Shown: piece after piece, positions 1-64,000 of the stretch
How positions within the stretch are numbered: the stretch's first letter is position 1
Layout of the letters: each line of letters opens with the position of its first letter
Assembly (NCBI RefSeq): GCF_026011795.1
Contig: NZ_BRVS01000026.1
Location: 1 to 64,000 of the forward strand
Source of the DNA: Arthrobacter mangrovi
GTDB taxonomy: Bacteria; Actinomycetota; Actinomycetes; Actinomycetales; Micrococcaceae
Direction of reading: 5' to 3'
Length of the DNA stretch: 64,000 bases
Notes under the pieces: generated by a model
Database searches by the model: none
Seen by the model: the letters and a program-made list of their open reading frames with translations, nothing else
What the model was told of the DNA's origin: nothing
Made by a program: the position numbers and the translations under genes

Positions 1-305
1 CCTGCCGCGGGCTGGGCTGCAGGACCCACTGGAAGCACTGCGAACTCGACCACACCCTGGCCTGGGAACACGGCGGCAAAACCGAACTGGATAACCTCGC
101 CCTGCGCTGCAAGCCGGACCATCTGGCCAAACACAACGACGACTGGCACACCACCCAGCAACCCCACGGCGTCATCCGCCACCAGACCAGGACCGGCCAA
201 ACCTACACCAGCTACCCCGACGGCTCCTGGATCAGCAACGGCCTCCAACCACCCCCGCCCCCGCCACCGGACCCCTTCAACGACACCACCCCACCACCCT
301 TCTAG
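1..305 (+). CDS. HNH endonuclease, DUF222/13E12-type, 3' end only
   Basis: The reading frame is open from the first base of the window and ends at TAG 303-305, so only the last ~100 codons are present. The visible part carries the C-terminal HNH-type signature: Cys-x4-Cys (residues GLGC), then His-x2-Cys-x-Leu-Asp-His, Trp-x2-Gly-Gly, and Asn-Leu-x2-Arg-Cys-x3-His. The end is a proline-rich tail. This arrangement is typical of the actinobacterial DUF222 + HNH family (13E12 repeat proteins), multi-copy genes of unclear role, possibly mobile or nuclease-like. The metal-binding and catalytic His/Asn residues look intact, so the gene may be functional; the N-terminal DUF222 part lies outside the window. 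Confidence 0.85.
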   Translation, partial: CRGLGCRTHWKHCELDHTLAWEHGGKTELDNLALRCKPDHLAKHNDDWHTTQQPHGVIRHQTRTGQTYTSYPDGSWISNGLQPPPPPPPDPFNDTTPPPF

Positions 306-437
306 GAGCGCGGGATGTCGGGGCCAGCAGGCGGGATGTCGCGGGTAAGCGGGCAGGAGGTCTCCGGGGGCGAACGCTCAACAGCGGGACCTTGCGCGAA
401 CAGATTCATGAGCGGAACGCGGGCGGCTCAGCGCCTC

Positions 438-625
438 GCCGGAAGGCGCAGTATAGGCCGCTCGCCGGGAGGCATGCGCAAATCTCGAGGCGCGCGGAGG
501 CGCATGCAGATCCCGAGTCGGGCGAAGGCGCGGACAAATCGCTAGCTGGGAGGCGCGCACAAACCCAAGTCCGGGAGGTGCGGACAAACTCGAGTCCGTG
601 AGGCGCGAACAGGCCTCCTAGAGGT
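438..625. repeat. Degenerate 25-28 bp direct-repeat array
   Basis: Between the HNH gene and the PucR gene there is a run of about seven or eight imperfect copies of a unit containing AGGCGCGNACAAA followed by CGAGTC. Core copies start near 444, 470, 498, 526, 551, 576 and 601, giving periods of 26, 28, 28, 25, 25 and 25. Copies differ at many positions, so it is not a CRISPR array. The stretch 306-437 in front of it holds no convincing gene, only a short direct repeat (GCGGGATGTCG at 310 and 331). Function is not evident. Confidence 0.7.
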
Positions 626-701
626 ACGCATCTGTCGCGCTTTCACGGGCCGCGGCGCATGCTGGTCTGACGTCGGGCGCACTAGGCCGTAAGGCAGCCG
701 C

Positions 702-1928
702 TCAATCCGTGAGGCGCGGGCGGCGGGACCACCGGGCGGCTTTGAGGGCGAGGTGCAGCTCCAGCCGGGTATGGCCTTTGAGAGGGTCTGCGCCGATGAT
801 GGAGCGGACCTTGGCCAGCCGGTTGTAGACGCTGCTGCGATGGAGGTGCAAACCCGCGGCGACGTCGGCGACCGAGCCGTCGGTGTCGTAGAGCAGCTCG
901 AGGACGGGCAGCAGTTCGCCGTTCCGGTCCCGCTCGGCGAGTTCGCGGAAATGCACGGAGCCGGCCGGCAGGAGCCCGCGGGCTTCGGCGAGGAACTGGT
1001 AGACGCCGGTGTCGCGGTAGTCGACCAGTTGCCCAACGCGCGGATCCACGGAAGCCGCCTGCACCGCCGTCGTCGCTTCCCGATAGGCGGTCGGCAGCCG
1101 GCGCAAGTCGGTGAAGGGTTCGCTGAGGCCCAGCATGTCAGGCCGCTCGGGGTGCCCGCCGCGCAGCGAGATTTCATGGCCGTAGCGCTGCAGCACCTCT
1201 TGGTGTTCGGAGCGCCCGGCAAGGTCCCGGAACAGCAGCACGGCGTGCTGCCGGGCGCCGGCGCTGAAGAGTGCGGGACGTATACCGACGGTGGCCTGCA
1301 GGGCGGATACGCGCTGGAGCAGCACCGCTGCCTCCGGGTCCGCGAGCTCGGCCATTGCCACGTCCGGGTCATCGATGCGCTCCATGACCACGCCGAGTGC
1401 CCACGGCTCCCGGCCGCCCACTTCCGGCCAGCCGCCCACGTCCTCGATGGCCGCGCTGTCGCCTGCGCAGGCGGCGAGGAACTGCGCTTCGCGGCGCCGC
1501 CGGGCTTCGGACTCGGGGGTATTAGTGTCCAGCAGTTCCTCGGCCAGGCCGTCCAGAAGCGGCCGGACCTGCGGCAGCGCGGCCAGAATGGAGTCCGGTG
1601 CTTCGCCGGGTTCCTGCAGGACCCACAGGTAGCCAACGCGGAACCCGCGCACCAGCAGCGGCACGCAGACGCGGCCGAGCATGCCAAGCGATTCATTGGC
1701 GCCGACCACCACGGGTCGCACGGCAGTGGCGATGCCGTGGCTGAGCTGCCAGGCGCTGACGTCTTCGGGCACCTTCTTGGTGAGCAGGAAGTTCACCCGC
1801 ACCGGGTCCGCCGACGCGCGGTGGCTGCTGTACGCGATGAGGTCTCCGTCCAGGTCCTCGACGGAGACGCCGTGGTCCAGGGTCCGGGCGATCGACTCGA
1901 CGGCCTGCTCGGTGGTGGGGTTCTGCAC
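702..1928 (-). CDS. PucR-family transcriptional regulator (AdeR-like), divergent from ald
   Basis: A 408-residue regulator. The C-terminus (about residues 344-380) has the PucR-type helix-turn-helix: a Leu-Leu-Tyr-Asp-Thr-Asp-Gly-Ser segment, then Val-Ala-x2-Leu-x2-His-Arg-Ser-Ser-Val-Tyr-Asn-Arg-Leu, the form seen in CdaR/PucR proteins. The middle fits a GGDEF-like CdaR domain. GTG at 1928 is chosen as start because AGGAGA lies just upstream; longer in-frame extensions would run into the promoter region. It is divergent from alanine dehydrogenase. In Bacillus subtilis the PucR-family protein AdeR activates ald, so control of ald by alanine or nitrogen status is a natural inference. The inducer is not shown by sequence. 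Confidence 0.82.
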   Translation of the reverse strand: MQNPTTEQAVESIARTLDHGVSVEDLDGDLIAYSSHRASADPVRVNFLLTKKVPEDVSAWQLSHGIATAVRPVVVGANESLGMLGRVCVPLLVRGFRVGYLWVLQEPGEAPDSILAALPQVRPLLDGLAEELLDTNTPESEARRRREAQFLAACAGDSAAIEDVGGWPEVGGREPWALGVVMERIDDPDVAMAELADPEAAVLLQRVSALQATVGIRPALFSAGARQHAVLLFRDLAGRSEHQEVLQRYGHEISLRGGHPERPDMLGLSEPFTDLRRLPTAYREATTAVQAASVDPRVGQLVDYRDTGVYQFLAEARGLLPAGSVHFRELAERDRNGELLPVLELLYDTDGSVADVAAGLHLHRSSVYNRLAKVRSIIGADPLKGHTRLELHLALKAARWSRRPRLTD

Positions 1929-2033
1929 GCATTCTCCTGGTAGAAACGGCGCCGGCCGACAAATGCCGGCCGGCGGCTGGCTGGGAGTGGCCCGGACCAC
2001 GTAGACAACGGGCGACAGTTGCTGCGCCGCGAC

Positions 2034-2047
2034 TCGACAATTGTCGA
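2034..2047. promoter_or_regulatory. Palindrome in the pucR-ald divergent region
   Basis: TCGACAATTGTCGA is a perfect 14-bp palindrome in the 380-bp intergenic region 1929-2308 shared by the PucR gene and ald. A looser CAAC-N8-GTTG repeat lies just to its left, near 2006-2021. The position suits a regulator-binding site for one or both genes. The rest of the region has no recognisable gene or RNA. Assignment to the PucR protein is inference. Confidence 0.45.
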
Positions 2048-2308
2048 TTGCAGCTTCCAGCATAGCTGTGGTAGCCGTCACAGCGAGTACAGGACTGCCC
2101 GGACCGGGCGGGGTCCGATTCGCCGCGCGGATCCGCGCGTCGCGGCCGTTTTTGGAAGCGGACGACGGCGGCCGGTTGCCTCGCGCTGCCGCAACCGGTG
2201 CCGCGGTGCCCGCGGGAGGGGCCGGCCGGCGTCGTAATTTCCGGCCCTACAGTTGATGCACGGCCGGTTCCGGCACAGAATCCCACCCACGAAAACGGAG
2301 GCACCCCG

Positions 2309-3427
2309 ATGATCATCGGCGTTCCCAAGGAAATCAAGAACAACGAATTCCGCGTGGCCATCACGGCCTCCGGCGTGCACGAACTGCGCGGCCGCGGCCA
2401 CCAGGTGCTGATCGAGGCCGGTGCCGGCGTCGGCTCCAGCATCGAGGACGCCGAGTACGTCGCTGCCGGCGCCGAGATCGTGGCCGGCGCGGACGAGGTC
2501 TGGGCCCGGGCCGAGATGGTCATGAAGGTCAAGGAGCCGATCGCCTCCGAGTACCGCCACTTCCGTGACGGGCTGGTGCTCTTCACCTACCTGCACCTGG
2601 CCGCCGAGCCGGAGTTGACCCGTGCGCTGCTCGACTCCGGCGTCACTGCCATCGCCTACGAGACAGTGCAGACTGCCAACGGTGCGCTGCCGCTGCTCGC
2701 CCCGATGAGCGAGGTGGCCGGACGGCTCTCCGTACAGGTCGGTGCCACTGCGCTGACGAAGCCCGCCGGCGGCCCCGGCGTGCTGCTCGGCGGCGTGCCG
2801 GGCGTCCGCCCGGCCAAGGTCACCGTGCTGGGTGCGGGCGTGGCCGGCACCAACGCGGCCGCCATGGCGCTGGGCCTCGGCGCGGATGTGACCATCCTGG
2901 ACATCAACGTCAACCGGCTGCGCGAGCTGGACGCCCAGTACTCCGGGCGCCTGAAGACCGTGGCCTCCAACAGCCTCGAGGTCGAGCGCTCCGTGGTTGA
3001 GTCCGACCTGGTGATCGGGTCCGTCCTGATCCCGGGCGCCAAGGCTCCGAAGCTGGTCAGCAATGAACTGGTCGCGAAGATGAAGCCGGGCAGCGTCCTG
3101 GTGGACATCGCGGTGGACCAGGGCGGCTGCTTCGCCGACAGCCGGCCCACCACGCACGAGGATCCGACCTTCACCGTGCACAACTCGCTCTTCTATTGCG
3201 TGGCCAATATGCCGGGCGCCGTCGCAAACACCTCCACCTACGCGCTGACCAACGTCACGCTGCGCTACGCGGCCCTGCTGGCCGACCTCGGCGTGGACGC
3301 GGCGCTGGCCAAGGATCCGGCGCTTGCCGCCGGCCTGAACGTCTCGGCGGGCCAGGTCCGGCACCGCTCGGTCGCCGAAGCCTTCGGCCTCGAGCTGGCG
3401 GAGGCGGGCGAGCTGGTCAACGCGTAG
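2309..3427 (+). CDS. ald: Alanine dehydrogenase
   Basis: A 372-residue NAD-dependent L-alanine dehydrogenase, interconverting alanine with pyruvate and ammonia in the cytoplasm. Length is standard for Ald. The residues known from the family are at canonical positions: Arg15 (FRVA), Lys75 (VKEP) and His96 (YLHLA). The Rossmann motif VLGAGVAG and the later Val-Asp-Ile-Ala-Val-Asp-Gln-Gly-Gly segment with the conserved Asp are also present. ATG 2309 has a good GGAGG ribosome site (ACGGAGGCACCCCG before ATG). It stands alone, divergent from the PucR regulator, and is followed by a strong terminator. The role is probably use of alanine as carbon and nitrogen source, or redox balancing at low oxygen. 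Confidence 0.96.
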   Translation: MIIGVPKEIKNNEFRVAITASGVHELRGRGHQVLIEAGAGVGSSIEDAEYVAAGAEIVAGADEVWARAEMVMKVKEPIASEYRHFRDGLVLFTYLHLAAEPELTRALLDSGVTAIAYETVQTANGALPLLAPMSEVAGRLSVQVGATALTKPAGGPGVLLGGVPGVRPAKVTVLGAGVAGTNAAAMALGLGADVTILDINVNRLRELDAQYSGRLKTVASNSLEVERSVVESDLVIGSVLIPGAKAPKLVSNELVAKMKPGSVLVDIAVDQGGCFADSRPTTHEDPTFTVHNSLFYCVANMPGAVANTSTYALTNVTLRYAALLADLGVDAALAKDPALAAGLNVSAGQVRHRSVAEAFGLELAEAGELVNA

Positions 3428-3538
3428 GACCCAGTGCCCTCGCGAGGACCCGGTTCCTTCAAATAGGCCCACAACCATGGGCCCGCAACGTCCTGGGTCG
3501 ACAGCCTCCCTGGGCTGACATCTCAATAGAAACATCAC

Positions 3539-3587
3539 GCCGCGGGGCGGGTGCACCGAATCCGGTGCATCCGCCCCCGCGGCTTTT
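3539..3587 (+). terminator. Rho-independent terminator after ald
   Basis: Long GC-rich hairpin: the arm starting GCCGCGGGGCGGG at 3539 pairs with the arm ending CCGCCCCCGCGGC at 3583, with an inner TGCACCG/CGGTGCA stem, followed by TTTT. It lies about 110 bp past the ald stop codon. Confidence 0.85.
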
Positions 3588-3628
3588 CCTATTGGCTTTC
3601 TAGCCCGGCTCCCGGAAGCAGTTGTAAG

Positions 3629-3640
3629 ATTGTCTGCAAT
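3629..3640. promoter_or_regulatory. ATTG-N4-CAAT operator before the GntR gene
   Basis: ATTGTCTGCAAT is an inverted repeat 60 bp upstream of the GntR/FCD start. The same pattern recurs at 11620, 17616 and 22014, so autoregulation of the GntR gene is likely. GntR/FCD proteins typically bind short palindromes of this size. Confidence 0.6.
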
Positions 3641-3699
3641 GGACAGGCGGCGGTACTCCGACGCCTGCTAAGCAGCCAATGCCGAGAGCAAGGAAGCCC

Positions 3700-4560
3700 A
3701 TGGCACACCGATTCATCGAGCCGCTGGTCCAGGAGTCCACACCGGCCATCATCGCGCGCAAGCTGCGCTACGCCATCGGGCACGGCGAGCTCCAGCCGGG
3801 GCAGCAGCTGGGGGAGGCGGACCTGGCCCGCGAGCTGGGTGTCAGCCGGGGGCCGCTCCGCGAGGCGATGCAGCGGCTGACCCAGGAAGGCCTGCTGGTC
3901 AGCATCCGGAACCGCGGCATTTTCGTCACGGAACTCGGCCCGGACGATATCGCCGACATGTACCTGGCGCGCACCGCCGTCGAACGTGCCGCCGGCTTGA
4001 AGGTCATCGAGGTCGTCGGCATCCACGAGAAGGTGGCCGCCGCGTTGAGGACCGTGACGGACAAGATGGCGCAGGCCGTCGCCGCCGGCGAGCGGGGCAG
4101 CGTCCTGAGCGACCTGGACATCGAGTTCCACGAACTGCTGGTCAGGATGGCCGACAGCGGCCGGCTCTCGCGCATGCATCAGACGCTGATGACGGAGACC
4201 CGGATGTGCATGGCGGCACTCGAGGACACCGGCTACACCCCGGAGGACCGGCTGGCCGAGCACGAGGCCATCGCGGACGCGATCGGAGCGGCGAATGTGC
4301 CGCTGTTCCACAAGCTGCTGGCACATCACATGGACGATGCGGTGGAGAAGATTTCCAGCAGCATGCGGGCGCTCGAGAGCGCGCCGGAGAGCGCCGGGGA
4401 GAACGCGCCGCAGACCGCCGGAAAGAAGGCGCCGGGCAACGCAGAGGAGAACGCGCCGGAGAGCGCAGGAGAGAATGCGCCGGGGACCGCGGGGGAGAAC
4501 GACGGCGGCGTGGTGCCGGCGGCGGCCGCCAAAGGGGCGGCGCCGGAGCCGGTAGCGTAA
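3700..4560 (+). CDS. GntR-family regulator, FCD subfamily, with repetitive C-terminal tail
   Basis: A 286-residue DNA-binding regulator. Residues ~15-75 form the winged helix (ADLARELGVSRGPLREAMQRL, then the GLL.....RG wing). Residues ~85-220 form an all-helical FCD ligand domain with the Asp/His set expected for metal-dependent binding (the FHELLVRMADSGRL segment and a His pair near LLAHHM). The family normally ends near residue 225. Here an Ala/Pro/Glu/Asn-rich tail of five 8-residue repeats plus about 20 residues is appended. ATG 3700 follows AAGGAAG closely; an ATG at 3679 is possible but lacks a ribosome site. An ATTG-N4-CAAT repeat lies upstream and recurs before the catabolic operons, so this protein is the leading candidate for their repressor. 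Confidence 0.85.
   Translation: MAHRFIEPLVQESTPAIIARKLRYAIGHGELQPGQQLGEADLARELGVSRGPLREAMQRLTQEGLLVSIRNRGIFVTELGPDDIADMYLARTAVERAAGLKVIEVVGIHEKVAAALRTVTDKMAQAVAAGERGSVLSDLDIEFHELLVRMADSGRLSRMHQTLMTETRMCMAALEDTGYTPEDRLAEHEAIADAIGAANVPLFHKLLAHHMDDAVEKISSSMRALESAPESAGENAPQTAGKKAPGNAEENAPESAGENAPGTAGENDGGVVPAAAAKGAAPEPVA
4378..4497 (+). repeat. Five in-frame 24-bp repeats in the GntR gene
   Basis: Five tandem 24-bp units encode the 8-residue pattern [S/N/K]APxxAxx: SAPESAGE, NAPQTAGK, KAPGNAEE, NAPESAGE, NAPGTAGE (residues 227-266). Units 1 and 4 are almost identical, which suggests expansion by slippage or unequal crossing over. The tail is low-complexity and probably disordered. Confidence 0.85.
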
Positions 4561-4730
4561 CGGCCGGGGCCGAGGTCGGGCGGAGCCGACGAAGCCAAGG
4601 CCCTGGTCCCGGGTGAACCGGAAGGCGGGCTCCGGGCAGCTGGAAGGCGTAAGCTCCGTGTGAACCGGAACCTTGGAGTCACCGGGGCTGGAATCAACCG
4701 GAGCTGGAACAACCGGAGGCGGTGGGCCTG

Positions 4731-5336
4731 ATGGGCAGGGCGTCTGACGAATACAAGCGACGGCTGGAACGGGCTGCCGAGGTGCGTTCCGTGCGTGCCT
4801 CGGGCGGTAGCGCTGCGGAAGCGCAGGCCGCGGCGGCGGAGGAGGAGCTCGAGGAGAAGCGCCGCAAGCTTGGCAGCGCTGCGAGGGCCGACTACCTGAT
4901 CCGCGACGCGATGGCCCGCGGCGAGTTCGACAACCTGAAGTACGCGGGCAAGCCGATCCCGGGGCTGGGGCAGGGAAACGATCCGGACTGGTGGGTCAAG
5001 GGACTGATCCAGCGCGAGAACCTGACCGGGCTGGGACCCAAGGCGATCCTGCTGCGGACCGAGGATGCCGAACTCGACGGCACCTTGGACCGCGTTTACA
5101 CGGAGAAGCAGGTCCGCGAGATCGTCGAGGACTTCAACGCGCGGGTCATCGATGCCCGGCGCCAGCTCCAGGGCGGGCCGCCGGTCATCACCAAGACGCG
5201 CGACGTGGACGGCGAGGTCCGGCGCTGGCAGGAGCGCCGCGAGGCCCGCCGGGCGGCGCTGCCGCCGGAACCCGAGCCGGAGCCCAAGCGTCCTTGGTGG
5301 CGGCGGCTGCGGCGCGGGGACCGGCGCGGGGACTGA
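4731..5336 (+). CDS. DUF1992 (DnaJ-homologue subfamily C member 28-like) protein
   Basis: A 201-residue cytoplasmic protein. The central part (about residues 50-125) matches the DUF1992 domain: an Ile-Arg-Asp-Ala-Met-Ala-x-Gly-Glu-Phe-Asp-Asn-Leu segment, then Gly-Lys-Pro-Ile-Pro, and a Trp-Trp-Val-Lys segment. The first 45 residues are charged and likely coiled. The end is basic with Trp-Trp-Arg-Arg-Leu. GGAGG at 4715 serves ATG 4731 (11-nt spacer); GTG 4722 is a closer alternative. The biochemical role of the family is not established. The 160 bp before it carry several imperfect AACCGGA-type words and no gene. Confidence 0.8.
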   Translation: MGRASDEYKRRLERAAEVRSVRASGGSAAEAQAAAAEEELEEKRRKLGSAARADYLIRDAMARGEFDNLKYAGKPIPGLGQGNDPDWWVKGLIQRENLTGLGPKAILLRTEDAELDGTLDRVYTEKQVREIVEDFNARVIDARRQLQGGPPVITKTRDVDGEVRRWQERREARRAALPPEPEPEPKRPWWRRLRRGDRRGD

Positions 5337-5454
5337 CGGTGCACGGCTGACAGCGCACTGCTGACGGGGGGGAGTGGCGCGGGGAAGGACGGCGCGCGGC
5401 TGATAGGGCGGGGACTGGCGCAGGACCCGGGCTGCGGCGCGCGCCGGGCTCGGG

Positions 5455-6027
5455 TTAGGGCAGGCGCGTCTTCCGGAGCAGGGCTTGGGTGCCGGCGTGA
5501 TCGGGTTCCAGCGGGACCGGGCTTAGCAGGGTGGCCGGGCCGCGGCGCAGGATGCCGCCGGTCAGGGGCTGGCAGCGGATGCCGCCTCGTCCGCGCATGG
5601 CGGCGTGGGCTCCCGGGGCGAGCATCCGGTCCATCCAGGCGCAGGGGTGGGCCTGCCGGCCGCCGCGCAGGGTGACGGAGCCGCCGCCGGATTCCAGGGT
5701 GAATTCCTCGCCGACCAGCGGGGCGAGCTGGGCGCCCCTGAGGACCACATTGCGCCGGGCCAGGAGCGGGTCGAAGGGCGACGTCTCCAGCTCCGCGGCG
5801 ATGGATTCGAGGGCCTCGACGGCCATGAGCGTGATCGCGGCGTCCATGTGCGCGGCTTTGCCGAAGGAGCGGTCGCCGACGATGCCTTTCCCCGCGACCA
5901 CCTCGACCTGCTCGAGGTCCGAGGTGGGAACGTCGGCGGCGCCGTCGCGGGCGCGGCCGAAATAGGCATGGCCCGGGGAGACCAACAGGTGCAGGATCTC
6001 CACGGGATATGCGAACGTCGCCGTCAT
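5455..6027 (-). CDS. MOSC-domain protein
   Basis: A 190-residue stand-alone MOSC domain. The conserved cysteine expected to carry sulfur as persulfide is Cys129 in the HPCAWMD segment. The typical Gly-Ile-Val-Gly-Asp-Arg start (residues 48-53) and the Arg-Arg-Asn-Val-Val-Leu strand (91-96) are also present. MOSC domains occur in molybdenum-cofactor sulfurases and molybdopterin-dependent reductases such as YiiM; the physiological substrate here is unknown. ATG 6027 has no ribosome site; a TAAGCT -10-like hexamer lies 7 nt upstream, so the mRNA may be leaderless. It is the leftmost of several leftward genes but is separated from the MFS gene by about 260 bp of repeats. Confidence 0.82.
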   Translation of the reverse strand: MTATFAYPVEILHLLVSPGHAYFGRARDGAADVPTSDLEQVEVVAGKGIVGDRSFGKAAHMDAAITLMAVEALESIAAELETSPFDPLLARRNVVLRGAQLAPLVGEEFTLESGGGSVTLRGGRQAHPCAWMDRMLAPGAHAAMRGRGGIRCQPLTGGILRRGPATLLSPVPLEPDHAGTQALLRKTRLP

Positions 6028-6182
6028 GCTATCCAGCTTAGGACGGGCTGACTGTGGGTAGGTCGGCCTGGCGGAACGTGCGGCGCTGCGGGCTCGGCGA
6101 AAACGTCCGGCGCGACGGGCACGGCGAAGCCCGCCGCCGATCCGTGTCGGGATTGGCGGCGGGCTGAATGCCTATGCGTCGT

Positions 6183-6316
6183 CGTCGTGGAAGGCTCGGG
6201 GGGCGGGCTGTCGGCCTCGGGCGTGTGGAAGGCCTCGCGCCCGACTGCCGGCCTCGGGCGTGTGGAAGGCCTCGCGCCCGGCTGCCGGCCTAGGCGTTGT
6301 GGAAGGCCTCGCGGCG
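6183..6316. repeat. 37-bp tandem repeat copied from the 3' end of the MFS gene
   Basis: The segment GTGGAAGGCCTCGCGCCCG recurs with a 37-bp period. Full copies begin at 6221 and 6258, the third (6294) is the actual 3' end of the MFS gene, and a degraded copy starts near 6184. Downstream copies therefore repeat the codons for the last residues of the transporter, beyond its stop codon (6290-6292). Confidence 0.8.
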
Positions 6317-7747
6317 GGCGCGGGCGTCCTCGCGGTTGAGCTCGACGTGGCGAAGGCTGGGCAGCCCGGTGGATTCCGGGAGGCCGGGGAGTTCCTCGCC
6401 GCGCAGGGTGGCTTGGGAGGTCTCGCGCATGCAGAGGATGCTGATGAAGCCGATGACGCCGGCGATGGCCATGTACCAGCCCGGCACGAGCTGGTTGCCG
6501 GTGCTTTCGATCAGCTGGTTGGCGACGGTCTGGGACGGGCCGGCGAAGAACGCCGTCGAGAAGTTGTAGCCGATGGCGAAGCCGCTGTAGCGCACGGCCG
6601 TGGGGAACAGCGCCGGCAGGGTGGAGGAGACAGAAGAGACCAGGACCACCAGCAGCAGGCCAAGGACAGCGAGGCCGAGGAACTGCAGCAGCAGGTTGGG
6701 CACGCCGAGGAGCATGATGGCGGGGACCGAGAGCAGTGCATACCCGCCGGCGGCTGCCAGCAGCAGGGGTTTGCGGCCGACCCGGTCGGACAGCGCGCCC
6801 ATGGGCGGGATCGCCACCAGCATCAGGGCCATGATGCCTACGAGCATCCAGTTGCCCTGGGCCGTGCTGTGGCCCAGCTGGCCGCTGAGGTACGTCGGCA
6901 TGTAACCGAGGATCAGGTAGAACGCCACATTCAGCAGCACCACGAACCCGGCGAGGACCAGGATCTGGCGCCAGTTGTGGACGATCACGTGGCGCAGCGG
7001 GGAACGGGTGGTTTCGTGCTGTGCGGAAGCCTCGGAGAAAACCGGGGCTTCGCCCAGCCGGGTGCGGATCCAGAGTGCCGTCAGGCCGAGCGGGATCGTC
7101 AGCAGGAACGGAATGCGCCAGAGGCCGTCTTGGACGGCCTGCTCGCCGGCGACGGTGATGAGCGTGGTGCAGACGACGGCGGCCAGCATGAAGCCGACGG
7201 TGGTGCCGAACTCCAGGAAGGAGCCGAGGAAGCCGCGGCGGCGGTCCGGGGCGGATTCGGCCATGTAGACCGCGGCGCCGCCGTACTCGCCGCCGGCGGA
7301 GAAGCCCTGGACCAGCCGGCAGAGCAGCAGCAGGACCGGCGCCAGCGCCCCGACGGTCTGCAGCGTGGGCAGCAGGCCGATGGCGCCGGTGGCCAGGGTC
7401 ATCATCATCACGGTCAGCACCATGACCTTCTGCCGGCCCACCTTGTCGCCGAGCGGGCCGAGGATGATGCCGCCGAGCGGGCGGACCAGGAAGGACAGCG
7501 CGAGGGTAGCGAGGGTCAGGGTGACGCCGAGGCCTCCGTCGCCCTCCTGGGAACCGAAGAAGTTCACGGCCATGAAGATGGTCAGGTAGCCGTACACGCC
7601 GTAGTCGAACCATTCGACGGCGTTGCCCAGGGCGGAGCCGAGGATAGCGCGGTTGAGCGTGCGCTTGCCTTCGGGCGTGCCTGGTTCGGCGCCCGGCGCC
7701 GTTTTCGGCTCCGGCCGGTTGTTGCGCAGGGATTCGGAGGTGCTCAT
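6290..7747 (-). CDS. MFS transporter, metabolite:H+ symporter (MHS/ProP-like) family
   Basis: A 485-residue, 12-helix inner-membrane importer. The N-terminus has the MHS signature: Gly-Ser-Ala-Leu-Gly-Asn-x-Val-Glu-Trp-Phe-Asp-Tyr-Gly-Val-Tyr-Gly. Loop motif G-P-L-G-D-K-V-G-R-Q follows helix 2, and GFSAGGEYGGA lies in helix 4. The family includes ProP (proline, betaine, ectoine) and dicarboxylate or aromatic acid symporters. ATG 7747 has AAGGAG at the right distance. It is the last gene of the leftward EutD-like operon, so it may import the substrate degraded by its neighbours; uptake of an ectoine-like solute would fit ProP kinship but is inference. Confidence 0.88.
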   Translation of the reverse strand: MSTSESLRNNRPEPKTAPGAEPGTPEGKRTLNRAILGSALGNAVEWFDYGVYGYLTIFMAVNFFGSQEGDGGLGVTLTLATLALSFLVRPLGGIILGPLGDKVGRQKVMVLTVMMMTLATGAIGLLPTLQTVGALAPVLLLLCRLVQGFSAGGEYGGAAVYMAESAPDRRRGFLGSFLEFGTTVGFMLAAVVCTTLITVAGEQAVQDGLWRIPFLLTIPLGLTALWIRTRLGEAPVFSEASAQHETTRSPLRHVIVHNWRQILVLAGFVVLLNVAFYLILGYMPTYLSGQLGHSTAQGNWMLVGIMALMLVAIPPMGALSDRVGRKPLLLAAAGGYALLSVPAIMLLGVPNLLLQFLGLAVLGLLLVVLVSSVSSTLPALFPTAVRYSGFAIGYNFSTAFFAGPSQTVANQLIESTGNQLVPGWYMAIAGVIGFISILCMRETSQATLRGEELPGLPESTGLPSLRHVELNREDARARREAFHNA

Positions 7748-7863
7748 GAAGTGCTCCTTCACTCAAGCGGTCCGGACGGCGTTGTCCGGGCCGGGTAGCT
7801 GGCTAGGCAGCTGATGGGAGCCCCTTTGGACGGTGGCTCGGGTTGGATGGTGGCTGGTGCGGG

Positions 7864-9111
7864 TTACGGGCTTGGCGCCGCGTGGTGGTTGAGGGTCCGC
7901 AGGCAGAGGAGGGCGTAGGCGCGCGCGGCAATGGCCAGTTCGTCCAGACCGACCGATTCGTCCGCCTGGTGGGCCTGGTCGTTCAGGCCGCCCGGGCCGA
8001 GCACAATGGCAGGCACGCCGAAATCGCGGACGATGAAGCCGCCGTCGCACGCTGCCGTCCAGCCGCCAATCCGGGTGCTGCCCCCGGCGGCTTCCACGCT
8101 GGCCACGGCCGCCGCGACCAGCGGGTGGTCCGCCGGAGTGCGGAAGCCCGGCATCTGCATGCTGACGCGGCCGGCGACGGAGATCCCGTCCGTGTCGATG
8201 CCGGCTTCGCGGATCCGGGCCAGCAGGTCCGCGAGGATACGGTCCGGGTCGTCGTCCGGCATCAGGCGGCGGTCCAGGGAGAGGGAGCACGACGGCGCCA
8301 CCACCGAGGTGCCCTGGCCGCCTTCGATCAGTCCGACGTTCCAGCTGCCGGCTCCGAGGAGCTCGTCCTGGTCCCGCTGCAGCCGCTCGTGGTCCGCGCG
8401 GATGAGTTCGCAGATCCGCGCGGCGGCGGCGATGGCGTTGCGCCCGTCCGCCGGCCGGCCGGAGTGTGCGGGGCGGCCGGTGATTTCCAGTTCCAGGTAG
8501 CTGTCGCCGCGGCAGCCGACGACGGTTTCCAGGTCCGTCGGTTCGGCCACGACGCAGCCGAGGTAGTCATGCGGGAGGCTGGAGGCAGCCAGCGTGCGGA
8601 TGCCGAGGCCGAGGTCCTCTTCGTCCACGGTGCAGACCAGCGTGACGGGACCGGAGAGCGGGGCGTCCGACTGCTGGAGCGCCGCCATGGCGCCGAGGAC
8701 CGCGGCCAGCCCGCCCTTCATGTCCGTGGCGCCCCGCCCGTAGAGCCGGCCGTTGTCGACGGCAGCCTGGAAGGGCTGGCGGCTCCAGCCGGGCCCGGCC
8801 GGGACGACGTCGGAGTGTCCGAGGAACATCAGGCCGGGCGCGTCGCCGGCGGGGCCGGCGGGCAGCAACGTGACCAGGATGTTCGGGCGGTCGGGGGCCG
8901 CGGGCTGGACGGCGATGTCCAGCCGGAGTTCCCGGGCGGCCGCTTCCAGCACGGCGACGGTGGCTGCCTCGGTATCCCCGGGGTTCTCGCCGCCGGCCCC
9001 GATCAGCCGGGCGGCGAGACCGACGATCCGGTCCAGGTCGACGGCGTCGAGGATGGCCCGCTCGGTGGCGGTCAGCGCGCGCTGGGCTGCCTCGCCGGGT
9101 GCCGGCGCCAC
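7864..9111 (-). CDS. M20-family amidohydrolase/peptidase (ArgE/DapE/CPG2 type)
   Basis: A 415-residue zinc hydrolase. Metal and catalytic residues are visible: His99 and Asp101 (GHSDVVP), Asp130 (GRGATDMKGG), the Glu pair 164-165 (VDEED), and a C-terminal His near AHQADE. The dimerisation domain (about 195-310) has the Gly-Arg-Pro-Ala-His-Ser-Gly segment. M20 enzymes remove acyl groups from amino acids. Beside a EutD-like ectoine hydrolase, the logical job is deacetylation of N-acetyl-2,4-diaminobutyrate, a step done in known ectoine pathways by the unrelated EutE/DoeB enzyme. GTG 9111 directly follows the stop of the aminotransferase (TAG 9112-9114), so translation is probably coupled. Confidence 0.85.
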   Translation of the reverse strand: MAPAPGEAAQRALTATERAILDAVDLDRIVGLAARLIGAGGENPGDTEAATVAVLEAAARELRLDIAVQPAAPDRPNILVTLLPAGPAGDAPGLMFLGHSDVVPAGPGWSRQPFQAAVDNGRLYGRGATDMKGGLAAVLGAMAALQQSDAPLSGPVTLVCTVDEEDLGLGIRTLAASSLPHDYLGCVVAEPTDLETVVGCRGDSYLELEITGRPAHSGRPADGRNAIAAAARICELIRADHERLQRDQDELLGAGSWNVGLIEGGQGTSVVAPSCSLSLDRRLMPDDDPDRILADLLARIREAGIDTDGISVAGRVSMQMPGFRTPADHPLVAAAVASVEAAGGSTRIGGWTAACDGGFIVRDFGVPAIVLGPGGLNDQAHQADESVGLDELAIAARAYALLCLRTLNHHAAPSP

Positions 9112-10356
9112 CTACCGCGCTCCCGAGGAGGCGGCGGTGCCGAAGGACACCTCGGCGCGGGCCTTGTCGATGGCCGCGGCGAGGCGGACGATGCCGGTCT
9201 CGGTCCGCTCCGGCGACGAGGACGCGAAGCAGAGCCGGAAGGCGTCGGCGAAGCGGCCGGTCGGCGAGAGCGCCGGTCCGGGGATGAACGCCACGCCCTC
9301 GGCCAGCGCGACTTCGAACAGCCGCTGGGTATTGATCTTCGCGTCCTCGCCCTGCAGCGTCACCCAGAGGAAGAAGCCGCCGTCGGGGTCCGTGGTGCGC
9401 ACGCGGTCCCCGAGATGCCGTTCGATGCTCTCCAGCATGGCGTGCTTGCGGCCCTGGTACTCGCGGCGCAGCCAGGCCAGGTGGTCGTCCAGGCCGCCGC
9501 GCAGGATGAACTCGGCCACCAGGTGCTGGGCCGGCACGTTGGTGCAGGTGTCCATGGCCTGCTTGGCGTTGATGACCAGGTGCTGCAGCTCCGGGTCCGT
9601 CTCCACCCAGCCGACGCGCAGGCCGGGGGCGAGGATCTTGGAGAAGGTGCGCACCGAGAAGATCAGCGGATCGTCCGGGCTGAGCTGGTTGAAGGTGGGC
9701 ATTTCCGCGCCTTCGAACCGCAGCAGGCCGTACGGGTCGTCGTCGACAATCACGGCGTTCCACTGATGCGCCAGCTCCAGCAGCCGCTTGCGGCGCGGCA
9801 GCGAAAGCGTCGTCCCCGAGGGGTTCTGGAAGTTGGGGATGGTGTAGATGGCCTTGGGCGTCTTCCCTCGGGCCGCCACCAGCGCCTCCAACTGGTCCAC
9901 GTCCATGCCGTCCTCGTCGACCGGGACCTCCAGCAGCTCCGCGCCGTAGCTGAGCGCGGTGGCCGAGCCGTTGGTGTACGTCGGGCTCTCCACGACCACC
10001 AGGTCGCCGGGGTCGACGAAGATCTTGAAGGCCAGGTCCAGCCCCTGCATGCCGCCCGAAGTGATGGTGATGCGTTCGCGGGCAGTGGGATCCGCCGTCG
10101 TCGACAAATACTCGGTGAGCGCGTCGATGAGGTGCGGCTCGCCCTCCGTGGCGCCGTAGGTGTAGGAGGAGGCGTCGTAGACCGCGGCCGGCACGCTGTT
10201 GAACAGCTCCACGGGCACGGCTTCCTCCGCAGGGGCGCCCATCGCGAAGCGCACGATGTCGTGGGTCTGCTTGGCCAGCAGCGATGTGCTGGAGTCGATG
10301 ACGGAGCCGACCAGGTCGCCGGCCCGGGCCGCGAGGGGAAGGTTGCGCAGGGTCAT
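9112..10356 (-). CDS. PLP-dependent aminotransferase, fold type I (2-aminoadipate/MocR-like)
   Basis: A 414-residue class I/II aminotransferase. The Schiff-base lysine is Lys240 (RTFSKILAPGLRVGW). Other landmarks are the Asn-Phe-Gln-Asn-Pro-Ser-Gly loop (175-181), Asp-Asp-Asp-Pro-Tyr (205-209) and the final Arg segment (DAFRLCFAS). The sequence resembles LysN-type 2-aminoadipate transaminases and the catalytic half of MocR regulators, but there is no N-terminal GntR helix-turn-helix, so it acts as an enzyme. It lies between the EutD-like and M20 genes with 8 bp and 0 bp gaps, so it is part of the same operon. Likely substrates are diamino or alpha-amino acids from the pathway; not proven. Confidence 0.85.
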   Translation of the reverse strand: MTLRNLPLAARAGDLVGSVIDSSTSLLAKQTHDIVRFAMGAPAEEAVPVELFNSVPAAVYDASSYTYGATEGEPHLIDALTEYLSTTADPTARERITITSGGMQGLDLAFKIFVDPGDLVVVESPTYTNGSATALSYGAELLEVPVDEDGMDVDQLEALVAARGKTPKAIYTIPNFQNPSGTTLSLPRRKRLLELAHQWNAVIVDDDPYGLLRFEGAEMPTFNQLSPDDPLIFSVRTFSKILAPGLRVGWVETDPELQHLVINAKQAMDTCTNVPAQHLVAEFILRGGLDDHLAWLRREYQGRKHAMLESIERHLGDRVRTTDPDGGFFLWVTLQGEDAKINTQRLFEVALAEGVAFIPGPALSPTGRFADAFRLCFASSSPERTETGIVRLAAAIDKARAEVSFGTAASSGAR

Positions 10357-10364
10357 GGGAAGTC

Positions 10365-11570
10365 CTAGCTGTTGATGGGGAGCAGGCCCCGCTTGTAGGT
10401 GGTGAACGTTTCGACGCCCGTGGCGGTGACGCGGATGGATTCGGAGAGGCCGTAGCCGTAGTTGTCCATCCACATCCCGCAGATCAGGTGGAAGGTCATG
10501 TTCTCGGCCAGGATCCGCTCGTCCTCGCTGCGGATGCTGATGGTGCGCTCGCCCCAGTCCGGCGGGTAGCCGATGCCGATCGAGTAGCCCAGCCGCGAGT
10601 CCTTTTCGTAGCCGTACTCGAAGATCGTCCGGTTCCACACGGCGGCGACCTCGCGCACGGGCACTCCGGCGGCGACCACGTCCAGCATGGCGTTGAGGCC
10701 TGCGTCCGTGGCTTCGGCAACGCGGCTCAGTTCAGCGGACGGCTGGCCGAGCAGGAAGGTGCGGTTCAGCGGGACGTGGTAGCGCCGGTAGGCGCCGGCG
10801 AGTTCGACGACGACCGCCTCGTCCCCGCGCAGCCGACGCTCGCTCCAGGTCAGGTGCGGGGTGTCGGCGGATTCCGCCGTCGGCAGCAGCGGCACGATGG
10901 CCGTGTAATCGCCGCCGAATTCCTCGGTGCCGGAGATCTGCGCCTCGGTGATTGCAGCCGCGATGTCGCACTGCCTGGCCCCCGGACGGATGGCCTCCTC
11001 GGCGGCGGCCATCGCGTTGTTGGTGATCACCGCGGCCTTGTGCATCAGCTGGATTTCCGCCGGCGACTTGACGGACCGCACCCAGTTCACCAGCTCGAAG
11101 CTGTCCACCAGCGTCCACTCCGGGATGGCGTTGACCAGGGCCCGGTAGGCCTTCGGGGCGAAGAAGTGAGAGTCCATCTCCAGGCCCACGCAGCCCTTGG
11201 CCGCCGGCGCGATCAGGTGCCTCTCGCGCAGCGCGAACGCGACCCAGTCGAAGGGGTGGATGTGCGGCCGGTGGATGTAGCTCTCCGGGTAGCCGACGAT
11301 GCACTCCTCGGGCAGCCACGCCGTCCGGAAGGCACCGTTCGCGTCCATCTGCCGGGTGAAGAGGATCATGTCGCCCTGCGCCGGCACGAACACCATCTGC
11401 GGGGTGTAGAAGGACCAGGCGTTGTAGCCGGTCAGGTAGTAGATGTTGGCCGGATCGGTGACAACCAGGGCGCTCAGGCCCTGGTCCTCCATGCGCAGCC
11501 GGACCGCTGCGAGCCGCGCCTCGTACTCCTCGATGGAGAAGAGCATCGGGGCGATGCCGTTTGGTTCCAC
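10365..11570 (-). CDS. eutD: M24-fold hydrolase, probable ectoine hydrolase (EutD/DoeA-like)
   Basis: A 401-residue protein with creatinase-like N-terminal domain (residues 1-160) and pita-bread C-terminal domain. Features fit EutD/DoeA rather than a peptidase: the Tyr-Leu-Thr-Gly-Tyr-Asn-Ala-Trp-Ser-Phe-Tyr segment (45-55), Asp-Ala-Asn-Gly-Ala (76-80), and Tyr-Pro-Pro-Asp-Trp-Gly-Glu-Arg-Thr (335-343). Most M24 metal ligands are missing: the first Asp is Glu256 (VVVELAG) and the second aligns with Pro267 (RYHVPLNRT). In EutD a glutamate at almost the same position (Glu255) forms a covalent intermediate and no metal is used, as known for that family. The enzyme would open the ectoine ring to N-acetyl-diaminobutyrate. 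GTG 11570 has TTGAGGAG upstream. First gene of a four-gene operon. Confidence 0.72.
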   Translation of the reverse strand: MEPNGIAPMLFSIEEYEARLAAVRLRMEDQGLSALVVTDPANIYYLTGYNAWSFYTPQMVFVPAQGDMILFTRQMDANGAFRTAWLPEECIVGYPESYIHRPHIHPFDWVAFALRERHLIAPAAKGCVGLEMDSHFFAPKAYRALVNAIPEWTLVDSFELVNWVRSVKSPAEIQLMHKAAVITNNAMAAAEEAIRPGARQCDIAAAITEAQISGTEEFGGDYTAIVPLLPTAESADTPHLTWSERRLRGDEAVVVELAGAYRRYHVPLNRTFLLGQPSAELSRVAEATDAGLNAMLDVVAAGVPVREVAAVWNRTIFEYGYEKDSRLGYSIGIGYPPDWGERTISIRSEDERILAENMTFHLICGMWMDNYGYGLSESIRVTATGVETFTTYKRGLLPINS

Positions 11571-11590
11571 ATGGACTCCTCAACATGCTT

Positions 11591-11610
11591 TCCGTGATGT
11601 GCATCACGGA
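11591..11610. promoter_or_regulatory. Crp/GlxR-like palindrome before eutD
   Basis: TCCGTGATG-TG-CATCACGGA has perfect 9-bp arms and contains GTGA-N6-TCAC (11594-11607), the general Crp/GlxR consensus of actinobacteria. It lies between the ATTG-N4-CAAT operator and the GTG start, 20 bp upstream of the gene. It could add catabolite control or act as a repression site. A GTGATG...CATCAC pair also occurs at 38386-38404. Confidence 0.5.
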
Positions 11611-11619
11611 AAATAGTAG

Positions 11620-11631
11620 ATTGTAAACAAT
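11620..11631. promoter_or_regulatory. ATTG-N4-CAAT operator before eutD operon
   Basis: ATTGTAAACAAT inverted repeat, about 50 bp upstream of the EutD-like start. On the minus strand it contains TTTACA, a plausible -35 element. Matches the sites at 3629, 17616 and 22014. Confidence 0.65.
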
Positions 11632-11642
11632 GTACAGGGAGA

Positions 11643-11688
11643 AAACGGGCTGGAACAAGGGTGGCCGGCCGGTCCCTTGTTCCAGCCC
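11643..11688 (-). terminator. Rho-independent terminator after gabD
   Basis: Perfect 15-bp stem: GGGCTGGAACAAGGG (11647-11661) pairs with CCCTTGTTCCAGCCC (11674-11688). Read leftward, it is followed by GTTTTC. It ends the gabT-ydiJ-gabD transcript and isolates it from the eutD promoter. Confidence 0.88.
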
Positions 11689-11715
11689 TTCAGTTGCGCC
11701 GCAAAGGACGGCCGG

Positions 11716-13233
11716 TCAGCCGCGCGGAACGGCCATGTACTTGTACTCGAGGAACTCCTCGATTCCCACGCGCCCGCCCTCGCGCCCCAGCCCGGAGGCC
11801 TTGATGCCGCCGAACGGCGCGGCCGGGTTGGAGACGATGCCGGTGTTCAGCCCGACCATGCCGACCTCCAGAGCCTCACCCATCCGGAAGCCCCGGTCCA
11901 CGTCCTGCGTGAACAGGTAGCCGACCAGCCCCCACGGGGTGTCGTTGGCCAGCCGGGTGACTTCCTCCTCGGTGTCGAAGGGGATGACGGGCGCCACCGG
12001 GCCGAAGATCTCCTCGCTCATCAGGTCCGCGGCCGGATCGACATCGGAAAGCACCGTGGGGGAGTAGAAGTAGCCGGGGCGTTCCGGACGGGAGCCGCCG
12101 CAGACCACGGTGGCGCCCTTGGCGACGGCGTCGTCCACCAGTTCCTGCACCTTCACCAGGGCCTTCTCCTCCACCAAAGGTCCGACGTCGGTGCCATCCT
12201 TGGCGCCGTCGCCCACCGTGAGTGCGCCAAGCCGCGCGGCCAGCCGGCGGGCGAACTCCTCGGCGACCGGCCGCTGCACGAACAGGCGGTTCGCCGCGGT
12301 GCAGGCCTCACCCATGTTGCGCATCTTGGCGGCGACCGCGCCCTCGACGGCGCGGTCCAGGTCGGCGTCCTCGAACACGATGAAGGGTGCGTTGCCGCCG
12401 AGCTCCATCGAGGAGCGCATGACGTGCCTGGCCGCCTGCTCGAGCAGCTTCACGCCGACCTCGGTGGAACCGGTGAAGCTGACCTTGCGGGCAATGCCGC
12501 TCTCCATCCACGGCGTGACCACGGAGGAGGCCTTCGACGTGCAGACGACGTTGAGCACGCCCTTGGGCAGGCCGGCCTCGACGAGGATGTCCGCCAGCGC
12601 CAGCGAGGACAGCGGGGTCAGGTTGGCCGGCTTGAACACGATGGTGCAGCCGGCGGCGATGGCCGGGCCGATCTTGCGGGTGCCCATGGCCAGCGGGAAG
12701 TTCCACGGGGTGACCAGCACGCACGGGCCTACGGGTTCCTTGGAGACCAGGATGCGGTTCTTGCCGTCGCCGGTGGTGGTCACGTCTCCGCCGATCCGCA
12801 CGGCCTCTTCGGAGAACCAGCGGAAGAACTCGGCGGCGTAGGCCACCTCGCCCTTGGCCTCCGCGAACGGCTTGCCCATCTCCGTGGTCATCACCAGCGC
12901 CAGTTCGTCCTGCCGCGCCATGATCAGGTCGTAGGCCCGGCGCAGAATCTCGCTGCGCTCCCGCGGCGCGGTCTTCGCCCACTCCTTCTGCACCCGGCCG
13001 GCGGTTTCGATGGCGCGGCGGGCGTCCTCCGGGCCGCCGTCGGCCACGGTGGCGATGACTTCCTCGGTGGCGGGATTGACGACGTCGAAGCGGGCGCCGG
13101 AGGCGGATTCGCTCCATTCGCCGTCGATGAAGACGCCGGTGCTGACCTTGGCGACGGCGTCGCGCGCCGCCTGCGAGGTGGCTGCGTCGGTGCGGTCGGC
13201 GGTCCTGGTGGTCACGGTGGTATCGGTGGTCAT
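11716..13233 (-). CDS. gabD: NAD(P)-dependent succinate-semialdehyde dehydrogenase (GabD type)
   Basis: A 505-residue aldehyde dehydrogenase with a ~25-residue variable N-terminus. Catalytic Cys311 (MGEACTAANRLF), general-base Glu277 (MELGGNAP) and the cofactor region VTPWNFPLAM plus VFKPANLTPLSS (199-210) are all present. The sequence pattern is that of class I SSADH. Its ATG 13233 overlaps the stop of the upstream FAD/Fe-S gene (ATGA), so the two are translationally coupled. With a class III aminotransferase two genes upstream, it would oxidise the semialdehyde made by transamination: succinate semialdehyde for GABA, or aspartate semialdehyde if the pathway handles diaminobutyrate from ectoine (the DoeD/DoeC pair). 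Followed by a strong terminator. Confidence 0.9.
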   Translation of the reverse strand: MTTDTTVTTRTADRTDAATSQAARDAVAKVSTGVFIDGEWSESASGARFDVVNPATEEVIATVADGGPEDARRAIETAGRVQKEWAKTAPRERSEILRRAYDLIMARQDELALVMTTEMGKPFAEAKGEVAYAAEFFRWFSEEAVRIGGDVTTTGDGKNRILVSKEPVGPCVLVTPWNFPLAMGTRKIGPAIAAGCTIVFKPANLTPLSSLALADILVEAGLPKGVLNVVCTSKASSVVTPWMESGIARKVSFTGSTEVGVKLLEQAARHVMRSSMELGGNAPFIVFEDADLDRAVEGAVAAKMRNMGEACTAANRLFVQRPVAEEFARRLAARLGALTVGDGAKDGTDVGPLVEEKALVKVQELVDDAVAKGATVVCGGSRPERPGYFYSPTVLSDVDPAADLMSEEIFGPVAPVIPFDTEEEVTRLANDTPWGLVGYLFTQDVDRGFRMGEALEVGMVGLNTGIVSNPAAPFGGIKASGLGREGGRVGIEEFLEYKYMAVPRG

Positions 13234-16200
13234 GCGGGAGAGTCCTTCTGGTCGGTGGTCTGCTTCTCGGTGGTCTGGTCGGGTCCGGGATCCAGCAGTT
13301 GGGCGAGATGCCGGCCGGGTCTGTCCGGGGCGAGCTGGTTGACCTGCATGGCGCAGGAGAAGCCGTCCGTCAGCACCGGCACGACCGGGCCGCTGCCGCG
13401 CAGCGCGGGGGCCAGGGCATGCTCGGCCACCTGCATGCTCACGTCGTAGTGCTGCTTCTCGAAGCCGAAGTTGCCGGCGACGCCGCAGCATCCGGTGGCG
13501 TCCGTGACGCCTTCGATGCCGACGGCGGCCAGGGCCTGCCGCTGGGTTGCGGCGCCGAAGACGGCGTACTCGTGGCAGTGCGTCTGCAGCACCACCTGCT
13601 CCGGCAGCGGCTCCGCCGGCGCCGGCTTCCAGCCGCCCGCGGCCAGCTCGCCGACGTGGGCGGCGAAGCTGCGCACCCGGGCCGCGACCCGGCGGGCCTG
13701 CTCGGTATGCACGAGCTCCGGCAGGTCCTTGCGCAGGGCCGCGGCGCAGCTGGGTTCCACGACGACGATCGGACGGTCCGTCCCGTCGTCGAGCGCCTCT
13801 GCAGCCCCGCGGAGCAGCTTCTTCGCGGTGTCCAGCTGGCCGGTGGAGATCCAGGTCAGGCCGCAGCACCCATCCGCCGAGCATTCGACCGGCTGCCCGG
13901 CGCCCGCAAGCACGCGCGCGGCGGCACCGGCGACCTCCGGGCGGAAGCCGCGGGTGAAAGTGTCCACGAAGAGAACGACGCCGGAAGTGCGGTCCGCGCG
14001 GTGGCGGGCGCCGCCGTCGTGCTCGCCGGGCTGGAGCCCTGCCGCGGCCACTTGCTTGCGCCACTCGCTCGCACCCGCGAACTTCGGCAGCGCGCGCTTC
14101 GTGGTCATGCCGCCCGCGGCCGCCGCCAGCTTGCCCAGCGGGGTGGCCAGCGCGGCGTTGACCAGCGGAGCGATGCGGCCGGTGAGCTTGAGCCAACGCG
14201 GCAGCCAGCCGAGCGAATAGTGCGAGAGCGGACGCCGCCGGCCCCGGTAGTAGTGGTCGAAGAACTCGGACTTGTAGGTGGCCATATCGGTGCCGGTGGG
14301 GCAGTCGCTCGAGCAGGCCTTGCAGGACAGGCAGAGATCCAGCACCTCGCGGACTTCCTCTGAGCGCCAGCCTTCCTCGATGCTGCGGGCACCGCGGACC
14401 ATGTCCTGCAGGACGCGGGCGCGGCCGCGGGTGGAGTCCTTCTCGTCCCGGGTGGCGCGGTAGCTGGGGCACATGACGCCGGCGGTGTCCGAGCGGCACT
14501 TGCCCACGCCGATGCAGCCTTGGACGGCGTGCACCCACGGGTTGCTCCCGGCGGCGGACTCGTCCGACGGGTCGTCGGTCTCGGCGCTGGCGCTGCCGCC
14601 CGCTCCGATCGGGCGGAGGTCGAAGCTGGTGCGCCACGCCCGCTCGGGCACGCCGGCCAGTGCCAAGTGCCCGTCCAGCGGGTCCGGTTCGGTGAGCGAG
14701 CCGGGGTTGAGGATGCCCGCGGGGTCCCAGATCCGGCGGTAGTCGGAGAAGGCCCTCAGCATCGCGGCGGAGTACATGATCGGGAGCAGCTCGGAGCGGG
14801 CGCGGCCGTCCCCGTGTTCGCCGGAGAGCGAGCCGCCGTGCCGGACCACCAGCTCCGCGGCCTCGCGCGAGAAGGTCCGGAAGACGGCCCGGCCGGCGTC
14901 GCTGCGCAGGTCGTAGGTGATCCGGATGTGCATGCAGCCGGCGCCGAGGTGCCCGTACATCACACCGGTCAGGCTGTGCTTGGCCAGCAGGTCGCGGAAG
15001 TCCGCCAGGTACTCCGGCAGCTTCCCGGGCGCGACGGCGGAATCCTCCCAGCCGGGCCAAGATTCGCCGCCGGTGGACAGCCGCGAGGACAGGCCGGCGC
15101 CGACTTCCCGGACGCGCCAGAGCGAGGCACGCTCCACCGGATCCGGCACCGGGCGGCCGTCCATCATGCGGCCGTTCTCCCTGAGCCGGGCGAGCAGCCG
15201 CTCGGCCTCGGCCGCGACCTCGTCCGGGTCGTCGCCGTCGAGGTCGACGTACAGCCAGGCCCTGCCCTCCGGCAGGCCCTGCACCGAGCCGTCGCCGCGG
15301 CGGAAGCGCATGGTGTCCACGATCGCCTCGTCGATCCCTTCGACCGCCGAGGGGGAGAACTCCAGGATGGTGCCAATGTCGCGCGAGGCCTCGACCACGT
15401 CCTGGTAGCCGATGCAGACCAGCAGCGCGCTCGCCGGCTTCGGCACCAGCTTCATCCGCGCCCCGACGATGACCGCGCAGGTGCCCTCGGAACCCACCAG
15501 TGCACGGGCCACATTGAAGCCCTTTTCCGGCAGCAGGTTGGCCAGGTGGTAGCCGGAGACCTGCCGCTGGATCCGGCCGAGCTCCGTGCGGAACCCGGCG
15601 AGGTTGGCGTGCGCCAGTTCCTTGAGCTCCGCGGTGAGCTGCGCGGCGCGCAGGGCCGCGGCGGTGTCCTCCGGATCCGTCGCCCGCAGCCCCTCCGCAT
15701 CCGCGGTGAGCCGCGCGCCGTCGGACGTCACGACGTCGATCTCCTCCACATGGTCGGAGGTTCGGCCGTAGCGGACCGAGTGGTTGCCGCACGCATCGTT
15801 GCCCAGTGCCCCGCCCACCGTGGCCCGGTTCTTCGAGGACGGGTCAGGGGCGTAGGTGAAGCGGCCGTCCGTGGCGCGCTCCACCTCGGCGGAGAGCGCC
15901 GCCAGCACCACGCCGGGCTCCACCGAAACCGTCCCGGCCGCCTCGTCGACGCGGTGGATCCGGTTCAGGTAGCGGGAGAAATCCAGCACGACCCCGGGGC
16001 CGATCGCGTTGCCGGCCATCGAGGTGCCGCCGCCGCGGCCGATCAGCGGGGTGCCCGTGGCGCGGCAGGCCTGCACGGCGGCGACGACGTCCTCGACGCT
16101 CTGCGGGAAAACCACGGCGAGCGGCGGAATGCGGTAATTGGACGCGTCGAAGGAATACTCGGCGCGCCGCCGCGGCGAGGCATCGGCGGGGATGCCGGCT

Positions 16201-16298
16201 GCGGCCAGCGCGGAGAGGACGGCGGGCCGGTCCGCGCCGGGGGTGCCGGCGGGACGGTCCGGAGTGCGGGTGGTGTCGGGGAGGACGGCTTCGCTCAT
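13230..16298 (-). CDS. FAD-linked oxidase fused to Fe-S domain (YdiJ/D-2-hydroxyglutarate dehydrogenase-like)
   Basis: A 1,022-residue two-part protein. Residues ~1-560 are a PCMH/VAO-type FAD domain (IGRGGGTSMAGNAIG; the ATVGGALGNDACGNHSVRYG segment) with its oxidase cap. The C-terminal ~460 residues contain 4Fe-4S ligands (CLSCKACSSDCPTG and an upstream CIGVGKC...CPSY) and two CCG-type motifs (DGCCG, TGCCGVAG). Length and order match YdiJ, which oxidises D-2-hydroxyglutarate, and related D-lactate dehydrogenases; electrons pass to the membrane chain. ATG 16298 is 8 bp past the gabT stop. Presence in the operon suggests that a 2-hydroxy acid is formed or removed during the pathway, perhaps by the D-2-hydroxyacid dehydrogenase at 22050 that shares the operator. 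Confidence 0.85.
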   Translation of the reverse strand: MSEAVLPDTTRTPDRPAGTPGADRPAVLSALAAAGIPADASPRRRAEYSFDASNYRIPPLAVVFPQSVEDVVAAVQACRATGTPLIGRGGGTSMAGNAIGPGVVLDFSRYLNRIHRVDEAAGTVSVEPGVVLAALSAEVERATDGRFTYAPDPSSKNRATVGGALGNDACGNHSVRYGRTSDHVEEIDVVTSDGARLTADAEGLRATDPEDTAAALRAAQLTAELKELAHANLAGFRTELGRIQRQVSGYHLANLLPEKGFNVARALVGSEGTCAVIVGARMKLVPKPASALLVCIGYQDVVEASRDIGTILEFSPSAVEGIDEAIVDTMRFRRGDGSVQGLPEGRAWLYVDLDGDDPDEVAAEAERLLARLRENGRMMDGRPVPDPVERASLWRVREVGAGLSSRLSTGGESWPGWEDSAVAPGKLPEYLADFRDLLAKHSLTGVMYGHLGAGCMHIRITYDLRSDAGRAVFRTFSREAAELVVRHGGSLSGEHGDGRARSELLPIMYSAAMLRAFSDYRRIWDPAGILNPGSLTEPDPLDGHLALAGVPERAWRTSFDLRPIGAGGSASAETDDPSDESAAGSNPWVHAVQGCIGVGKCRSDTAGVMCPSYRATRDEKDSTRGRARVLQDMVRGARSIEEGWRSEEVREVLDLCLSCKACSSDCPTGTDMATYKSEFFDHYYRGRRRPLSHYSLGWLPRWLKLTGRIAPLVNAALATPLGKLAAAAGGMTTKRALPKFAGASEWRKQVAAAGLQPGEHDGGARHRADRTSGVVLFVDTFTRGFRPEVAGAAARVLAGAGQPVECSADGCCGLTWISTGQLDTAKKLLRGAAEALDDGTDRPIVVVEPSCAAALRKDLPELVHTEQARRVAARVRSFAAHVGELAAGGWKPAPAEPLPEQVVLQTHCHEYAVFGAATQRQALAAVGIEGVTDATGCCGVAGNFGFEKQHYDVSMQVAEHALAPALRGSGPVVPVLTDGFSCAMQVNQLAPDRPGRHLAQLLDPGPDQTTEKQTTDQKDSPA

Positions 16299-16306
16299 GT
16301 GGTGTT

Positions 16307-17587
16307 TCAGGCTCCCGTCGCTGCCGCGGGGACGGCTCCGGTGGCGACGGCGACGGCCGCCTCGAAGCGTTCCAGGCCGGTGGTGATTTCCTCGGGCGTG
16401 ACCACGAGCGCCGGGATCAGCCGGACCACGTTGCCGGCCGGACCGCAGGTCAGTGTCAGCAGGCCCTGCTCGGTGGTGGCCTGCTGGACCGCGGCGGCCG
16501 TCGCGGCGTCCGGGGCGCCGTCGGCTCCGGTGAACTCGATGCCCTGCATCAGGCCCAGGCCGCGGACGTTGCCGATTTGCGGGAACCTGCCCTGGATCTC
16601 GAGCAGGCCGGCCTGCAGCTGCTCGCCGCGCAGCCGGGAATTCTCCACCAGTCCCTCTTCCTCCACTACTTCCAGCGTGGCGACGCCTGCCGCCGCGGAA
16701 ACGGCGTTGCCGCCGTAGGTGCCGCCCTGCGAACCCGGCCACGCCTTCGACATGGTCTCGGTGGACGCGGCGATCGCGGAGATCGGGAAGCCGGAGGCGA
16801 TGCCCTTGGCCGTGATCAGGATGTCCGGCGACGCGGCCGAGTGCTGGTGGCCCCAGAACCTGCCGGTGCGCCCGACGCCGGCCTGCACCTCGTCGAAAAT
16901 CAGCGTGATGCCGTGCCGGTCCGCGCGCTCGCGCAGCCCCTCCATGAAGGCCGGAGGGGTGGGCAAGTAGCCGCCGTCGCCCAAGGCCGGTTCGATCAGG
17001 AACGCCGCGGTGTCGTTCGGCGCGGTGCGGGTCTGCAGCAGGTAGTCCAGTTCCTTTAGGGCGAATTCGACGGCGGTGGCCTCGTCCCAGCCGTAGCGGT
17101 AGGCGTAGGGGAAGGCGGACATGTGCACGCCGGCCATGAGCGGAGCGAAGCCGGCGGAGAACTTGGTGCCCGCCGTGGTCAGCGACGCCGCCGCGACGGT
17201 GCGGCCGTGGAAGCCGCCCTGGAAGACCACGATGTTCGGACGCCCGGTGGCCATCCGCGCCAGGCGGATCGCGGCCTCGACCGCTTCGGAGCCGGAGTTG
17301 GCGTAGAAGACGGAGTCCAGCCCGGCCGGCAGCACTTCGCCCAGCTTCTCGGTCAGCTGCAGCAGCGGCTGGTGCATCACCGTGGTGTACTGCGCATGGA
17401 TGATCTTGCCGACCTGCTCCCGCGCCGCGGCGACCACCTTCGGGTGGCAGTGGCCGGTGCTGGTGACGCCGATACCGGTGGTGAAATCCAGGTAGTCCTT
17501 GCCGTCCGTACCGTAGATCCAGCTGCCGAGGGCGTGGTCGACGACGACGGGGGTGGCCTGCTTGAGCGCGGGGCTGAGTGAAGTCAT
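16307..17587 (-). CDS. Class III aminotransferase (GabT/DoeD-like)
   Basis: A 426-residue PLP enzyme of the ornithine/GABA aminotransferase class. The PLP lysine is Lys261 (ITAKGIASGFP), with Asp232 in FDEVQAGVGRTG and the Ser-Gly-Ser-Glu-Ala phosphate-binding segment (98-102). Class III enzymes act on omega-amino groups: GABA, ornithine, or 2,4-diaminobutyrate (DoeD in ectoine breakdown). ATG 17587 is used; it has no ribosome site, and the upstream TTGACA-N16-TACACC may give a nearly leaderless transcript. It opens a three-gene operon with the FAD/Fe-S dehydrogenase and SSADH. The ATTGTCAACAAT operator covers its -35 region. Substrate remains open between GABA and diaminobutyrate. Confidence 0.87.
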   Translation of the reverse strand: MTSLSPALKQATPVVVDHALGSWIYGTDGKDYLDFTTGIGVTSTGHCHPKVVAAAREQVGKIIHAQYTTVMHQPLLQLTEKLGEVLPAGLDSVFYANSGSEAVEAAIRLARMATGRPNIVVFQGGFHGRTVAAASLTTAGTKFSAGFAPLMAGVHMSAFPYAYRYGWDEATAVEFALKELDYLLQTRTAPNDTAAFLIEPALGDGGYLPTPPAFMEGLRERADRHGITLIFDEVQAGVGRTGRFWGHQHSAASPDILITAKGIASGFPISAIAASTETMSKAWPGSQGGTYGGNAVSAAAGVATLEVVEEEGLVENSRLRGEQLQAGLLEIQGRFPQIGNVRGLGLMQGIEFTGADGAPDAATAAAVQQATTEQGLLTLTCGPAGNVVRLIPALVVTPEEITTGLERFEAAVAVATGAVPAAATGA

Positions 17588-17592
17588 GCACC

Positions 17593-17657
17593 CATGGTGT
17601 AGGTCACATCTGTTTATTGTCAACAATCTGTTGATCGCGTAGCGTGGTGGCGTGGCC
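17593..17657. repeat. Promoter-region direct repeat, left copy
   Basis: About 65 bp resembling 21993-22055. The best part (17603-17657 against 22003-22055) matches at about four of every five positions. Both copies contain the operator ATTGTCAACAAT, TTGTCA-N17-TAGCGT and a GTG 6 nt after the -10. They flank the AraC cassette in direct orientation. Confidence 0.7.
17616..17627. promoter_or_regulatory. ATTG-N4-CAAT operator before gabT operon
   Basis: ATTGTCAACAAT, 29 bp upstream of the gabT start. On the minus strand it includes TTGACA (17623-17618), a perfect -35 box for the leftward operon. On the plus strand it includes TTGTCA, the -35 of a rightward promoter (TAGCGT at 17640). A bound repressor would block both. 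Confidence 0.65.
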
Positions 17658-17723
17658 AAATGGACCTCCGGACCTCGCGACCGCCGGCCCGAACCAGCGC
17701 GTCAGGCCCGTCATTCTCAATGA
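17652..17723 (+). pseudogene. Remnant 5' end of a duplicated leaderless gene
   Basis: A GTG at 17652 sits exactly 6 nt behind a TAGCGT -10 box, as at the real gene at 22050. It opens a 23-codon frame ending at TGA 17721-17723, with a start (VAKWTSGPR) faintly like the VTNRASEPR of the D-2-hydroxyacid dehydrogenase. It overlaps the end of the convergent AraC gene. Best read as the left-over start of a gene copy truncated when the AraC cassette arrived; a translated micropeptide is possible but unsupported. Confidence 0.35.
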
Positions 17724-18679
17724 ATCCGGCGGTACTCACTGGGCGTGGCTCCAAAAGCCGCCTTGAAGGTGCGGCTGAAATGCGCGGAGTCGAGGAAGCC
17801 CCAGCGCATCGCGATCTGGGTGATGGTCGCGGACCCCAGGGCGGGGTCCAGCAGGTCCAGCCGGCAGCGCTCCAGCCGTCGGGACTTGATCCAGCTGGTC
17901 ACGGTGGTTCCGGCCCCTTCGAAGAGGTAGTGGAGCCTTCGGGTGGACATGAAGTGGGCTGCGGCGATGGCCGCGGGGCCGAGGCCGGGGCTGCCCAAAT
18001 TCCGCTCTATGTATTCCTTGACCTCGGCCAGGGAGTCGGCCTTGTGGTCTGCCCGCTTGGCCCCCAAGCCGAGCTCGGTGTAGATCAAGGTATTGATGAG
18101 GTCGAGCGTATTGTGGGCCAGCATGATGCCTGCGTGGCCGGAAAAGCCATCGAGGTTGGCGGCTAACTCACCGAGGAACGGCCCGATTAGCCTGCCCATG
18201 CTGCTGCCCCGGGACAAGGTTGTCGCCGTGAGGGCTGCGACGCCTTCACTGGAGACGCTCAGGGCCTCCTGCGGGAAAACCATCACAAGGCTCTCGGCGC
18301 CGTCCTCGAACACGGCGCTGTAAGGCCGGCTGGTGTCATAGATGGCAATGTCGCCGGGGCCAAGCACGGCCTCACGGCCATCCTGCACGACCAGGCCTGC
18401 GCCGCCCAGCAGCATGCTGAGCTTGAAATATTTCGACTCGCCTTGGCAGATGAAGTCCTGCAGCCGGTCCACCTGGTGGGCGTCGGACTCAATGCGGGAC
18501 AGCGAGATGTCATCGAAACTGCGTCCGTGCAGCAGGGCATGGAAATTTTCGGGCCGGTTCGTGCTCACCTGCAGGCGTACGAAACGGTTGGACATCCGTT
18601 CCTGCCATTCCTCAAAGCTGTTCGCCTCAAACACGTTGGCTCCGCCGAGGGTGGAGACGGTCATTCTTTCGCTGGCCAC
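17717..18679 (-). CDS. AraC-family transcriptional regulator
   Basis: A 320-residue regulator. Residues ~1-190 form an AraC-binding-like (cupin) sensor with a Gly-Pro-Gly-Asp-Ile-Ala-x-Tyr-Asp strand. The last ~100 residues form the double helix-turn-helix, ending in the typical Ile-Ala-x-Arg-Trp-Gly-Phe-x-Asp-Ser-Ala-His-Phe-Ser-Arg-x-Phe-Lys motif and Pro-Ser-Glu-Tyr-Arg. The layout is like FeaR/AraC activators of amine or aromatic catabolism. GTG 18679 has AAGGAG five nt upstream. It is divergent from the CMD-HIBADH-MFS-EthD operon and is most likely its activator. Base composition of the gene and its promoter is visibly lower in GC than flanking operons. Confidence 0.9.
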   Translation of the reverse strand: MASERMTVSTLGGANVFEANSFEEWQERMSNRFVRLQVSTNRPENFHALLHGRSFDDISLSRIESDAHQVDRLQDFICQGESKYFKLSMLLGGAGLVVQDGREAVLGPGDIAIYDTSRPYSAVFEDGAESLVMVFPQEALSVSSEGVAALTATTLSRGSSMGRLIGPFLGELAANLDGFSGHAGIMLAHNTLDLINTLIYTELGLGAKRADHKADSLAEVKEYIERNLGSPGLGPAAIAAAHFMSTRRLHYLFEGAGTTVTSWIKSRRLERCRLDLLDPALGSATITQIAMRWGFLDSAHFSRTFKAAFGATPSEYRRIH

Positions 18680-18789
18680 GGTGCTCCTTGTTCCGGGACG
18701 CCACTCGCGTCTGTGAGGTACGTCATAGCAGCAGCCAGTCTAGCGAGGTGCATGCGCGAACGCCCGCCGCGTTGGTCACGGCAGGCTGA

Positions 18790-18855
18790 TTTGCACTCCC
18801 GGTCAACCCTTTTGCACTGCGGGGCACAACGGATCATCGCTTTGCAGCGGAGGGC
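18790..18855. promoter_or_regulatory. Three TTTGCA direct repeats, probable AraC-protein sites
   Basis: In the 283-bp region between the AraC gene and its target operon the words TTTGCACTCCCGG (18790), TTTGCACTGCGGGG (18811) and TTTGCAGCGGAGGGC (18841) lie in one orientation. AraC-type activators bind direct repeats, usually about 21 bp apart; here the first pair is 21 bp and the second 30 bp apart. A TGTGAGGTACGTCATA Crp-like word also occurs near 18711. Confidence 0.5.
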
Positions 18856-18962
18856 AAACGGCCTGCGCGCTCGGGCAAGCAGCCGCGGCGTGCCTCTCTC
18901 CATACTGGTCAACAAGGCAGCCGGCCACCCCGGCTGCAGGTCGAAGGATCAAAGGAATCAAC

Positions 18963-19355
18963 ATGATTAAAGACAGCCAATATGATGCCGGCCTGGAACT
19001 GCGCCGGCACATGTTCGGCGCCGCCGGCGCCGAGGACCAGGTGGAAAACACGACCGACCTCAACGACAAGATGCAGGAGGTTGTGACCAGGTACTGCTTT
19101 GGGGATATCTGGCAGCGTGAAGGCCTGGACCGGAAGACCCGGAGCCTGGTCACGCTGGCAATGCTGGTGGCGACGGGCCGCTCGCATGAAATCCGCATCC
19201 ACCTGCGGGGCGGGATCGCCAACGGATTGACTGAGGAAGAGATCCGCGAGCTGATGCTTCACTCCTTCCTGTACTGCGGGATTCCCGCGGCGATGGACGG
19301 GTTCCGTGCCGCCGAAGAAATCCTGGCGGAGTCCAGGGAGACAGCCAATGCGTGA
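18963..19355 (+). CDS. Carboxymuconolactone decarboxylase-family (CMD/AhpD-fold) protein
   Basis: A 130-residue single-domain CMD protein like 4-carboxymuconolactone decarboxylase PcaC. It contains the helical core with Asp-x-Trp-Gln-Arg-x-Gly-Leu-Asp-x-Lys-Thr-Arg-Ser-Leu-Val-Thr and the later His-Glu-Ile-Arg-x-His-Leu segment. The CxxC pair of AhpD peroxidases is absent (a lone Cys occurs near YCG), which favours a decarboxylase or isomerase-like role. AAGGAATCAAC precedes ATG 18963. First gene of the AraC-regulated operon; its stop overlaps the start of the next gene by 8 bp. The true substrate is unknown. Confidence 0.85.
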   Translation: MIKDSQYDAGLELRRHMFGAAGAEDQVENTTDLNDKMQEVVTRYCFGDIWQREGLDRKTRSLVTLAMLVATGRSHEIRIHLRGGIANGLTEEEIRELMLHSFLYCGIPAAMDGFRAAEEILAESRETANA

Positions 19356-20256
19356 AATAGTCGGGTTCATCGGGCTGGGAACCATGGGCGCACCGATGGC
19401 ACGAAATCTAGCCAAAGCCGGCTATGAGGTCGTTGTTTACGACGTCGATGCCTCCGTTCGCGAGCGGCTTGCCGAGGATATTGGCGGACAAGCGGCCGTG
19501 ACTCCCGCGGATTTCGCGGGGGCTCATGCCATTGTCACCATGCTGCCGACCAGCCGGATCGTTGCATCGGCACTGTTGGACTGGGATGGCGGCATTCCCG
19601 CGCATCTGGACGCCGGCGCGGTGGTCATCGACATGAGCTCCTCGGACCCGACTGAAACAGTCGACCTCGGCGAGCGGCTGGCAGAAGCCGGTGTCGCCCT
19701 TGTGGACGCACCGGTCTCCGGGGGCGTGCTGAAGGCCGAGGCGGGAAGCCTGGCCATCATGCTCGGCGGCGACAGCGAGGAAGCGCTCGAGCGGGCGCTG
19801 CCCGTGATCGAGGCCATGAGCGAGACGGTCTTCCGCACCGGCAAGTTGGGCAGCGGCCACGCGATGAAGGCGCTGAACAACTATGTGGCTGCAGCGGCCA
19901 CCACGGCGGCCTGCGAAGCGCTGATTGCCGGCGAACGGTTTGGCCTGGACCAGCAGACGATGGTCGACATCTTCAATGCCTCCACCGGGCAGAGCTGGGT
20001 GACGACGAATGTCCTGGGCCAGCACGTGGTCAGCCGCACTTTCAATACCGGCTTCGCGCTCGGGCTCTACGCCAAGGACGTGGGAATCGCCCGGCACTTG
20101 ACGGAGGCTTTGGACCAGCCCGCGCCGGTGTGCCACGCCGTCTCGGCCACGCTCAATGACGCGCTCGCGGACTTGGGCAATGTGGACCACGCGGCAGCGA
20201 TGACCTATTGGGAGCAGCTTCGGGCCGGTGCATCCGCGGTCCATTCGGAATCGTGA
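19348..20256 (+). CDS. 3-hydroxyisobutyrate dehydrogenase-family oxidoreductase
   Basis: A 302-residue NAD(P)-dependent beta-hydroxyacid dehydrogenase. The Rossmann start IVGFIGLGTMGAPMARNL (residues 4-21), the substrate segment DAPVSGG, the catalytic lysine in GHAMKALNN and the C-terminal KDVGIA motif are all present. Relatives include 3-hydroxyisobutyrate, tartronate-semialdehyde and related dehydrogenases. ATG 19348 with GGGAG upstream overlaps the stop of the CMD gene. In this cassette it would oxidise a hydroxyacid or reduce an aldehyde derived from the imported compound; which one cannot be told. Confidence 0.9.
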   Translation: MREIVGFIGLGTMGAPMARNLAKAGYEVVVYDVDASVRERLAEDIGGQAAVTPADFAGAHAIVTMLPTSRIVASALLDWDGGIPAHLDAGAVVIDMSSSDPTETVDLGERLAEAGVALVDAPVSGGVLKAEAGSLAIMLGGDSEEALERALPVIEAMSETVFRTGKLGSGHAMKALNNYVAAAATTAACEALIAGERFGLDQQTMVDIFNASTGQSWVTTNVLGQHVVSRTFNTGFALGLYAKDVGIARHLTEALDQPAPVCHAVSATLNDALADLGNVDHAAAMTYWEQLRAGASAVHSES

Positions 20257-20265
20257 GGAACTGAT

Positions 20266-21597
20266 ATGCAGACCCAAACAAACACAACTGCTGCAGGCAT
20301 CGACAACCGTCAGAAGAAGCGAGTCGCCCTGGCCAGTGCTGTCGGAACCAGTGTGGAGTGGTATGACTACCACGTCTACTCCATCGCTTCCGCGCTGGTG
20401 ATCGGCAAGCTGTTCTTCCCGGAGATCTCTCCGCTCGCAGGCACCATGGCGGCCTTCGCTACCTTCGCGGTCGGCTTCATCGCCAGGCCCTTAGGCGGCA
20501 TCCTTGCCGGGCATCTCGCGGACAGGATCGGCCGCAAGAGGGTCATGGTGATCACCCTGACCCTTATGGGGGCGGCCACCATGCTGATCGGCATGCTCCC
20601 TACGTACGCGCAGATCGGGGCAGCAGCACCCGTCCTGCTTGTCGTCCTGAGGCTCCTGCAAGGACTCAGCGCCGGCGGCGAGTGGGGCAGTGCATCGCTG
20701 ATGGCGGTGGAGCATGCTCCTGCCAACCAGCGCGGCCGCTTCGGCAACTACGTGCAGCTCGGCACGCCCGCCGGTATGTTCCTGGCGAACGTGGTCATTC
20801 TGGGAGCAACGTTCATGCTGGCTGAGGACCAGTTCGAGGCCTGGGGCTGGCGGGTCCCCTTCCTGCTCAGCGCCGTCATGGTCGTCATCGGCTTCGTCAT
20901 CCGCGCGAAAGTCGACGAAAGCCCGGTCTTCCAAGCGCTCGAGAAAAACTCGACCTTGGAGAAGATTCCGCTGGCCGAACTGTTGCGCAGCCATAAGACG
21001 CGGGTCGTCCTTGCGGTGCTGTCCTTCATCGGCAACAACGCAGTCGGCTACATCTTCCTGGCCTTTATGACCGCCTACGGCACCACCACCCTTGGCCTGG
21101 CACGGAACACCATGCTGAACGTGATGCTCGCGGGCTGCGTGACCTGGTTCGCCTCAATGATCTACTTCGCCAACCTCAGCGACCGGATCGGCAGGCATAA
21201 GGTCTACTTCCTGGGCTACGGCATCCTGGCTGTCTGGGCGATCCCCTTCTTCGCACTGTTCAACACCGCCAACGTCGGCCTGATCCTGCTGGCCGTGATG
21301 GTCCTGACCTTCGGCCTGGCCGCCACCTATGGTCCGCAGGCGGCATTGTTCGCCGAGCTCTTCCCGGCCAGGGTGCGGGCCAGCGGCGTCTCGCTCGCCT
21401 ACGCGGTGGGCGCGTGCCTGGGCGGAGGGTTCTCCCCGCTGATCGCTACCGCCCTGTTTGGTGCGACCGGGACCGTCTATGCGGTCTCCGCCTTTATGAT
21501 CGCCTTCAGCGTCATCAGTTTCGTTGCGATCGCAGCCTTGCGGCGGATCCCGAATTCATTCGCAGTTTCTCCGTCAGAAAGGAACGTCAATGCATAA
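20266..21597 (+). CDS. MFS transporter, MHS family
   Basis: A 443-residue, 12-helix symporter with the MHS hallmarks: Ala-Ser-Ala-Val-Gly-Thr-Ser-Val-Glu-Trp-Tyr-Asp-Tyr at the N-terminus, LADRIGRKRVMV in loop 2-3, and GLSAGGEWGSA in helix 4. Related proteins import aromatic acids, shikimate, alpha-ketoglutarate or compatible solutes. It follows the dehydrogenase by 9 bp and its end overlaps the EthD gene start. As the only transporter in the AraC cassette it is probably the importer of the cassette's substrate. Confidence 0.9.
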   Translation: MQTQTNTTAAGIDNRQKKRVALASAVGTSVEWYDYHVYSIASALVIGKLFFPEISPLAGTMAAFATFAVGFIARPLGGILAGHLADRIGRKRVMVITLTLMGAATMLIGMLPTYAQIGAAAPVLLVVLRLLQGLSAGGEWGSASLMAVEHAPANQRGRFGNYVQLGTPAGMFLANVVILGATFMLAEDQFEAWGWRVPFLLSAVMVVIGFVIRAKVDESPVFQALEKNSTLEKIPLAELLRSHKTRVVLAVLSFIGNNAVGYIFLAFMTAYGTTTLGLARNTMLNVMLAGCVTWFASMIYFANLSDRIGRHKVYFLGYGILAVWAIPFFALFNTANVGLILLAVMVLTFGLAATYGPQAALFAELFPARVRASGVSLAYAVGACLGGGFSPLIATALFGATGTVYAVSAFMIAFSVISFVAIAALRRIPNSFAVSPSERNVNA

Positions 21598-21895
21598 GCT
21601 CCTGGTCCTGTATCCCGAACCGGCCGACCGTTCAGCCTTCGAAGACTATTACGTGAATAAGCACTTGCCACTGGCCGCCAAGCTGCCTGGACTGAAAGCG
21701 TCCCGGTACTCCTTCGGCGTCGCGGGCGCGGAATCGCCTTACTTCGCCGTCTTCGAGGCCGAATTCGACAGCCACGACGACCTCGTAGCAGCCATGTCTT
21801 CGCCGGAAGGCCAGGCAGTCGCTGCCGATGTGCCCAACTATGCCCCGCAGGGCGCCGTCGTTGTCGACTACCCCGTGGAGCCCCTGGTGGGATAG
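21590..21895 (+). CDS. EthD-family protein
   Basis: A 101-residue dimeric alpha-beta barrel protein of the EthD family. It shows the Asp-x-x-Ala-Phe-Glu-Asp-Tyr-Tyr-Val-x-Lys-His-Leu-Pro-Leu-Ala-x-Lys start and the Phe-Asp-Ser-x-x-Asp-Leu-x-Ala-Ala-Met-x-Ser-Pro-Glu-Gly segment. EthD proteins accompany catabolic enzymes (for example in ether breakdown) but their chemistry is poorly known. ATG 21590 has AGAAAGGAACG upstream and overlaps the MFS stop (TAA 21595-21597). Last gene of the cassette; a terminator follows. Confidence 0.88.
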   Translation: MHKLLVLYPEPADRSAFEDYYVNKHLPLAAKLPGLKASRYSFGVAGAESPYFAVFEAEFDSHDDLVAAMSSPEGQAVAADVPNYAPQGAVVVDYPVEPLVG

Positions 21896-21913
21896 CTGCC
21901 GCAAAAGGACGTA

Positions 21914-21950
21914 AGCGGGTCCTGCCTGAAACGGCAGGACCCGCTTTTTC
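21914..21950 (+). terminator. Rho-independent terminator after the EthD gene
   Basis: Perfect stem AGCGGGTCCTGCC / GGCAGGACCCGCT with the loop TGAAAC, followed by TTTTC. Confidence 0.92.
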
Positions 21951-21992
21951 TTCCGTCCGGACGTGATCATGGCCGGGATCCGGCGCCTGCAA

Positions 21993-22055
21993 CATGGTGG
22001 CACCAGTCTGTCTATTGTCAACAATCGCTGGAGCGCGTAGCGTGGCGGGGTGACC
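21993..22055. repeat. Promoter-region direct repeat, right copy
   Basis: Second copy of the repeat at 17593-17657. Minus-strand elements of the gabT promoter (TTGACA, then CACCATG) are still recognisable here although no leftward gene follows, which marks this as duplicated sequence. Confidence 0.7.
22014..22043 (+). promoter_or_regulatory. Operator and sigma-70 promoter of the hydroxyacid dehydrogenase gene
   Basis: ATTGTCAACAAT (22014-22025) overlaps the -35 box TTGTCA (22015-22020). The -10 box TAGCGT is at 22038-22043 after a 17-bp spacer. The GTG start codon begins 6 nt later, so transcription probably begins at the codon itself (leaderless mRNA). Confidence 0.7.
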
Positions 22056-23042
22056 AATCGAGCTTCGGAACCCCGTCCCAGCCTGGTGATCCTGGCTGAG
22101 GACGGCCAGCCCCGCCCCTACAATCTGGACGCGATCAAGGCGCGCGCCGACGTCGTTATCGCGCCTGCCGCGGACCTGCCGCAGGCGATCCGCGGTGCGG
22201 AGGCACTGTTCCTGTGGGACTTCTTCTCCTCGGCGCTGCGCGAGGCGTGGCCGCAGGCGGACGCGCTGAAATGGGTGCACGTGGCGGCCGCGGGCGTGGA
22301 CGCGATGCTGTTCGACGGACTGCGCGAATCCGAGGTGGCGGTGACCAATGCGCACGGCACGTTCGATACGCCGATCGCGGAGTTCGTGCTCGCGTCCATC
22401 CTGGCGCACGATAAACAACTGCACCGCAGCAAGGCCCTGCAGCGCGAGGCCACGTGGCAGCACCGCGAGCTCACGCCGACGGCGGGCTCCCAGGCGCTGG
22501 TGGTGGGCACCGGCGGGATCGGCCGTGCCACCGCCCGGTTGCTGCGCGCCGTCGGGTTGACGGTGCGCGGCGCCGGACGGACGGCGAGGGAGTACGACGA
22601 CGATTTCGGCTCCGTGGTCCCCAGCGCCGAACTCGCCGAACACGTCGCGTGGGCGGACCACGTCGTGCTGATCGCTCCGCTGACGGACCAGACCCGGCAG
22701 ATGCTCAACGCCGAGGTGCTCGCCGCGATGAAGCCGACGGCGCACCTGGTCAACGTCGGCCGCGGCGCACTGGTGGACGAGCCCGCGCTCGTCGAGGCGC
22801 TGCGGGCCGGCCGGATCGCCGCCGCCTCGCTGGATGTCTTCGAGCAGGAGCCGCTGCCGGCCGACCACCCCTTCTGGGCCATGGAGAACGTGCACATCTC
22901 GGCGCACATGAGCGGCGACGTCGTCGGCTGGCGCGACGCCCTCGCCGAACAGTTCCTCGCCAACCTGGACCGCTGGCTCGCCGGCGAACCGCTCGCCAAC
23001 CAGGTGGACAAGCAGCGCGGCTACGTCCGCTCCGGGCTGTAA
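22050..23042 (+). CDS. D-2-hydroxyacid dehydrogenase
   Basis: A 330-residue NAD(P)-dependent 2-hydroxyacid dehydrogenase. The dinucleotide motif VVGTGGIGRA spans 151-160, and the catalytic trio Arg238 (NVGRGAL), Glu265 (DVFEQEPLP) and His286 (HISAHMSG) is intact. GTG 22050 lacks a ribosome site but is 6 nt behind a -10 box, so a leaderless transcript is likely. The operator shared with the gabT and eutD operons puts it in their regulon. It is followed 10 bp later by an SGNH hydrolase. It could reduce a 2-oxo acid arising by transamination, with the YdiJ-like enzyme working in the opposite direction; this is inference. Confidence 0.88.
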   Translation: MTNRASEPRPSLVILAEDGQPRPYNLDAIKARADVVIAPAADLPQAIRGAEALFLWDFFSSALREAWPQADALKWVHVAAAGVDAMLFDGLRESEVAVTNAHGTFDTPIAEFVLASILAHDKQLHRSKALQREATWQHRELTPTAGSQALVVGTGGIGRATARLLRAVGLTVRGAGRTAREYDDDFGSVVPSAELAEHVAWADHVVLIAPLTDQTRQMLNAEVLAAMKPTAHLVNVGRGALVDEPALVEALRAGRIAAASLDVFEQEPLPADHPFWAMENVHISAHMSGDVVGWRDALAEQFLANLDRWLAGEPLANQVDKQRGYVRSGL

Positions 23043-23052
23043 AGACAGGACT

Positions 23053-24228
23053 ATGGAAAACCGGATTATCACCACGCCTATCGACATGTCCCTCGTCCGG
23101 GGCGCCGAGGAGCTGGAACGCACCGCGCGGGGCGTGCTGCCCCACCGTCTTCCGGCAACCGCGCGCGCCCAGTCCAATGATCCGCAGGTGCTGATGGCCG
23201 AATCGCAGCCCTCGGGCGTGCGGATCGCCGTCCGCACCTCGGCCACCGGGCTCGAGCTGGACACGCTGCGCACGAGGACCACGTACGCCGGCGTCCCGCC
23301 GCGGCCCGACGGCGTGATCGACCTGGTGGTGGACGGCCGCGTCGCCGGCGGTGCCGCGACGAGCGGCGGGAACACCGTCACGATCGACATGGCCACGGGC
23401 GCCGTCGAGCAGGCGCAGGGCCCGGTGTGCACCACGAGGTTCGCGGACCTCCCGGAGGGCCCAAAGACCATCGAGTTGTGGCTGCCGCACAATGAGGTCA
23501 CGGAGCTCCTCGAGCTGCGCACGGATGCCCCGGTCGAGCCGGCGCCGGACACCGGCCGGCCGGTGTGGCTGCATCACGGAAGCTCGATCAGCCAGGGATC
23601 CAACGCGGCCAGTCCGACGGGGACCTGGCCGGCCGCAGCCGCACGCCTGGGCGGCGTCGAACTGGTCAACCGCGGGTTCGGCGGGAGCGCGCTGCTCGAC
23701 CAGTTCACGGCCCGGGCCATGCGGGACACCCCGGCGGACCTGATCAGCGTGAAGATCGGCATCAACCTCGTCAACTCCGACGTCATGCGTCGCCGCGCGT
23801 TCGGTTCGGCAGTCCACGGCTTCCTCGACACCATCCGCGACGGGCACCCGGACATCCCGCTGCTCGTGGTCTCGCCGATCTACTGCGGGATCCACGAGGA
23901 CACGCCGGGTCCCGGGGCCTTCGACCTCGAAGCCATCGCTGCCGGCCAGGTCCGGTTCCGTGCCACCGGGGATCCCGGGGAGCGCGCGGCCGGGAAGCTC
24001 ACTCTCGGCGCGATCCGGGAGGAGCTGGACCGCATCGTCCGCCAGCGCGCGGCCGACGATCCCAACCTGTATCTCCTGGACGGCACGGAGCTGTACGGGG
24101 AGCGGGACGCCGTCGAGCTTCCCCTCCCCGATGCGCTGCACCCGGACGCCGCGACCCACCAGCTGATCGGGGAACGGTTCGCCCGGCTGGCCTTCGGGCC
24201 CGAGGGGTTCTTCCCGGCAAGCGCCTGA
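23053..24228 (+). CDS. SGNH/GDSL-family hydrolase
   Basis: A 391-residue probable esterase. An N-terminal beta-rich domain (1-165) precedes the SGNH domain. Block I is His-His-Gly-Ser-Ser-Ile-Ser with catalytic Ser178, block II Gly is in GFGGSAL, block III Asn is in KIGINLVNSD, and block V is DALHPD with Asp360 and His363. No signal peptide is seen, so it is cytoplasmic. The two-domain layout resembles carbohydrate-esterase-like SGNH proteins. It is co-transcribed with the hydroxyacid dehydrogenase (10-bp gap) and would remove acyl groups from a pathway compound; substrate unknown. It converges with the LLM monooxygenase gene, 2 bp apart. Confidence 0.82.
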   Translation: MENRIITTPIDMSLVRGAEELERTARGVLPHRLPATARAQSNDPQVLMAESQPSGVRIAVRTSATGLELDTLRTRTTYAGVPPRPDGVIDLVVDGRVAGGAATSGGNTVTIDMATGAVEQAQGPVCTTRFADLPEGPKTIELWLPHNEVTELLELRTDAPVEPAPDTGRPVWLHHGSSISQGSNAASPTGTWPAAAARLGGVELVNRGFGGSALLDQFTARAMRDTPADLISVKIGINLVNSDVMRRRAFGSAVHGFLDTIRDGHPDIPLLVVSPIYCGIHEDTPGPGAFDLEAIAAGQVRFRATGDPGERAAGKLTLGAIREELDRIVRQRAADDPNLYLLDGTELYGERDAVELPLPDALHPDAATHQLIGERFARLAFGPEGFFPASA

Positions 24229-24230
24229 CG

Positions 24231-25634
24231 CTAGGGGCGCGCCGCGGGGACTGCGGCTGCGGCCTCCTCCCAGCTGGCCGGGCCGTCGGTGAAGGCGCCG
24301 CGGTAGCGGGCCGCGGGGTGGCGCTCGTTGAGCAGCGGAGCGCCGAAGAGCTTCTGCCGCAGCGGGCCATCGGCGTACTCTCTCTGCGCGAGGCCGCGGG
24401 CGCGCAGCACGGGCAGGACCTGGTCGGCGAACTCCTCGAAGGAGCCGGGGACGACCCAATTGATCACGTTGATGCCGTCCACGCCGGCGGCCTGCCACTG
24501 CTCGAGCCGGTCCGCGATCTGCTCCGGCGTCCCCACGAGGCGGGAGTTGCGGGCCTGCAGCCAGGCGAGGTCGCCGACCACCGGCTCGCGGTCCGTGATG
24601 TGCCGGGACACCCACTCGGTGCCCTTCCTCGTGTTGGTATCGACCTCGGACAGCGGGGTCGCGGCGGGGTAGACCCGGCCGGTCTTGTCCACGATCGCGG
24701 CGTGGGCCAGGTAGCCGTCGATGCTGACGAACCCGTCGTAGTACTCCTCCTTCGCCCGGGCCTCTTCCTCGGTGCCGCCAATGATGAAGGACAGGCCTTG
24801 GAAGAACTTGATGTCCTCGGGACGCCGGCCGGCCTCCGCCGCCTGGCGCCGCGTGTCCGCGATCTGCAGGGCCGCGATTTCCGGCGAGGGCGCCATGATG
24901 AAGACCGCCTCGGCGTTCCGGGCGGCGAACGCGCGGCCCGACGCGGAGGAGCCGGCCTGGTAGAGCAGCGGCGTGCGCTGCGGCGACGGCGAGGGCAGGT
25001 GCGGGCCCTCCACCCGGTAGCGCGGCCCCTGGTGGTAGATCTTGTGGATCTTCGACGGGTCGGAAAAGACGCCGCGCTCCTTGTCCTTCAGCAGCGCGCC
25101 CTCGTCCCACGAGCCTTCCCAGAGCTTGTAGGCCACGTCGACGTACTCCTCGGCCCACTCGTACCGCTCCGCGTGGTCCGTCAGCCGCGACAGCCCGAAG
25201 TTCCGCGCGCCGTTGTCCTGCATCCCCGTCACGACGTTCCACGCGATGCGGCCGCGCGAGATGTGGTCGAGGGTGGAAACCTGGCGGGCGAAATTGAACG
25301 GGTGGTTCTGGACCACGTTGGAGGTCAGCGCCAGCCCGATGTGCTCCGTCTTGACCGCCAGCGCGCCCAGCAGCACGGTCGGGTCGTTGGACGGGATCTG
25401 CAGCCCCTCGTGCGCGTAGACGTCGAAGTCGGCGTCCGCGTCGCCGTAAAGCCCGGAGACGTCCGCGAAGAACATGGCGTCGAACTTCGCGGCCTCCAGC
25501 TTCTGGGCCAGGTCGACCCAGGTGCCGATGTCATTGAACTCGGTCTGTCCCGCGTCCGGCCGGCGCCACTGGCCGTGGTGGATGTGCGAGGCGGTGTTCA
25601 TGACGAAGGCGTTGAAGTGCAGCGGCTTTCCCAT
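24231..25634 (-). CDS. LLM-class flavin monooxygenase, NtaA/SnaA/DszA family
   Basis: A 467-residue FMNH2-dependent monooxygenase. Typical family segments are visible: the Asn-Ala-Phe-Val-Met-Asn-Thr-Ala-Ser-His start, His-Gln/His-Gly-Gln-Trp-Arg, Asp-Ala-x-Phe-Phe-Ala-Asp, His-Pro-Phe-Asn-Phe-Ala-Arg, the Arg-Ile-Ala-Trp-Asn-Val-Val-Thr block (~123-130), and Tyr-Gln-Ala-Gly-Ser-Ser (~237-242). Members cleave C-S or C-N bonds (DszA sulfone, NtaA nitrilotriacetate, SnaA pristinamycin). ATG 25634 has AGGAG. Last gene of the leftward ABC/monooxygenase cluster. It needs reduced flavin, but no flavin reductase gene is nearby. An organosulfur substrate is the leading guess. Confidence 0.88.
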   Translation of the reverse strand: MGKPLHFNAFVMNTASHIHHGQWRRPDAGQTEFNDIGTWVDLAQKLEAAKFDAMFFADVSGLYGDADADFDVYAHEGLQIPSNDPTVLLGALAVKTEHIGLALTSNVVQNHPFNFARQVSTLDHISRGRIAWNVVTGMQDNGARNFGLSRLTDHAERYEWAEEYVDVAYKLWEGSWDEGALLKDKERGVFSDPSKIHKIYHQGPRYRVEGPHLPSPSPQRTPLLYQAGSSASGRAFAARNAEAVFIMAPSPEIAALQIADTRRQAAEAGRRPEDIKFFQGLSFIIGGTEEEARAKEEYYDGFVSIDGYLAHAAIVDKTGRVYPAATPLSEVDTNTRKGTEWVSRHITDREPVVGDLAWLQARNSRLVGTPEQIADRLEQWQAAGVDGINVINWVVPGSFEEFADQVLPVLRARGLAQREYADGPLRQKLFGAPLLNERHPAARYRGAFTDGPASWEEAAAAVPAARP

Positions 25635-25726
25635 GGGAGGCTCCTGTTCGAAGGATGGGACGGGAATGGGCGACGGCGGGTGTGCCGGACGTTGGATGGT
25701 GGCTGGAGCGTCTCTGGAGACCCGGA

Positions 25727-27001
25727 CTAGGAGCCGGCGGCCGTGCCGGAGCGCCAGACGAACTCGGGCACGGTGCCGTTGATCTCCCAGTCGCCGACGA
25801 TCCGCGACTTGTAAACCACGGGGTTGTGCGAGGAGATGACGCGGGCGTTGCGCCAGTGCCGGTCGAGCTGCAGTTCCGTCTTCGTGGCGGAGGCGCCGAG
25901 GGCATCGAACAACGACGACGAGGCCCGCTGGGCCAGGTCCGTCACCACGATCTGCGCCTGGGAGGAGCCGAACTCCACCAGGTGCACGGCCTCTTCGAAC
26001 GCCGCCGGGTCGGCCCCGGCCGCACGCAGCTCGATGGCGTCCTGCAGCAGGTTGGCCACACGCTCCACGGCGGCCTCGGCGGTGAAGGCCTTGGCCGAGA
26101 GTTCGCCGACGATCTGCTGGACCTGGATGTCCTCGCGCGGCGGAACCCCGTTGCCGTGGCTGAACACGCGGGAGCGTCCCCGCACCGCAGCCGCGGCATC
26201 CCGGACCACGCGCCGGGTGATGCCAGCCAGCGTCGCCACGTGGATCAGCTGGTAGACGCCGGTGGTGTAGGGGGCCTGCTCGGCCTCCACGACCAGGTGC
26301 GACGCCGGCACGTAGACGTTGTCGAAGACGGTCGTGCCGGAGGCGGTAAGCCGCTGGCCGAAGCCGTCCCAGTCGTCGCTGATCGACACCCCGGCCGCGT
26401 CCGCATCGACGATCGCGATGATGTCCCGGCCGGCGGCGTCGCGCGCCCCGGTCTGGATCCAGTCCGCGTAGAGGCTGCCGGTGGTGTAGTACTTCGTGCC
26501 GTTGATCCGGTAGCCGTCGCCGTCCGGCGCGATGCTGGTCGAGACGCCGCCCACCGCCACCGGGCCGGTCTCGGTCCACGCGTTGCCCAGGATCCGGCCC
26601 TCGCCCACCTTCCGCAGCCACTCGGCGTCGTTCGCGTACAGCCGGCCCTCCACGAACGCGACGTGCGAGCGCAGCGCCTGCGCGATGTTCGACTCCGCCG
26701 CGGCCAGTTCGACCAGCAGGCGGAAGAACTGGGCCGCCGTGGCCCCGTCGCCCCCGAACTCGCGCGGCACCCGGACGGCGCCGAAGCCGGCGGCCGCCAG
26801 CTCGCCGACCTGCCGGTGCAGCAGTTCGCGGTTGGCCTCGCGCTCGGCGGCGCCGGCGGCAATGCCCTCGAAGATCGGGCGGTACTTGGCCGCCAGCTCG
26901 GCATAGCTCGGGGCCGAAGCGCCGGTGGCCGGCGCGAAGTGCGCGGCGGCGGGGGACGCGGCGGCGGGACCTGCAGTTGTCGGGTCTGCGGTGATGGTCA
27001 T
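25727..27001 (-). CDS. DszC/SfnB-like flavin monooxygenase (acyl-CoA dehydrogenase fold)
   Basis: A 424-residue protein of the acyl-CoA dehydrogenase superfamily in its monooxygenase branch (DszC, SfnB). Supporting segments are the Trp-Thr-Glu-Thr-Gly near 142-146, Asn-Gly-Thr-Lys-Tyr-Tyr-Thr-Thr-Gly (169-177) and the C-terminal His-Asn-Pro-Val-Val-Tyr-Lys. The catalytic Glu of true acyl-CoA dehydrogenases is absent. DszC oxidises sulfur compounds with FMNH2; SfnB serves in dimethyl sulfone use. ATG 27001 has CAGGAGGAACC upstream. With the LLM enzyme downstream it forms a two-step oxidase pair as in desulfurisation pathways; no DszB-type desulfinase is present. Confidence 0.85.
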   Translation of the reverse strand: MTITADPTTAGPAAASPAAAHFAPATGASAPSYAELAAKYRPIFEGIAAGAAEREANRELLHRQVGELAAAGFGAVRVPREFGGDGATAAQFFRLLVELAAAESNIAQALRSHVAFVEGRLYANDAEWLRKVGEGRILGNAWTETGPVAVGGVSTSIAPDGDGYRINGTKYYTTGSLYADWIQTGARDAAGRDIIAIVDADAAGVSISDDWDGFGQRLTASGTTVFDNVYVPASHLVVEAEQAPYTTGVYQLIHVATLAGITRRVVRDAAAAVRGRSRVFSHGNGVPPREDIQVQQIVGELSAKAFTAEAAVERVANLLQDAIELRAAGADPAAFEEAVHLVEFGSSQAQIVVTDLAQRASSSLFDALGASATKTELQLDRHWRNARVISSHNPVVYKSRIVGDWEINGTVPEFVWRSGTAAGS

Positions 27002-27045
27002 GGTTCCTCCTGGAGGGATGGGAAAGGTGAGGTCAGCCCGCCGGG

Positions 27046-28752
27046 TCAGGCGCGGGCGGGGAGTTCGGGCACGGCGGCGAGCAGCTGCCGGGTGTAGTCG
27101 GTCTGCGGGTTGACGAACAGCTCCGCCGCGGTGCCGCTTTCCACCACGTGGCCATCCTTCATGACCAGCACGTCGTCGCTCACGTGGTGGATGACGCCGA
27201 GGTCGTGGCTGATGAAGAGGTAGCTGAGGCCGAGCTGTTCCTGCAGGTCGGCGAGCAGGTCGAGGACCTGGGCCTGGATGGACACATCGAGCGCCGAGAC
27301 GGGTTCGTCGAGCAGCAGCACCCGCGGCTGCAGGGCCAGGGCCCGGGCGATCGCGACGCGCTGGCGCTGTCCGCCGGAGAGCGTGAGCGGGCGGCGGTCG
27401 AACAACGACGCCGGGAGGCCGACCCGGGCGAGCAGGTCCAGGGCGCGTTGGGTCCGGTCGCGCGGCGTGCCGATCGAGCCGGCCTCGAGGGCGTCCGTAA
27501 TGACCCGGCCGACACTGAACCGCGGGTCGAAGGAGCTCAGCGGGTCCTGGTTGACCAGCTGGATGTCCGGGCGGTGCCGGCGCCGCTGCTCTTCGCCCAC
27601 CTCGTCCGCGCCGGCGCCGGCCCAGGCGAAGCCACCTAGGGTGACGGTGCCGGCGTCGGGGCGGGTCAGGCCCAGGGCGATCCGGGCCGTGGTGGACTTG
27701 CCGGAGCCGGATTCGCCGACGATGCCGAGGGTCTTCCCGCGTTCCAGGGTGAAGGACACGTCGTCGACCACGGTCCGGCGGGTGCCGCCCGGGCCGGGGT
27801 AGGACTTGGACAGCCCGCGGGCTTCCACGGCGGGGGCCGTTTCCGAGAACTCCGTGGCACGGTCGGGCTCGGCGGCGGCCCGGACCCGCGTGGCGGCGGA
27901 GAGCCGGGTGCCCTTGGCCGCACCGGACGGGATCGCGTCGATCAGGGCCTTCGTGTACTCGTGCCGCGGGTCCGCGAGGACCTCCGCGGCACGGCCGGAC
28001 TCGACGATCCGCCCGCCCTGCATGACGGCGATCTCGTCCGCCAGCCGACCCACCACGGCCAGGTCGTGCGAGATAAAGATCAGCCCGCGGCCCTGCTCCT
28101 TCAGCCCTTCGAGCAGCTCAAGGATCTGCGCCTGCACCGTGGCATCCAGCGCGGTGGTCGGCTCGTCGGCGATCACGAGCTGCGGATTCAGCACCGTAGC
28201 CTGCGCGATGAGGGCCCGCTGCCGCAGGCCGCCGGAGAGCTCGCCGGAGCGTTGGCGCGCCCGCAGTTCGGGGTCGGGGATGCCGGCGTCGCGCAGCGCC
28301 TGGTGCACGCGCTCCAGCCGCTCCGCCTTGCCCCGCACGCCGTGCGCCCGCAGCGCCTCGTCGATCTCCTGGCCCACGGTGTTCAGCGGGTCGAGCGAGA
28401 CCAGCGCGTCCTGCAGGACGTAGCCGATCTCCTTGCCGCGGACGCCGCGCCACTGCCGCTCGGACAACGCCAGCGCGTCCCGCCCGAGGACCTCGAGCCG
28501 GTCCGCGGTGACCTTCGCATTGGCCGCGTTCAGTCCCACGAGGGTCCGCGCCGTGACGGTCTTGCCGGAGCCCGATTCGCCGACCAGCGCCAGGGCCTTG
28601 CCCGGTGCCAGCGCCAGCGAGACGTCGCGGACCACGTCCACCCGTCCGCGCGGCGTCGAGAAGGAGACATTGAGTCCTTCGATGCCCAGCAGCAGCGAAG
28701 CGGGAGCCTCCTGCGGGACGGGCGTTCCGCCGTCGTTATTGGTGACAGTCAT
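27046..28752 (-). CDS. ABC transporter ATP-binding protein, DppD-DppF fusion
   Basis: A 568-residue protein with two complete ABC ATPase domains. The first (about 20-265) has Walker A GESGSGKT, signature LSGGLRQRA and Walker B LVIADEP. The second (about 310-560) has GESGSGKS, LSGGQRQRV and LLLDEP. Both carry the oligopeptide-type C-terminal extension (YTKALI, YTRQLL), so it powers a DppBC-type importer by itself. ATG 28752 is 3 bp after the permease stop. It energises the importer formed by the three genes upstream in the same leftward operon. Confidence 0.93.
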   Translation of the reverse strand: MTVTNNDGGTPVPQEAPASLLLGIEGLNVSFSTPRGRVDVVRDVSLALAPGKALALVGESGSGKTVTARTLVGLNAANAKVTADRLEVLGRDALALSERQWRGVRGKEIGYVLQDALVSLDPLNTVGQEIDEALRAHGVRGKAERLERVHQALRDAGIPDPELRARQRSGELSGGLRQRALIAQATVLNPQLVIADEPTTALDATVQAQILELLEGLKEQGRGLIFISHDLAVVGRLADEIAVMQGGRIVESGRAAEVLADPRHEYTKALIDAIPSGAAKGTRLSAATRVRAAAEPDRATEFSETAPAVEARGLSKSYPGPGGTRRTVVDDVSFTLERGKTLGIVGESGSGKSTTARIALGLTRPDAGTVTLGGFAWAGAGADEVGEEQRRRHRPDIQLVNQDPLSSFDPRFSVGRVITDALEAGSIGTPRDRTQRALDLLARVGLPASLFDRRPLTLSGGQRQRVAIARALALQPRVLLLDEPVSALDVSIQAQVLDLLADLQEQLGLSYLFISHDLGVIHHVSDDVLVMKDGHVVESGTAAELFVNPQTDYTRQLLAAVPELPARA

Positions 28753-28755
28753 GTC

Positions 28756-29670
28756 CTAGACCTCCGCTTCGAGACGCTGCTGCAGGTGCCGGCCCACCAC
28801 GGTGGTGGTCAGCGCGGCGAGGGTGATGAAGATGCCGGGGAACGCCGCGATCCACCAAGCCAGCTGGATGTAGTTGCGGCCGTCCGCGAGCATCGCGCCC
28901 CACTCGGCGGCCGGCGGCTGCGCGCCCAGGCCGAGGAAGCTGAGCGAGGAGGCCCACACGATCGCCTGCCCGACGCCGAGGGTCGCCAGCACGAACAGCG
29001 GCCGGACGACGTTCGGCACGATGGTGTGCCACAGGATGTGCGGGCGCGAGCGGCCCAGCGACAGGGCGGTTTCCACGTACGGCGAGGCGATGACCTGCAG
29101 CGTCTGCGTCCGCAGCATCCGTGCGTAGCCGGGGGCGGTGCCGACGCCGACTGCGACGGCCGCGGTGACGATGCCGGTGCCGGAGACCGCGATGACGATC
29201 AGGGCCAGCAGCAGGCCAGGGAAGGCGAAGAGGACTTCGACGAAGCGGCAGATCGCCGAGTCCAGCCACTTGCCGGAAACGCCGGCGGTTATGCCGAGCA
29301 GGCCGCCGAGGACCAGGCCGATGGCGGTGGCGGCCAGGCCGAGCAGCAGCGACTGCCCGGTGCCGGCGACCACCCGCGAGAACACATCGCGGCCGTTCTG
29401 GTCCGTGCCGAACCAGTGCTCCGCGCCGGGCGCCGTGAAGGCGGTGGCCGGGTCGATGACGTACGGGTCCTGCCGGATCAGCAGGGATGGTACGACGGCG
29501 GCAATCACCAGGAAGGCGAGCAGGGCCGCCGCGATCCACACGCCGATCGGTGTCTTCCGCAGCGCCGCTGCGGCCTTCGCCGCCGTGCTGCGCCGGGTGG
29601 ACAGGGGTCCGGGATCGGGGGTGCCGGGCCGGTTGTCCCGGGCGGTGCTGGGTTCAAGCGCCACGCTCAT
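28756..29670 (-). CDS. ABC transporter permease, DppC type
   Basis: A 304-residue inner-membrane permease with an N-terminal OppC-like segment, a helix, the periplasmic stretch (HWFGTDQNGRDVFSR) typical of DppC/OppC, and then five helices with the EAA loop (ETALSLGRSRPHILWHTIVPN). Its ATG (29670) overlaps the stop of the DppB-type gene (ATGA). It forms the channel with that protein. Confidence 0.93.
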   Translation of the reverse strand: MSVALEPSTARDNRPGTPDPGPLSTRRSTAAKAAAALRKTPIGVWIAAALLAFLVIAAVVPSLLIRQDPYVIDPATAFTAPGAEHWFGTDQNGRDVFSRVVAGTGQSLLLGLAATAIGLVLGGLLGITAGVSGKWLDSAICRFVEVLFAFPGLLLALIVIAVSGTGIVTAAVAVGVGTAPGYARMLRTQTLQVIASPYVETALSLGRSRPHILWHTIVPNVVRPLFVLATLGVGQAIVWASSLSFLGLGAQPPAAEWGAMLADGRNYIQLAWWIAAFPGIFITLAALTTTVVGRHLQQRLEAEV

Positions 29671-30668
29671 GCGGTGGCTCCCTTCTCGCTGATGCGCGGG
29701 TCGATGACGCGGTAGAGCACGTCGACCAGCAGGGTCACGATGATGTAGACGGCGGCGATGATGACCACCACGGCCAGGGTGATGGGCAGGTCCCGGTTGA
29801 TGATCGCGTCCACGAGGGAGCGGCCCAGGCCGGGGCGGGCGAAGATGATCTCGGCGACCACCGCGGAGCTGACCAGCGAGCCGACCGCCCAGGCGGACAG
29901 GGTCAGGCCGGGCAGGATCGCGTGCCGCAGGGCGTGGCCCAGCCTCACGGCCAGCTCGGACAGCCCGCGGGCCCGGGCGGAGAGCACGAACGGCTGCGCC
30001 AGCGCCTCTTCGAAGGAGGACCGGGTGACCTGGGCGATGAAACCGGCCAGCGGGATGGCCAGGGCCAGCGCCGGGAGCACCAGCGACTTGAAGCCGTCGT
30101 CGCCCGCCACCGGGAACCAGCCCAGGATGACGGCGAACACCACGGCGAGCATGATGCCGACCCAGAACGGCGGCAGCGCGGCGAAGAGGACCTCCGTGCC
30201 GCGGCCGATTCCATCCAGCACCCGGCCGCGGCCGACGGTCAGCAGGGTGAAGGCGAGCGCGATGGCCCACGAGAAGACCATCGCCAGTCCGGCGAGCTGG
30301 AAGGTGGGCAGGATCTGCGGCCCGAGGATGTCCAGCACCGGCACCTTGAAGATGTACGAGGTGCCGAAGTTCCCGGTGGCCAGGCCGGCCAGGTAGTCCA
30401 GGTACTGGACGAAGACCGGCTGGTCCAGCCCGTACTGGGCCTTGACCGCGGCCACCGTTTCCGGCGAGGGCGAGGATCCGGCGCCGCCGAGGATCGCCGT
30501 GATCGGGTCCCCGGGCGTCAGGCGGAGCACGAAGAACGTGAGGGTCACGGCCGCCCAGAGCACGAACACGCTGCCGGCCGCGCGCTTGAGGATGACCCGC
30601 CCCGCGGACCCGGCGGTCGCCGTCGTCCTTGGGAGCCCTGTGTGGGAGGTTGTTGCTGCAGCACTCAT
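29667..30668 (-). CDS. ABC transporter permease, DppB type
   Basis: A 333-residue permease of the dipeptide/nickel type. It has an N-terminal helix, the Arg-Leu-Thr-Pro-Gly-Asp-Pro segment and the Tyr-Gly-Leu-Asp-Gln-Pro signature. Later it has the EAA loop (SARARGLSELAVRLGHALRHAILPG) and Phe-Ala-Arg-Pro-Gly-Leu-Gly-Arg. ATG 30668 overlaps the stop of the solute-binding protein gene by ATGA, so translation is coupled. Confidence 0.93.
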   Translation of the reverse strand: MSAAATTSHTGLPRTTATAGSAGRVILKRAAGSVFVLWAAVTLTFFVLRLTPGDPITAILGGAGSSPSPETVAAVKAQYGLDQPVFVQYLDYLAGLATGNFGTSYIFKVPVLDILGPQILPTFQLAGLAMVFSWAIALAFTLLTVGRGRVLDGIGRGTEVLFAALPPFWVGIMLAVVFAVILGWFPVAGDDGFKSLVLPALALAIPLAGFIAQVTRSSFEEALAQPFVLSARARGLSELAVRLGHALRHAILPGLTLSAWAVGSLVSSAVVAEIIFARPGLGRSLVDAIINRDLPITLAVVVIIAAVYIIVTLLVDVLYRVIDPRISEKGATA

Positions 30669-32296
30669 GATTGCTTCACCGCCGAGACGTCGTAGATATA
30701 AGGCAGGGACAGGCTGGGCTCCAGCGTGAGGTCGGCGAAGCGGTCCGTCCGGACGGCCAGCTGGCTGGCTTGGTTGTAGAGGGGCAGTTGCAGGGCGTTG
30801 TCGCTGACGATCCGCTGCGCCTGGTAGTAGAGCTTTTCGCGCACCGCCGGATCGTCGGTGGCCAGCGCGTCGTTGACGATCTTGTCGAATTCCTTGTTCC
30901 GGAAGCCGGAGCCGTTCGGCACGAAGCCGGCCGACTCGGTGTACTCGGAGGAGAAGACGATCCGCAGCACGTCCGCCGTGTTGGTGTTCCAGTAGTCGGC
31001 GCGCAGGTCGTAGTCGAAGTTGTTGCCCTGCTCGCTCACGGAGGCGAAGTCGCCCGTCTCGATCCGCACGTCGATCCCGGCCTGCTTCGCGCTCGCCTGC
31101 AGCTGGGTCACCAGGGCCTGGTGGGCCGTGGGCCAGACGGCCGGGGTGTACGGGAAGTGCACGATGAGCCGCTTGCCGTCCTTGGTCCGGTAACCCTCCT
31201 TGTCCCGTCCGGTCCAGCCTGCTTCGTCGAGCAGCCGCGCGGCCTCGGCGGGATCCGGCCGGTACGCGTCCTCGAAGTCCGGCGAATAGAACTTGGTCGT
31301 GCTGGCCAGCGGGCCGCCGGCCTGGGTCACCGTGCCGAAGTAGACGCTGTTGATGCCGGCCTCCACGTAGGCGCTGCGCAGGAAGGCCTGGCGCACGCGG
31401 AGGTCGTTGAACGGCGCGCGGGTGGTGTTGAGCATCAGGTTGGTCGGGTTGCCCGGCCGGTCCTGCAGCACCAGTGCGACGTTCTTGTCCGCCTCCGCCT
31501 CGGCGAAGTGGACCGACGGCATGAGGTCCAGCGCGTCCACCTGGCCGGCGCGGAGCAGGCCGTAGCGGGTGGAGTCCTCCGGAACGATCTGCCATTCGAG
31601 GTTCTTGATGTAGGCGGGCCCCTGGTGCTGCGCGAACGGCGGCGCCGAGTTGTAGTCCTCGTTGCGCACCAGCGAGACCTTGGACTGCGGAACGTAGTCG
31701 ACGATCTTGTACGGCCCCGTGCCGACCGGGGAGTTGCAGTTCTCCGCCTGCGGCCGCTTCAGCGCCGTCGGCGATTCCATCCCGAGGAACGGCTGGGCGA
31801 GCACCTCGAGGAACGCCGCGTACGGTCGGTTCAGGGTGACCACCGCGGTGGCGTCATCGACCACCTCGGTGCTCTCGTAGGGCTTGAGGTAGCCGCCGGC
31901 GGTGCCGGACTGGGTGTCCGGATCCACCATGTGGTCCAGGTTCGCCTTGACCGCCTCCGCCGTGAACCTGGTGCCGTCCGTGAAGGTGACATCGTCGCGG
32001 ACCTTGAACGTGTAGGTCAGCCCGTCCTCTGAGACCTTCCACGACTCGGCCAGCCACGGGTGGATCCTGCCGTCCTTGTCCTGCGAGACCAGCGAGTCAA
32101 GGTAGTTGGCGGCGATCGAGGCCTGCGGCATGTCGCCGTCCACGTGCGGGTCCAGGCAGGAAATGTCCTTGCCCGTGGCGAAAACGAAGGTGTCGTCCGC
32201 CGGCTGCGCGCTGGCGCTGCCGCCGCATCCGGTGAGCGCCAGAAGCACGACGGCGGCTGCGGCCGTGGGCGCCCAAGGGGCGTTGCGATGGTTCAT
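30665..32296 (-). CDS. ABC transporter solute-binding lipoprotein (family 5)
   Basis: A 543-residue extracytoplasmic binding protein anchored as a lipoprotein: a hydrophobic signal followed by the lipobox LTGC with Cys24. The mature part shows SBP_bac_5 features: the Leu-Asp-Pro-His start, Ala-Glu-Ser-Trp-x-Val-Ser-Glu-Asp-Gly-Leu-Thr-Tyr-Thr-Phe, and Pro-Val-Gly-Thr-Gly-Pro-Tyr. The family binds peptides but also nickel chelates, glutathione and other small molecules. First gene of a six-gene leftward operon with two permeases, a double ATPase and two flavin monooxygenases, so it probably captures the compound that those oxidise. Confidence 0.93.
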   Translation of the reverse strand: MNHRNAPWAPTAAAAVVLLALTGCGGSASAQPADDTFVFATGKDISCLDPHVDGDMPQASIAANYLDSLVSQDKDGRIHPWLAESWKVSEDGLTYTFKVRDDVTFTDGTRFTAEAVKANLDHMVDPDTQSGTAGGYLKPYESTEVVDDATAVVTLNRPYAAFLEVLAQPFLGMESPTALKRPQAENCNSPVGTGPYKIVDYVPQSKVSLVRNEDYNSAPPFAQHQGPAYIKNLEWQIVPEDSTRYGLLRAGQVDALDLMPSVHFAEAEADKNVALVLQDRPGNPTNLMLNTTRAPFNDLRVRQAFLRSAYVEAGINSVYFGTVTQAGGPLASTTKFYSPDFEDAYRPDPAEAARLLDEAGWTGRDKEGYRTKDGKRLIVHFPYTPAVWPTAHQALVTQLQASAKQAGIDVRIETGDFASVSEQGNNFDYDLRADYWNTNTADVLRIVFSSEYTESAGFVPNGSGFRNKEFDKIVNDALATDDPAVREKLYYQAQRIVSDNALQLPLYNQASQLAVRTDRFADLTLEPSLSLPYIYDVSAVKQS

Positions 32297-32545
32297 GTTC
32301 CGGTCTTCCGTTCGGCCCGTTGCACACGGCGCCGGGCGCACCCGAAGACTCGGGCTCTGCAATCACCGGCTAGTGTTCAACGAGGCTTCTCAAGCCTCGC
32401 GGCAGTTCAATTCCGGCGGGAAATGTCCGGCCCGGCGGCCGCCCCGCAGGAGGTAGGGAAGAATCTACGCATCCTCGGCTGCGGCCGGAATCTTTGTGGA
32501 GCGCAGTGAATTCATATGACTTTCCCGCGGCCGGACATGACGTCA
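32297..32545 (-). promoter_or_regulatory. Leader and upstream region of the ABC/monooxygenase operon
   Basis: No convincing protein gene lies in the 384 bp 32297-32680. The leader holds two small hairpins: CCCGA-N4-TCGGG (32341-32354) and CGAGGCTT-CTC-AAGCCTCG (32381-32399). Further upstream are overlapping palindromes TGAATTCA (32507) and TCATATGA (32512), and TGACGTCA (32538), possible regulator sites. A 16-codon minus-strand frame (MNSLRSTKIPAAAEDA, starting at TATATG-like sequence near 32514) is present but has no cysteine run that would suggest attenuation. Confidence 0.4.
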
Positions 32546-32618
32546 CAATGACGCCGCATGACCCAGGGTTACGTCCCGCGGCGCCGCGCAACGGCCCGGC
32601 TGGCTACCCACCCCGCCC

Positions 32619-32670
32619 ACTGTGCAGCAGATGCCCTTTTTTCGCGCCGAAAGGGCATCTGCTGCACAGT
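32619..32670. terminator. Long perfect hairpin, probable terminator, dispersed-repeat family
   Basis: A 21-bp perfect stem: the left arm 32619-32639 starts ACTGTGCAGCAG and the right arm 32650-32670 ends CTGCTGCACAGT. The inner core is GATGCCCTTT/AAAGGGCATC with a 10-nt loop. It lies 11 bp beyond the stop of the methyltransferase gene. The element resembles the hairpin at 52824-52870. Confidence 0.75.
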
Positions 32671-32680
32671 CGATGGTTGG

Positions 32681-33460
32681 TTAGCCGGGCTTCACCGCGT
32701 AGCCCATGTAGGACAAGGCCGTCGTCCGGACCTGGCCGAAGTCCAGCCGGCGGCCGAGTTCCCCGTAGCTGATCGCGCCGCGGCGGGCGGAGCGGAGAGC
32801 AGAGAGGGCCGCCAGCGGATTCGCCCGCGGGGCCAGGCCGGCCAGCCCGCCGGGCTCCAGCCCGCTGCGCTGCAGCAAGTGCGCGAGCTCGCGGGGCTTG
32901 ATGAACATCTCCCAGCTGTGCAGCTGCGCATCGATGATCCGGGTCTGCGGCCAGTCCTGCAGGATCTTGATGGCCAGCAGCCAGCTGGCGGCGGTCCGGT
33001 TGACCGTGTCGAAGAGGTACAGGCCGCCCGGCTTCATGACCCGGGCGGTCTCGGCGATGACCCGCGGCAGGTCGGCGACGTGCTCCAGCACGTCGCAGCA
33101 GAGAACGACGTCGAAGCTTCGGTCTTCGAGCGGCAGTACCTCGCCGCTACCGGCCAGGTAGCGGATGTCCAAGCCGCCCTCGGCGGCATGCCGCCGAGCC
33201 GCGGCCAGCGCCGGCCCGGACGGGTCCACGCCCGTCACCTCGCAGCCGAACCGCGCGAACTCCTCGGCCAGCAGGCCGGCGCCGCAGCCAATGTCCAGAG
33301 CTTTCAGCCTGGCCGGCGCGCCGCCAAGCCGGTGCCGGAGCACGGTCCGGAAATAGTCCATCCGCGCCGGCGTGAGGCTGCCGTGCAGCAGGTTGAGCGG
33401 GTTGTCCTCGTCCCACCATGACCCGCCTAGGCGGTCGTACAGCTCGTTGTCGATCGGCAT
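32681..33460 (-). CDS. SAM-dependent methyltransferase, UbiG-like
   Basis: A 259-residue class I methyltransferase. Motif I is ALDIGCGAGLLAEEFA (54-69) and the acidic end of strand 2 is VTGVDPSG. The LEHVADLPRVIAETARVMKPGG block and the later FIKPRELAHLLQRSGL are typical of UbiG (3-demethylubiquinol O-methyltransferase). The N-terminal Leu-Gly-Gly-Ser-Trp-Trp-Asp also fits UbiG. Actinobacteria use menaquinone, so the real substrate is probably another phenol or quinone-like metabolite. It is a single gene, ended by the long hairpin. Confidence 0.85.
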   Translation of the reverse strand: MPIDNELYDRLGGSWWDEDNPLNLLHGSLTPARMDYFRTVLRHRLGGAPARLKALDIGCGAGLLAEEFARFGCEVTGVDPSGPALAAARRHAAEGGLDIRYLAGSGEVLPLEDRSFDVVLCCDVLEHVADLPRVIAETARVMKPGGLYLFDTVNRTAASWLLAIKILQDWPQTRIIDAQLHSWEMFIKPRELAHLLQRSGLEPGGLAGLAPRANPLAALSALRSARRGAISYGELGRRLDFGQVRTTALSYMGYAVKPG

Positions 33461-33676
33461 CGCTGCTCCTCGCTTTGGCGTCGATCATACGCCGGGGGCA
33501 GACGGCACGGGCGGGCCGGGCAGGGGCCGGGAACACGGGCACGGAGCCGGTTTTTCCAAGGCTGGCGTGTCCCGCGTTCGAGGAGCATCATGGCTCTATC
33601 GGACCTGCACTGCCGGGAACCGCTCCGGGCGGCAGACGTCTTAGAGTACTGCCGGGCTGGCGGGAGGGACCGCGCG

Positions 33677-33949
33677 ATGCCACTGTCGGATGAAGAACGG
33701 AAACAGCTGCGGGAGCTGGAGGAAGAGCTGGCCGCGGAGGATCCCAGGCTGGCCCGGGAACTGGAGTCCGGTTCGCTGTGGCCCCGGCAGTCCCGCGGGC
33801 TGCTGGCCACCCTGGTCTGGATAGCGGGCCTTGTGCTGCTGATAGTTGGAGTCGCCGCCCAGGTGGCCGTCGTGGGGATCCTCGGCTTCCTGCTGATGGG
33901 TGCCTCCGCTTACTGGGCACTGCGCCTGTTCCAGCGCCGGAACCGGTGA
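33677..33949 (+). CDS. DUF3040 small membrane protein
   Basis: A 90-residue protein of the actinobacterial DUF3040 family. It starts Met-Pro-Leu-Ser-Asp-Glu-Glu-Arg-Lys-Gln-Leu-Arg-Glu-Leu-Glu-Glu, the family hallmark, followed by two hydrophobic segments (about 45-80). ATG 33677 follows GGGAGGG at 8 nt; longer in-frame extensions lack a ribosome site. In other actinobacteria relatives lie near cell-division genes; here it is alone and its function is unknown. Confidence 0.88.
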   Translation: MPLSDEERKQLRELEEELAAEDPRLARELESGSLWPRQSRGLLATLVWIAGLVLLIVGVAAQVAVVGILGFLLMGASAYWALRLFQRRNR

Positions 33950-33986
33950 ACGTCCGGCACCGGACCAGGCTGCCGCAAGAAGACCG

Positions 33987-34625
33987 TCAGCCGAGGATCT
34001 TCAGCGCCGTGCCCCAGTTGAAGTTTTCATAGGCGGGGTTGGCCTGCAGCGCCATGACGAGGAGCTGGAAGCCCTCGAGCTCGCGCGCGTGGCGCAGCCC
34101 GCCGACCTCCAGCGGCCGCAGGCCCGCGGCGCTCGCGAAGTCCGCGACCTGCTTCCGCGCTTCCTCCGAATCCGCGGCTATGAAGACGTCCAGCGGCTGG
34201 CCGTCGACCGAGCCCTCGGACAGCGGTCCGGCGAAGGTCGTGTTGAAGGCCTTGACGAAGCTGGCCTCCGGCGCCAGTTTCGCCAGTTCTTCGGCGGCCG
34301 ACGTGCCCGGCCCGACGACGAGGGAATCGAAGGTTTCCACGTCGATGGGGTTGCTGATATCCACCACGGTCTTCCCGGTCAGGGAGCCGCGGAGCCTGGT
34401 GACGACCTCCTGGGCGGGCCCGTAGTACAGGGCGAGCACGACGATGTCTCCCAGGGCCGGTTCGGCGAGTCCGCCGCTGATCACCCCTGAGCCGAGTTCG
34501 CCGGCGAGGCGGGCGGCGTTTTCCGGTGTGCGGTCCAGGATCTGGAGGGAGCGGCCGGCGGCCGCGGCGCGCTTGGCGATCGCGGAGCCCATGTTGCCGG
34601 TGCCGATGATGGTGATGTCCGTCAT
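33987..34625 (-). CDS. NADPH-dependent F420 reductase-like oxidoreductase
   Basis: A 212-residue Rossmann protein of the F420:NADP oxidoreductase-like group. It has TIIGTGNMGSAIAKRAAAAG (residues 5-24), the ADIVVLAL-type second strand (DIVVLALYY), VVDISNPI, a VKAFNTTFA segment and the FI-AADSEEA block. ATG 34625 has AAGGAAG upstream. Many actinobacterial members use plain NADPH, so dependence on F420 is not certain. Isolated from the genes on either side. Confidence 0.85.
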   Translation of the reverse strand: MTDITIIGTGNMGSAIAKRAAAAGRSLQILDRTPENAARLAGELGSGVISGGLAEPALGDIVVLALYYGPAQEVVTRLRGSLTGKTVVDISNPIDVETFDSLVVGPGTSAAEELAKLAPEASFVKAFNTTFAGPLSEGSVDGQPLDVFIAADSEEARKQVADFASAAGLRPLEVGGLRHARELEGFQLLVMALQANPAYENFNWGTALKILG

Positions 34626-34746
34626 GATGCTTCCTTCCGCAGGAATGTGCAGGTCCGTGGCACGCACGCAGCCCTCGCCGAAGGCGACGGCGGAACTTGG
34701 CGCCCGCCGTCGCCAGACTAGGGGGTGCGGGCGCCCAAGGCCAGAG

Positions 34747-35235
34747 CTAAGGCAGCTCTCGCGCGGGGCCCCAGCGGAACGCGGCAAGCCACAGCAGCAC
34801 GCCGGCCAGCCCCACCATGCCGGGAGCGAGCACCGGGGAAGCGCCGACCGAGCCGGTGGCTGCCGCCCAGAGCTGCGACACCGCGGACATCGAATCCCAG
34901 ACGGCGGAGTACCGTCCGCTCAGCGGGCCGGCCTCCAAATTCGCGCTGACATGTTCGTACACGCCGAACGCGCTGCCCAGGACGGCAACGATCGCGGTCC
35001 CCTGCAGGATCCGCGCCGTCGCCACCGCGCGCCGCACCAGCCAGGCCGCCGCGGCAGCGAGGAGGACGGCCAGGACCGCCCACGGCACAAGCTGGAATAT
35101 GTCCTGCCAGTGGCGGAGCATCGCGAGCTCGACGCAGGCGCCGAGGGCGGTGCCGATGCCCAGCCAGGTCAGGATGCGGCGGTAGGCGGCGACCAGGGCA
35201 ACAGAGTCGGTCTTTGTCTCTACGGTGCTGGCCAT
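34747..35235 (-). CDS. Small integral membrane protein, unknown
   Basis: A 162-residue protein with four predicted membrane segments (about 18-40, 50-68, 75-95 and 130-150). No family was recognised. ATG 35235 is 5 bp after the true end (TGA 35241-35243) of the broken lipoprotein gene, with GTGGAG as ribosome site, so the two probably formed an operon. Confidence 0.7.
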   Translation of the reverse strand: MASTVETKTDSVALVAAYRRILTWLGIGTALGACVELAMLRHWQDIFQLVPWAVLAVLLAAAAAWLVRRAVATARILQGTAIVAVLGSAFGVYEHVSANLEAGPLSGRYSAVWDSMSAVSQLWAAATGSVGASPVLAPGMVGLAGVLLWLAAFRWGPARELP

Positions 35236-35240
35236 GGCGC

Positions 35241-35636
35241 TCACTCCACCTTGAGTGCGCTGAGCACCCTGCTCAGCTGGTCGTCGGAGATGCCGTACTT
35301 CCCGAGCTCCTCGGTCAGTGTGGGCTCGAGGTTCTCGGCCGTGTAGGGGCCTTACTCCTGGACCTCCTCGGCCCAGCGCTCCGGATTGTCGACGCCGGCC
35401 GAGGCCAATGCCGCCGTGAGCTCCTCGGTCGTCGCCGTGTTCGGGTCGACGGTCTGCACGGACGGGCTGGCGGCAGACGGACTGGCGGTGTCGGGCGAAG
35501 CGGGCGCCGAGGCGGCCGGCGGCGCGGCAGTCGTCGGGGCGGCCGCGGGAGAGCCTGCCCCCGGACTCGAACAACCCGCCAGGGCGGCCGCGAAGACGAG
35601 CGAAAGAGAGGCGAGACGAACCGGCATCTTGTCCAT
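35241..35636 (-). pseudogene. Helix-hairpin-helix-type lipoprotein gene interrupted by an in-frame TAA
   Basis: The frame encodes a lipoprotein signal (lipobox ALAGC, Cys22), an Ala/Pro/Ser-rich linker and a helical domain starting NTATTEELTAALASAGVDNP. It then meets TAA at 35354-35352. The same frame continues for another 36 sense codons (GPYTAENLEPTLTEELGKYG and following) to TGA 35241-35243, clearly the second half of the same domain. The stop stands where an aromatic residue would fit (Glu-[Tyr]-x-Pro-Tyr), so TAC or TAT mutated to TAA is likely. As written the protein is 94 residues and loses the second helix pair. Readthrough or a sequencing error are alternatives. Confidence 0.72.
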
Positions 35637-35726
35637 AGCACCCGGGTTTACCAGTGCAATCTTGGAACGGGCAAGGAATCGGACCTACGAATCTCCTGTG
35701 CGTCGTGCCTCCTGTGCATCGTGCAC

Positions 35727-35772
35727 GGGGGAGGACGACGGCGGAAGCTGCCTCCCGCCGTCGTCCTCCCCC
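35727..35772. terminator. Perfect 18-bp hairpin between convergent or tandem units
   Basis: The left arm (35727-35744) contains GAGGACGACGGCGG and the right arm (35755-35772) is its exact complement; loop of 10 nt. There is no T run on either side, but it lies 8 bp past the monooxygenase stop. A 16-bp direct repeat (CTCCTGTGCRTCGTGC at ~35694 and ~35709) precedes it. Confidence 0.6.
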
Positions 35773-35780
35773 TGCCGGTG

Positions 35781-37388
35781 CTAGGCGAGCGCGAACCCTT
35801 CGTAGGATTTCGCCGCGACCTCGTCGCACTTGGCGCGGTAGGCGCCCACGCCGCCGACGTACGGCATGAAGACGCGCGGCTTGCCGGGCACGTTGGCGCC
35901 GAGGTACCAGGAGTTCGCCTGCGGGAAGAGCGTCATGTCCGCCAGGGCGTTGACGTGCTCGACCCAGGCATCCTCCGCCTCCGCCAGCGGCTCCGAGGAC
36001 TGCAGCCCGTTGGCGTCCAGGTACTCGATGTGCGCCGCGATCCAGTCCACGTGCTGCTCGATGGAGGTGACCATGTTGCTCAGCACGGACGGGCTGCCCG
36101 GGCCGGTGACCGTGAACAGGTTGGGGAACCCGGCCATGGACACGCCCAGGTACGCCCGCGGGCCGGCCTCCCACTTCTCCCGCAGGGCGACGCCGTCGCG
36201 CCCGCGGATGTCGATGGCCAGCAGGGCCCCGGTCATGGCGTCGAAGCCGGTGGCGAAGACGATCGCGTCGAACTCGTACTCCTGCTCCGCGGTGCGCAGG
36301 CCCGTCGGGGTGATCTCCTCGATCGGAGCCGAGCGCACGTCGACCAGCTGCACATTCGGCCGGTTGTAGGTGGCGTAGTACTCCGTGTCGACGCAGATGC
36401 GCTTGGTGCCCACGGGATGGTCGTACGGCTTGAGCAGCCGCGCCGTCTCCGGGTCATCCACGATCTCGTCGATCTTGGTCCGGATATATTCGGCGACGGT
36501 CTCGTTGGCCTCGTTGCTGACGGCCAGGTCCGAGAAGCACTGGGCCAGCCGGAATCCGCCGAGCGTCCAGTGCTCGTCGAAGACGCGCTGGCGTTCCTCG
36601 GGGGCGGCCTCCAGCGCGGCGTCGGCCCCGGGCGGGAACGGCAGGCCGGTGGGGGTGTGCTTCGCGTCCTCCCGGATCCGGCGGTAGTCGGCCTTGACCT
36701 GGCGCCAGAATTCCTGGTCCAGCGGGCCGTTCTTGGCCGGGACGCTGAAGTTGGGCGTCCGCTGGAACACGGTCAGCTGCTCGGCCTGCGCCGCGATCAC
36801 CGGAATGGACTGGATGCCGGAGGAGCCGGTGCCGACCACGCCGACGCGCTTGCCGGTGAAGTCCACGTCCTCGTGCGGCCAGGCGCCGGTGTGGTAGACC
36901 TCCCCGCGGAACGACTCGAGCCCGCGGAAATCCGGGATGCGGCTGGTCGACAGGCAGCCCGTGGCCATGATGCAGAACCGGGCCTGCGTCACCTCGTCGC
37001 CCCGGGCGGAACTGGTCGACACCCGCCACCGGTTCGTCCCGCCGTCGTACTCCGCCGCTGTCACGGTGGTCTCGAGCTGCAGGTCCCGCCGCAGGTCGTA
37101 GCGGTCCGCCACGAAGTTCAGGTAGCGCATCAGCTCCGGCTGGGCCGGGTAGCGCTCCGTCCACTCCCACTCCTGCTCCAGTTCAGGGTCGAACGAGTAG
37201 GAGTAGTACGGGCTCTCCACGTCGCAGCGGGCTCCCGGGTAGCGGTTCCAGTACCAGGTGCCGCCGACGCCGTCGCCCTTCTCGAACACTACGGCGGACA
37301 GCCCCTGGCCGCGCAGCTTGTGCAGCATGTACAGGCCGGAGAAGCCCGCGCCGACGATGACGGCGTCCACCTCGCGCACGCGTGCCAT
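35781..37388 (-). CDS. Baeyer-Villiger-type flavin monooxygenase
   Basis: A 535-residue FAD/NADPH enzyme. The FAD motif GAGFSG is at residues 13-18. The Baeyer-Villiger fingerprint FRGEVYHTGAWP spans 160-171, and the NADPH motif GTGSSG follows (~187). The Gly-Gly-Thr-Trp-Tyr-Trp-Asn-Arg-Tyr-Pro-Gly-Ala segment is typical of cyclohexanone monooxygenase relatives. It converts ketones to esters or lactones. The start overlaps the stop of the esterase gene; ATG 37388 gives the better distance from GGAGG, ATG 37391 is an alternative. The pairing with an esterase implies ketone to ester to acid plus alcohol. Confidence 0.92.
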   Translation of the reverse strand: MARVREVDAVIVGAGFSGLYMLHKLRGQGLSAVVFEKGDGVGGTWYWNRYPGARCDVESPYYSYSFDPELEQEWEWTERYPAQPELMRYLNFVADRYDLRRDLQLETTVTAAEYDGGTNRWRVSTSSARGDEVTQARFCIMATGCLSTSRIPDFRGLESFRGEVYHTGAWPHEDVDFTGKRVGVVGTGSSGIQSIPVIAAQAEQLTVFQRTPNFSVPAKNGPLDQEFWRQVKADYRRIREDAKHTPTGLPFPPGADAALEAAPEERQRVFDEHWTLGGFRLAQCFSDLAVSNEANETVAEYIRTKIDEIVDDPETARLLKPYDHPVGTKRICVDTEYYATYNRPNVQLVDVRSAPIEEITPTGLRTAEQEYEFDAIVFATGFDAMTGALLAIDIRGRDGVALREKWEAGPRAYLGVSMAGFPNLFTVTGPGSPSVLSNMVTSIEQHVDWIAAHIEYLDANGLQSSEPLAEAEDAWVEHVNALADMTLFPQANSWYLGANVPGKPRVFMPYVGGVGAYRAKCDEVAAKSYEGFALA

Positions 37389-38344
37389 CATGCCTCCAGG
37401 GCTGGCTCGGCGGAGAGGTCCCGGACGCGGCGGGCCACGAGGTCCATCACCTCGGCGCTCGCCGGCAGCACGTTGACCATCGAGAAGAAGCCGTGCATTT
37501 GGCCTGGCCACCGGTGGAACTCGACGTCCACGCCGGCCTCCTGGAGCCGCTGCGCGTAGGCCTCGCCCTCGTCGCGGAGCACATCGTGGGCCGCGGTCAC
37601 GACCAGGGCCGGCGGCAGGTTCTCCAGGCTGTCGGCCCGCAGCGGCGAGGCGTGCGGGTGGGCGCGGTCCTCCGGGGTCGGGGCGTAATGGTCCCAGAAC
37701 CAGATCATGAATTCCTTGGTCAGCAGGGTCTGGTTCTCCGGCTCATCGTAGGACAGCCGGCTGAAATCGGCGTCGGTGACCGGGTAGATCAGCATCTGGC
37801 CGGCGAGCTGCGGGCCGCCCTCGTCGCGGGCACGCAGGGCCATCACGGCCGAGAGGTTGCCGCCCGCGCTGTCGCCGCCGACGAACAGCGGCACCCGGGA
37901 GCCGGCGATGTCCTCGAGGTGCGCGGCCGCCCACTGCAGGGCGGTCCAGGAGTCCTCGACGGCGGCGGGGAAGCGCTTCTCCGGCGCCTTGCGGTAGTTG
38001 ACCAGAACGACGGCGTTGCCCGTCTTTTCCGCCAACTGGCGGCCCAGCGTGTCGTAGCCGTCGATATCGCCGACGACCCAGCCGCCGCCGTGGAGGTAGA
38101 GGAAGAGGCCGGCGGGGCGCTTCGTCGGCACGTGGACGCGGACGGCGAAGGTGCCGCCGTCGTAGCCGGTCAGGGTGTGGTCTTCGGTGCGGTGCATGTC
38201 CGGGCCCTTGCCGAACATTTCATTCATTGCCGCCGAAGTGGCCCGGGCCTGCGCGGGCTCCATCTCCCACATCGGCTTGGCATCGGGGCCCGCTGCTTCT
38301 GCTGCGGCGGCCAGGAACTGGATGGTGGCTTCATCAAGCGCCAT
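37388..38344 (-). CDS. Alpha/beta hydrolase, hormone-sensitive-lipase (HSL) family esterase
   Basis: A 318-residue carboxylesterase. Oxyanion motif HGGGW (85-89), nucleophile elbow GDSAGG with Ser159, Asp in AAHDVLRD and His in the GQMHGFF segment complete the HSL triad. Cytoplasmic, no signal. First gene of a two-gene leftward operon with the Baeyer-Villiger monooxygenase and well suited to hydrolyse its ester product. The promoter region carries a Crp-like site and an AATGCATT palindrome shared with the divergent GntR gene. Confidence 0.92.
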   Translation of the reverse strand: MALDEATIQFLAAAAEAAGPDAKPMWEMEPAQARATSAAMNEMFGKGPDMHRTEDHTLTGYDGGTFAVRVHVPTKRPAGLFLYLHGGGWVVGDIDGYDTLGRQLAEKTGNAVVLVNYRKAPEKRFPAAVEDSWTALQWAAAHLEDIAGSRVPLFVGGDSAGGNLSAVMALRARDEGGPQLAGQMLIYPVTDADFSRLSYDEPENQTLLTKEFMIWFWDHYAPTPEDRAHPHASPLRADSLENLPPALVVTAAHDVLRDEGEAYAQRLQEAGVDVEFHRWPGQMHGFFSMVNVLPASAEVMDLVARRVRDLSAEPALEA

Positions 38345-38385
38345 GTCAATCTCTCTTCGTTGAGCGGATTGTCGAACCCGCACCA

Positions 38386-38417
38386 GTGATGCAGGTCACA
38401 TCACTATAGAATGCATT
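38386..38417. promoter_or_regulatory. Crp-like site and AATGCATT palindrome in the esterase-gntR divergent region
   Basis: GTGATGCAGGTCAC (38386-38399) matches GTGA-N6-TCAC and extends to a GTGATG-N7-CATCAC pair ending at 38404. AATGCATT (38410-38417) is a short palindrome of the size bound by GntR/FCD proteins. Both lie between the divergent starts 38344 and 38518. Confidence 0.5.
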
Positions 38418-38517
38418 GTTTTGCGGAGGAAGAGGTCCGAGGCCTCTGTTTTGCGAACCCTCGGTAGAGTTGGATATGCCCTCGCAGCGAGGAAATCCGA
38501 GGGGAAAGGGGAACGGC

Positions 38518-39192
38518 ATGGCCTTCGAGCTGCCCCTGTCCCGCAAGGATGCCGTGGTGCAGCGCCTGCGCGGCGAGATGCTCTCCGGTGAGCTGGCACC
38601 GGGCGCGCCCGTGAAGGACGCCGAGCTCGCGGCCCGGCTGGGGCTCAGCGTGACGCCGGTGCGCGAAGCAATCACGCAGCTGATCAGCGAGGGCTTCATC
38701 GAGGCGCTGCCGAACAAGCGCCGCCGGGTAGCCGTGTTGACGCAGAAGCAGGCGATCGACCTGATGGACGTGCTGGGTGCCGTGCTGGTCGCCGGGCTGG
38801 AACGGGCCGAGGGCCGCCTGGACCGGGAGTGGCTGGACGGGTTCGCCGCCGCCGTGCGCGCGTTCCAGGCAGAACTGAAACCGGACATGCTGCAGCGATC
38901 GGGGGAGGCCTTCCGGCGGATCGCGGAACTGATCTGCGACGCCGCGGACAACGACGAACTGCGGGCGGTGACGGACCATGTGCTGCTCCGTTCGCTGAAC
39001 CGCATCCAGCTCTATCCCTCCAACCACCTGCTGCCGCTGTGGGGCGAGGCCTTCGGCGATACCGCCGGACTGCTGGACGGCGGCGACCACGCTGCCGCCG
39101 TCCAGCGGCTGCGCTCCTTCTTCAGCGACCTGGTTGCCGCCATGCACCGCGACCGCTCGGACGACGCCGTCGTCGCCCCGCGGCCGCACTAG
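38518..39192 (+). CDS. GntR-family regulator, FCD subfamily
   Basis: A 224-residue regulator: winged helix at 10-75 (the DAELAARLGLSVTPVREAITQL helix-turn-helix and a KRRRVAV wing), and an FCD-type helical domain to the end. ATG 38518 follows AGGGGAAAGGGGAACGGC; an in-frame ATG at 38476 has no ribosome site. Divergent from the esterase/Baeyer-Villiger operon, so probably its repressor, with AATGCATT as candidate operator. The MFS exporter gene follows 44 bp later. Confidence 0.87.
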   Translation: MAFELPLSRKDAVVQRLRGEMLSGELAPGAPVKDAELAARLGLSVTPVREAITQLISEGFIEALPNKRRRVAVLTQKQAIDLMDVLGAVLVAGLERAEGRLDREWLDGFAAAVRAFQAELKPDMLQRSGEAFRRIAELICDAADNDELRAVTDHVLLRSLNRIQLYPSNHLLPLWGEAFGDTAGLLDGGDHAAAVQRLRSFFSDLVAAMHRDRSDDAVVAPRPH

Positions 39193-39236
39193 GAGCCGGC
39201 CGGCGGGGAGGCACGGGGAGGCAGGAGGAGGCACTG

Positions 39237-40688
39237 ATGAAACGGGTCCGCGGGAATCACCGGCCGGCTGCAGCCGACCGGCTCGATCCGGCGCTCCGGC
39301 CGGTGCTCTGGGTGGCGATTTTGGCCTCGTTCATCGCCTTCCTGGACGGGGCGATCGTGAACGTCGCGCTGCCTGCGATCGGCGAGGATCTGGGCGGCGG
39401 CCTGGCCCTGCAGCAGTGGGTCGTCGATGCCTACCTCCTGACCCTCGGCGCCCTGATCCTGATCGCGGGGTCCCTGTCCGACGGCTTCGGCCGCGTCCGG
39501 ATCCTTCGGCTGGGCCTGGTCCTGTTCGGGGCGGCGTCGCTGGCCTGCGCGCTGGCGCCGACCGGGGCGGTGCTGGTCGCGTCGCGCGCGGTGCAGGGAG
39601 CCGGCGGCGCCCTGCTGGTGCCCAGCTCGCTGGCGCTCATCATGTCGTCCTACCGGGGAGCGGCCCAGGCGCGCGCCATCGGGATCTGGACCGGGTGGAC
39701 CGGAACCTCGGCCGTCGCCGGCCCGCTGCTCGGCGGGCTCCTGGTCGACCTGTCCAGCTGGCGCTGGATCTTCGCTATCAACGTGCTTCCGATCGCCGTC
39801 ACGCTCCTGATCCTCGGGCGCCTCAAGGCCGGGCCCTCCGTCCGGAGCCGTCCGCCGGTGGACCTGGTCGGCGCCGTGCTGGCCGCCTTCGGCCTGGCCG
39901 GGGTGGTCTTCGCGTTGATCGAGCAGCAGCGGTTCGGCTGGGCCCATCCTGTCATAGCCGGCTCGCTGGCCCTGGGGCTCGCGTCCTTCGCCGCCTTCCT
40001 GTGGTGGGAAGGCCGCACGGCCCATCCAATGATGCCGCTGCGGCTGTTCAGGGTCCGCAACTTCGGGGTGGGGAACATCGCGACCGCGTTCATCTACGCC
40101 GCGCTGTCGCTGGGCATGCTGATGATCGTGCTGTTCCTGCAGCAGGTCGGAGGATTCTCGGCGACGCAGGCAGGCTTGGCCACGATTCCCGTCGCCGTGC
40201 TGATGCTGCTGCTCTCCGGCACCTTTGGCGGCCTGGCCGGAAAGTACGGCCCGCGGCTCTTCATGGCGGCCGGCCCGATGGTGCTCGGCGCCGGCTACCT
40301 ACTGATGACGGCGGCGGGCACGCCGCTGGATTTCCCGGCCGAAGTGCTGCCCGGCCTGCTGGTGTGCGGACTGGGTCTCGCCATCACCGTCGCGCCGCTG
40401 ACCGCCGGCATCCTCGCCGCCGTGGGGCCGGGGGAGAGCGGGATCGGTTCCGCCATCAATAACGCCGTCTCCCGCATCGCCGGGCTGATCGCCGTGGCGT
40501 TCGCCGGCGTGATCCTCGGCGGAGCGCTCGACGCCGACGGGTTCCGCCGGATGCTGGTGGTCGTGGCGCTCCTGGCCTTCGCGGGAGGACTCGTCTCGGC
40601 CTTGGGGATCCGCAACCCTCCTGCTTCCGGACCGTCCGCCACCGGCCCGGACGCCGATCCCCGGGAGCTGCGGGGCGGAAAGCGATAA
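39237..40688 (+). CDS. MFS drug transporter, DHA2 (14-helix) family
   Basis: A 483-residue exporter with the DHA2 pattern: Phe-Leu-Asp-Gly-Ala-Ile-Val-Asn-Val-Ala-Leu-Pro after helix 1, QWVVDAYLLTLGALILIAGSL (motif D1-like), LSDGFGRVRI (motif A), and helix 5 motif C (GWTGTSAVAGPLLGG). Members such as EmrB, QacA and LfrA expel drugs and other amphiphiles. ATG 39237 has GGAGGAGG. It lies in line with the GntR gene upstream and may be co-regulated. The last 20 residues are Pro/Ala-rich and cytoplasmic. Confidence 0.92.
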   Translation: MKRVRGNHRPAAADRLDPALRPVLWVAILASFIAFLDGAIVNVALPAIGEDLGGGLALQQWVVDAYLLTLGALILIAGSLSDGFGRVRILRLGLVLFGAASLACALAPTGAVLVASRAVQGAGGALLVPSSLALIMSSYRGAAQARAIGIWTGWTGTSAVAGPLLGGLLVDLSSWRWIFAINVLPIAVTLLILGRLKAGPSVRSRPPVDLVGAVLAAFGLAGVVFALIEQQRFGWAHPVIAGSLALGLASFAAFLWWEGRTAHPMMPLRLFRVRNFGVGNIATAFIYAALSLGMLMIVLFLQQVGGFSATQAGLATIPVAVLMLLLSGTFGGLAGKYGPRLFMAAGPMVLGAGYLLMTAAGTPLDFPAEVLPGLLVCGLGLAITVAPLTAGILAAVGPGESGIGSAINNAVSRIAGLIAVAFAGVILGGALDADGFRRMLVVVALLAFAGGLVSALGIRNPPASGPSATGPDADPRELRGGKR

Positions 40689-40697
40689 CGTCAAGGC

Positions 40698-41384
40698 ATG
40701 TCAGCGAAAAAGCCGGTCCGGGCGTTCGTCGAACTGCTGGCCCGCACGGAAGCCGGTCCCGCCAGCACCAATTTCTTCGACTACAGCGACGCCGGCAATG
40801 CCCTGCGGCGCCGGAACCTCGAGCTGTACCTGCTTGAGATGCTGGAGCGCCGGCCCTCGGTCCTGCTGGTCGGGGAGGCGCCCGGCTACCGCGGCATGCG
40901 CATGACCGGCGTCCCCTTCAGCAACCCGGCCATCATCGAGGGCCGGGCGGACCCGTTCGGCCTGTTCGGCCCGGGCAGGGGCTTCGTCCTGCCGCCCGAC
41001 GCCGGCATCGTGGCCGCCGAACCGACCGCGACGGTGATGTGGGACGTGCTCGCGGAGCTCGGATTCCTGCCGCTGCTCTGGAGCGCCTATCCGCTGCACC
41101 CGCACCAGCCGGGCCGGCCGCTCTCCAACCGAACGCCCTCGGCCGCCGAGATCAGGGCCGGGCTGCCGCTGTGGCAGGAACTGGCCCGGATCTTCGGGAT
41201 CGGAAACGTCGTCGCCGTCGGCAACATCGGCCACCGCAGCGTCCTCGCCGGGGGCCACAGCGCCCCGAAGGTCCGGCATCCGGCCCACGGCGGCAAGGTC
41301 AAATTCCGCGAGGGCCTGCGCGAGCTGCTCGCCGCCGGCATCGATGAACCCGCTGCCCGGCCGCAAACCCGCTCCACCGTCTAA
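40698..41384 (+). CDS. Uracil-DNA glycosylase-superfamily protein
   Basis: A 228-residue protein with UDG-fold motifs: VGEAPGYRGMRMTGVPF (57-73), corresponding to the Gly-Glu-Ala-Pro-Gly active-site motif of family 4/5-like enzymes, and a late His-Pro-Ala-His-Gly segment matching motif B. The cysteines of Fe-S family 4 enzymes are missing. It may excise uracil or be a non-catalytic relative. Starts 9 bp after the MFS gene. A second glycosylase-like gene is at 54470. Confidence 0.75.
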   Translation: MSAKKPVRAFVELLARTEAGPASTNFFDYSDAGNALRRRNLELYLLEMLERRPSVLLVGEAPGYRGMRMTGVPFSNPAIIEGRADPFGLFGPGRGFVLPPDAGIVAAEPTATVMWDVLAELGFLPLLWSAYPLHPHQPGRPLSNRTPSAAEIRAGLPLWQELARIFGIGNVVAVGNIGHRSVLAGGHSAPKVRHPAHGGKVKFREGLRELLAAGIDEPAARPQTRSTV

Positions 41385-41391
41385 AGCCAGG

Positions 41392-41421
41392 ACGACGGCG
41401 AACGCCAGGTTCCGCCGTCGT
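41392..41421. terminator. Short hairpin of the ACGACGGCG type
   Basis: ACGACGGCG (41392-41400) pairs with CGCCGTCGT (41413-41421), between convergent genes. No T run. Confidence 0.5.
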
Positions 41422-41468
41422 AGTCCGGGCCCGGGCCGACCCGGGAGCCAGTACCCTTCCGGCTCTGC

Positions 41469-42242
41469 TCAGCGGGTATACATGATCGAGCCCGGCGTGG
41501 TCAGGGTCTCGCCGGTTTCCAGCCACGTCTTCAGGCCGGAGAGGATCATGGGCCAGCCGCCGTAGAGCTGCTCGTTGGCACCCGGGCGCAGCTGGTCATG
41601 GGTGACAGTGAGCCGGCAGGAGTCCTCGACCTGCTCGATCTCCCACGTGACGCGGGACGTTCCCTCGGCCTTGACATCCTCGCCCCAGAGGGCGCGCATG
41701 GTCTGCACCAGGCGGCGGGGCGGATCCACCTCGAGGATCTCGCCCTCGCCCAGCGGGCCGTCGGCACGCGGGTTCGTCATCCGGAAGGTAGAGCCGGGCT
41801 GCCAGTCTGTCTCGATCCGGTTGCCGAACATGTACTTGCTCCGGGTCTCGCTGTCGGTGATGGCTTCCCACAGGCGTTCCGGGCTGGTGCGGATGTAGAT
41901 TTCGAAGATCTTCGCGATCTGTGCGGTGTTCTCCACGGGACTCTCCAATGTGGCTTTGAGGTCGCTGAGGCCAGCGGCCCATGGCTCGGCGTACTTGCTG
42001 ACCCACCGGTCGTGAATGAGCCGGATGGGCACCGGATTGAGGAAGTGCAGCTTCTCGCGGCCGCGGCGCCGGGTCACCACCAGGCCTGCTTCCTCCAGCA
42101 GCTTCAGGTGCTTCATCACTCCGAAGCGGGACATCTCGAAGCGTTCACCAAGCGCGCTCAGGCTTTGCCCGTCCCGGCGGAAGAGCTCGTCGAGCAACTC
42201 CCGGCGGGTGGGATCGGCCAGCGCCTTGAACACCTCGTCCAC
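41469..42242 (-). CDS. ArsR-family regulator fused to SRPBCC/AHSA1 domain
   Basis: A 257-residue fusion. Residues 1-85 form an ArsR winged helix (VFKALADPTRRELLDEL; FEMSRFGVMKHLKLLEEAGLV; RGREKLHFLNP) without the metal-binding cysteines. Residues ~105-250 form an SRPBCC/AHSA1 lipid- or ligand-binding domain (IYIRTSPERLWEAITDSE). GTG 42242 is preferred over an ATG at 42263: relatives start at this position (xDEVFKALADPT), it is 6 nt behind a TATCAT -10 box, and the ATG would lie inside a 16-bp operator palindrome. The transcript is then leaderless. Such fusions usually repress themselves and sense a small hydrophobic ligand. Confidence 0.85.
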   Translation of the reverse strand: MDEVFKALADPTRRELLDELFRRDGQSLSALGERFEMSRFGVMKHLKLLEEAGLVVTRRRGREKLHFLNPVPIRLIHDRWVSKYAEPWAAGLSDLKATLESPVENTAQIAKIFEIYIRTSPERLWEAITDSETRSKYMFGNRIETDWQPGSTFRMTNPRADGPLGEGEILEVDPPRRLVQTMRALWGEDVKAEGTSRVTWEIEQVEDSCRLTVTHDQLRPGANEQLYGGWPMILSGLKTWLETGETLTTPGSIMYTR

Positions 42243-42248
42243 GCCTCC

Positions 42249-42278
42249 ATGATAGGTGACCATATGGTCACATGTCGA
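42249..42278 (-). promoter_or_regulatory. Promoter with 16-bp operator in the -35/-10 spacer
   Basis: GTGACCATATGGTCAC (42256-42271) is a perfect palindrome filling the spacer between -10 TATCAT (minus strand, 42254-42249) and a -35-like TCGACA (42278-42273). This is ideal for repression by the ArsR-type product. Confidence 0.75.
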
Positions 42279-42299
42279 GGGTTAAGGCTGCCGCAAGTA

Positions 42300-43493
42300 C
42301 TAGGCGCCGCTGTCCCGATTCCATGCACCGGGCTGCAGGACGGCCTTGATGAGCGGCCGCCCGTCCTCGGTGGCCGCGGCGCGGGCCGTCAGGCGCAGTG
42401 CCTCCACCGCACGGTCCATGGGGAAGAGCGTGATGAGCTGCTCCCCGACCTGGGGCACGGTGAGCAGGAAGCCGACGGCCTCCTCGAAATCGGCGCGGAC
42501 CGACGAGTAGCTGGTCAGGATGTCTACATCTTTGCGGGCCCGGGCGTTCACGGGCTGCCGGGTGCCGCTCGCGTACATCGCAACCAGCACCAGCTTGCCG
42601 CCGGAGCGGACCGATGCCATGGCGGTGGCCAGCTGCTTGCCGGAGCCGGAGGCCTCCACCCAAGTGTCGAACAGGCCGGGATCCGGGGCCGTGGTGCTCC
42701 GCAGTCCCAGCCGGACCGCGAGCTCCCGCTTGGCCTCGTATTCCGGGCCCGAGCGGCCGACCATGGTGACGTCGGCGCCGCGGGCCTTCGCGATCAGGGC
42801 CGCCAGCAGGCCGATCGCCCGGGTGGTCGAAACGGCGACGCGCTCGCCGGCCCTGACCTGCGCCACTTCGACCACCGCGCGCCAGGCGACAGACGTCGGT
42901 TCGACGAGTACCGCCGTCGTGTCCGGCAGCCCGTCCGGCACCGGGACCAGGCAGTGCCAGGGAATGATGGTCCTGCCGCACGCCGTTCCGTGCCGGCCCA
43001 GGCCCAGGGTGGCGGGACGCCGGCATTGCTCCACCCGCCCCGCGGCGCACTCGCTGCACCGGCCGCAGCGGACCTTCGAAACGGGCACCGCGCGCATCCC
43101 CGGGGCTATTTCCTCCGGAACCAGCAGGCCGACGCGGCCCACCGTGCCCACCGATTCGTGGCCCAGTACAGTCCCCGGGCGCACCCACCCGAAGTGGGGA
43201 TCGGCGTCGTAAACCACCACGTCCGAACCGCACAGCCCGCACAGCGCGACCCGGAACTCCACTTCCTCCGGCCCCGGCAGCCGCACCGGATGATCAACCA
43301 AACCGACGCCCCCGGGGTCCGGCGAGACACGGGCCAGCGCAAGGTTGTCCCGGCCCGGATCCCGCGCGCCGCGCTGCCCGCCGCCGTTGCCCGCGGAGCC
43401 GTCATGGCTGCTGCGGTTCGTCGCGGCGTCATCCGGCCTGCCGTCGTTGTGGGACGCGTTATCGGGCCCGGCGCCCGCCTGCCCATCCGCCAC
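42300..43493 (-). CDS. Zinc-type medium-chain alcohol dehydrogenase
   Basis: A 397-residue MDR protein. Catalytic zinc ligands are Cys in ALCGLCGSDV and His-Glu in LGHESVG. Structural zinc cysteines are in KVRCGRCSECAAGRVEQC. The nucleotide-binding GxGxxG is poor (VSTTRAIGLLAALIA), so the cofactor fold is atypical. The first ~50 residues are Gly/Asp/Asn/Ser-rich and absent from relatives. GTG 43493 is nevertheless supported by a strong AGGAGG 8 nt upstream. Substrate unknown. Confidence 0.82.
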   Translation of the reverse strand: MADGQAGAGPDNASHNDGRPDDAATNRSSHDGSAGNGGGQRGARDPGRDNLALARVSPDPGGVGLVDHPVRLPGPEEVEFRVALCGLCGSDVVVYDADPHFGWVRPGTVLGHESVGTVGRVGLLVPEEIAPGMRAVPVSKVRCGRCSECAAGRVEQCRRPATLGLGRHGTACGRTIIPWHCLVPVPDGLPDTTAVLVEPTSVAWRAVVEVAQVRAGERVAVSTTRAIGLLAALIAKARGADVTMVGRSGPEYEAKRELAVRLGLRSTTAPDPGLFDTWVEASGSGKQLATAMASVRSGGKLVLVAMYASGTRQPVNARARKDVDILTSYSSVRADFEEAVGFLLTVPQVGEQLITLFPMDRAVEALRLTARAAATEDGRPLIKAVLQPGAWNRDSGA

Positions 43494-43612
43494 TCCTGCA
43501 CCTCCTCCCCGTCCTTTTGATCGTAGGCGGCGCAGCGCGCGGGAGACGGAGTGACAAGCCTTCCGCCGTCATTCAGAGGGTTTTACCAGCAGGAATTCAG
43601 CGTTTTACCGGA

Positions 43613-43628
43613 TGTGACAAACATTACA
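43613..43628. promoter_or_regulatory. Crp/GlxR-like site
   Basis: TGTGACAAACATTACA matches TGTGA-N6-TNACA. It lies in the AT-richer 280-bp stretch 43494-43773 before the YegP gene. The stretch holds no other gene. Confidence 0.4.
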
Positions 43629-43773
43629 GAACCGTACTCGGGAGTAACCATGATTGGCCCTACCCTTGTGTTACGGCCATGGCAATGGCGCCCTGGCCGC
43701 ACAAGCCTGCCGTACGCCGGCCGCACAAAAGGGGGCCGCGGGGGGATCAACACAAAGATCAGGGGGAATGCAC

Positions 43774-43953
43774 ATGTTCGAAATCTACCGGGATGCCAAC
43801 AAGAAGTACCGGTTCCGGATGATGGAGAAGGACCGCGTCATCGCCGTCTCCGAGGGGTTTGAGGAGAAGGCCAGCGTGGTCGCGGCCATCCGCGATGCGC
43901 GCGAAGTCGCGGCGACCGCCCGGATTGCGGACAAGTCCGTACCGGTCGGCTGA
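43774..43953 (+). CDS. YegP/DUF1508 small protein
   Basis: A 59-residue protein with the DUF1508 pattern: Phe-Glu-Ile-Tyr-Arg-Asp, Tyr-Arg-Phe-Arg, and Ser-Glu-Gly-Phe-Glu-Glu-Lys-Ala-Ser-Val. The family folds as a small beta-alpha unit often present in tandem; here there is a single copy. AGGGGGA serves ATG 43774 (an ATG two codons earlier is in frame). Function unknown. Followed by a hairpin. Confidence 0.85.
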   Translation: MFEIYRDANKKYRFRMMEKDRVIAVSEGFEEKASVVAAIRDAREVAATARIADKSVPVG

Positions 43954-43980
43954 GCAAGGGCTGCACGGGGGGTGCAGGCA

Positions 43981-44031
43981 ACGACGGCGGCGGGAAAGGC
44001 GGGCCAAAAGGCCTTCCTTTCCCGCCGTCGT
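43981..44031. terminator. Bidirectional hairpin after the YegP gene
   Basis: ACGACGGCGGCGGGAAAGG pairs with CCTTTCCCGCCGTCGT (one 3-nt bulge), between convergent YegP and phosphodiesterase genes. An inner GGCC/GGCC stem is possible. Confidence 0.65.
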
Positions 44032-44056
44032 CTATTTCCCGGTCCGGATCCCCAGG

Positions 44057-44920
44057 TCAGCCGCGTGCGGCGAGGAATTCTTCCAGCCCGGCGAGGTCGT
44101 CCGTGTTGATGTGGTCGACGCCGGCGTCGTAGAGCTCGGTCCAGACAGCGTCGCGGGCCGCTCCCGCCTGGTCCGGCGTGGCCCAGAAGCGGACCCGGAA
44201 GCCCTGCTCGTGGGCGGTGGCGACGTACTCCTGGAGCCGTGTGCGCTCGGCCTCCGGCATCGGGCCGACGCCCTGCCAGGTGAACAGCTGCGTCCAGTTA
44301 TTGCTGACCAACGGCATCAGGTCCGCGGATACGCCCGAGTCCAGGTCGGAGGCACGGCCGTCGTAGAAACCAAAGCGCTGCTGCGCGGACTGCATGGTCT
44401 CCAGCGGCCGGTTACCGCTGATCACGGCCGCGACGGGGCCGGTCTTGGTCTCTCCGTGGGTGTAGCGGGTGAGGATCTGGCGGTGTTCGGCCAGTTCCTC
44501 CTCGATGGCGGCGTATGTTGCCTCGCCCTCGCTCTTGATATCGATCAGCAGCTGGAACTCGCCGTCCCAGCCCGGGTAGACGCTGCGGCCGTTGCCTTTG
44601 ACCAGCTCCGTCAGCGGATCCAGGTAAAGGCTTTCCAGCGTCACGCCGGCTTCGACGTCCTCGCGGTCGTGCGCCACCAGCAGCTCGCCGTCCACCAGCC
44701 AGACGTCCGCCTCCACCGAGGTGAAACCATGCTCGAGCGCGTCGAGAAGCGGGCGGTCATGCTCGTAGTCGTTGTGTGCGTGCGCCTGGTCCTGCGGTGT
44801 GCCGAGGACGACGGCGGGCGCGGTTGCAGTTTCCTCCTGCGGGGCGGCGGTGGCGGGCAGGGCGGTGCCGGAGAAGGCGGCTGCGGTGGCCAGGAGGGCC
44901 GCTGCGGTGTGCTTGAACAC
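44057..44920 (-). CDS. Secreted GDPD/PI-PLC-like phosphodiesterase
   Basis: A 287-residue protein with a Sec signal peptide (residues 1-23, ending AATA-type cleavage at LPATAAP). The mature part begins with HAHNDYEHDRPLLDALEHG and has EADVWLVDGELLVAHD, the TIM-barrel active-site pattern of glycerophosphodiester phosphodiesterase-like proteins (the HAHNDY branch, AIM6-like). GTG 44920 is chosen because AAAGGAC is 5 nt upstream and the signal sequence starts there; a longer frame to 45151 lacks these. It would act outside the cell on phosphodiesters for phosphate or glycerol supply. The 230 bp upstream hold no gene. Confidence 0.82.
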   Translation of the reverse strand: MFKHTAAALLATAAAFSGTALPATAAPQEETATAPAVVLGTPQDQAHAHNDYEHDRPLLDALEHGFTSVEADVWLVDGELLVAHDREDVEAGVTLESLYLDPLTELVKGNGRSVYPGWDGEFQLLIDIKSEGEATYAAIEEELAEHRQILTRYTHGETKTGPVAAVISGNRPLETMQSAQQRFGFYDGRASDLDSGVSADLMPLVSNNWTQLFTWQGVGPMPEAERTRLQEYVATAHEQGFRVRFWATPDQAGAARDAVWTELYDAGVDHINTDDLAGLEEFLAARG

Positions 44921-45153
44921 GGGAAGTCCTTTGTTGAAGGGGCGGAATGCAGGGATCACTGTGTCGGACAACCGTTTCTGGAGGTTGACGAGCAGCCTGA
45001 CGGGCGGTAGCGCCGAAGTGAACGGCGGGACGCCGCCCCACGCTCGACGGCCGGTGCCGGAGCGGATGTGCTCCGGAGGCTGACATGCACGCCGGCGGGC
45101 TAATACCGTCGGAAGTGCATCAGCCGAAAGACCCCGGAACGGAAGAGGCATTC

Positions 45154-46197
45154 ATGCGCGCGATCGTGTTCGAAGACTGGCAGAAGTTCCCCATACTCAA
45201 GGACGTCGAGGTGCCCACGCCCGGGCCGGGTGAGGTCCTGCTCAAGGTGGCCGGCGCCGGCGCCTGCCACTCGGATGTGGCCATCTACAACTTCGAAAAG
45301 GACACCCGGGGAGCCGTCCCGCCGTCGTTTACCCTGGGCCACGAAAACTCCGGCTGGGTCGAGGAACTCGGCGACGGAGTGACCGGCGTCAGGCCCGGCG
45401 ACGCCTGCCTGGTTTACGGGCCGATCGGTTGCGGCCGCTGCAAGGCCTGCTCGCGGGGCCAGGACACCTACTGCGAGAACGCCGCCAGCATGCCCTACCT
45501 CGGCGTCGGTCTGGGACGCGACGGCGGGATGGCCGAGTACGTTACCGTGCCGGTCCGGAACCTGGTGCCGCTCGGGGACGCCGACCCGATTGCCGCCGCC
45601 CCGCTTGCCGACGCCGGGCTGACCCCGTACCACGCCATCAAGCAGGCGCTGCCGCACCTCAACGGCGGCGGCAAGTACGCCTTGGTGATCGGGCTCGGCG
45701 GCCTCGGCCAGATCGCGGTGCAGATCCTGAAGGCGCTCACCGGCGCCACGGTCATCGCCACCGACACGAAAGAGGAGGCTATGCGCACGGCGGAAGCGGC
45801 CGGGGCCATCACGGTGCCCGGGGGCGACGGCCAGGCGGAGCGGATCCGCGAACTGACGGGCGGCCGCGGGGTCGACGCCGCCTTCGACTTCGTCGGCGTC
45901 GCCCCCACCATCAAGACCGCGGCAGCCGTGATGGCCAGGCAGTCCAAGCTCACCATCGTCGGTATCGCCGGCGGCAGCTACGAGTGGAGCTTCTTCACCA
46001 CGCCCTACGAGTCGCAGCTCACCAACACGTACTGGGGCACCATCGAAGACCTGCACGAGGTCGTCGACATGTACAAGGCCGGCCAGATCACGCCGGAGAT
46101 CGAGCGCTTCTCCCTGGACGACGGGCTGGAGGCCTACCGCCGGCTCGAGGCCGGCCAGCTCTCCGGACGCGCGGTCATCGTCCCGCACGGTTTCTGA
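45154..46197 (+). CDS. NAD-dependent zinc alcohol dehydrogenase
   Basis: A 347-residue MDR alcohol dehydrogenase. Catalytic zinc ligands are Cys (GACHSDV) and His-Glu (LGHENSG). The structural zinc cysteines GCGRCKACSRGQDTYC and the Rossmann GLGGLG (in VIGLGGLGQIAVQIL) followed by Asp (ATDTKEE) point to NAD. Glycine-rich mobile loops are complete. ATG 45154 has GGAAGAGG. Monocistronic; the physiological alcohol is unknown. Confidence 0.92.
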   Translation: MRAIVFEDWQKFPILKDVEVPTPGPGEVLLKVAGAGACHSDVAIYNFEKDTRGAVPPSFTLGHENSGWVEELGDGVTGVRPGDACLVYGPIGCGRCKACSRGQDTYCENAASMPYLGVGLGRDGGMAEYVTVPVRNLVPLGDADPIAAAPLADAGLTPYHAIKQALPHLNGGGKYALVIGLGGLGQIAVQILKALTGATVIATDTKEEAMRTAEAAGAITVPGGDGQAERIRELTGGRGVDAAFDFVGVAPTIKTAAAVMARQSKLTIVGIAGGSYEWSFFTTPYESQLTNTYWGTIEDLHEVVDMYKAGQITPEIERFSLDDGLEAYRRLEAGQLSGRAVIVPHGF

Positions 46198-46224
46198 TGA
46201 TTACGCCATCCTTCACTCCGCCCC

Positions 46225-46253
46225 TTGTCAGTTCAGCCATCTGCCCCTAGGTT
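46225..46253 (+). promoter_or_regulatory. Sigma-70 promoter of the cold-shock gene
   Basis: TTGTCA (46225-46230), 17-bp spacer, TAGGTT (46248-46253). The ~55-nt leader contains a CCGAC...GTCGG hairpin (46269-46287), perhaps relevant for cold-dependent folding. Confidence 0.65.
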
Positions 46254-46313
46254 GATAAGACCGGGGAGCCGACCTGGCTGTCGTCGGTTGAAGAAACGCA
46301 GAGGAAAAAAATA

Positions 46314-46517
46314 ATGGCAACAGGAACCGTCAAGTGGTTCAACGCTGAAAAGGGCTTCGGCTTCATTCAGCCTGACGACGGGTCGGCGGACGTGTTCGCG
46401 CACTTCTCCGCAATCGCGACCAGTGGATACCGGTCTCTCGAGGAAAACCAGAAGGTGGAATTCGAAGTCGTGCAGGGCCAGAAGGGCCCGCAGGCGGAGA
46501 ACATCCGCCCGCTCTAG
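46314..46517 (+). CDS. Cold-shock protein, CspA family
   Basis: A 67-residue cold-shock domain with both RNA-binding motifs: RNP1 KGFGFIQ (residues 13-19) and RNP2 VFAHF (26-30). It starts [10 protein letters not shown] as usual in actinobacterial Csp proteins. It binds single-stranded RNA and DNA as a chaperone. CAGAGGAAAAAAATA precedes ATG 46314. It has its own promoter and terminator. Confidence 0.97.
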
Positions 46518-46534
46518 GCAAACAAGCGACTAGC

Positions 46535-46590
46535 CAACGGCGGGGCTTGGGCGGGCTGAAAAGCCTGCGCAAGCCCCGCCGTTGTGTTTT
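46535..46590 (+). terminator. Rho-independent terminator after csp
   Basis: A 15-bp stem CAACGGCGGGGCTTG / CAAGCCCCGCCGTTG (46535-46549 with 46570-46584) followed by TGTTTT. Confidence 0.9.
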
Positions 46591-46597
46591 CGGCGGC

Positions 46598-47593
46598 CTA
46601 CCCCTGGGCGGAGCGCCAGGAATCGACTTCGGCCAGCAGGGCGGAACGGCGCTCCGCGCCGATGAACGCCGACCGGACGGAATTGACCGCCAGCCGCGCG
46701 AGATCGTCCGCGGTGAACGTGAAGGTCCGGCCCAGCTGGGCGAAGTTCTCGTCCACGTAGCCGCCGAAATAGGCCGGATCGTCCGAGTTCACGCAGACAT
46801 TCAGGCCACGGGCGAGCATGGCCGGCAGCGGGTGGTCCTTGAGGGTGTCCACGGCGCGGAGCCGGACATTCGAGAGCGGGCAGACGGTCAGCGGCACCTG
46901 CTCTGCGGCGAGGCGCTGCACCAGCGCGTCATCCTCCATGCAGCGGATGCCGTGGTCGATCCGTTCCGCGCCGAGCAGGTCCAAGGCCTCGGTGATGTAC
47001 CCGGGAGGGCCCTCTTCGCCGGCATGCGCGATGCGGCGCAGTCCTGCCGCCCGGGCACGCTCGTACAGGTCCACGAAGCCGCTGGGCGGATGGCCGACCT
47101 CGGCCGAATCCAGCCCGATGCCGATGATCGGCGCCTCCATATCGAGCAGCTGTTCCAGGACCTCCAGGGCTTCCTCGGCGGGACGGTCCCGGAGGAACGC
47201 CGCGATCAGTCCGGTGCTGATGCCGAACTCGGACTCGCTGTCCGCTAAGGCTGAGGCAACCCCGTTGACGCAGGTCTCCAACGCGACGCCGCGCGCCAAG
47301 TGGGCCTGCGGGTCCATCATGATTTCGGAATGCCTGACCCCTGCGGCAGCGGCCCGCCGCAGGTACGCACGGGTCATGTCCGCGAAGTCCGCCTCGGTCC
47401 GCAGCACATCCATGTTGCGGTAGTACAGGTCGAGGAAGGACTGCAGGTCCGTGAACTCGTACCGGGCCCGGAGTTCGTCGAGGTCCGAGTAGGGCAGCGA
47501 AATGCCATTGCGTTCCGCGAGGTCGAAGATCAGCTCGGGCTCTAGCGTGCCCTCGATGTGGAGGTGCAGTTCGGCGCAGGGTGGGCCGGCCAT
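46598..47593 (-). CDS. Adenine deaminase, ADA-superfamily (Aah1 type)
   Basis: A 331-residue zinc enzyme. His10 and His12 (ELHLHIEG), His in AHAGEEGPP with its catalytic Glu, the VCPLSNVRL segment and the final Asp pair (VNSDDPAYF) are metal and catalytic residues of the adenosine/AMP deaminase superfamily. The Glu-Gly-Pro-Pro after HAGE and the YEFTDLQSFLDLYY segment fit the adenine-specific branch rather than adenosine deaminase. It salvages adenine to hypoxanthine in the cytoplasm. Starts 22 bp downstream of the cytochrome gene end on the same strand. Confidence 0.85.
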   Translation of the reverse strand: MAGPPCAELHLHIEGTLEPELIFDLAERNGISLPYSDLDELRARYEFTDLQSFLDLYYRNMDVLRTEADFADMTRAYLRRAAAAGVRHSEIMMDPQAHLARGVALETCVNGVASALADSESEFGISTGLIAAFLRDRPAEEALEVLEQLLDMEAPIIGIGLDSAEVGHPPSGFVDLYERARAAGLRRIAHAGEEGPPGYITEALDLLGAERIDHGIRCMEDDALVQRLAAEQVPLTVCPLSNVRLRAVDTLKDHPLPAMLARGLNVCVNSDDPAYFGGYVDENFAQLGRTFTFTADDLARLAVNSVRSAFIGAERRSALLAEVDSWRSAQG

Positions 47594-47615
47594 GGGTGTC
47601 CTTCCGTTCGGAGTG

Positions 47616-48548
47616 TCAGCGGCTGAGCTTGCCCGTCAGGGCGGCGACGGACCGCAGGAGGATGGGCCGGGCGGCGATCCAGGCCCCTGCCATGACCACG
47701 AGGGACGCCGCGAAGATCCAGAAGCCCAGCCACCCGTCGTCGTCCTTTGCCGCATACATGTGGTTCAGGTTGCGCAGGGCGCCGGTCGTGAGCACCAGCG
47801 TGACGTGGACGATGATGAAGGCGACAAAGTAGAACATCACCGGCAGGTGCACCGCACGGGCCAGCTCGATCGGATAGGCCTTGTTGATCCCCGCCTGCTT
47901 CGGCCACGCCGAGGACATCCGCAGTCCCGTGATGATGGCAAGCGGAGCGGCGATGAAGATCGTGGCGAAGTAGGTCAGCAGCTGCAGCGCGTTGTAGTTG
48001 ACCCAGCCGTTCTCCAGCGGCCAGTCCAGCGACGCGTACTGCAGGGCGGCGGAGGCAGCGTTGGGGAAGACGTCCCAGCTCGTGGGGACCACGCGCGTCC
48101 ACTGGCCGGTGGCGAAGAGCAGGACGTAGAAGACGAGCCCGTTGAGCACCCAGAGCGCGTCGAGGCTCAGGTGGAACCAGAGGTGCAGGCTCATCTTGGT
48201 CGGCGGATTCTTGGTCTTGATGAAGCCGCGGTTGTTGCGCGTCCAGTAGCCTGGCGGCCGGGTGACGGTGCGGACCTGCCAGCCGGAGCGGATGATCAGC
48301 AGGATCAGCAGGGTGTTCAGGAAGTGCTGCCAGGCCAGCCAGGCGGGGAAGCCCACCGGGGCTCCCTCGGGAAGGTCGGAGTGGCCCGGGTAGTCGGTGA
48401 CGAATTGCTGGACGGCCGGCAGTTCGCGCAGTCCCTTGGCGGCAAGGACCACCAGGAACAACCCCACCAGGATGGCGGGGATGACCCAGAGCAGTTTTGA
48501 CCACTTGCTCCGGGAGGCGGCGGACTTGGTCTTCGTGGAGGGGGACAT
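47616..48548 (-). CDS. Cytochrome b/b6-domain membrane protein
   Basis: A 310-residue inner-membrane protein with about six hydrophobic segments. His residues in helices (WQHFLNTLL; LHLWFHLSLDALWVLNG; LARAVHLPVMFYFVAFIIVHV) are placed as in di-haem cytochrome b561-type proteins, such as the membrane subunits of molybdenum oxidoreductases. No oxidoreductase partner gene is adjacent. ATG 48548 has only a weak ribosome site. Probably carries electrons from an unknown partner to the quinone pool. Confidence 0.78.
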   Translation of the reverse strand: MSPSTKTKSAASRSKWSKLLWVIPAILVGLFLVVLAAKGLRELPAVQQFVTDYPGHSDLPEGAPVGFPAWLAWQHFLNTLLILLIIRSGWQVRTVTRPPGYWTRNNRGFIKTKNPPTKMSLHLWFHLSLDALWVLNGLVFYVLLFATGQWTRVVPTSWDVFPNAASAALQYASLDWPLENGWVNYNALQLLTYFATIFIAAPLAIITGLRMSSAWPKQAGINKAYPIELARAVHLPVMFYFVAFIIVHVTLVLTTGALRNLNHMYAAKDDDGWLGFWIFAASLVVMAGAWIAARPILLRSVAALTGKLSR

Positions 48549-48693
48549 GGGGATAGATTGTCTCTCTGGTAAGGACGGGTGCGTCCGTGCAGGTCTACTC
48601 GGTCAAGGGTATGAACCGAGAATACTCCGCCGCCGAGGAAGTCGAAGAGTGGCGAAATACGACGGCGCCGGCCGCCTTGATGACGTAACACGC

Positions 48694-48729
48694 CGACGGC
48701 GGGCAGCGGCTAAGTGCGTCTGTGCAGGG
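48694..48729. repeat. 36-bp direct repeat, left copy
   Basis: Begins CGACGGCGGGCAGCGGCTAA and matches 50216-50251 at 35 of 36 bases. The pair flanks the TPM-domain gene. Confidence 0.85.
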
Positions 48730-48736
48730 GCGTCGG

Positions 48737-50167
48737 TCAGAAGCCCGATGAGCTTCCGGATCCGGAGAAGCTCCCCCCGCTGCTGCCGTAGCCGGTGCTG
48801 CTGGATCCGCCGCGGGCCGACTCGATGCTGCTTTGCCCGGCGGTGAAGCCGGTGTGGAAGGAACCAACCGAGTAAAAGAGCGAGGCGGGGTAGACGGAGT
48901 CCAGGATGCTCGAGCGGCTGCGGCCGCCCCGGCTGAATTCTTCGTCCATGTCATGCCGCATCAGGTCCGCCTCCTTCTTGTTCCTGGCGGATTCGTCGAT
49001 GACCGTCCTGGAGTGCTGCCGGAGCAGGTCGGTGAACTCCTCGCGGAGCGTGCGAAGACCGCGAAGGGCGGTGTCCGGCGTCGTGGTTCCGGATTCGAGC
49101 TCCGCGGCCCAGCGCTGGAAGTCGTCCCGAGTGGCGTCGCGGAAGGATCGCAGCGCGGCGGCGGTAGCGGACTCTCCGGCACGTTTGGGCTCCTTGAGCA
49201 TCTCGTCCAGGCCGTCCAGATCCTCGCGGAGCGGGTAGAGCTGCCGGTCCCAGGCCCTGGGCCAGCCGGATGCAAGGTTCAGGAAGGTGTTGGAGTCGGC
49301 GATGACGTCGTCCAGTGTGTCCAGCTCCGCGGCGGCGTCGGCGTACTTGGCGGCCAGCGTGACGTTCTTGCCGGACGAAAAGTCCTTGTCGGCCAGGGAA
49401 TGGACCTGCTGGTTGAGCTTGCTGACGTCGTTGTACCGGGTTATGAACCCCCGGTATTTCTCCAGGACCAGCGAACCGAACTCGGACGACGGCGGGATGG
49501 TGCGGGCGTTGACCTCCGTCGCCTCGAGGTCCATGGTGACGTTGGCATAGCTTCGGTCGCCGCGCTCACGTTCGCTGCGTCCGCGCGCCCGGTTCCGGCG
49601 TCGTACTGCGATCCAGGTGCCGGCGCCCCCAAGTGCCACGACCCCGGCCGCGATGCTCCCGCCGACGAACCAGCCGGAGCGGTACCACGGCCTGTTGATC
49701 AGTTCGGCGGCGCGCCGGACTCCGGCGATGGTTCCGTCGGTCCACTGGGCCTGGCGGAACAGGTCCTTCGTGGCGTCCTGGATGTCCGCCTGCTGCCCGG
49801 GGGAGACCTTGCGGTCCTCGCCGAAGTAGGTGCCGACGTGCCGCCCCTCCGGGTCCAGCGCGAAGATGTAGAGGCCGTCTGCCCACTTCTGCCCGTCCTG
49901 GCTGATCCACTCGGGATGCTCGGAGCGTGCGAAGCGCAGGACTTCCTCGTTGAGGTTGTCCGAGGCCGAACCGCGGTAGGTATAGATAGCGACTTTGGTC
50001 GGTTCGTAGAACTCCGTGCCTTCAATGGCGGGCCGGAGCGTACTGAGGTCCAGTACGCCCGCCTTGTCCTCGACGACGACGTCCGTCGGCGTGTCCGCCA
50101 GCGCCGTCGCCGCGGGCGCCAGCAGCGCCGCCACAGCGAGTACCAAGATGCCGAGCAATCTCCTCAT
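48737..50167 (-). CDS. TPM-domain (DUF5129-like) membrane-anchored protein
   Basis: A 476-residue protein: signal peptide (1-24, ending ATALA), a TPM-like phosphatase-fold domain (about 30-150: VVVEDKAGVLD, then KVAIYTYRG, WADGLYIFALDPEGRHVGTYFGEDRKV), a membrane helix (~168-188), a charged helical cytoplasmic region, and a Ser/Gly-rich tail. This layout is found in actinobacterial DUF5129 proteins; function unknown, probably envelope-associated. ATG 50167 has GGGGGAAC upstream. It is flanked by the 36-bp direct repeats. Confidence 0.82.
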   Translation of the reverse strand: MRRLLGILVLAVAALLAPAATALADTPTDVVVEDKAGVLDLSTLRPAIEGTEFYEPTKVAIYTYRGSASDNLNEEVLRFARSEHPEWISQDGQKWADGLYIFALDPEGRHVGTYFGEDRKVSPGQQADIQDATKDLFRQAQWTDGTIAGVRRAAELINRPWYRSGWFVGGSIAAGVVALGGAGTWIAVRRRNRARGRSERERGDRSYANVTMDLEATEVNARTIPPSSEFGSLVLEKYRGFITRYNDVSKLNQQVHSLADKDFSSGKNVTLAAKYADAAAELDTLDDVIADSNTFLNLASGWPRAWDRQLYPLREDLDGLDEMLKEPKRAGESATAAALRSFRDATRDDFQRWAAELESGTTTPDTALRGLRTLREEFTDLLRQHSRTVIDESARNKKEADLMRHDMDEEFSRGGRSRSSILDSVYPASLFYSVGSFHTGFTAGQSSIESARGGSSSTGYGSSGGSFSGSGSSSGF

Positions 50168-50215
50168 GTTCCCCCGTTTCGCTGCGCGCCCTTCCAGCAC
50201 CCTACCCAAAACGAA

Positions 50216-50251
50216 CGACGGCGGGCAGCGGCTAAGTGCGTCTGCGCAGGG
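50216..50251. repeat. 36-bp direct repeat, right copy
   Basis: Same orientation as the copy at 48694-48729; one base differs (T/C). Starts with the ACGACGGCGGG sequence common to terminator stems of this window, but no complementary arm is seen here. Confidence 0.85.
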
Positions 50252-50368
50252 AACTGCGGGCCGGGGTCGGCCGGGGCGGAAACGTTCCATGGCTCGGTAT
50301 TCTTCTTGGGGGCGCAATCACCGCCTGCGGCCGGAGCGCCGCCGGACAACAGCAAGGCATGGACTTCG

Positions 50369-51154
50369 ATGAGCAGCGGGAAGATTCCGAACGAACCTCA
50401 CAGGGCGGTGCTGTGGACCGCCGTTGGTGCCACGGTGGTCATCGCCGTCGGCGCTTTCGTGCTCTCCTTCGCGGCGCTGACGGACCTGGCCCAGCGTTCG
50501 GGGATTGACGCCCAGCTCGCGTGGATCTGGCCGATCATTGTGGACGGCATGATCGTGGCGGCGACGGTGGCCATCGTCGCGCTGAACGGGCACGACCGCC
50601 GGGCGATGATCTATCCGTGGGCGCTGCTGTTTTTCGGGGCGATCGTTTCGACGGCGGCGAACTCGGTGCACGCCATCCTGACGGTGGACAAGATGGCAAC
50701 GGACATTCCGCCGCTGGTGTCCGCGTTGGTGGCGGCGATGCCTCCCGTGGTGCTGCTGGCGATCACCCACCTGACCGTGCACATGTACCAGAAGCAGGCC
50801 GAGGTGGCCCAGCTGCGCGCGGAGGAGCAGGCGCTCGCGGAGGCGGAGCTGGCGGCGAGCGGCTACTACGCGCATGAGTATGAAGAGGACTGGCAGCTCG
50901 CCGAGGTGGACGAGGCGCGCCGCGCGGACGCGGCCCATGAAGTGCCCGCCTATGAAATGCCCCAAGACTTCGGGCCGGCCATGCCGCCCGCGCCGGCCCG
51001 CAGGCCCCAGGCCCGGCCTGCTGCCGGAGCCGGCGATGGTGCCGGGCGTCCCCTGCCTTCGGACGGACCCGCGCCCCTCTACGACGAGACGGTCCAGGCG
51101 CTGGCCCCGGCCGGGCTCGAGCAGGAACCAGTACGGGAGGACGCGCGGGCCTGA
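50369..51154 (+). CDS. DUF2637 membrane protein
   Basis: A 261-residue protein. The N-terminal half has four hydrophobic segments (about 13-35, 48-67, 78-98, 112-132), with the DUF2637 pattern SFAALTDLAQRSGI...WIWPIIVDGMIVAATVAIVA and AITHLTVHMY. The second half is cytoplasmic: an Ala/Glu coiled stretch and a Pro-rich acidic tail. DUF2637 proteins are common on actinobacterial plasmids and integrative elements, where some resemble transfer-related SpdB proteins, but also occur chromosomally. No other transfer gene is near. ATG 50369 has a weak AAGG ribosome site. Confidence 0.8.
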   Translation: MSSGKIPNEPHRAVLWTAVGATVVIAVGAFVLSFAALTDLAQRSGIDAQLAWIWPIIVDGMIVAATVAIVALNGHDRRAMIYPWALLFFGAIVSTAANSVHAILTVDKMATDIPPLVSALVAAMPPVVLLAITHLTVHMYQKQAEVAQLRAEEQALAEAELAASGYYAHEYEEDWQLAEVDEARRADAAHEVPAYEMPQDFGPAMPPAPARRPQARPAAGAGDGAGRPLPSDGPAPLYDETVQALAPAGLEQEPVREDARA

Positions 51155-51160
51155 CGGCAC

Positions 51161-52144
51161 TTATCCGGCGGACATCTCCTGCGGCACGGCGATGAGTTCG
51201 CGAAGGCCGCCGTCGCGGAGCACGGCCAGCGGGAACTCGGCGCCGATCGCGTCGGCGAAGAGCAGCCGCTGGAGGCTCTGCGCGTTCGCCAGCGGCTGGC
51301 CGCCGGCCCGGACCACCACATCGCCCGCCCGCAGCCCGGCCCGTTCGGCAGGAGAGCCCGGCAGGACTTCGACCACGCGCAGCCCCCGCCGTTCGCCGGT
51401 CCGCAGGCCGTCCCGCGTGGACAAAGGCACCGGAGTGCTCACCAGTCCGAGGTAGGCGCGCCGCACACGCCCGTCGGCCAGGAGGGCGGAGATGATGCGC
51501 CGGGTGGTGCTGTTGATCGGCACGGCCAGGCCCAGCCCGATCCCGGCGACGGCGGTGTTGATCCCCACCACCCGCCCGGCGACGTCGGCCAGCGCGCCGC
51601 CCGAGCTGCCCGGGTTCAGCGCGGCGTCGGTCTGGATCACGTCCTCGATCACGCGCCGGTTCCGGCCGGCGGCAACCGGAATGGAGCGGCCGAGCGCGCT
51701 GACCACGCCGGCTGTAACGGAGCCGGCCAGGCCCAGCGGATTGCCTACCGCGACCACCAGCTGCCCGACGCGCAAACGTGCCGCGTCGCCCAGCTCGACC
51801 GGCTGCGGCACGGTGAGCCGCCCGCGCAGCACGGCCAGGTCGGACAGCGGATCCGCGCCGATCACATCGACCTCGGTGCGGGTTCCGTCCGCGAAGGCCG
51901 CATGCCCGCCGTCGGCATTCGCCACGACATGCGCGTTGGTGAGCAGATAGCCGTCCTCCGTGAAGACCACCGCGGAGCCCGCGCCGGTCGGGAAAGTCTT
52001 GTCCCGGCGTCGTACCTCCATCTGCACGGCCGCGACGTGCGGCGTCACGGTCTCCGCGATCCGGACCACCGACTCGGAGTATGAATCCAGCGGGTCTACG
52101 GCATCGCGGGACGGTTCAATCCGTGGTTCTGGGATCGCGTTCAC
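51161..52144 (-). CDS. HtrA/DegP-like trypsin-fold protease with PDZ domain
   Basis: A 327-residue serine protease. The triad is intact: His72 (LLTNAHVV), Asp102 (DPLSDLAVL) and Ser181 (NPGSSGGAL). A PDZ domain occupies about 235-320 (GLRVVEVLPGSPAERAGLRAGDVVVRAGG). Unlike most HtrA proteins it has no signal peptide or membrane helix, so it appears cytoplasmic. GTG 52144 is preferred because GGAGG lies 6 nt upstream; a GTG five codons earlier has none. It could degrade or refold damaged proteins. Confidence 0.9.
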   Translation of the reverse strand: MNAIPEPRIEPSRDAVDPLDSYSESVVRIAETVTPHVAAVQMEVRRRDKTFPTGAGSAVVFTEDGYLLTNAHVVANADGGHAAFADGTRTEVDVIGADPLSDLAVLRGRLTVPQPVELGDAARLRVGQLVVAVGNPLGLAGSVTAGVVSALGRSIPVAAGRNRRVIEDVIQTDAALNPGSSGGALADVAGRVVGINTAVAGIGLGLAVPINSTTRRIISALLADGRVRRAYLGLVSTPVPLSTRDGLRTGERRGLRVVEVLPGSPAERAGLRAGDVVVRAGGQPLANAQSLQRLLFADAIGAEFPLAVLRDGGLRELIAVPQEMSAG

Positions 52145-52286
52145 GGGTACCTCCGGCACTGCTTGTTCTCCATGGAACAGCAGATCGGGCGGGTTTGATC
52201 CCCGCCGGCGCTACGCCTTCAGTGAACCGCCGCGGCGTTGTAGCATCAGGCAGCTAGGGCAGGAACGGACGACGGCGGCGGCCCGG

Positions 52287-52703
52287 TCAGCGGTTTTTGC
52301 GGGTTTCGCGGTCGTTCGCCTTCTTGACGGCGTCCACGAGTTCGGACTTGTTCATTTTGGACCGGCCGGGCACGTCGAGCTTCTTGGCCAGGTCGTAGAG
52401 GTGCTCCTTGGAGGCGTTCGCGTCGACACCGCCCTTGGTCGGACGCGCGGTGTCCTTGCCGCCCCTGGCCTGCTGGTCGGAGGGGCCGGGGTGGTCCTTG
52501 GGCTCCCAATGGTCCCCGACCTTCTCATGCGTGTGCTTCAGCGCGCTGTAGCCGACCGGGTGCGCGCGTCCCTCGTCGCCGTAGGTTTTGGCGGCGGAAT
52601 CGTGGGCCTTGGCGAACGTCTCCTGGGCCTTCTTGCCGGACTTCTTCAGCGTGCTCGGCAGCTCGCTCTTCTTCGGCTTGCCGCCCTTGTCCGTCTTCGG
52701 CAT
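52287..52703 (-). CDS. ChaB-domain protein with Rho-N-like C-terminal domain
   Basis: A 138-residue protein. Residues 10-70 match the ChaB family: SELPSTLKKSGKKAQETFAK, then AHDSAAKTYGDEGRAHPVGYSALKH and a His-Trp near GDHWEPK. After a Gly/Asp-rich linker, residues ~105-135 resemble a Rho N-terminal (SAP-like) helix pair: SKEHLYDLAKKLDVPGRSKM, NKSELVDAVKKAN. ChaB was named as a cation transport regulator in E. coli, but its function is unclear; the added domain suggests nucleic-acid binding. ATG 52703 is preferred over GTG 52712. Confidence 0.85.
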   Translation of the reverse strand: MPKTDKGGKPKKSELPSTLKKSGKKAQETFAKAHDSAAKTYGDEGRAHPVGYSALKHTHEKVGDHWEPKDHPGPSDQQARGGKDTARPTKGGVDANASKEHLYDLAKKLDVPGRSKMNKSELVDAVKKANDRETRKNR

Positions 52704-52823
52704 GCGGACCACGTCCTTTCACACTGTGCGGTTTGAACGTTCATCTTCCACGGTTGCACAGTTGCCGCCGGGCGCCAAGGCCGCGGCCGGACCTCGTGCC
52801 TCTGCCGCCGCTCCCGAAATGAC

Positions 52824-52870
52824 TGCGCCGCTGATGCCCTTCAGCGGCGGAAAAGGGCATCAGCGGCGCA
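52824..52870. terminator. Long perfect hairpin, relative of 32619-32670
   Basis: An 18-bp stem: TGCGCCGCTGATGCCCTT with AAGGGCATCAGCGGCGCA, 11-nt loop. It ends the NmrA-like gene (leftward). The core GATGCCCTT/AAGGGCATC and flanking ACTG/CACT are shared with the hairpin at 32619. Confidence 0.75.
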
Positions 52871-52900
52871 CTCGCTGAGCGGGGGTGGTTCGCCCGGCGG

Positions 52901-53503
52901 TCAGTTGGCGACGGTGAAGCGCCGGTTGCGGTGCTTCGGCTCCTCAAGTTCGTCGAGGACGGCGACGGCGAAGTCCTGCGTGGAGATCGAGTCTCCGACC
53001 GGGGAGTCCAGGCCCAGCTTGAAATCTCCCGTGCGCTGGCCCGGCGCGATCACGGGAGCCGGCGCCAGCATCGTCCAGTCCAGTCCGGCGGCCTCCCTGT
53101 AGGACTCCAAGACCTGGGCGAAGGTCGTGGCTTCTGCCAGGTAGGCGTCCGGGAAACCGGGCTGGTCCTTGAGTTGCACGCCGTCGACCTCAAGCGCCCC
53201 GGCTCCGCCGACCACGAAGACACGGGCGGGCACGTTGCTCGCGGCGATGGCGCGGTGCGCGGCCAGGAGGGGTTCGTGCGGGCCGCCCGTGTGGTCCGGC
53301 GAGACAGAGAGGACGACGGCGTCATGCGCGGCTGCCAACTCGTGGAAGGTGTCCAGATCGGCCAGCTCCGCGGCGCGCACTGACGCTCCTTCCATGGCGG
53401 AGCCACTGCGGGTAACCGCCGTGACGTCGTGCCCGCGGTGCAGGGCCTCCGCGGCGATTTCCGATCCGACCATTCCCGAGGCTCCGTAGAGTGCGATCTT
53501 CAT
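52901..53503 (-). CDS. NAD(P)H-binding oxidoreductase-like protein (NmrA/YwnB type)
   Basis: A 200-residue atypical short-chain dehydrogenase. Nucleotide motif GASGMVGSEIAAEALHRGHDVTAVTR (8-33), VFVVGGAGALEV, and the LDWTMLAPAPVIAPGQRTG segment are typical of the YwnB/YesF-like NmrA group. The catalytic YxxxK is absent, so a sensing or weak reductase role is likely. Divergent from the HxlR gene over ~90 bp; HxlR proteins commonly control such oxidoreductases in response to electrophiles. AAAGGAACGCC precedes ATG 53503. Confidence 0.87.
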   Translation of the reverse strand: MKIALYGASGMVGSEIAAEALHRGHDVTAVTRSGSAMEGASVRAAELADLDTFHELAAAHDAVVLSVSPDHTGGPHEPLLAAHRAIAASNVPARVFVVGGAGALEVDGVQLKDQPGFPDAYLAEATTFAQVLESYREAAGLDWTMLAPAPVIAPGQRTGDFKLGLDSPVGDSISTQDFAVAVLDELEEPKHRNRRFTVAN

Positions 53504-53577
53504 GGCGTTCCTTTCGACATCCCGCCGGCGTTTCCGGCTTGGCGCTCATGGTATCTATTGGAAACCCAGTACCTCAA

Positions 53578-53592
53578 GGTAATACAGTTACC
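53578..53592. promoter_or_regulatory. HxlR operator candidate
   Basis: GGTAA-TACAG-TTACC inverted repeat immediately before the HxlR start. A second GGTA...TACC pair spans 53550-53573. Both suit a dimeric winged-helix repressor controlling the divergent genes. Confidence 0.6.
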
Positions 53593-53594
53593 CT

Positions 53595-53981
53595 ATGCAT
53601 ACTGAGGAGCGTCCGTTCGACGTGATGGAGCCGGACTGCCCGTCGCGGGTCGTGCTGCAGCGGATTGGGGACAAGTGGACGCCGCTGGTCTTCCAGGTGC
53701 TCAAGGATGGACCTCGGCGCTTTTCCGCCATCCGGACGTCCATCCAAGGCGTCACTCCAAAGGTGCTGACGCAGACGCTGCGCACGCTGGAGCGGGACGG
53801 ACTGGTTGCCCGGACCGTCTACGCGCAGGTTCCGCCCCGGGTCGAATACCGACTGACGCCGCTGGGCGAGACGCTGCTGGGCCCGTTGGATGCCGTCCGG
53901 ATCTGGTCCGAGGAGCACGCCGGCAAGATCCTCCAGGCCCGCCAGGACTACGATGGCCAGCCCGAGGGGCAGGTCGGCTAG
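53595..53981 (+). CDS. HxlR-family transcriptional regulator
   Basis: A 128-residue winged-helix protein. Cys15 (PDCPSR) is at the position of the redox-sensing cysteine of HypR/YodB-like members. The core IGDKWTPLVFQVLKDGPRRFSAI and GVTPKVLTQTLRTLERDGLVAR is textbook HxlR. ATG 53595 is 2 bp beyond the inverted repeat, so transcription may be nearly leaderless. It probably represses itself and the divergent NmrA-like gene. Confidence 0.92.
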   Translation: MHTEERPFDVMEPDCPSRVVLQRIGDKWTPLVFQVLKDGPRRFSAIRTSIQGVTPKVLTQTLRTLERDGLVARTVYAQVPPRVEYRLTPLGETLLGPLDAVRIWSEEHAGKILQARQDYDGQPEGQVG

Positions 53982-54171
53982 GTCGCCGCTGGCTGCGGTC
54001 TGTAATACGCGGGAAACCGCGGGCAATGAAAGCAAACAAGCGGTAATCTGCGGCTCAATTTGCGCCCAGGTGTTCCCAATGTGATGGAACTCGCATATGG
54101 TTCGGTGGAGCAATTAAAGCAATTTGTCTCACAAATGCTTCCACCGATGGGGTGTTGGAGGAACACAACAA

Positions 54172-54444
54172 ATGAATGCACGTCTGCACGAGGCGATCGC
54201 TATCTTGGGGGATATCGACGCCGACGATGCAAGCACGGAAGCGCGCGGACGCCGTGCGCACGCGCGGGTCATCGCGATGATCGAATTCGCCGACGAGGTC
54301 TCCGGAATGCGCCGCGAGCAGCGCATCGCCAACCTGCTGACCCTTGCCCAGCTCGGCAAGAAGGACTCGCAGTCCGCCTTGAACGAGGCCCGGCGCCTGC
54401 TCGCCGCCGACGAGGAACCGGCCAAGCTGAAAGGCGCCGCCTGA
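54172..54444 (+). CDS. Small helical protein, unknown
   Basis: A 90-residue, charged and probably all-helical protein; no family recognised. ATG 54172 follows TTGGAGGAACACAACAA, a good GGAGG site; longer in-frame extensions run into AT-rich leader. The 190-bp region before it is lower in GC than average (for example TTAAAGCAATTTGTCTCACAAA), as expected for a strong or regulated promoter. Confidence 0.7.
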   Translation: MNARLHEAIAILGDIDADDASTEARGRRAHARVIAMIEFADEVSGMRREQRIANLLTLAQLGKKDSQSALNEARRLLAADEEPAKLKGAA

Positions 54445-54469
54445 TCCTGCCGGCGGTACCCGGCATGCA

Positions 54470-55108
54470 TCAGCGGGCCGGCCGGATGCCCGCGCGGCCC
54501 ATGGCGTCCCAGTAGGCTTCGCGCATCTCCAGCAGCCACGCCTGCTGCTGTTCAGGATTGCCGATGAACGCCCGGCCGCCGGTTGACCGGACGCGGTAGA
54601 CCTTGAAGCCGCGGGCGAAGATCTGCCGGTCCGCCGTCCGGTCCAGCATGCCGGCGAGCTTGTGGGCTTCGACGCCGTGCGCGACGACGGCGGATGCCCG
54701 CTCGACCGTCTTGAGGAAGCGGCGGAAGGGCTGCAGGCCCTCGGTAATCTGCGCCTTCGTCAGCTTGCCGTCCTGCTTGTCGGGGACGTGCCAGGGGTAG
54801 ACGTTCCAGGGCATGACGAACCGGGTGTCGAGACCGACGTCTTCGTACACCGCCGCCAGGCGCGCGGCGCTGTCGTCGTCGTTCTCGCAGGAGATGAAGC
54901 CCGATTCGGTGCCCGGTCCCGGGTTCGACGAAAGGCTGACGATGCGGCACTCGTCCGTGTCGTGCATCGGGTCGACATACGGGACCGGCCGTTCCCCGGG
55001 GCCTTGGCTCAGTTCGTCACAGAGGAGGTTGACGGCTTCGACGTTGGCGTCGAACCGCCGTTCCCATTGCTGTGACCGGTACTGTTCTTCAGCCATACGC
55101 CGTGACAT
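54470..55108 (-). CDS. Uracil-DNA glycosylase-superfamily protein
   Basis: A 212-residue UDG-fold protein. The active-site-like segment SLSSNPGPGTESGF (58-71), MPWNVYPWHVP (~98-108), and VVAHGVEAHKLA resemble motif A, the Asn loop and strand 3 of the superfamily. The C-terminal HPS motif is replaced by STGGRAFIG, so activity is uncertain. ATG 55108 has AGGGGG 4 nt upstream. It is a distinct paralogue from the gene at 40698. Confidence 0.68.
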   Translation of the reverse strand: MSRRMAEEQYRSQQWERRFDANVEAVNLLCDELSQGPGERPVPYVDPMHDTDECRIVSLSSNPGPGTESGFISCENDDDSAARLAAVYEDVGLDTRFVMPWNVYPWHVPDKQDGKLTKAQITEGLQPFRRFLKTVERASAVVAHGVEAHKLAGMLDRTADRQIFARGFKVYRVRSTGGRAFIGNPEQQQAWLLEMREAYWDAMGRAGIRPAR

Positions 55109-55198
55109 CAAACCCCCTGGATCCAAGCCGCCGCTTCTTCTTCCACCCTAAGCTCTTTAACGCGCGGAAAACCGGCGTCGGCCGAATTGGCATCGGGG

Positions 55199-56341
55199 TC
55201 AGCGGCCCAGCTGCCGGGAAATCACCAGGCGCTGGATCTGGTTGGTGCCCTCGAAGATCTGCATGACCTTGGCCTCGCGCATGTACCGTTCGGCGGGAAA
55301 GTCCTGGGTGTAGCCGGCGCCGCCGAGGACCTGCACCGCGTTGGTCGTGACCGCCATGGCGTTGTCCGTGGCCACCAGCTTCGCGATCGACGCCTCCCTG
55401 CTGTACCGGCGGCCCGCATCCCGCAGCCGGGCCGCGGACAGGTACATGGCCCGGGCCGTCTCCACCCCGACCGCCATGTCCGCCAGCAGGAAGGCCAGGC
55501 CCTCATGCTCGATCAGCAGCTTGCCGAAGACCTCGCGCTCCTTTGCATAGGAGACGGCGAGGTCGAGGGCGGCTTGGGTCAGTCCGGTGGCCACGGCCGC
55601 GATGCCGAGCCGTCCGGAATCCAACGCGGCGAAGGCGATCGACAGGCCCTGCCCCTCCCGCCCGATGAGCCGCTCGGCCGGCACGTAAACGGCGTCGAAA
55701 TTCATGGTGGCCGTGACCGATCCGGTGAGGCCCATCTTGTGCTCCGGCGGTGCCGCGGTCAGGCCCGCCGCGTCGCCGGGGACCAGGAAACAGGAGATGC
55801 CGTGGCGCGGGTCCTCGGACGTGCGGGCGAAAACGACGTAGAAGTCCGCGGCGCCGCCGTGCGTCGTCCACGCCTTGGCCCCGCTGATGACGTATCCCTC
55901 GCCGCTGCGCACCGCCCGGGTGCGAAGCGCCGAGGGGTCGGAACCGGCATGCGCTTCGGACAGGCAATAGGCGCCCAGCGTTTCGCCGGACAGCATGTCC
56001 GCCAGCCACGTCTTGCGCTGCACGTCCGTGCCGAATGCGGCCAGCGGGAAGCAGCACAGCGCGTGCACGCTCGCGCCCACGCCGACGCTCGCCCAGGCCG
56101 CGGCGATCTCCTCGAACACCTGCAGGTAAACCTCGGCCGGCTGTCCGCCGCCGCCATATTCTTCCGCGTACGGCAGGCTCAGCAGGCCCGCCCGGCCCAG
56201 CGTCCGATAGACCTCGCGGGGAAATTCCCCGGCCCGCTCGGCCGCGGCCGCCCGCGGGGCCAGCTCCTTCGCGGCCAGCTCGCGGGCCAGGTCCAGAAGG
56301 TCCTGAGCCTCCTCCGACGGCAGCAGCCGTGTTGCGCCCAT
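55199..56341 (-). CDS. Acyl-CoA dehydrogenase
   Basis: A 380-residue flavoprotein oxidising acyl-CoA thioesters to enoyl-CoA. Catalytic Glu364 in QIFEGTNQIQR is present, with FAD-contact segments CLSEAHAGSD (126-135), WTTHG (158-162) and MGLTGS. Length is exactly that of the family. Chain length is not evident; sequence style is of the short/branched-chain group. Monocistronic, with a leftward orientation. The 256 bp upstream (56342-56597) are Gly/Ala-coding-like but hold no supported gene. Confidence 0.93.
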   Translation of the reverse strand: MGATRLLPSEEAQDLLDLARELAAKELAPRAAAAERAGEFPREVYRTLGRAGLLSLPYAEEYGGGGQPAEVYLQVFEEIAAAWASVGVGASVHALCCFPLAAFGTDVQRKTWLADMLSGETLGAYCLSEAHAGSDPSALRTRAVRSGEGYVISGAKAWTTHGGAADFYVVFARTSEDPRHGISCFLVPGDAAGLTAAPPEHKMGLTGSVTATMNFDAVYVPAERLIGREGQGLSIAFAALDSGRLGIAAVATGLTQAALDLAVSYAKEREVFGKLLIEHEGLAFLLADMAVGVETARAMYLSAARLRDAGRRYSREASIAKLVATDNAMAVTTNAVQVLGGAGYTQDFPAERYMREAKVMQIFEGTNQIQRLVISRQLGR

Positions 56342-56597
56342 CCGTGCCCCCTTGCATGACCGGCCCCGCGGCGGCAGCCGCGGAAACCGGAAATGTCTGC
56401 TTCACACCACTACAGCACGCCCGGGCAGCACAGACAACAGGCGGACCGGCGGCTGTGGAAACAGGCGGGCAGGAGGCGCCACCGAGGCGGGCAATCGCCA
56501 GGGCAGCAGGAGCGCCGGCCGCAGGATCAACAGGTGAGCCCGCGGCCGATCCGGCGTAGGCTGGAAGAAGGCTTGCAAGGTCGAAAGGTCGATCGCC

Positions 56598-57719
56598 ATG
56601 GCACGTTCATCAAAGCCGGGTTCATCCAAGCGCTGGCTGCCCGCCGCGGTGGTTCCCGCCGTGATCGCCGGCGGTGTCGTCGTCGGCACCGTCCAGGCCG
56701 GGGCCGCGACGGACCTGCCGGACAAGTCGCCCCAGGAGGTGCTGGCGCTGGCCGCCGGCACCGACGTCCGCCAGCTCTCCGGCACGGTGGAGCAGACCTC
56801 GCAGCTGGGCCTGCCGCAGCTGCCCGAGACCGAGGAAACGGACTCCGGCCCCTCCGCGGCCGCCATGCTGGACCTGCTGGCCGGCTCGCACAGCGCCCGC
56901 GTCTACCTCGACGGACACGACAAGGCCCGACTGCAGGTGCTGGACCGGCTGGCCGAGCGGGACGTGGTCCGCAACGGCCGGGACGTCTGGTTCTACAGCT
57001 CCCGGCAGAACGAGGCGGTCCACGCGCTGCTGCCGGAGCGGACGGCCAAGGAAGCCAAGGAATCTGTGCAGGACAAGTCCGGGGACGACGCCGGGTACAC
57101 GCCGGAGAGCCTGGCCAGCCGTTTCCTCGAAGCGGCTGAGCCGAGCACCCGCGTGACCGTGGGCGAGGACGTCCGCGTCGCCGGGCGGGACGCCTACCGG
57201 CTGCTGCTGGATCCGGACAGCGCCGACACGCTGGTCGATTCCGTCGCCATCGCCGTGGATGCCGAAACCGGCCTGCCGCTCAGCGTCGACGTGCAGGCGC
57301 GCGGGCAGCAGGAGCCGGCGTTCGAGCTGGCCTACACGAAGCTGAGCCTCGGCGCCCCGGACCCGGGGGTCTTCGACTTCACGCCGCCGGCCGGCGCCAG
57401 CGTCACCGAACACACCGTGCCGGACCAGGCCGCGCAGCGCGCCGAGCGGAACGCACGGGACGACGGCGCGGACGCCCAGCACCCGGATGGCAAGGCGACA
57501 AAGACCGGAGACGGTTGGGACACCGTCGTCGAACTTTCTGCAACGAGTTTGCCGGAGGGTTGGGCGGACTCGCCCGCCATGGCCCAAGCCCTGCGGAAAG
57601 TCGACGGCGGGCGGCTGTTGTCCACGGCGCTGGTGAACGTCCTGCTGACCGACGACGGCCGTGTGTTCGCCGGCTCCGTCACCCCGGAGCGGCTGCAGGC
57701 TGCGGCGGAGGGCCGGTGA
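56598..57719 (+). CDS. LolA-like/DUF2092 lipoprotein-carrier-fold protein
   Basis: A 373-residue exported protein. A long signal or anchor (about residues 12-36, ending VQAGA) is followed by a LolA-like open barrel: LDGHDKARLQVLDRLAERDVVRNGRDVWFYSSRQNEAVH and VAGRDAYRLLLDP...VAIAVDAETGLPLSVDV. In actinobacteria such proteins sit beside an ABC exporter, as here. The GTG of the ATPase gene overlaps its TGA (GTGA), so the three genes form a unit. It may carry a lipid or hydrophobic molecule handled by the transporter. Confidence 0.8.
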   Translation: MARSSKPGSSKRWLPAAVVPAVIAGGVVVGTVQAGAATDLPDKSPQEVLALAAGTDVRQLSGTVEQTSQLGLPQLPETEETDSGPSAAAMLDLLAGSHSARVYLDGHDKARLQVLDRLAERDVVRNGRDVWFYSSRQNEAVHALLPERTAKEAKESVQDKSGDDAGYTPESLASRFLEAAEPSTRVTVGEDVRVAGRDAYRLLLDPDSADTLVDSVAIAVDAETGLPLSVDVQARGQQEPAFELAYTKLSLGAPDPGVFDFTPPAGASVTEHTVPDQAAQRAERNARDDGADAQHPDGKATKTGDGWDTVVELSATSLPEGWADSPAMAQALRKVDGGRLLSTALVNVLLTDDGRVFAGSVTPERLQAAAEGR

Positions 57720-58660
57720 GCGGCGCCTCCGAGGAACCCGCGATCGAAACCCGCGGCCTGACCAAGCGCTTCGGCCGGCAGGCCGCCGTCGACAATATTG
57801 ACCTGGCCGTCCCGCGCGGTGCCGTGTTCGGCTTCCTGGGGCCCAACGGCTCCGGCAAGACCACCACCATCCGCGTGATGCTGGGGCTGGCCGGTGCCAC
57901 CGCCGGGAGCGTGCGCGTGCTGGGGGAGGAGATGCCGGCCCGGCTGCGCGAGGTGCTGCCGCGGGTGGGCGCCCTGGTCGAGGGACCCGCGTTCTACCCG
58001 TTCCTCTCCGGCGCCGACAACCTGCGCCGCTTCGACACTGCGGACCGGCATGCCCCGACCAGGACCCGCCGCGCCCGGGTCGCCGACGCGCTGGAGCGGG
58101 TCGGGCTCTCGCACGCCGCCGGCAAGAAGGTGCGCGCCTACTCGCTCGGCATGAAGCAGCGGCTCGGCATCGCCAACGCTCTGCTGATGCCGCGGGACCT
58201 GCTGGTGCTGGACGAGCCGACCAACGGCCTGGACCCGCAGGGCACCCGCGAGGTGCGCCACCTGGTCCGCTCGCTGGCCGCCGAAGGGACCACGGTCTTC
58301 GTCTCCAGCCACCTGCTGGCCGAGGTCGAGCAGATCTGCACGCACGCGGCCATCATGAGCGCCGGCCGCCTGGTGGCGCAGGGGACCCTGGAGAGCATGC
58401 GGCGTTCCGGCCGCGCACGGATGAAGCTAACGACGCCGGACCCCGCCGACGCGGGGCGGGTGCTGCGGGGATTGGGGCTGGGTCTGGAAGGGGACGGGGA
58501 GCAGCTGACCGCGCCTTTGGTCGACGGCCTGCTGCCGGAGCAGATCGTGGCGGCGCTGGTCGCCGAGGGCGTCCGGGTCCGCGGGTTCGCAGTGGAAAAC
58601 AGCACGCTCGAGGAGCGGTTCGTCGCCCTGACCGGGGAGGGGTTCGACGTTGTCCAGTAA
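57716..58660 (+). CDS. ABC transporter ATP-binding protein (exporter type)
   Basis: A 314-residue ATPase of the ABC-2 type (CcmA-like). Walker A is GPNGSGKTTT (~44-53), signature YSLGMKQRLGIA, Walker B LLVLDEPTNGLD, and switch His in VSSHLL. The C-terminal ~90 residues form the extra domain usual in antibiotic/bacitracin-resistance exporters. GTG 57716 overlaps the preceding stop; ribosome site GGAGG. Pairs with the permease directly downstream. Confidence 0.93.
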   Translation: MSGASEEPAIETRGLTKRFGRQAAVDNIDLAVPRGAVFGFLGPNGSGKTTTIRVMLGLAGATAGSVRVLGEEMPARLREVLPRVGALVEGPAFYPFLSGADNLRRFDTADRHAPTRTRRARVADALERVGLSHAAGKKVRAYSLGMKQRLGIANALLMPRDLLVLDEPTNGLDPQGTREVRHLVRSLAAEGTTVFVSSHLLAEVEQICTHAAIMSAGRLVAQGTLESMRRSGRARMKLTTPDPADAGRVLRGLGLGLEGDGEQLTAPLVDGLLPEQIVAALVAEGVRVRGFAVENSTLEERFVALTGEGFDVVQ

Positions 58661-59516
58661 GCAGGCGGACTCGGCCCCGGCCGTCCGGCGACGCTCCGCG
58701 GCCGGCTGGGCGCTGCTCGGCTCCGAGCTCGGCGTGCTCTTCCGGCGCTGGCGGACCTGGGCGATGCTCGCGGCGCTGGCCGCCGTCCCCGTGCTGATCG
58801 GGCTCGCCGTCCGGCTGACCTCCGAGGACATCGAACCCGGGGACGGCCCGCCGTTCCTTGACCGGGTCACCCAGAACGGCCTGTTCATCGCATTGACCGG
58901 GACGGTCGTTTCTATCCCGCTGTTCCTGCCGCTGACCGTCAGCGTGGCCGCCGGGGACACTATCGCGGGCGAGGCCAACCTCGGCACGCTGCGCTACCTG
59001 CTGGCCGCCCCGGCCGGCAGGATCAGGCTGCTCGCGGTCAAGTACGCGGCCGCCGTCGCCTTCTGCATCGCCGCCGCCCTGACCCTCGTCGCCGCCGGCA
59101 TGCTGGTCGGCGTCGTGCTCTTCCCCGTCGGGCCGGTGACGTTGCTCTCCGGGGACACCATCGGCGTGGGCGAATCGGTGCTGCGGCTGCTGCTGGTCGC
59201 CGCCTACGTCAGCCTGTCGCTGGCCGGGCTCGCCGCCATCGGCCTGTTCATCTCCACCCTCACCGAAGTGCCCGTCGGCGCCATGGCCGCCACCGCCGTC
59301 CTCGCCGTGGTCGCCCAGATCCTCGGCGCGCTGCCGCAGCTCGACTGGCTGCACCCCTGGCTCTTCACCGAGCACTGGGTCGGATTCGCCGACCTGATCC
59401 GCCAGCCCATCTCCTGGGACTCCTTCGGCGCGAATGCGCTGCTGCAGGGCGGCTATATCGCCGTCTTTTGCGCGCTCGCGGGCAGCCGCTTCGCCACCAA
59501 GGACGTCCTGGCGTAG
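58650..59516 (+). CDS. ABC-2-type transporter permease
   Basis: A 288-residue membrane protein with six hydrophobic segments, including the ABC-2 pattern TIAGEANLGTLRYLLAAPAGRIRLLAVKY between helices 2 and 3. The start is TTG 58650, supported by GGGGAGGGG ~7 nt upstream and an 11-bp overlap with the ATPase gene. Works with the ATPase to move an unknown, probably hydrophobic compound. Confidence 0.88.
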   Translation: MSSKQADSAPAVRRRSAAGWALLGSELGVLFRRWRTWAMLAALAAVPVLIGLAVRLTSEDIEPGDGPPFLDRVTQNGLFIALTGTVVSIPLFLPLTVSVAAGDTIAGEANLGTLRYLLAAPAGRIRLLAVKYAAAVAFCIAAALTLVAAGMLVGVVLFPVGPVTLLSGDTIGVGESVLRLLLVAAYVSLSLAGLAAIGLFISTLTEVPVGAMAATAVLAVVAQILGALPQLDWLHPWLFTEHWVGFADLIRQPISWDSFGANALLQGGYIAVFCALAGSRFATKDVLA

Positions 59517-59532
59517 CCGGGGGCTGGCATCT

Positions 59533-59556
59533 CAAACATCAGACGTCTAATGTTTG
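59533..59556. promoter_or_regulatory. 24-bp near-perfect palindrome at the MFS promoter
   Basis: The arms CAAACAT and ATGTTTG flank AGACGTCT, with a single mismatched pair. It covers a -10 box TAATGT (59548-59553), 6 nt before the GTG start, so it should block transcription when bound. The GntR protein encoded downstream is the natural candidate. Confidence 0.65.
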
Positions 59557-59559
59557 GGG

Positions 59560-60807
59560 GTGGCTTCCGAAACCCTGGGCGCGGCTCTCGAAGAGACGCT
59601 TGCCCCCGAACTTGATGAACACGTCCCCGCTCCGCGCCGGCAGTGGACGACCTGGCTGGCGGTTGCCGCCGTCGTCCTTATCGGGCTGAACCTCCGCGCC
59701 GGGATTACCAGCGCTTCGGCGCTGTTCCACGGCCTCCAGCAGCTGCTGGGTTACGGGCCGCTGGTGGCGTCCCTGCTGCCGACCATCCCGGTCCTTTGCT
59801 TTGCCGTGGCCGGGGCGGCCACGGCATGGCTCAGCGGGAGGATCGGGCTGGAGCGGTCGATCGCGCTTGCCCTCGTCCTGCTGACCGCCGGGCTGGCGCT
59901 GCGCGGCGTCGACTCGGTGGGGCTGCTGCTGGCCGGCACCGTGGTCGCGATGTCCGGCCTGGCGATCTGCAATGTCGCGATGCCCTCCTTCATCCGCGAG
60001 CACTTCGCGCACCGGACGTCGGCCATGACCGGGACCTTCACGATCACGATGGCCTCCGGGGCGACCGTGGCCGCGGCGGTGAGTGTTCCGCTGGCCGCCC
60101 AGCTGGATTCCCCGACGCGGGGGCTGGCGGTCTGGGCGCTCCTGGGCGCGGTGGCGCTGGCCGCGTTCCTGCCGCTGGCCGCCGTGTCCCGCCCGCGCCC
60201 GCTGGCCGGCGGGCGGCGGCACGTGTCCCCCTGGCCGCTGCTGCGGACCCGCAAGGGCCTGCTGGCGACCGCGCTGTTCGCCACCCAGGCGCTGCTGGTG
60301 TACGCGCTGATGAGCTGGCTGCCGTTCATCATGGTCTCGCGCGGACTTGATGCGGCCGCGGGCGGGCTGATCCTTGCCGTGGTCCAGGTGCTCTCAATTC
60401 CCGCGGTGATCGTGTTGCTGGCCATGGCCACCCGTCCGCGCCTGCTGCGCCCGGCGTTCATGCTGACGGCAAGCTGTGCGCTGGCGGGCTATGTGGCCTT
60501 GCTGGTGCTGCCGGCGCAACTGGGCCTGGTCCCGGCGGTGCTGCTGGGCCTCGGGTTCGGGGTGTTCCCGCTGCTGATGCTGGTGATCAGCCGCAGCGGC
60601 TCCAGCGCGGCGGAGACCACGGCGCTGTCCACGCTGGCCCAGTCCGTCGGCTACCTCTTCGCCGCCGCCGGTCCGTTCGGCCTCGGCCTGCTGCACGACG
60701 CGGTCGGTTCCTGGACCCCGCCCCTGGTGCTGATGCTGGCCGGCTCGGTCCTGCAGCTGCTGCTGTGCTTCTGGATCACCGCGCGGGAACGGACGGCGCA
60801 GCCGTGA
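59560..60807 (+). CDS. MFS transporter, CynX/YeaN family
   Basis: A 415-residue, 12-helix transporter of the cyanate/2-nitroimidazole (CynX) group: GLNLRAGITSASALF, LCFAVAGAATAWLSGRIGLERSIALAL, NVAMPSFIREHF, and GTFTITMASGATVAAAVSVPLA. GTG 59560 is taken as start, probably leaderless (-10 TAATGT 6 nt upstream, no ribosome site). It overlaps the GntR gene by GTGA. Members often export small toxic compounds or import cyanate-like anions; substrate unknown. Confidence 0.88.
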   Translation: MASETLGAALEETLAPELDEHVPAPRRQWTTWLAVAAVVLIGLNLRAGITSASALFHGLQQLLGYGPLVASLLPTIPVLCFAVAGAATAWLSGRIGLERSIALALVLLTAGLALRGVDSVGLLLAGTVVAMSGLAICNVAMPSFIREHFAHRTSAMTGTFTITMASGATVAAAVSVPLAAQLDSPTRGLAVWALLGAVALAAFLPLAAVSRPRPLAGGRRHVSPWPLLRTRKGLLATALFATQALLVYALMSWLPFIMVSRGLDAAAGGLILAVVQVLSIPAVIVLLAMATRPRLLRPAFMLTASCALAGYVALLVLPAQLGLVPAVLLGLGFGVFPLLMLVISRSGSSAAETTALSTLAQSVGYLFAAAGPFGLGLLHDAVGSWTPPLVLMLAGSVLQLLLCFWITARERTAQP

Positions 60808-61493
60808 GCGGGGGTCCGCTGGCCCGGCTGCCGCTGGCCGAGGAGGTCACCGCCCGGCTGCGCGAGGCGATCGCCTCGGGGGAGTGGCCGCTGCAGCAGC
60901 GCATCCCGTCCGAGCCGGAGCTGATGGAGCGCCTGGGCGTCTCCCGCGGGACGCTGCGCGAGGCGATCAAGGCGCTGGCCCATGCCGGGATGCTGGAGGT
61001 CCGCCGCGGGGACGGCACATATGTGCGCGCCACGAGCGAGATCAGCGGCACCGCCCGCCGCGCCTACCGCGCGTACGACGACGAGGACGTGCTCCAGGTC
61101 CGCTTCGCCCTGGACACACAGGCGGCCAGGCTTGCCGCGCAGGCCGCGGACGACGGCGCCGTGGCGGCTTTGCGGGACATGCTCGCCAGGCGGCGGCGGG
61201 CGTGGGACCGGCAGGACCTGGCCGAGTGGATCGCCGCGGACTGGGACTTCCACGAAGCCGTAGCGGCGGCGTCCGGCAACCCGCTGCTGCACGAGCTGTA
61301 CTCGAGTTTCGGCGACGTCTTCCACGGGACCAAGATGGCCCAGCGCCTGCGCGACGGGTTCGACGGGTGCCTGCGGGCCGGCCACGAGGATCTGGCGGAC
61401 GCCATCGCGGTAGGGGACGCGGACGCGGCGGCGGCAACCGTTAACGCCAACCTCGGCTACTGCCTGCAGTGGATGCCGCCGCGCCAGAGGTAG
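60804..61493 (+). CDS. GntR/FadR-family regulator with FCD domain
   Basis: A 229-residue regulator. Residues 5-72 form the winged helix (IPSEPELMERLGVSRGTLREAIKAL; VRRGDGTYV wing). Residues ~85-220 form the FCD domain (FALDTQAARLAA; ADWDFHEAVAAASGNPLLHELY). GTG 60804 overlaps the MFS stop, so both are made together. It likely represses its own operon through the 24-bp palindrome at 59533. Confidence 0.9.
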   Translation: MSGGPLARLPLAEEVTARLREAIASGEWPLQQRIPSEPELMERLGVSRGTLREAIKALAHAGMLEVRRGDGTYVRATSEISGTARRAYRAYDDEDVLQVRFALDTQAARLAAQAADDGAVAALRDMLARRRRAWDRQDLAEWIAADWDFHEAVAAASGNPLLHELYSSFGDVFHGTKMAQRLRDGFDGCLRAGHEDLADAIAVGDADAAAATVNANLGYCLQWMPPRQR

Positions 61494-61518
61494 GCCGTCG
61501 CAAGGATTTGCCGCAGTG

Positions 61519-61875
61519 CTAGCTGGCGATGGGGCTGCTGCGTTTCGGCGTCCGGGCGTCGGCGATCTGCTCCAGTTCCACAATGGACAGGCCGGTCGCC
61601 GCGGAAACTTCATGAACCGGTATACCGGCGGTAAGGGCTGCTTTGATCTGTTCGTTGCGAACGGACATGTTCTGGTCCAGTGCCCATTCGGCTGTTTCCA
61701 CTTCGGCGGAACGGGCGGAAAGCGCCTCCAGCATGTGCACCTCCCAGGAATCAGGGACTAATGCTTGTGATGGACCGCCCGTAGGCGCCTGTCGGGTCGA
61801 GTTGGGTTTACGAAGGACGGTGGGGTCCGCCTCTGCAACGGAAAGGGGGAGGGTGACGTTGTCGAAGGGCTGCAT
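61519..61875 (-). CDS. Small hypothetical protein with helix-turn-helix-like end
   Basis: A 118-residue protein. The C-terminal part (about 80-108: IKAALTAGIPVHEVSAATGLSIVELEQI) reads like a simple helix-turn-helix. The N-terminal 45 residues are proline-rich and poorly structured, so an internal start (Met48, HMLEALSA) is possible. No family recognised. Confidence 0.6.
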   Translation of the reverse strand: MQPFDNVTLPLSVAEADPTVLRKPNSTRQAPTGGPSQALVPDSWEVHMLEALSARSAEVETAEWALDQNMSVRNEQIKAALTAGIPVHEVSAATGLSIVELEQIADARTPKRSSPIAS

Positions 61876-61918
61876 GAGTGCCGCCTTGCCGGGGGTAATG
61901 AAGCGAAACTACGGTCGC

Positions 61919-61988
61919 TAAGCGTAAGAAGGGCCTCGGCGTAGGGCAGGCCAGCTGGCCTACCCTTCAACGGTCAAGCGTACGCTTA
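61919..61988. promoter_or_regulatory. Cluster of palindromes between divergent small genes
   Basis: Within 70 bp lie TAAGCGTAAG (61919), the 14-bp palindrome AGGCCAGCTGGCCT (61948-61961) and AAGCGTACGCTT (61976-61987) extending to TACGCTTA. TAAGCGTA (61919-61926) and TACGCTTA (61981-61988) are mutually inverted. This looks like a regulator-binding region for the small leftward gene. Confidence 0.4.
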
Positions 61989-62115
61989 CTCTGTAAGGCG
62001 CACAATCGGTCGAAGACGTCCGGGGGAGCGGCAGGCGGGAAACAATTTTCGCTGGAAATGCGGGCCGCAGGCGCCGAGGCAGCCGGAACCGGGCAATACA
62101 CTGTGACGCACGATT

Positions 62116-62367
62116 TTGGCCGGCATTGTGGGTGCCGTGCTAGCGGTTACGCTGGCCGCTGTTGCCTGGGTAGTGCTCCAGGTCTGGACCGCTGAGGACC
62201 CGCGGGTTGAGGACCTGAACCCCGACCTGCCGCATCCCTTATCCGAACCGACCTGGCCCGGGCCGCGCCTCGACGGGCTGCTGCCCGCACGCGGCTGCAG
62301 CGAGCACTACCTCTGCGCCAGCACCCATCCGTCAATGACCGTAGCCGTGCTGGTCTCGATTAGGTAG
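62116..62367 (+). CDS. Possible small single-pass membrane protein
   Basis: Open frame of 83 codons from TTG 62116 (GTG 62128 also possible) with one clear hydrophobic segment near the start (IVGAVLAVTLAAVAWVVLQV), then a Pro-rich outside part with two cysteines. The stop lies inside the TetR operator. No ribosome site or family is evident, so reality is uncertain. Confidence 0.4.
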   Translation: MAGIVGAVLAVTLAAVAWVVLQVWTAEDPRVEDLNPDLPHPLSEPTWPGPRLDGLLPARGCSEHYLCASTHPSMTVAVLVSIR

Positions 62368-62385
62368 ACTGGCCTACCTAATCGA
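62356..62385. promoter_or_regulatory. TetR operator
   Basis: TCGATTAGGTAG-ACTGGC-CTACCTAATCGA: perfect 12-bp arms with a 6-bp spacer, 23 bp before the TetR start. TAGACT inside it may be the -10 box. Confidence 0.85.
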
Positions 62386-62408
62386 TCGCGTCGAGGAGGA
62401 AACGCAGG

Positions 62409-63014
62409 ATGGCGACGGCAAAGAGCGGCTCAGTGCAGGGCGCGACGCGCAGGAGCGGTTCCGCGCGCGCCAAGATCCTGCAGGCGGCGGCGGACCGCTT
62501 CTACGCGAACGGCATCGCCGCCACTGGAATCGATACGATCACGGCTTCCGCGGGCGTGGCGAAGATGAGCCTTTACAACAACTTCCCGTCCAAGGCTGCG
62601 CTGGTGGAGGCCTACATCGAGGCGCGGCACGAGGAGTGGCTGGGACTTTACGGGGCGCGCGTGGCGGACAAGGCCACACCGCAGGAGCGAGTCCTGGCCG
62701 TGTTCGACGCCTACATCGATCACGCCGAGTCCGGCTACGAGCACGGGTTCCGCGGCTGCGGGCTGTTGAACGCCGCCGCCGAACTTGCCGCCGACGATCC
62801 CGCCCGCGCCGCGGTGCGCCGGCACAAGGAGCAGGTCGAGGAAATCCTCGCCGGGCATCTGCGTGGACTGACCGAGGAGCGCCGCGCCGAACAGCTGGCC
62901 GAACACTTTTGCTTCCTGCTGGAGGGGGCGATGGCGAGGGCGGGCCTGGAGGGCGGACCGCGCCGGCTGCTCGACGCCAAGGAGTTCGCCGCCGGAATGC
63001 TGGCCGCGCTGTGA
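62409..63014 (+). CDS. TetR-family transcriptional regulator
   Basis: A 201-residue repressor. The helix-turn-helix is at about residues 20-65 (ILQAAADRFYANGIAATGIDTITASAGVAKMSLYNNFPSKAALV). The ligand domain contains the FRGCGLLNAAAEL segment found in many efflux-controlling TetR proteins. GAGGAGGAAACGCAGG precedes ATG 62409. Its stop overlaps the GTG of the EamA gene, so regulator and transporter form one autoregulated operon. Confidence 0.94.
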   Translation: MATAKSGSVQGATRRSGSARAKILQAAADRFYANGIAATGIDTITASAGVAKMSLYNNFPSKAALVEAYIEARHEEWLGLYGARVADKATPQERVLAVFDAYIDHAESGYEHGFRGCGLLNAAAELAADDPARAAVRRHKEQVEEILAGHLRGLTEERRAEQLAEHFCFLLEGAMARAGLEGGPRRLLDAKEFAAGMLAAL

Positions 63015-63967
63015 GCGGCACCGCAAACCGCGCTGCGAAGGGCGCAGCGGCCGGCGCCGCCGCCATCCTGGTCACGTCGTTCCTGTGGGGCACCACGGGG
63101 ACGGCGGCCACGTTCGCGCCCGGCGCCGGCCCGCTGGCCATCGGGGCGGCCGCGCTCGGTATCGGCGGGCTGTTGCAGGCCGCCATCGCCGTCCCCGCTC
63201 TTCGCAGCGAGCGGGGCCGATTGCGCGCGAACGCGGGTCTGGTCGCCGTGGGCGCCCTGGCCGTGGCCATCTATCCGCTGGCCTTCTACAGCTCGATGCA
63301 CCTGGGCGGCGTCGCCATCGGCACGGTCGTGTCGCTGGCCTCGGCGCCGCTGGCCTCCGGACTGCTGGAGCGGCTGCTGGAGCGCCGGGCCCTCAGCCGC
63401 TGGTGGATGCTCGCCGCCTTCCTGGGCATCGCCGGCAGCGCGCTGCTCTGCACGTCGCGCGCCGGCGAGGCGTCGGCCTCGGTGCCGGGCACCATCGCCA
63501 GCATCGGCCTCGGCCTGGTCGCCGGCATTACCTATGCGGTCTATTCGTGGATCGTGCACCGGCTGATGCAGCAAGGGGTGGGCCGGGCCGCCTCCATGGG
63601 GGCCGTCTTCGGCGCGGGCGGAGCGCTCCTGGTCCCCGTGCTCGCGGTGACGGGCGCGCCGTTGGTGGCCTCGCCGTCGTCGTTCATGGTGGCCGCCTAC
63701 ATGGCGCTCATCCCCATGTTCGCCGGGTACTTCCTCTTCGGCTTCGGGCTCGCGCGGGTGCGGCCCAGCACGGCGACCACCCTCACGCTGGCCGAACCCG
63801 CCGTCGCCGCGGTGCTTGCGGTCCTCGTCGTCGGGGAGCGGCTGTCGGTCCTTGGCTGGGCCGGGCTTTCCGTCATCGGCGCCGCGCTGGTGGTCCTGGC
63901 ATTGGCGCCGGCCACTGTCGAGGCGGAAAGCCATGCGGCACTGGTGCCGTCGGCGGTCCGGGCCTAG
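63011..63967 (+). CDS. EamA/DMT-family transporter
   Basis: A 318-residue membrane protein with ten hydrophobic segments in two EamA repeats. The first begins ILVTSFLWGTTGTAATFAPG and the second is around GLVAGITYAVYSWIVHRLM, ending with STATTLTLAEPAVAAVLAVLVVGERLSVLGW, the standard end of EamA domains. It exports metabolites such as amino acids or toxic compounds. GTG 63011 overlaps the TetR stop. Confidence 0.92.
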   Translation: MSGTANRAAKGAAAGAAAILVTSFLWGTTGTAATFAPGAGPLAIGAAALGIGGLLQAAIAVPALRSERGRLRANAGLVAVGALAVAIYPLAFYSSMHLGGVAIGTVVSLASAPLASGLLERLLERRALSRWWMLAAFLGIAGSALLCTSRAGEASASVPGTIASIGLGLVAGITYAVYSWIVHRLMQQGVGRAASMGAVFGAGGALLVPVLAVTGAPLVASPSSFMVAAYMALIPMFAGYFLFGFGLARVRPSTATTLTLAEPAVAAVLAVLVVGERLSVLGWAGLSVIGAALVVLALAPATVEAESHAALVPSAVRA

Positions 63968-64000
63968 CCTTTCAGGCAAGGACAGCCCGAATCCGACCGC

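Follow-up and report, generated by a model that had tools for sequence, protein, structure and literature searches.

A shared palindrome as the predicted operator of a GntR/FCD regulator for scattered catabolic genes in Arthrobacter

Does a short palindrome that recurs ahead of separate gene groups mark a single regulon and, if so, which protein reads it? In the window, the whole 64,000-nt stretch analysed from the 4.43-Mb Arthrobacter mangrovi genome (G000), an earlier note had placed ATTG-N4-CAAT before four transcription units and assigned them to one probable GntR regulon. All four sites were found where the note had put them, at 3629, 11620, 17616 and 22014, and the window has no fifth; the mean expectation was 0.19 and none of 100 dinucleotide shuffles reached four. 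The last two copies are indeed identical. The regulator gene and the operators are as follows.

3629–3640, no strand: gntR operator, ATTGTCTGCAAT, which departs from ATTGTNNACAAT at one base
3700–4560, + strand: GntR/FCD (FadR-subfamily) regulator gene gntR, start set by an alignment of relatives (A1, 16 sequences)
11620–11631, no strand: operator before the M24/eutD-like operon, ATTGTAAACAAT, exact ATTGTNNACAAT
17616–17627, no strand: operator ahead of the class III aminotransferase operon, ATTGTCAACAAT, a duplicate of that at 22014
22014–22025, no strand: operator before the D-2-hydroxyacid dehydrogenase gene, ATTGTCAACAAT, overlapping TTGTCA-17-TAGCGT (read by eye)

Across the genome the loose pattern occurs 11 times, compared with four for the pattern read backwards: the four window copies, one at a new promoter on another contig (C30) and six others. 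One of these six (C1:427875, ATTGCATGCAAT) stands upstream of another FCD gene, and a further two, L003 and L004, lie inside called genes. Because the loose form takes in such sites, it was dropped as working motif in favour of the sharper ATTGTNNACAAT. In a genome-wide search, which the earlier note had proposed as a check, the sharper motif gave four exact copies against none for its backwards control: 11620, 17616, 22014 and C30:15612, all judged to be promoter sites. The C30 site lies between divergent EutA/AMDase-like and DUF3830 genes, and the regulon is predicted to extend to this unlinked locus. The gene caller had placed 17616 and 22014 within called frames; the opposite-strand frame called over 22014 (21632–22057) looks spurious. 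One-mismatch copies number 13, of which one is the gntR site, ten are in called frames (L020 and L021 within ~30 bp of a called start), one (L005) is intergenic and one (C26:112373) is unclassified. The shuffles, the exact-copy search and the control palindromes described below led us to reject a chance origin of the motif copies.

The units contain the following genes.

6290–7762, − strand: ProP-like MFS transporter (NCBIfam 402 bits, cut-off 544)
7864–9111, − strand: M20-family ArgE/DapE-like deacylase (NCBIfam matches below cut-offs)
9112–10365, − strand: class I/II aminotransferase, start uncertain (Pfam Aminotran_1_2)
10365–11570, − strand: M24-family hydrolase, DoeA/EutD-like (TIGR02993 398 bits, below the cut-off of 613)
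11716–13233, − strand: succinate-semialdehyde-dehydrogenase (SSADH)-like enzyme (TIGR01780 588 bits, cut-off 646; best PDB match 3jz4)
13230–16298, − strand: FAD/Fe-S D-2-hydroxyacid (D-2-hydroxyglutarate-type) dehydrogenase (below-cut-off YdiJ-type and GlcD models)
16307–17587, − strand: class III aminotransferase, GABA-transaminase-like (PDB 1sf2, 4-aminobutyrate aminotransferase, E 5e-86)
22050–23042, + strand: NAD-dependent D-2-hydroxyacid dehydrogenase, D2HADH (Pfam 2-Hacid_dh_C)
23053–24228, + strand: GDSL lipase-like gene directly 3' of D2HADH (Pfam), membership doubtful

The GDSL protein had no match above 80 bits in loci L075–L111. Reading by eye bore out the claimed overlap of the last two sites with −35 boxes. 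At 22014, TTGTCA-17 bp-TAGCGT precedes the GTG at 22050 on the plus strand, while at 17616 a minus-strand TTGACA with a weak −10 precedes the ATG at 17587, the true transaminase start as set by homology. The gntR site is kept in all seven genus genomes with a close regulator (ten genus genomes examined); in the alignment of seven, its block GTTGTAAGATTGTCTGCAAT is identical in six and differs by one base in the other. The M24 protein, whose best solved structures are 6twj and 6twk (DoeA), was found at 14 places in 13 of 18 genomes (a subset of the 30 below), with TIGR02993 scores of 389–428 bits. An exact site lies just upstream of the gene at 11 of these 14 places. This is the fair count, since the separately aligned M24 promoters were picked for containing a site and provide none. 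The places without their own site are in G003, G006 and G043 (C73), and in G003 and G006 the gene directly follows that of SSADH.

Thirty genomes were then compared: G000, all nine others of the genus, 12 with good regulator matches and eight without. They were picked by hand from 99 and are related; the weaker matches of G076 and G089 kept these two out of the comparison, and G007, with a match of 37%, is grouped with the genomes without. Exact ATTGTNNACAAT occurred 81 times, compared with eight for the backwards control. The mean was 4.05 sites per genome in the 19 with the regulator and 0.36 in the 11 without (Mann–Whitney p = 2.8e-6, for hand-picked and related genomes). The related genomes retain the site at the same genes, and site number follows the regulator, in support of the earlier note's reading. 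One operator is common to the transaminase and D2HADH genes in six relatives (G002, G005, G006, G008, G023 and G053).

A further 80 loci, with titles that include Arthrobacter, Nocardia, Rhodococcus, Amycolatopsis and others, were located by the regulator protein and fetched with up to 10 kb per side, less at contig ends. At least three seem also to be among the relatives' genomes (L138/G005:C31, L145/G023:C43 and L152/G014:C7), so the two sets overlap. The loci hold 162 motif sites in 76 loci, four being without a site, and seven control palindromes did not occur at all. Most sites (148 of 162, 91%) are at a core-gene start, taken as 60 bp inside to 300 bp upstream of genes called by a simple GC-position caller and BLAST; the background was 12% for random positions (1862/16000) and 31% for A+T-rich ones (2082/6811). 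Fourteen of the 162, and 15 of 58 in the relatives, are away from any core-gene start. The genes that have ATTGTNNACAAT at their starts in these actinobacterial loci encode the D-2-hydroxyacid dehydrogenase, class III aminotransferase, semialdehyde dehydrogenase, EutA/AMDase-like proteins, DUF3830, amidase, M24 hydrolase and gntR product.

We put at roughly 0.85 the probability that ATTGTNNACAAT is, as predicted from these sequences, the operator of the FCD regulator encoded at 3700–4560 and that the scattered units form a shared repressor regulon; several separate gene groups would very probably be switched together by one regulator. The claim of one regulon is supported, with changes: the C30 locus is added, an AraC cassette between 17616 and 22014 probably falls outside and these two sites have one origin. 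The operator joins genes that adjacency alone would not, such as the unlinked C30 locus and dispersed loci in relatives, and the genes so linked constitute a parts list for a nutrient pathway.

The gntR product passes the Pfam cut-offs for GntR (PF00392, 64.4 bits; cut-off 27) and FCD (PF07729, 57.1 bits; cut-off 24.3). The FCD metal-site residues D140, H144, H188 and H210 do not vary across the 16 aligned sequences, which include one paralogue; Asp140 is presumably part of that site. The three histidines were matched by pattern to those of HypR, as given in passages of PMC6608401. FadR-subfamily operators carry TKGT/ACMA boxes at 2-nt spacing (consensus from passages of PMC4494728), and ATTGTNNACAAT, near the regulated genes, is a palindrome of this type. 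The motif type is generic for FadR-type regulators. The motif alone cannot name the regulator, because the genome encodes 24 FCD proteins.

That another or several of the 24 FCD proteins bind the sites of a real regulon, with gntR one target or reader among them, is unlikely. The generic motif type (PMC4494728, in part) would allow it, as would the precedent of two Corynebacterium glutamicum GntR paralogues on one operator described in passages of PMC2230225. Paralogues of the regulator (38–40%) with an exact site upstream of themselves occur in G002, G004, G005 and G008; the one in G002 (37% over the aligned part) adjoins amidase, EutA and DUF3830 genes. Other GntR genes are close to exact sites, with ~30% identity and within 4 kb in L093 and L096, and adjoining the sites of L098 (by eye). 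Nevertheless, the genome has a single match to the regulator at E 1e-30, no FCD protein matches on C30, site number tracks the 3700–4560-type regulator, and it was with that protein that the 80 loci were found. Among the 19 of the 24 FCD proteins whose helix was compared, only the 3700–4560 protein has SRGPLREA.

Activation, or action both ways depending on the promoter, is quite improbable. FadR-family proteins may activate according to site position (passages of PMC6608401 and PMC2230225), but the 22014 site sits on the −35 box of a promoter that is well spaced by eye, and the CA/TG centre places TTGACA within the operator at 121 of 162 sites. The frequency of TTGACA would also suit sites that are mere −35 elements of A+T-rich promoters and palindromic by chance, as would the enrichment of A+T-rich 12-mers at core-gene starts (31% versus 12%). 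This explanation is scarcely credible: 91% of exact sites are at core-gene starts, regulator-bearing genomes have the exact motif at about ten times the density, the control palindromes are absent from the 80 loci, and the four exact copies in A. mangrovi do not show the full palindrome spread over unrelated promoters.

In the preferred reading, an autoregulated repressor, a dimer of the regulator would bind the palindrome. As the operator in most cases holds a −35 box, ATTG[TTGACA]AT, binding would repress, and in a divergon one operator may act on both genes. With its imperfect site, gntR would be less strongly autoregulated. The effector is probably a small carboxylate from the pathway, which would bind at the FCD metal site (Asp140, His144, His188 and His210) and release the repressor. 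The regulon would degrade an amide or omega-amino-acid compound through the transaminase and semialdehyde dehydrogenase, and in a subset of genomes an extra M24/M20/aminotransferase/ProP arm might, tentatively, feed in an ectoine-like osmolyte. The substrate, whether amide/omega-amino-acid or ectoine-like, is a guess. The closest solved relatives are those of a GABA/succinate-semialdehyde route (GABA transaminase and SSADH), with the SSADH cut-off not reached. The position that we equate with Glu211 of GabT is Asp here.

True ectoine or 5-hydroxyectoine catabolism in a Gram-positive form is possible yet doubtful. The genes eutA, eutD, atf and ssd (passages of PMC5924519 and PMC13188858) have parallels here in the EutA-like, EutD-like, class III transaminase and SSADH-like proteins, the M24 operon has a ProP-like transporter, and on a Priestia plasmid an M24 relative has eutB, a cyclodeaminase gene and an M20 gene as neighbours. 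The DoeA and EutA matches, however, are under their cut-offs (EutA-like protein: TIGR02990 95.5 bits, cut-off 318), and the M24 gene is in the fetched stretch of just 15 of 80 loci. G020 and G072 carry core genes with no M24 match genome-wide, and the ectoine route leaves D2HADH, amidase and DUF3830 unexplained. A TIGR02994 (EutE) search of the whole A. mangrovi genome gave no match, although an M20 protein is present in the operon; models for eutB, eutC and eutE had none among the unit proteins scanned. EutE-like genes of G002, G005, G006, G008 and G030 were kept out of the pathway because in G002 and G030 they are located among Rieske-oxygenase genes (by eye). The genes that surround relatives of DUF3830 and M24 on plasmids did not decide which substrate is used.

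Known regulons resemble this one in part. Those of UxuR, MdcY and PrpR (FadR subfamily, GT-2nt-AC operators; Suvorova et al. 2015) have the same TKGT/ACMA palindrome with a 2-nt centre and, as here, single sites shared in divergons; the present combination of genes and operator was not found in main-text passages of that paper (PMC4494728). The proteobacterial EnuR (MocR/GabR) regulon also includes eutA, eutD, class III transaminase and SSADH-like genes, but EnuR has an aminotransferase-like effector domain (passages of PMC5924519). Our regulator is instead GntR/FCD, and its units are scattered but share one operator. Among the putative ectoine clusters of Gram-positives (pucR-eutBCD-atf, abgB-thrA-adh) is a Priestia example that pairs M24, M20 and a transporter as here; Bacillota clusters have PucR rather than GntR/FCD, and passages of the text (PMC13188858) do not describe an EutA/amidase/D2HADH/DUF3830 core. 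GntR1/GntR2 of C. glutamicum share one operator set, but one of TNGTNNNACNA type at gluconate genes (PMC2230225, in part). HypR of Streptomyces coelicolor, also an FCD protein with three metal-binding histidines, is an autorepressor and repressor of dispersed promoters; its operator, CTNTGC(A/C)ATGTCAC, and its hydroxyproline genes differ (PMC6608401, in part). Our literature search returned nothing on DUF3830, ATTGTCAACAAT, the GntR/maleate/amidase set or the ectoine/GntR/eutA/amidase set, and for TTGTCAACAA with GntR a pneumococcal match only.

The recurrence of this arrangement in many actinobacteria points to a shared nutrient-breakdown pathway. We give even odds to an undescribed, widespread actinobacterial catabolic pathway defined by a near-invariant operator, where amidase and D2HADH would stand opposite an EutA/AMDase-like pair with gntR, and SSADH opposite a class III transaminase with DUF3830, and in which insertion of a cassette at the central operator would have produced a second one. 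If true, DUF3830 proteins would gain a functional context.

The relevant features are two.

17609–17672, + strand: second copy of the D2HADH promoter with a fragment of the 5' end, which includes the 17616 operator, 52 of 64 columns identical to 22007–22069
17726–21885, no strand: inserted cassette (AraC, CMD, HIBDH-like, MFS, EthD), 79% DNA identity over 4191 columns to a stand-alone copy in G009

The 64-column alignment led us to reject independence of 17616 and 22014, which both descend from a single ancestral operator that the inserted cassette has split. The cassette would have come between the aminotransferase and D2HADH genes and duplicated the operator, the 12 bp being kept in both copies. 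It is absent from the aminotransferase/D2HADH divergon of the six relatives checked. Because G009, a genome with neither an exact site nor a regulator match, has the cassette on its own, the cassette genes are probably outside the regulon. Identical sites within one genome are thus not necessarily independent evidence, and a cassette can apparently enter a shared promoter with the operator kept on both sides.

The window (positions 1-64000 of contig C26) holds exactly four copies of ATTG-N4-CAAT, which lie where the earlier note placed them (3629, 11620, 17616 and 22014). The number expected is 0.19, and 0 of 100 shuffles reached four. In the 4.43-Mb draft genome, this looser pattern has 11 copies compared with 4 for the same pattern read backwards, and the stricter 12-bp palindrome ATTGTNNACAAT, a putative operator, has four exact copies compared with 0.

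Sites and the genes behind them
3629, one mismatch to ATTGTNNACAAT: before gntR (3700-4560), with GntR and FCD domains, each above cut-off
11620, exact: minus-strand operon of M24 hydrolase, class I aminotransferase, M20 deacylase and ProP-like transporter
17616, exact: minus-strand operon of class III aminotransferase, FAD/Fe-S D-2-hydroxyacid dehydrogenase (D2HGDH) and succinate-semialdehyde dehydrogenase (SSADH)-like enzyme
22014, exact: plus-strand NAD-dependent D-2-hydroxyacid dehydrogenase (D2HADH)
contig C30, 15612, exact: between an EutA/arylmalonate-decarboxylase (AMDase)-like gene and an opposite-strand DUF3830 gene

The genome-wide search proposed by the earlier note gave four exact copies, each judged a promoter site. 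Two of them, 17616 and 22014, fall within frames of the gene caller; they were nevertheless accepted because homology sets the transaminase start at 17587 and the minus-strand frame 21632-22057 looks spurious. One-mismatch copies number 13: the gntR site, ten inside called frames (those in stretches L020 and L021 no more than about 30 bp from the called start), one intergenic (L005) and one left unclassified (C26:112373). In addition, ATTGCATGCAAT at about 1501-1512 of stretch L002 (contig C1, 427875) precedes the gene of a different FCD regulator and may be the operator which that regulator itself uses.

Searching with the regulator alignment returned at least 584 relatives; the best 80 were kept as loci. 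Exact sites number 162 in 76 of these 80 loci (none in L141, L191, L206 or L211), and seven control palindromes of like composition do not occur in them. At a threshold of at least 40% identity within the fetched stretch, amidase and D2HADH are present in 52 loci each, EutA in 46, SSADH and class III aminotransferase in 45 each and DUF3830 in 43; D2HGDH follows with 18, M24 with 15, class I aminotransferase with 14, M20 with 13 and ProP with 11. The core is therefore EutA, amidase, D2HADH, transaminase, SSADH and DUF3830. Of the 162 sites, 148 fall at a core-gene start (at most 60 bp inside the gene or 300 bp upstream of it); in the same 80 loci this holds for 11.6% of positions drawn at random and for 30.6% of A+T-rich ones. 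A closer look at L166, L169, L199 and L208 showed core genes arranged as divergons with operators between them. Isocitrate/tartrate-type dehydrogenase-like frames were seen by eye beside SSADH in L199 (1311-2537) and L208 (12748-13803).

Only some loci add the M24 arm to this core. Among the best 80 loci it lies mostly in Arthrobacter- and Kocuria-type loci, and also in Gordonia, Williamsia, Cryobacterium and Mobilicoccus. A search of 18 genomes found 14 M24 places in 13 of them, 11 with an exact site directly upstream; the site is missing there in G003, G006 and G043:C73, and in G003 and G006 the M24 gene directly follows SSADH. Genomes G020 and G072, both with core genes, have no M24 match genome-wide.

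A regulator match at E 1e-30 was detected in 22 of 99 genomes, including A. mangrovi. Among 30 hand-picked genomes, the 19 with the regulator carry 2 to 8 exact sites each (mean 4.05) and the 11 without it 0 or 1 (mean 0.36; Mann-Whitney p 2.8e-6, a guide only, as the genomes are related). In total, there are 81 exact sites compared with 8 for the backwards control. The mapped stretches L075-L111 contain 58 exact sites, of which 43 are at core-gene starts; some of the other 15 are near other GntR genes (L093, L096, L098). ATTGTCAACAAT was seen at L093 8382 and L096 7977, less than 4 kb from another GntR gene, with neighbours alike by eye in the two genomes. Comparison of the same intergenic region in relatives, another check suggested earlier, showed the gntR site kept in all seven genus genomes with a close regulator (ATTGTCTGCAAT in six, ATTGTCGGCAAT in G006); no close regulator was found in genus genomes G001, G007 and G009.

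The genome has 24 FCD matches, none of them on C30. The recognition helix SRGPLREA is found only in the 3700 regulator among the 19 of 24 FCD proteins whose helix was extracted. A 38-40% paralogue exists in five genomes (G002, G004, G005, G006 and G008), in four of them with an exact site upstream. The G002 paralogue (L092 6534-7507; 37-40%) adjoins an amidase-EutA-DUF3830 unit and has the exact site upstream. Paralogues with a common operator are a known case (PMC2230225). The strongest candidate for the regulator is the product of the 3700 gene, but the motif by itself does not establish this. At 702-3427, a PucR/AdeR-like gene divergent from alanine dehydrogenase adjoins gntR, and this order recurs in L076, L080 and L091.

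In G002, G005, G006, G008, G023 and G053, transaminase and D2HADH diverge around a single operator. In the window, a cassette of AraC, CMD, HIBDH-like, MFS and EthD genes (17717-21895) separates them, and the stretch 17609-17672 is a second copy of the promoter and 5' end of D2HADH found at 22007-22069 (52 of 64 columns). The inserted stretch 17726-21885 is 79% identical over 4191 columns to a stand-alone cassette in G009 (L237), the only one of ten genus genomes in which a close AraC relative (83%) was detected; neither an exact site nor a regulator match was found in G009. Together, the divergent relatives, the repeat and the insertion indicate, by sequence comparison, that 17616 and 22014 are copies of one operator, its 12 bp kept and its flanks changed. 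The two sites are present and identical, as had been claimed, but do not count as separate ones. In G003 (L075 4424-4749) two operators lie 314 bp apart, and about 147 nearby columns (79%) match the EthD end of the cassette, likely a scar from loss of most of it. This insertion history is unusual.

The operator fits the consensus of the FadR subfamily, including its 2-nt centre (PMC4494728). A CA/TG centre, present in 121 of the 162 exact sites in the best 80 loci, creates TTGACA inside the operator. The -35 overlap claimed for 22014 was also read by eye: the box is followed by 17 bp, TAGCGT and the start codon. Most simply, the regulator would repress by blocking the -35 box, and the mismatch in the gntR site would permit low, steady gntR expression. 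The effector is likely a small carboxylate, since the FCD metal-site residues are invariant in 16 of 16 aligned sequences. The regulon is of a known, FadR-subfamily type and may have been listed earlier; operator and gene set did not appear among the open-licence papers that the searches listed.

An ectoine-like substrate is possible because regulon genes have parallels in the ectoine route (eutA, eutD, atf and ssd; PMC5924519 and PMC13188858), and because a Priestia cluster has M24 and M20 beside eutB. This assignment was kept doubtful on account of missed model cut-offs (the M24 hydrolase is nearest to DoeA, at 398 bits, below the cut-off of 613), the lack of an EutE match in the genome and the patchy M24 arm. 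The core rather suggests a route that leads from an amide or omega-amino acid to a semialdehyde. The nearest solved structure to the class III aminotransferase is a GABA transaminase. On C30, the EutA/AMDase-like gene is followed by a second frame, similar to it by eye, and by an amidase. The DUF3830 protein (L022 6178-6702) strongly matches 3kop, a solved but uncharacterised structure.
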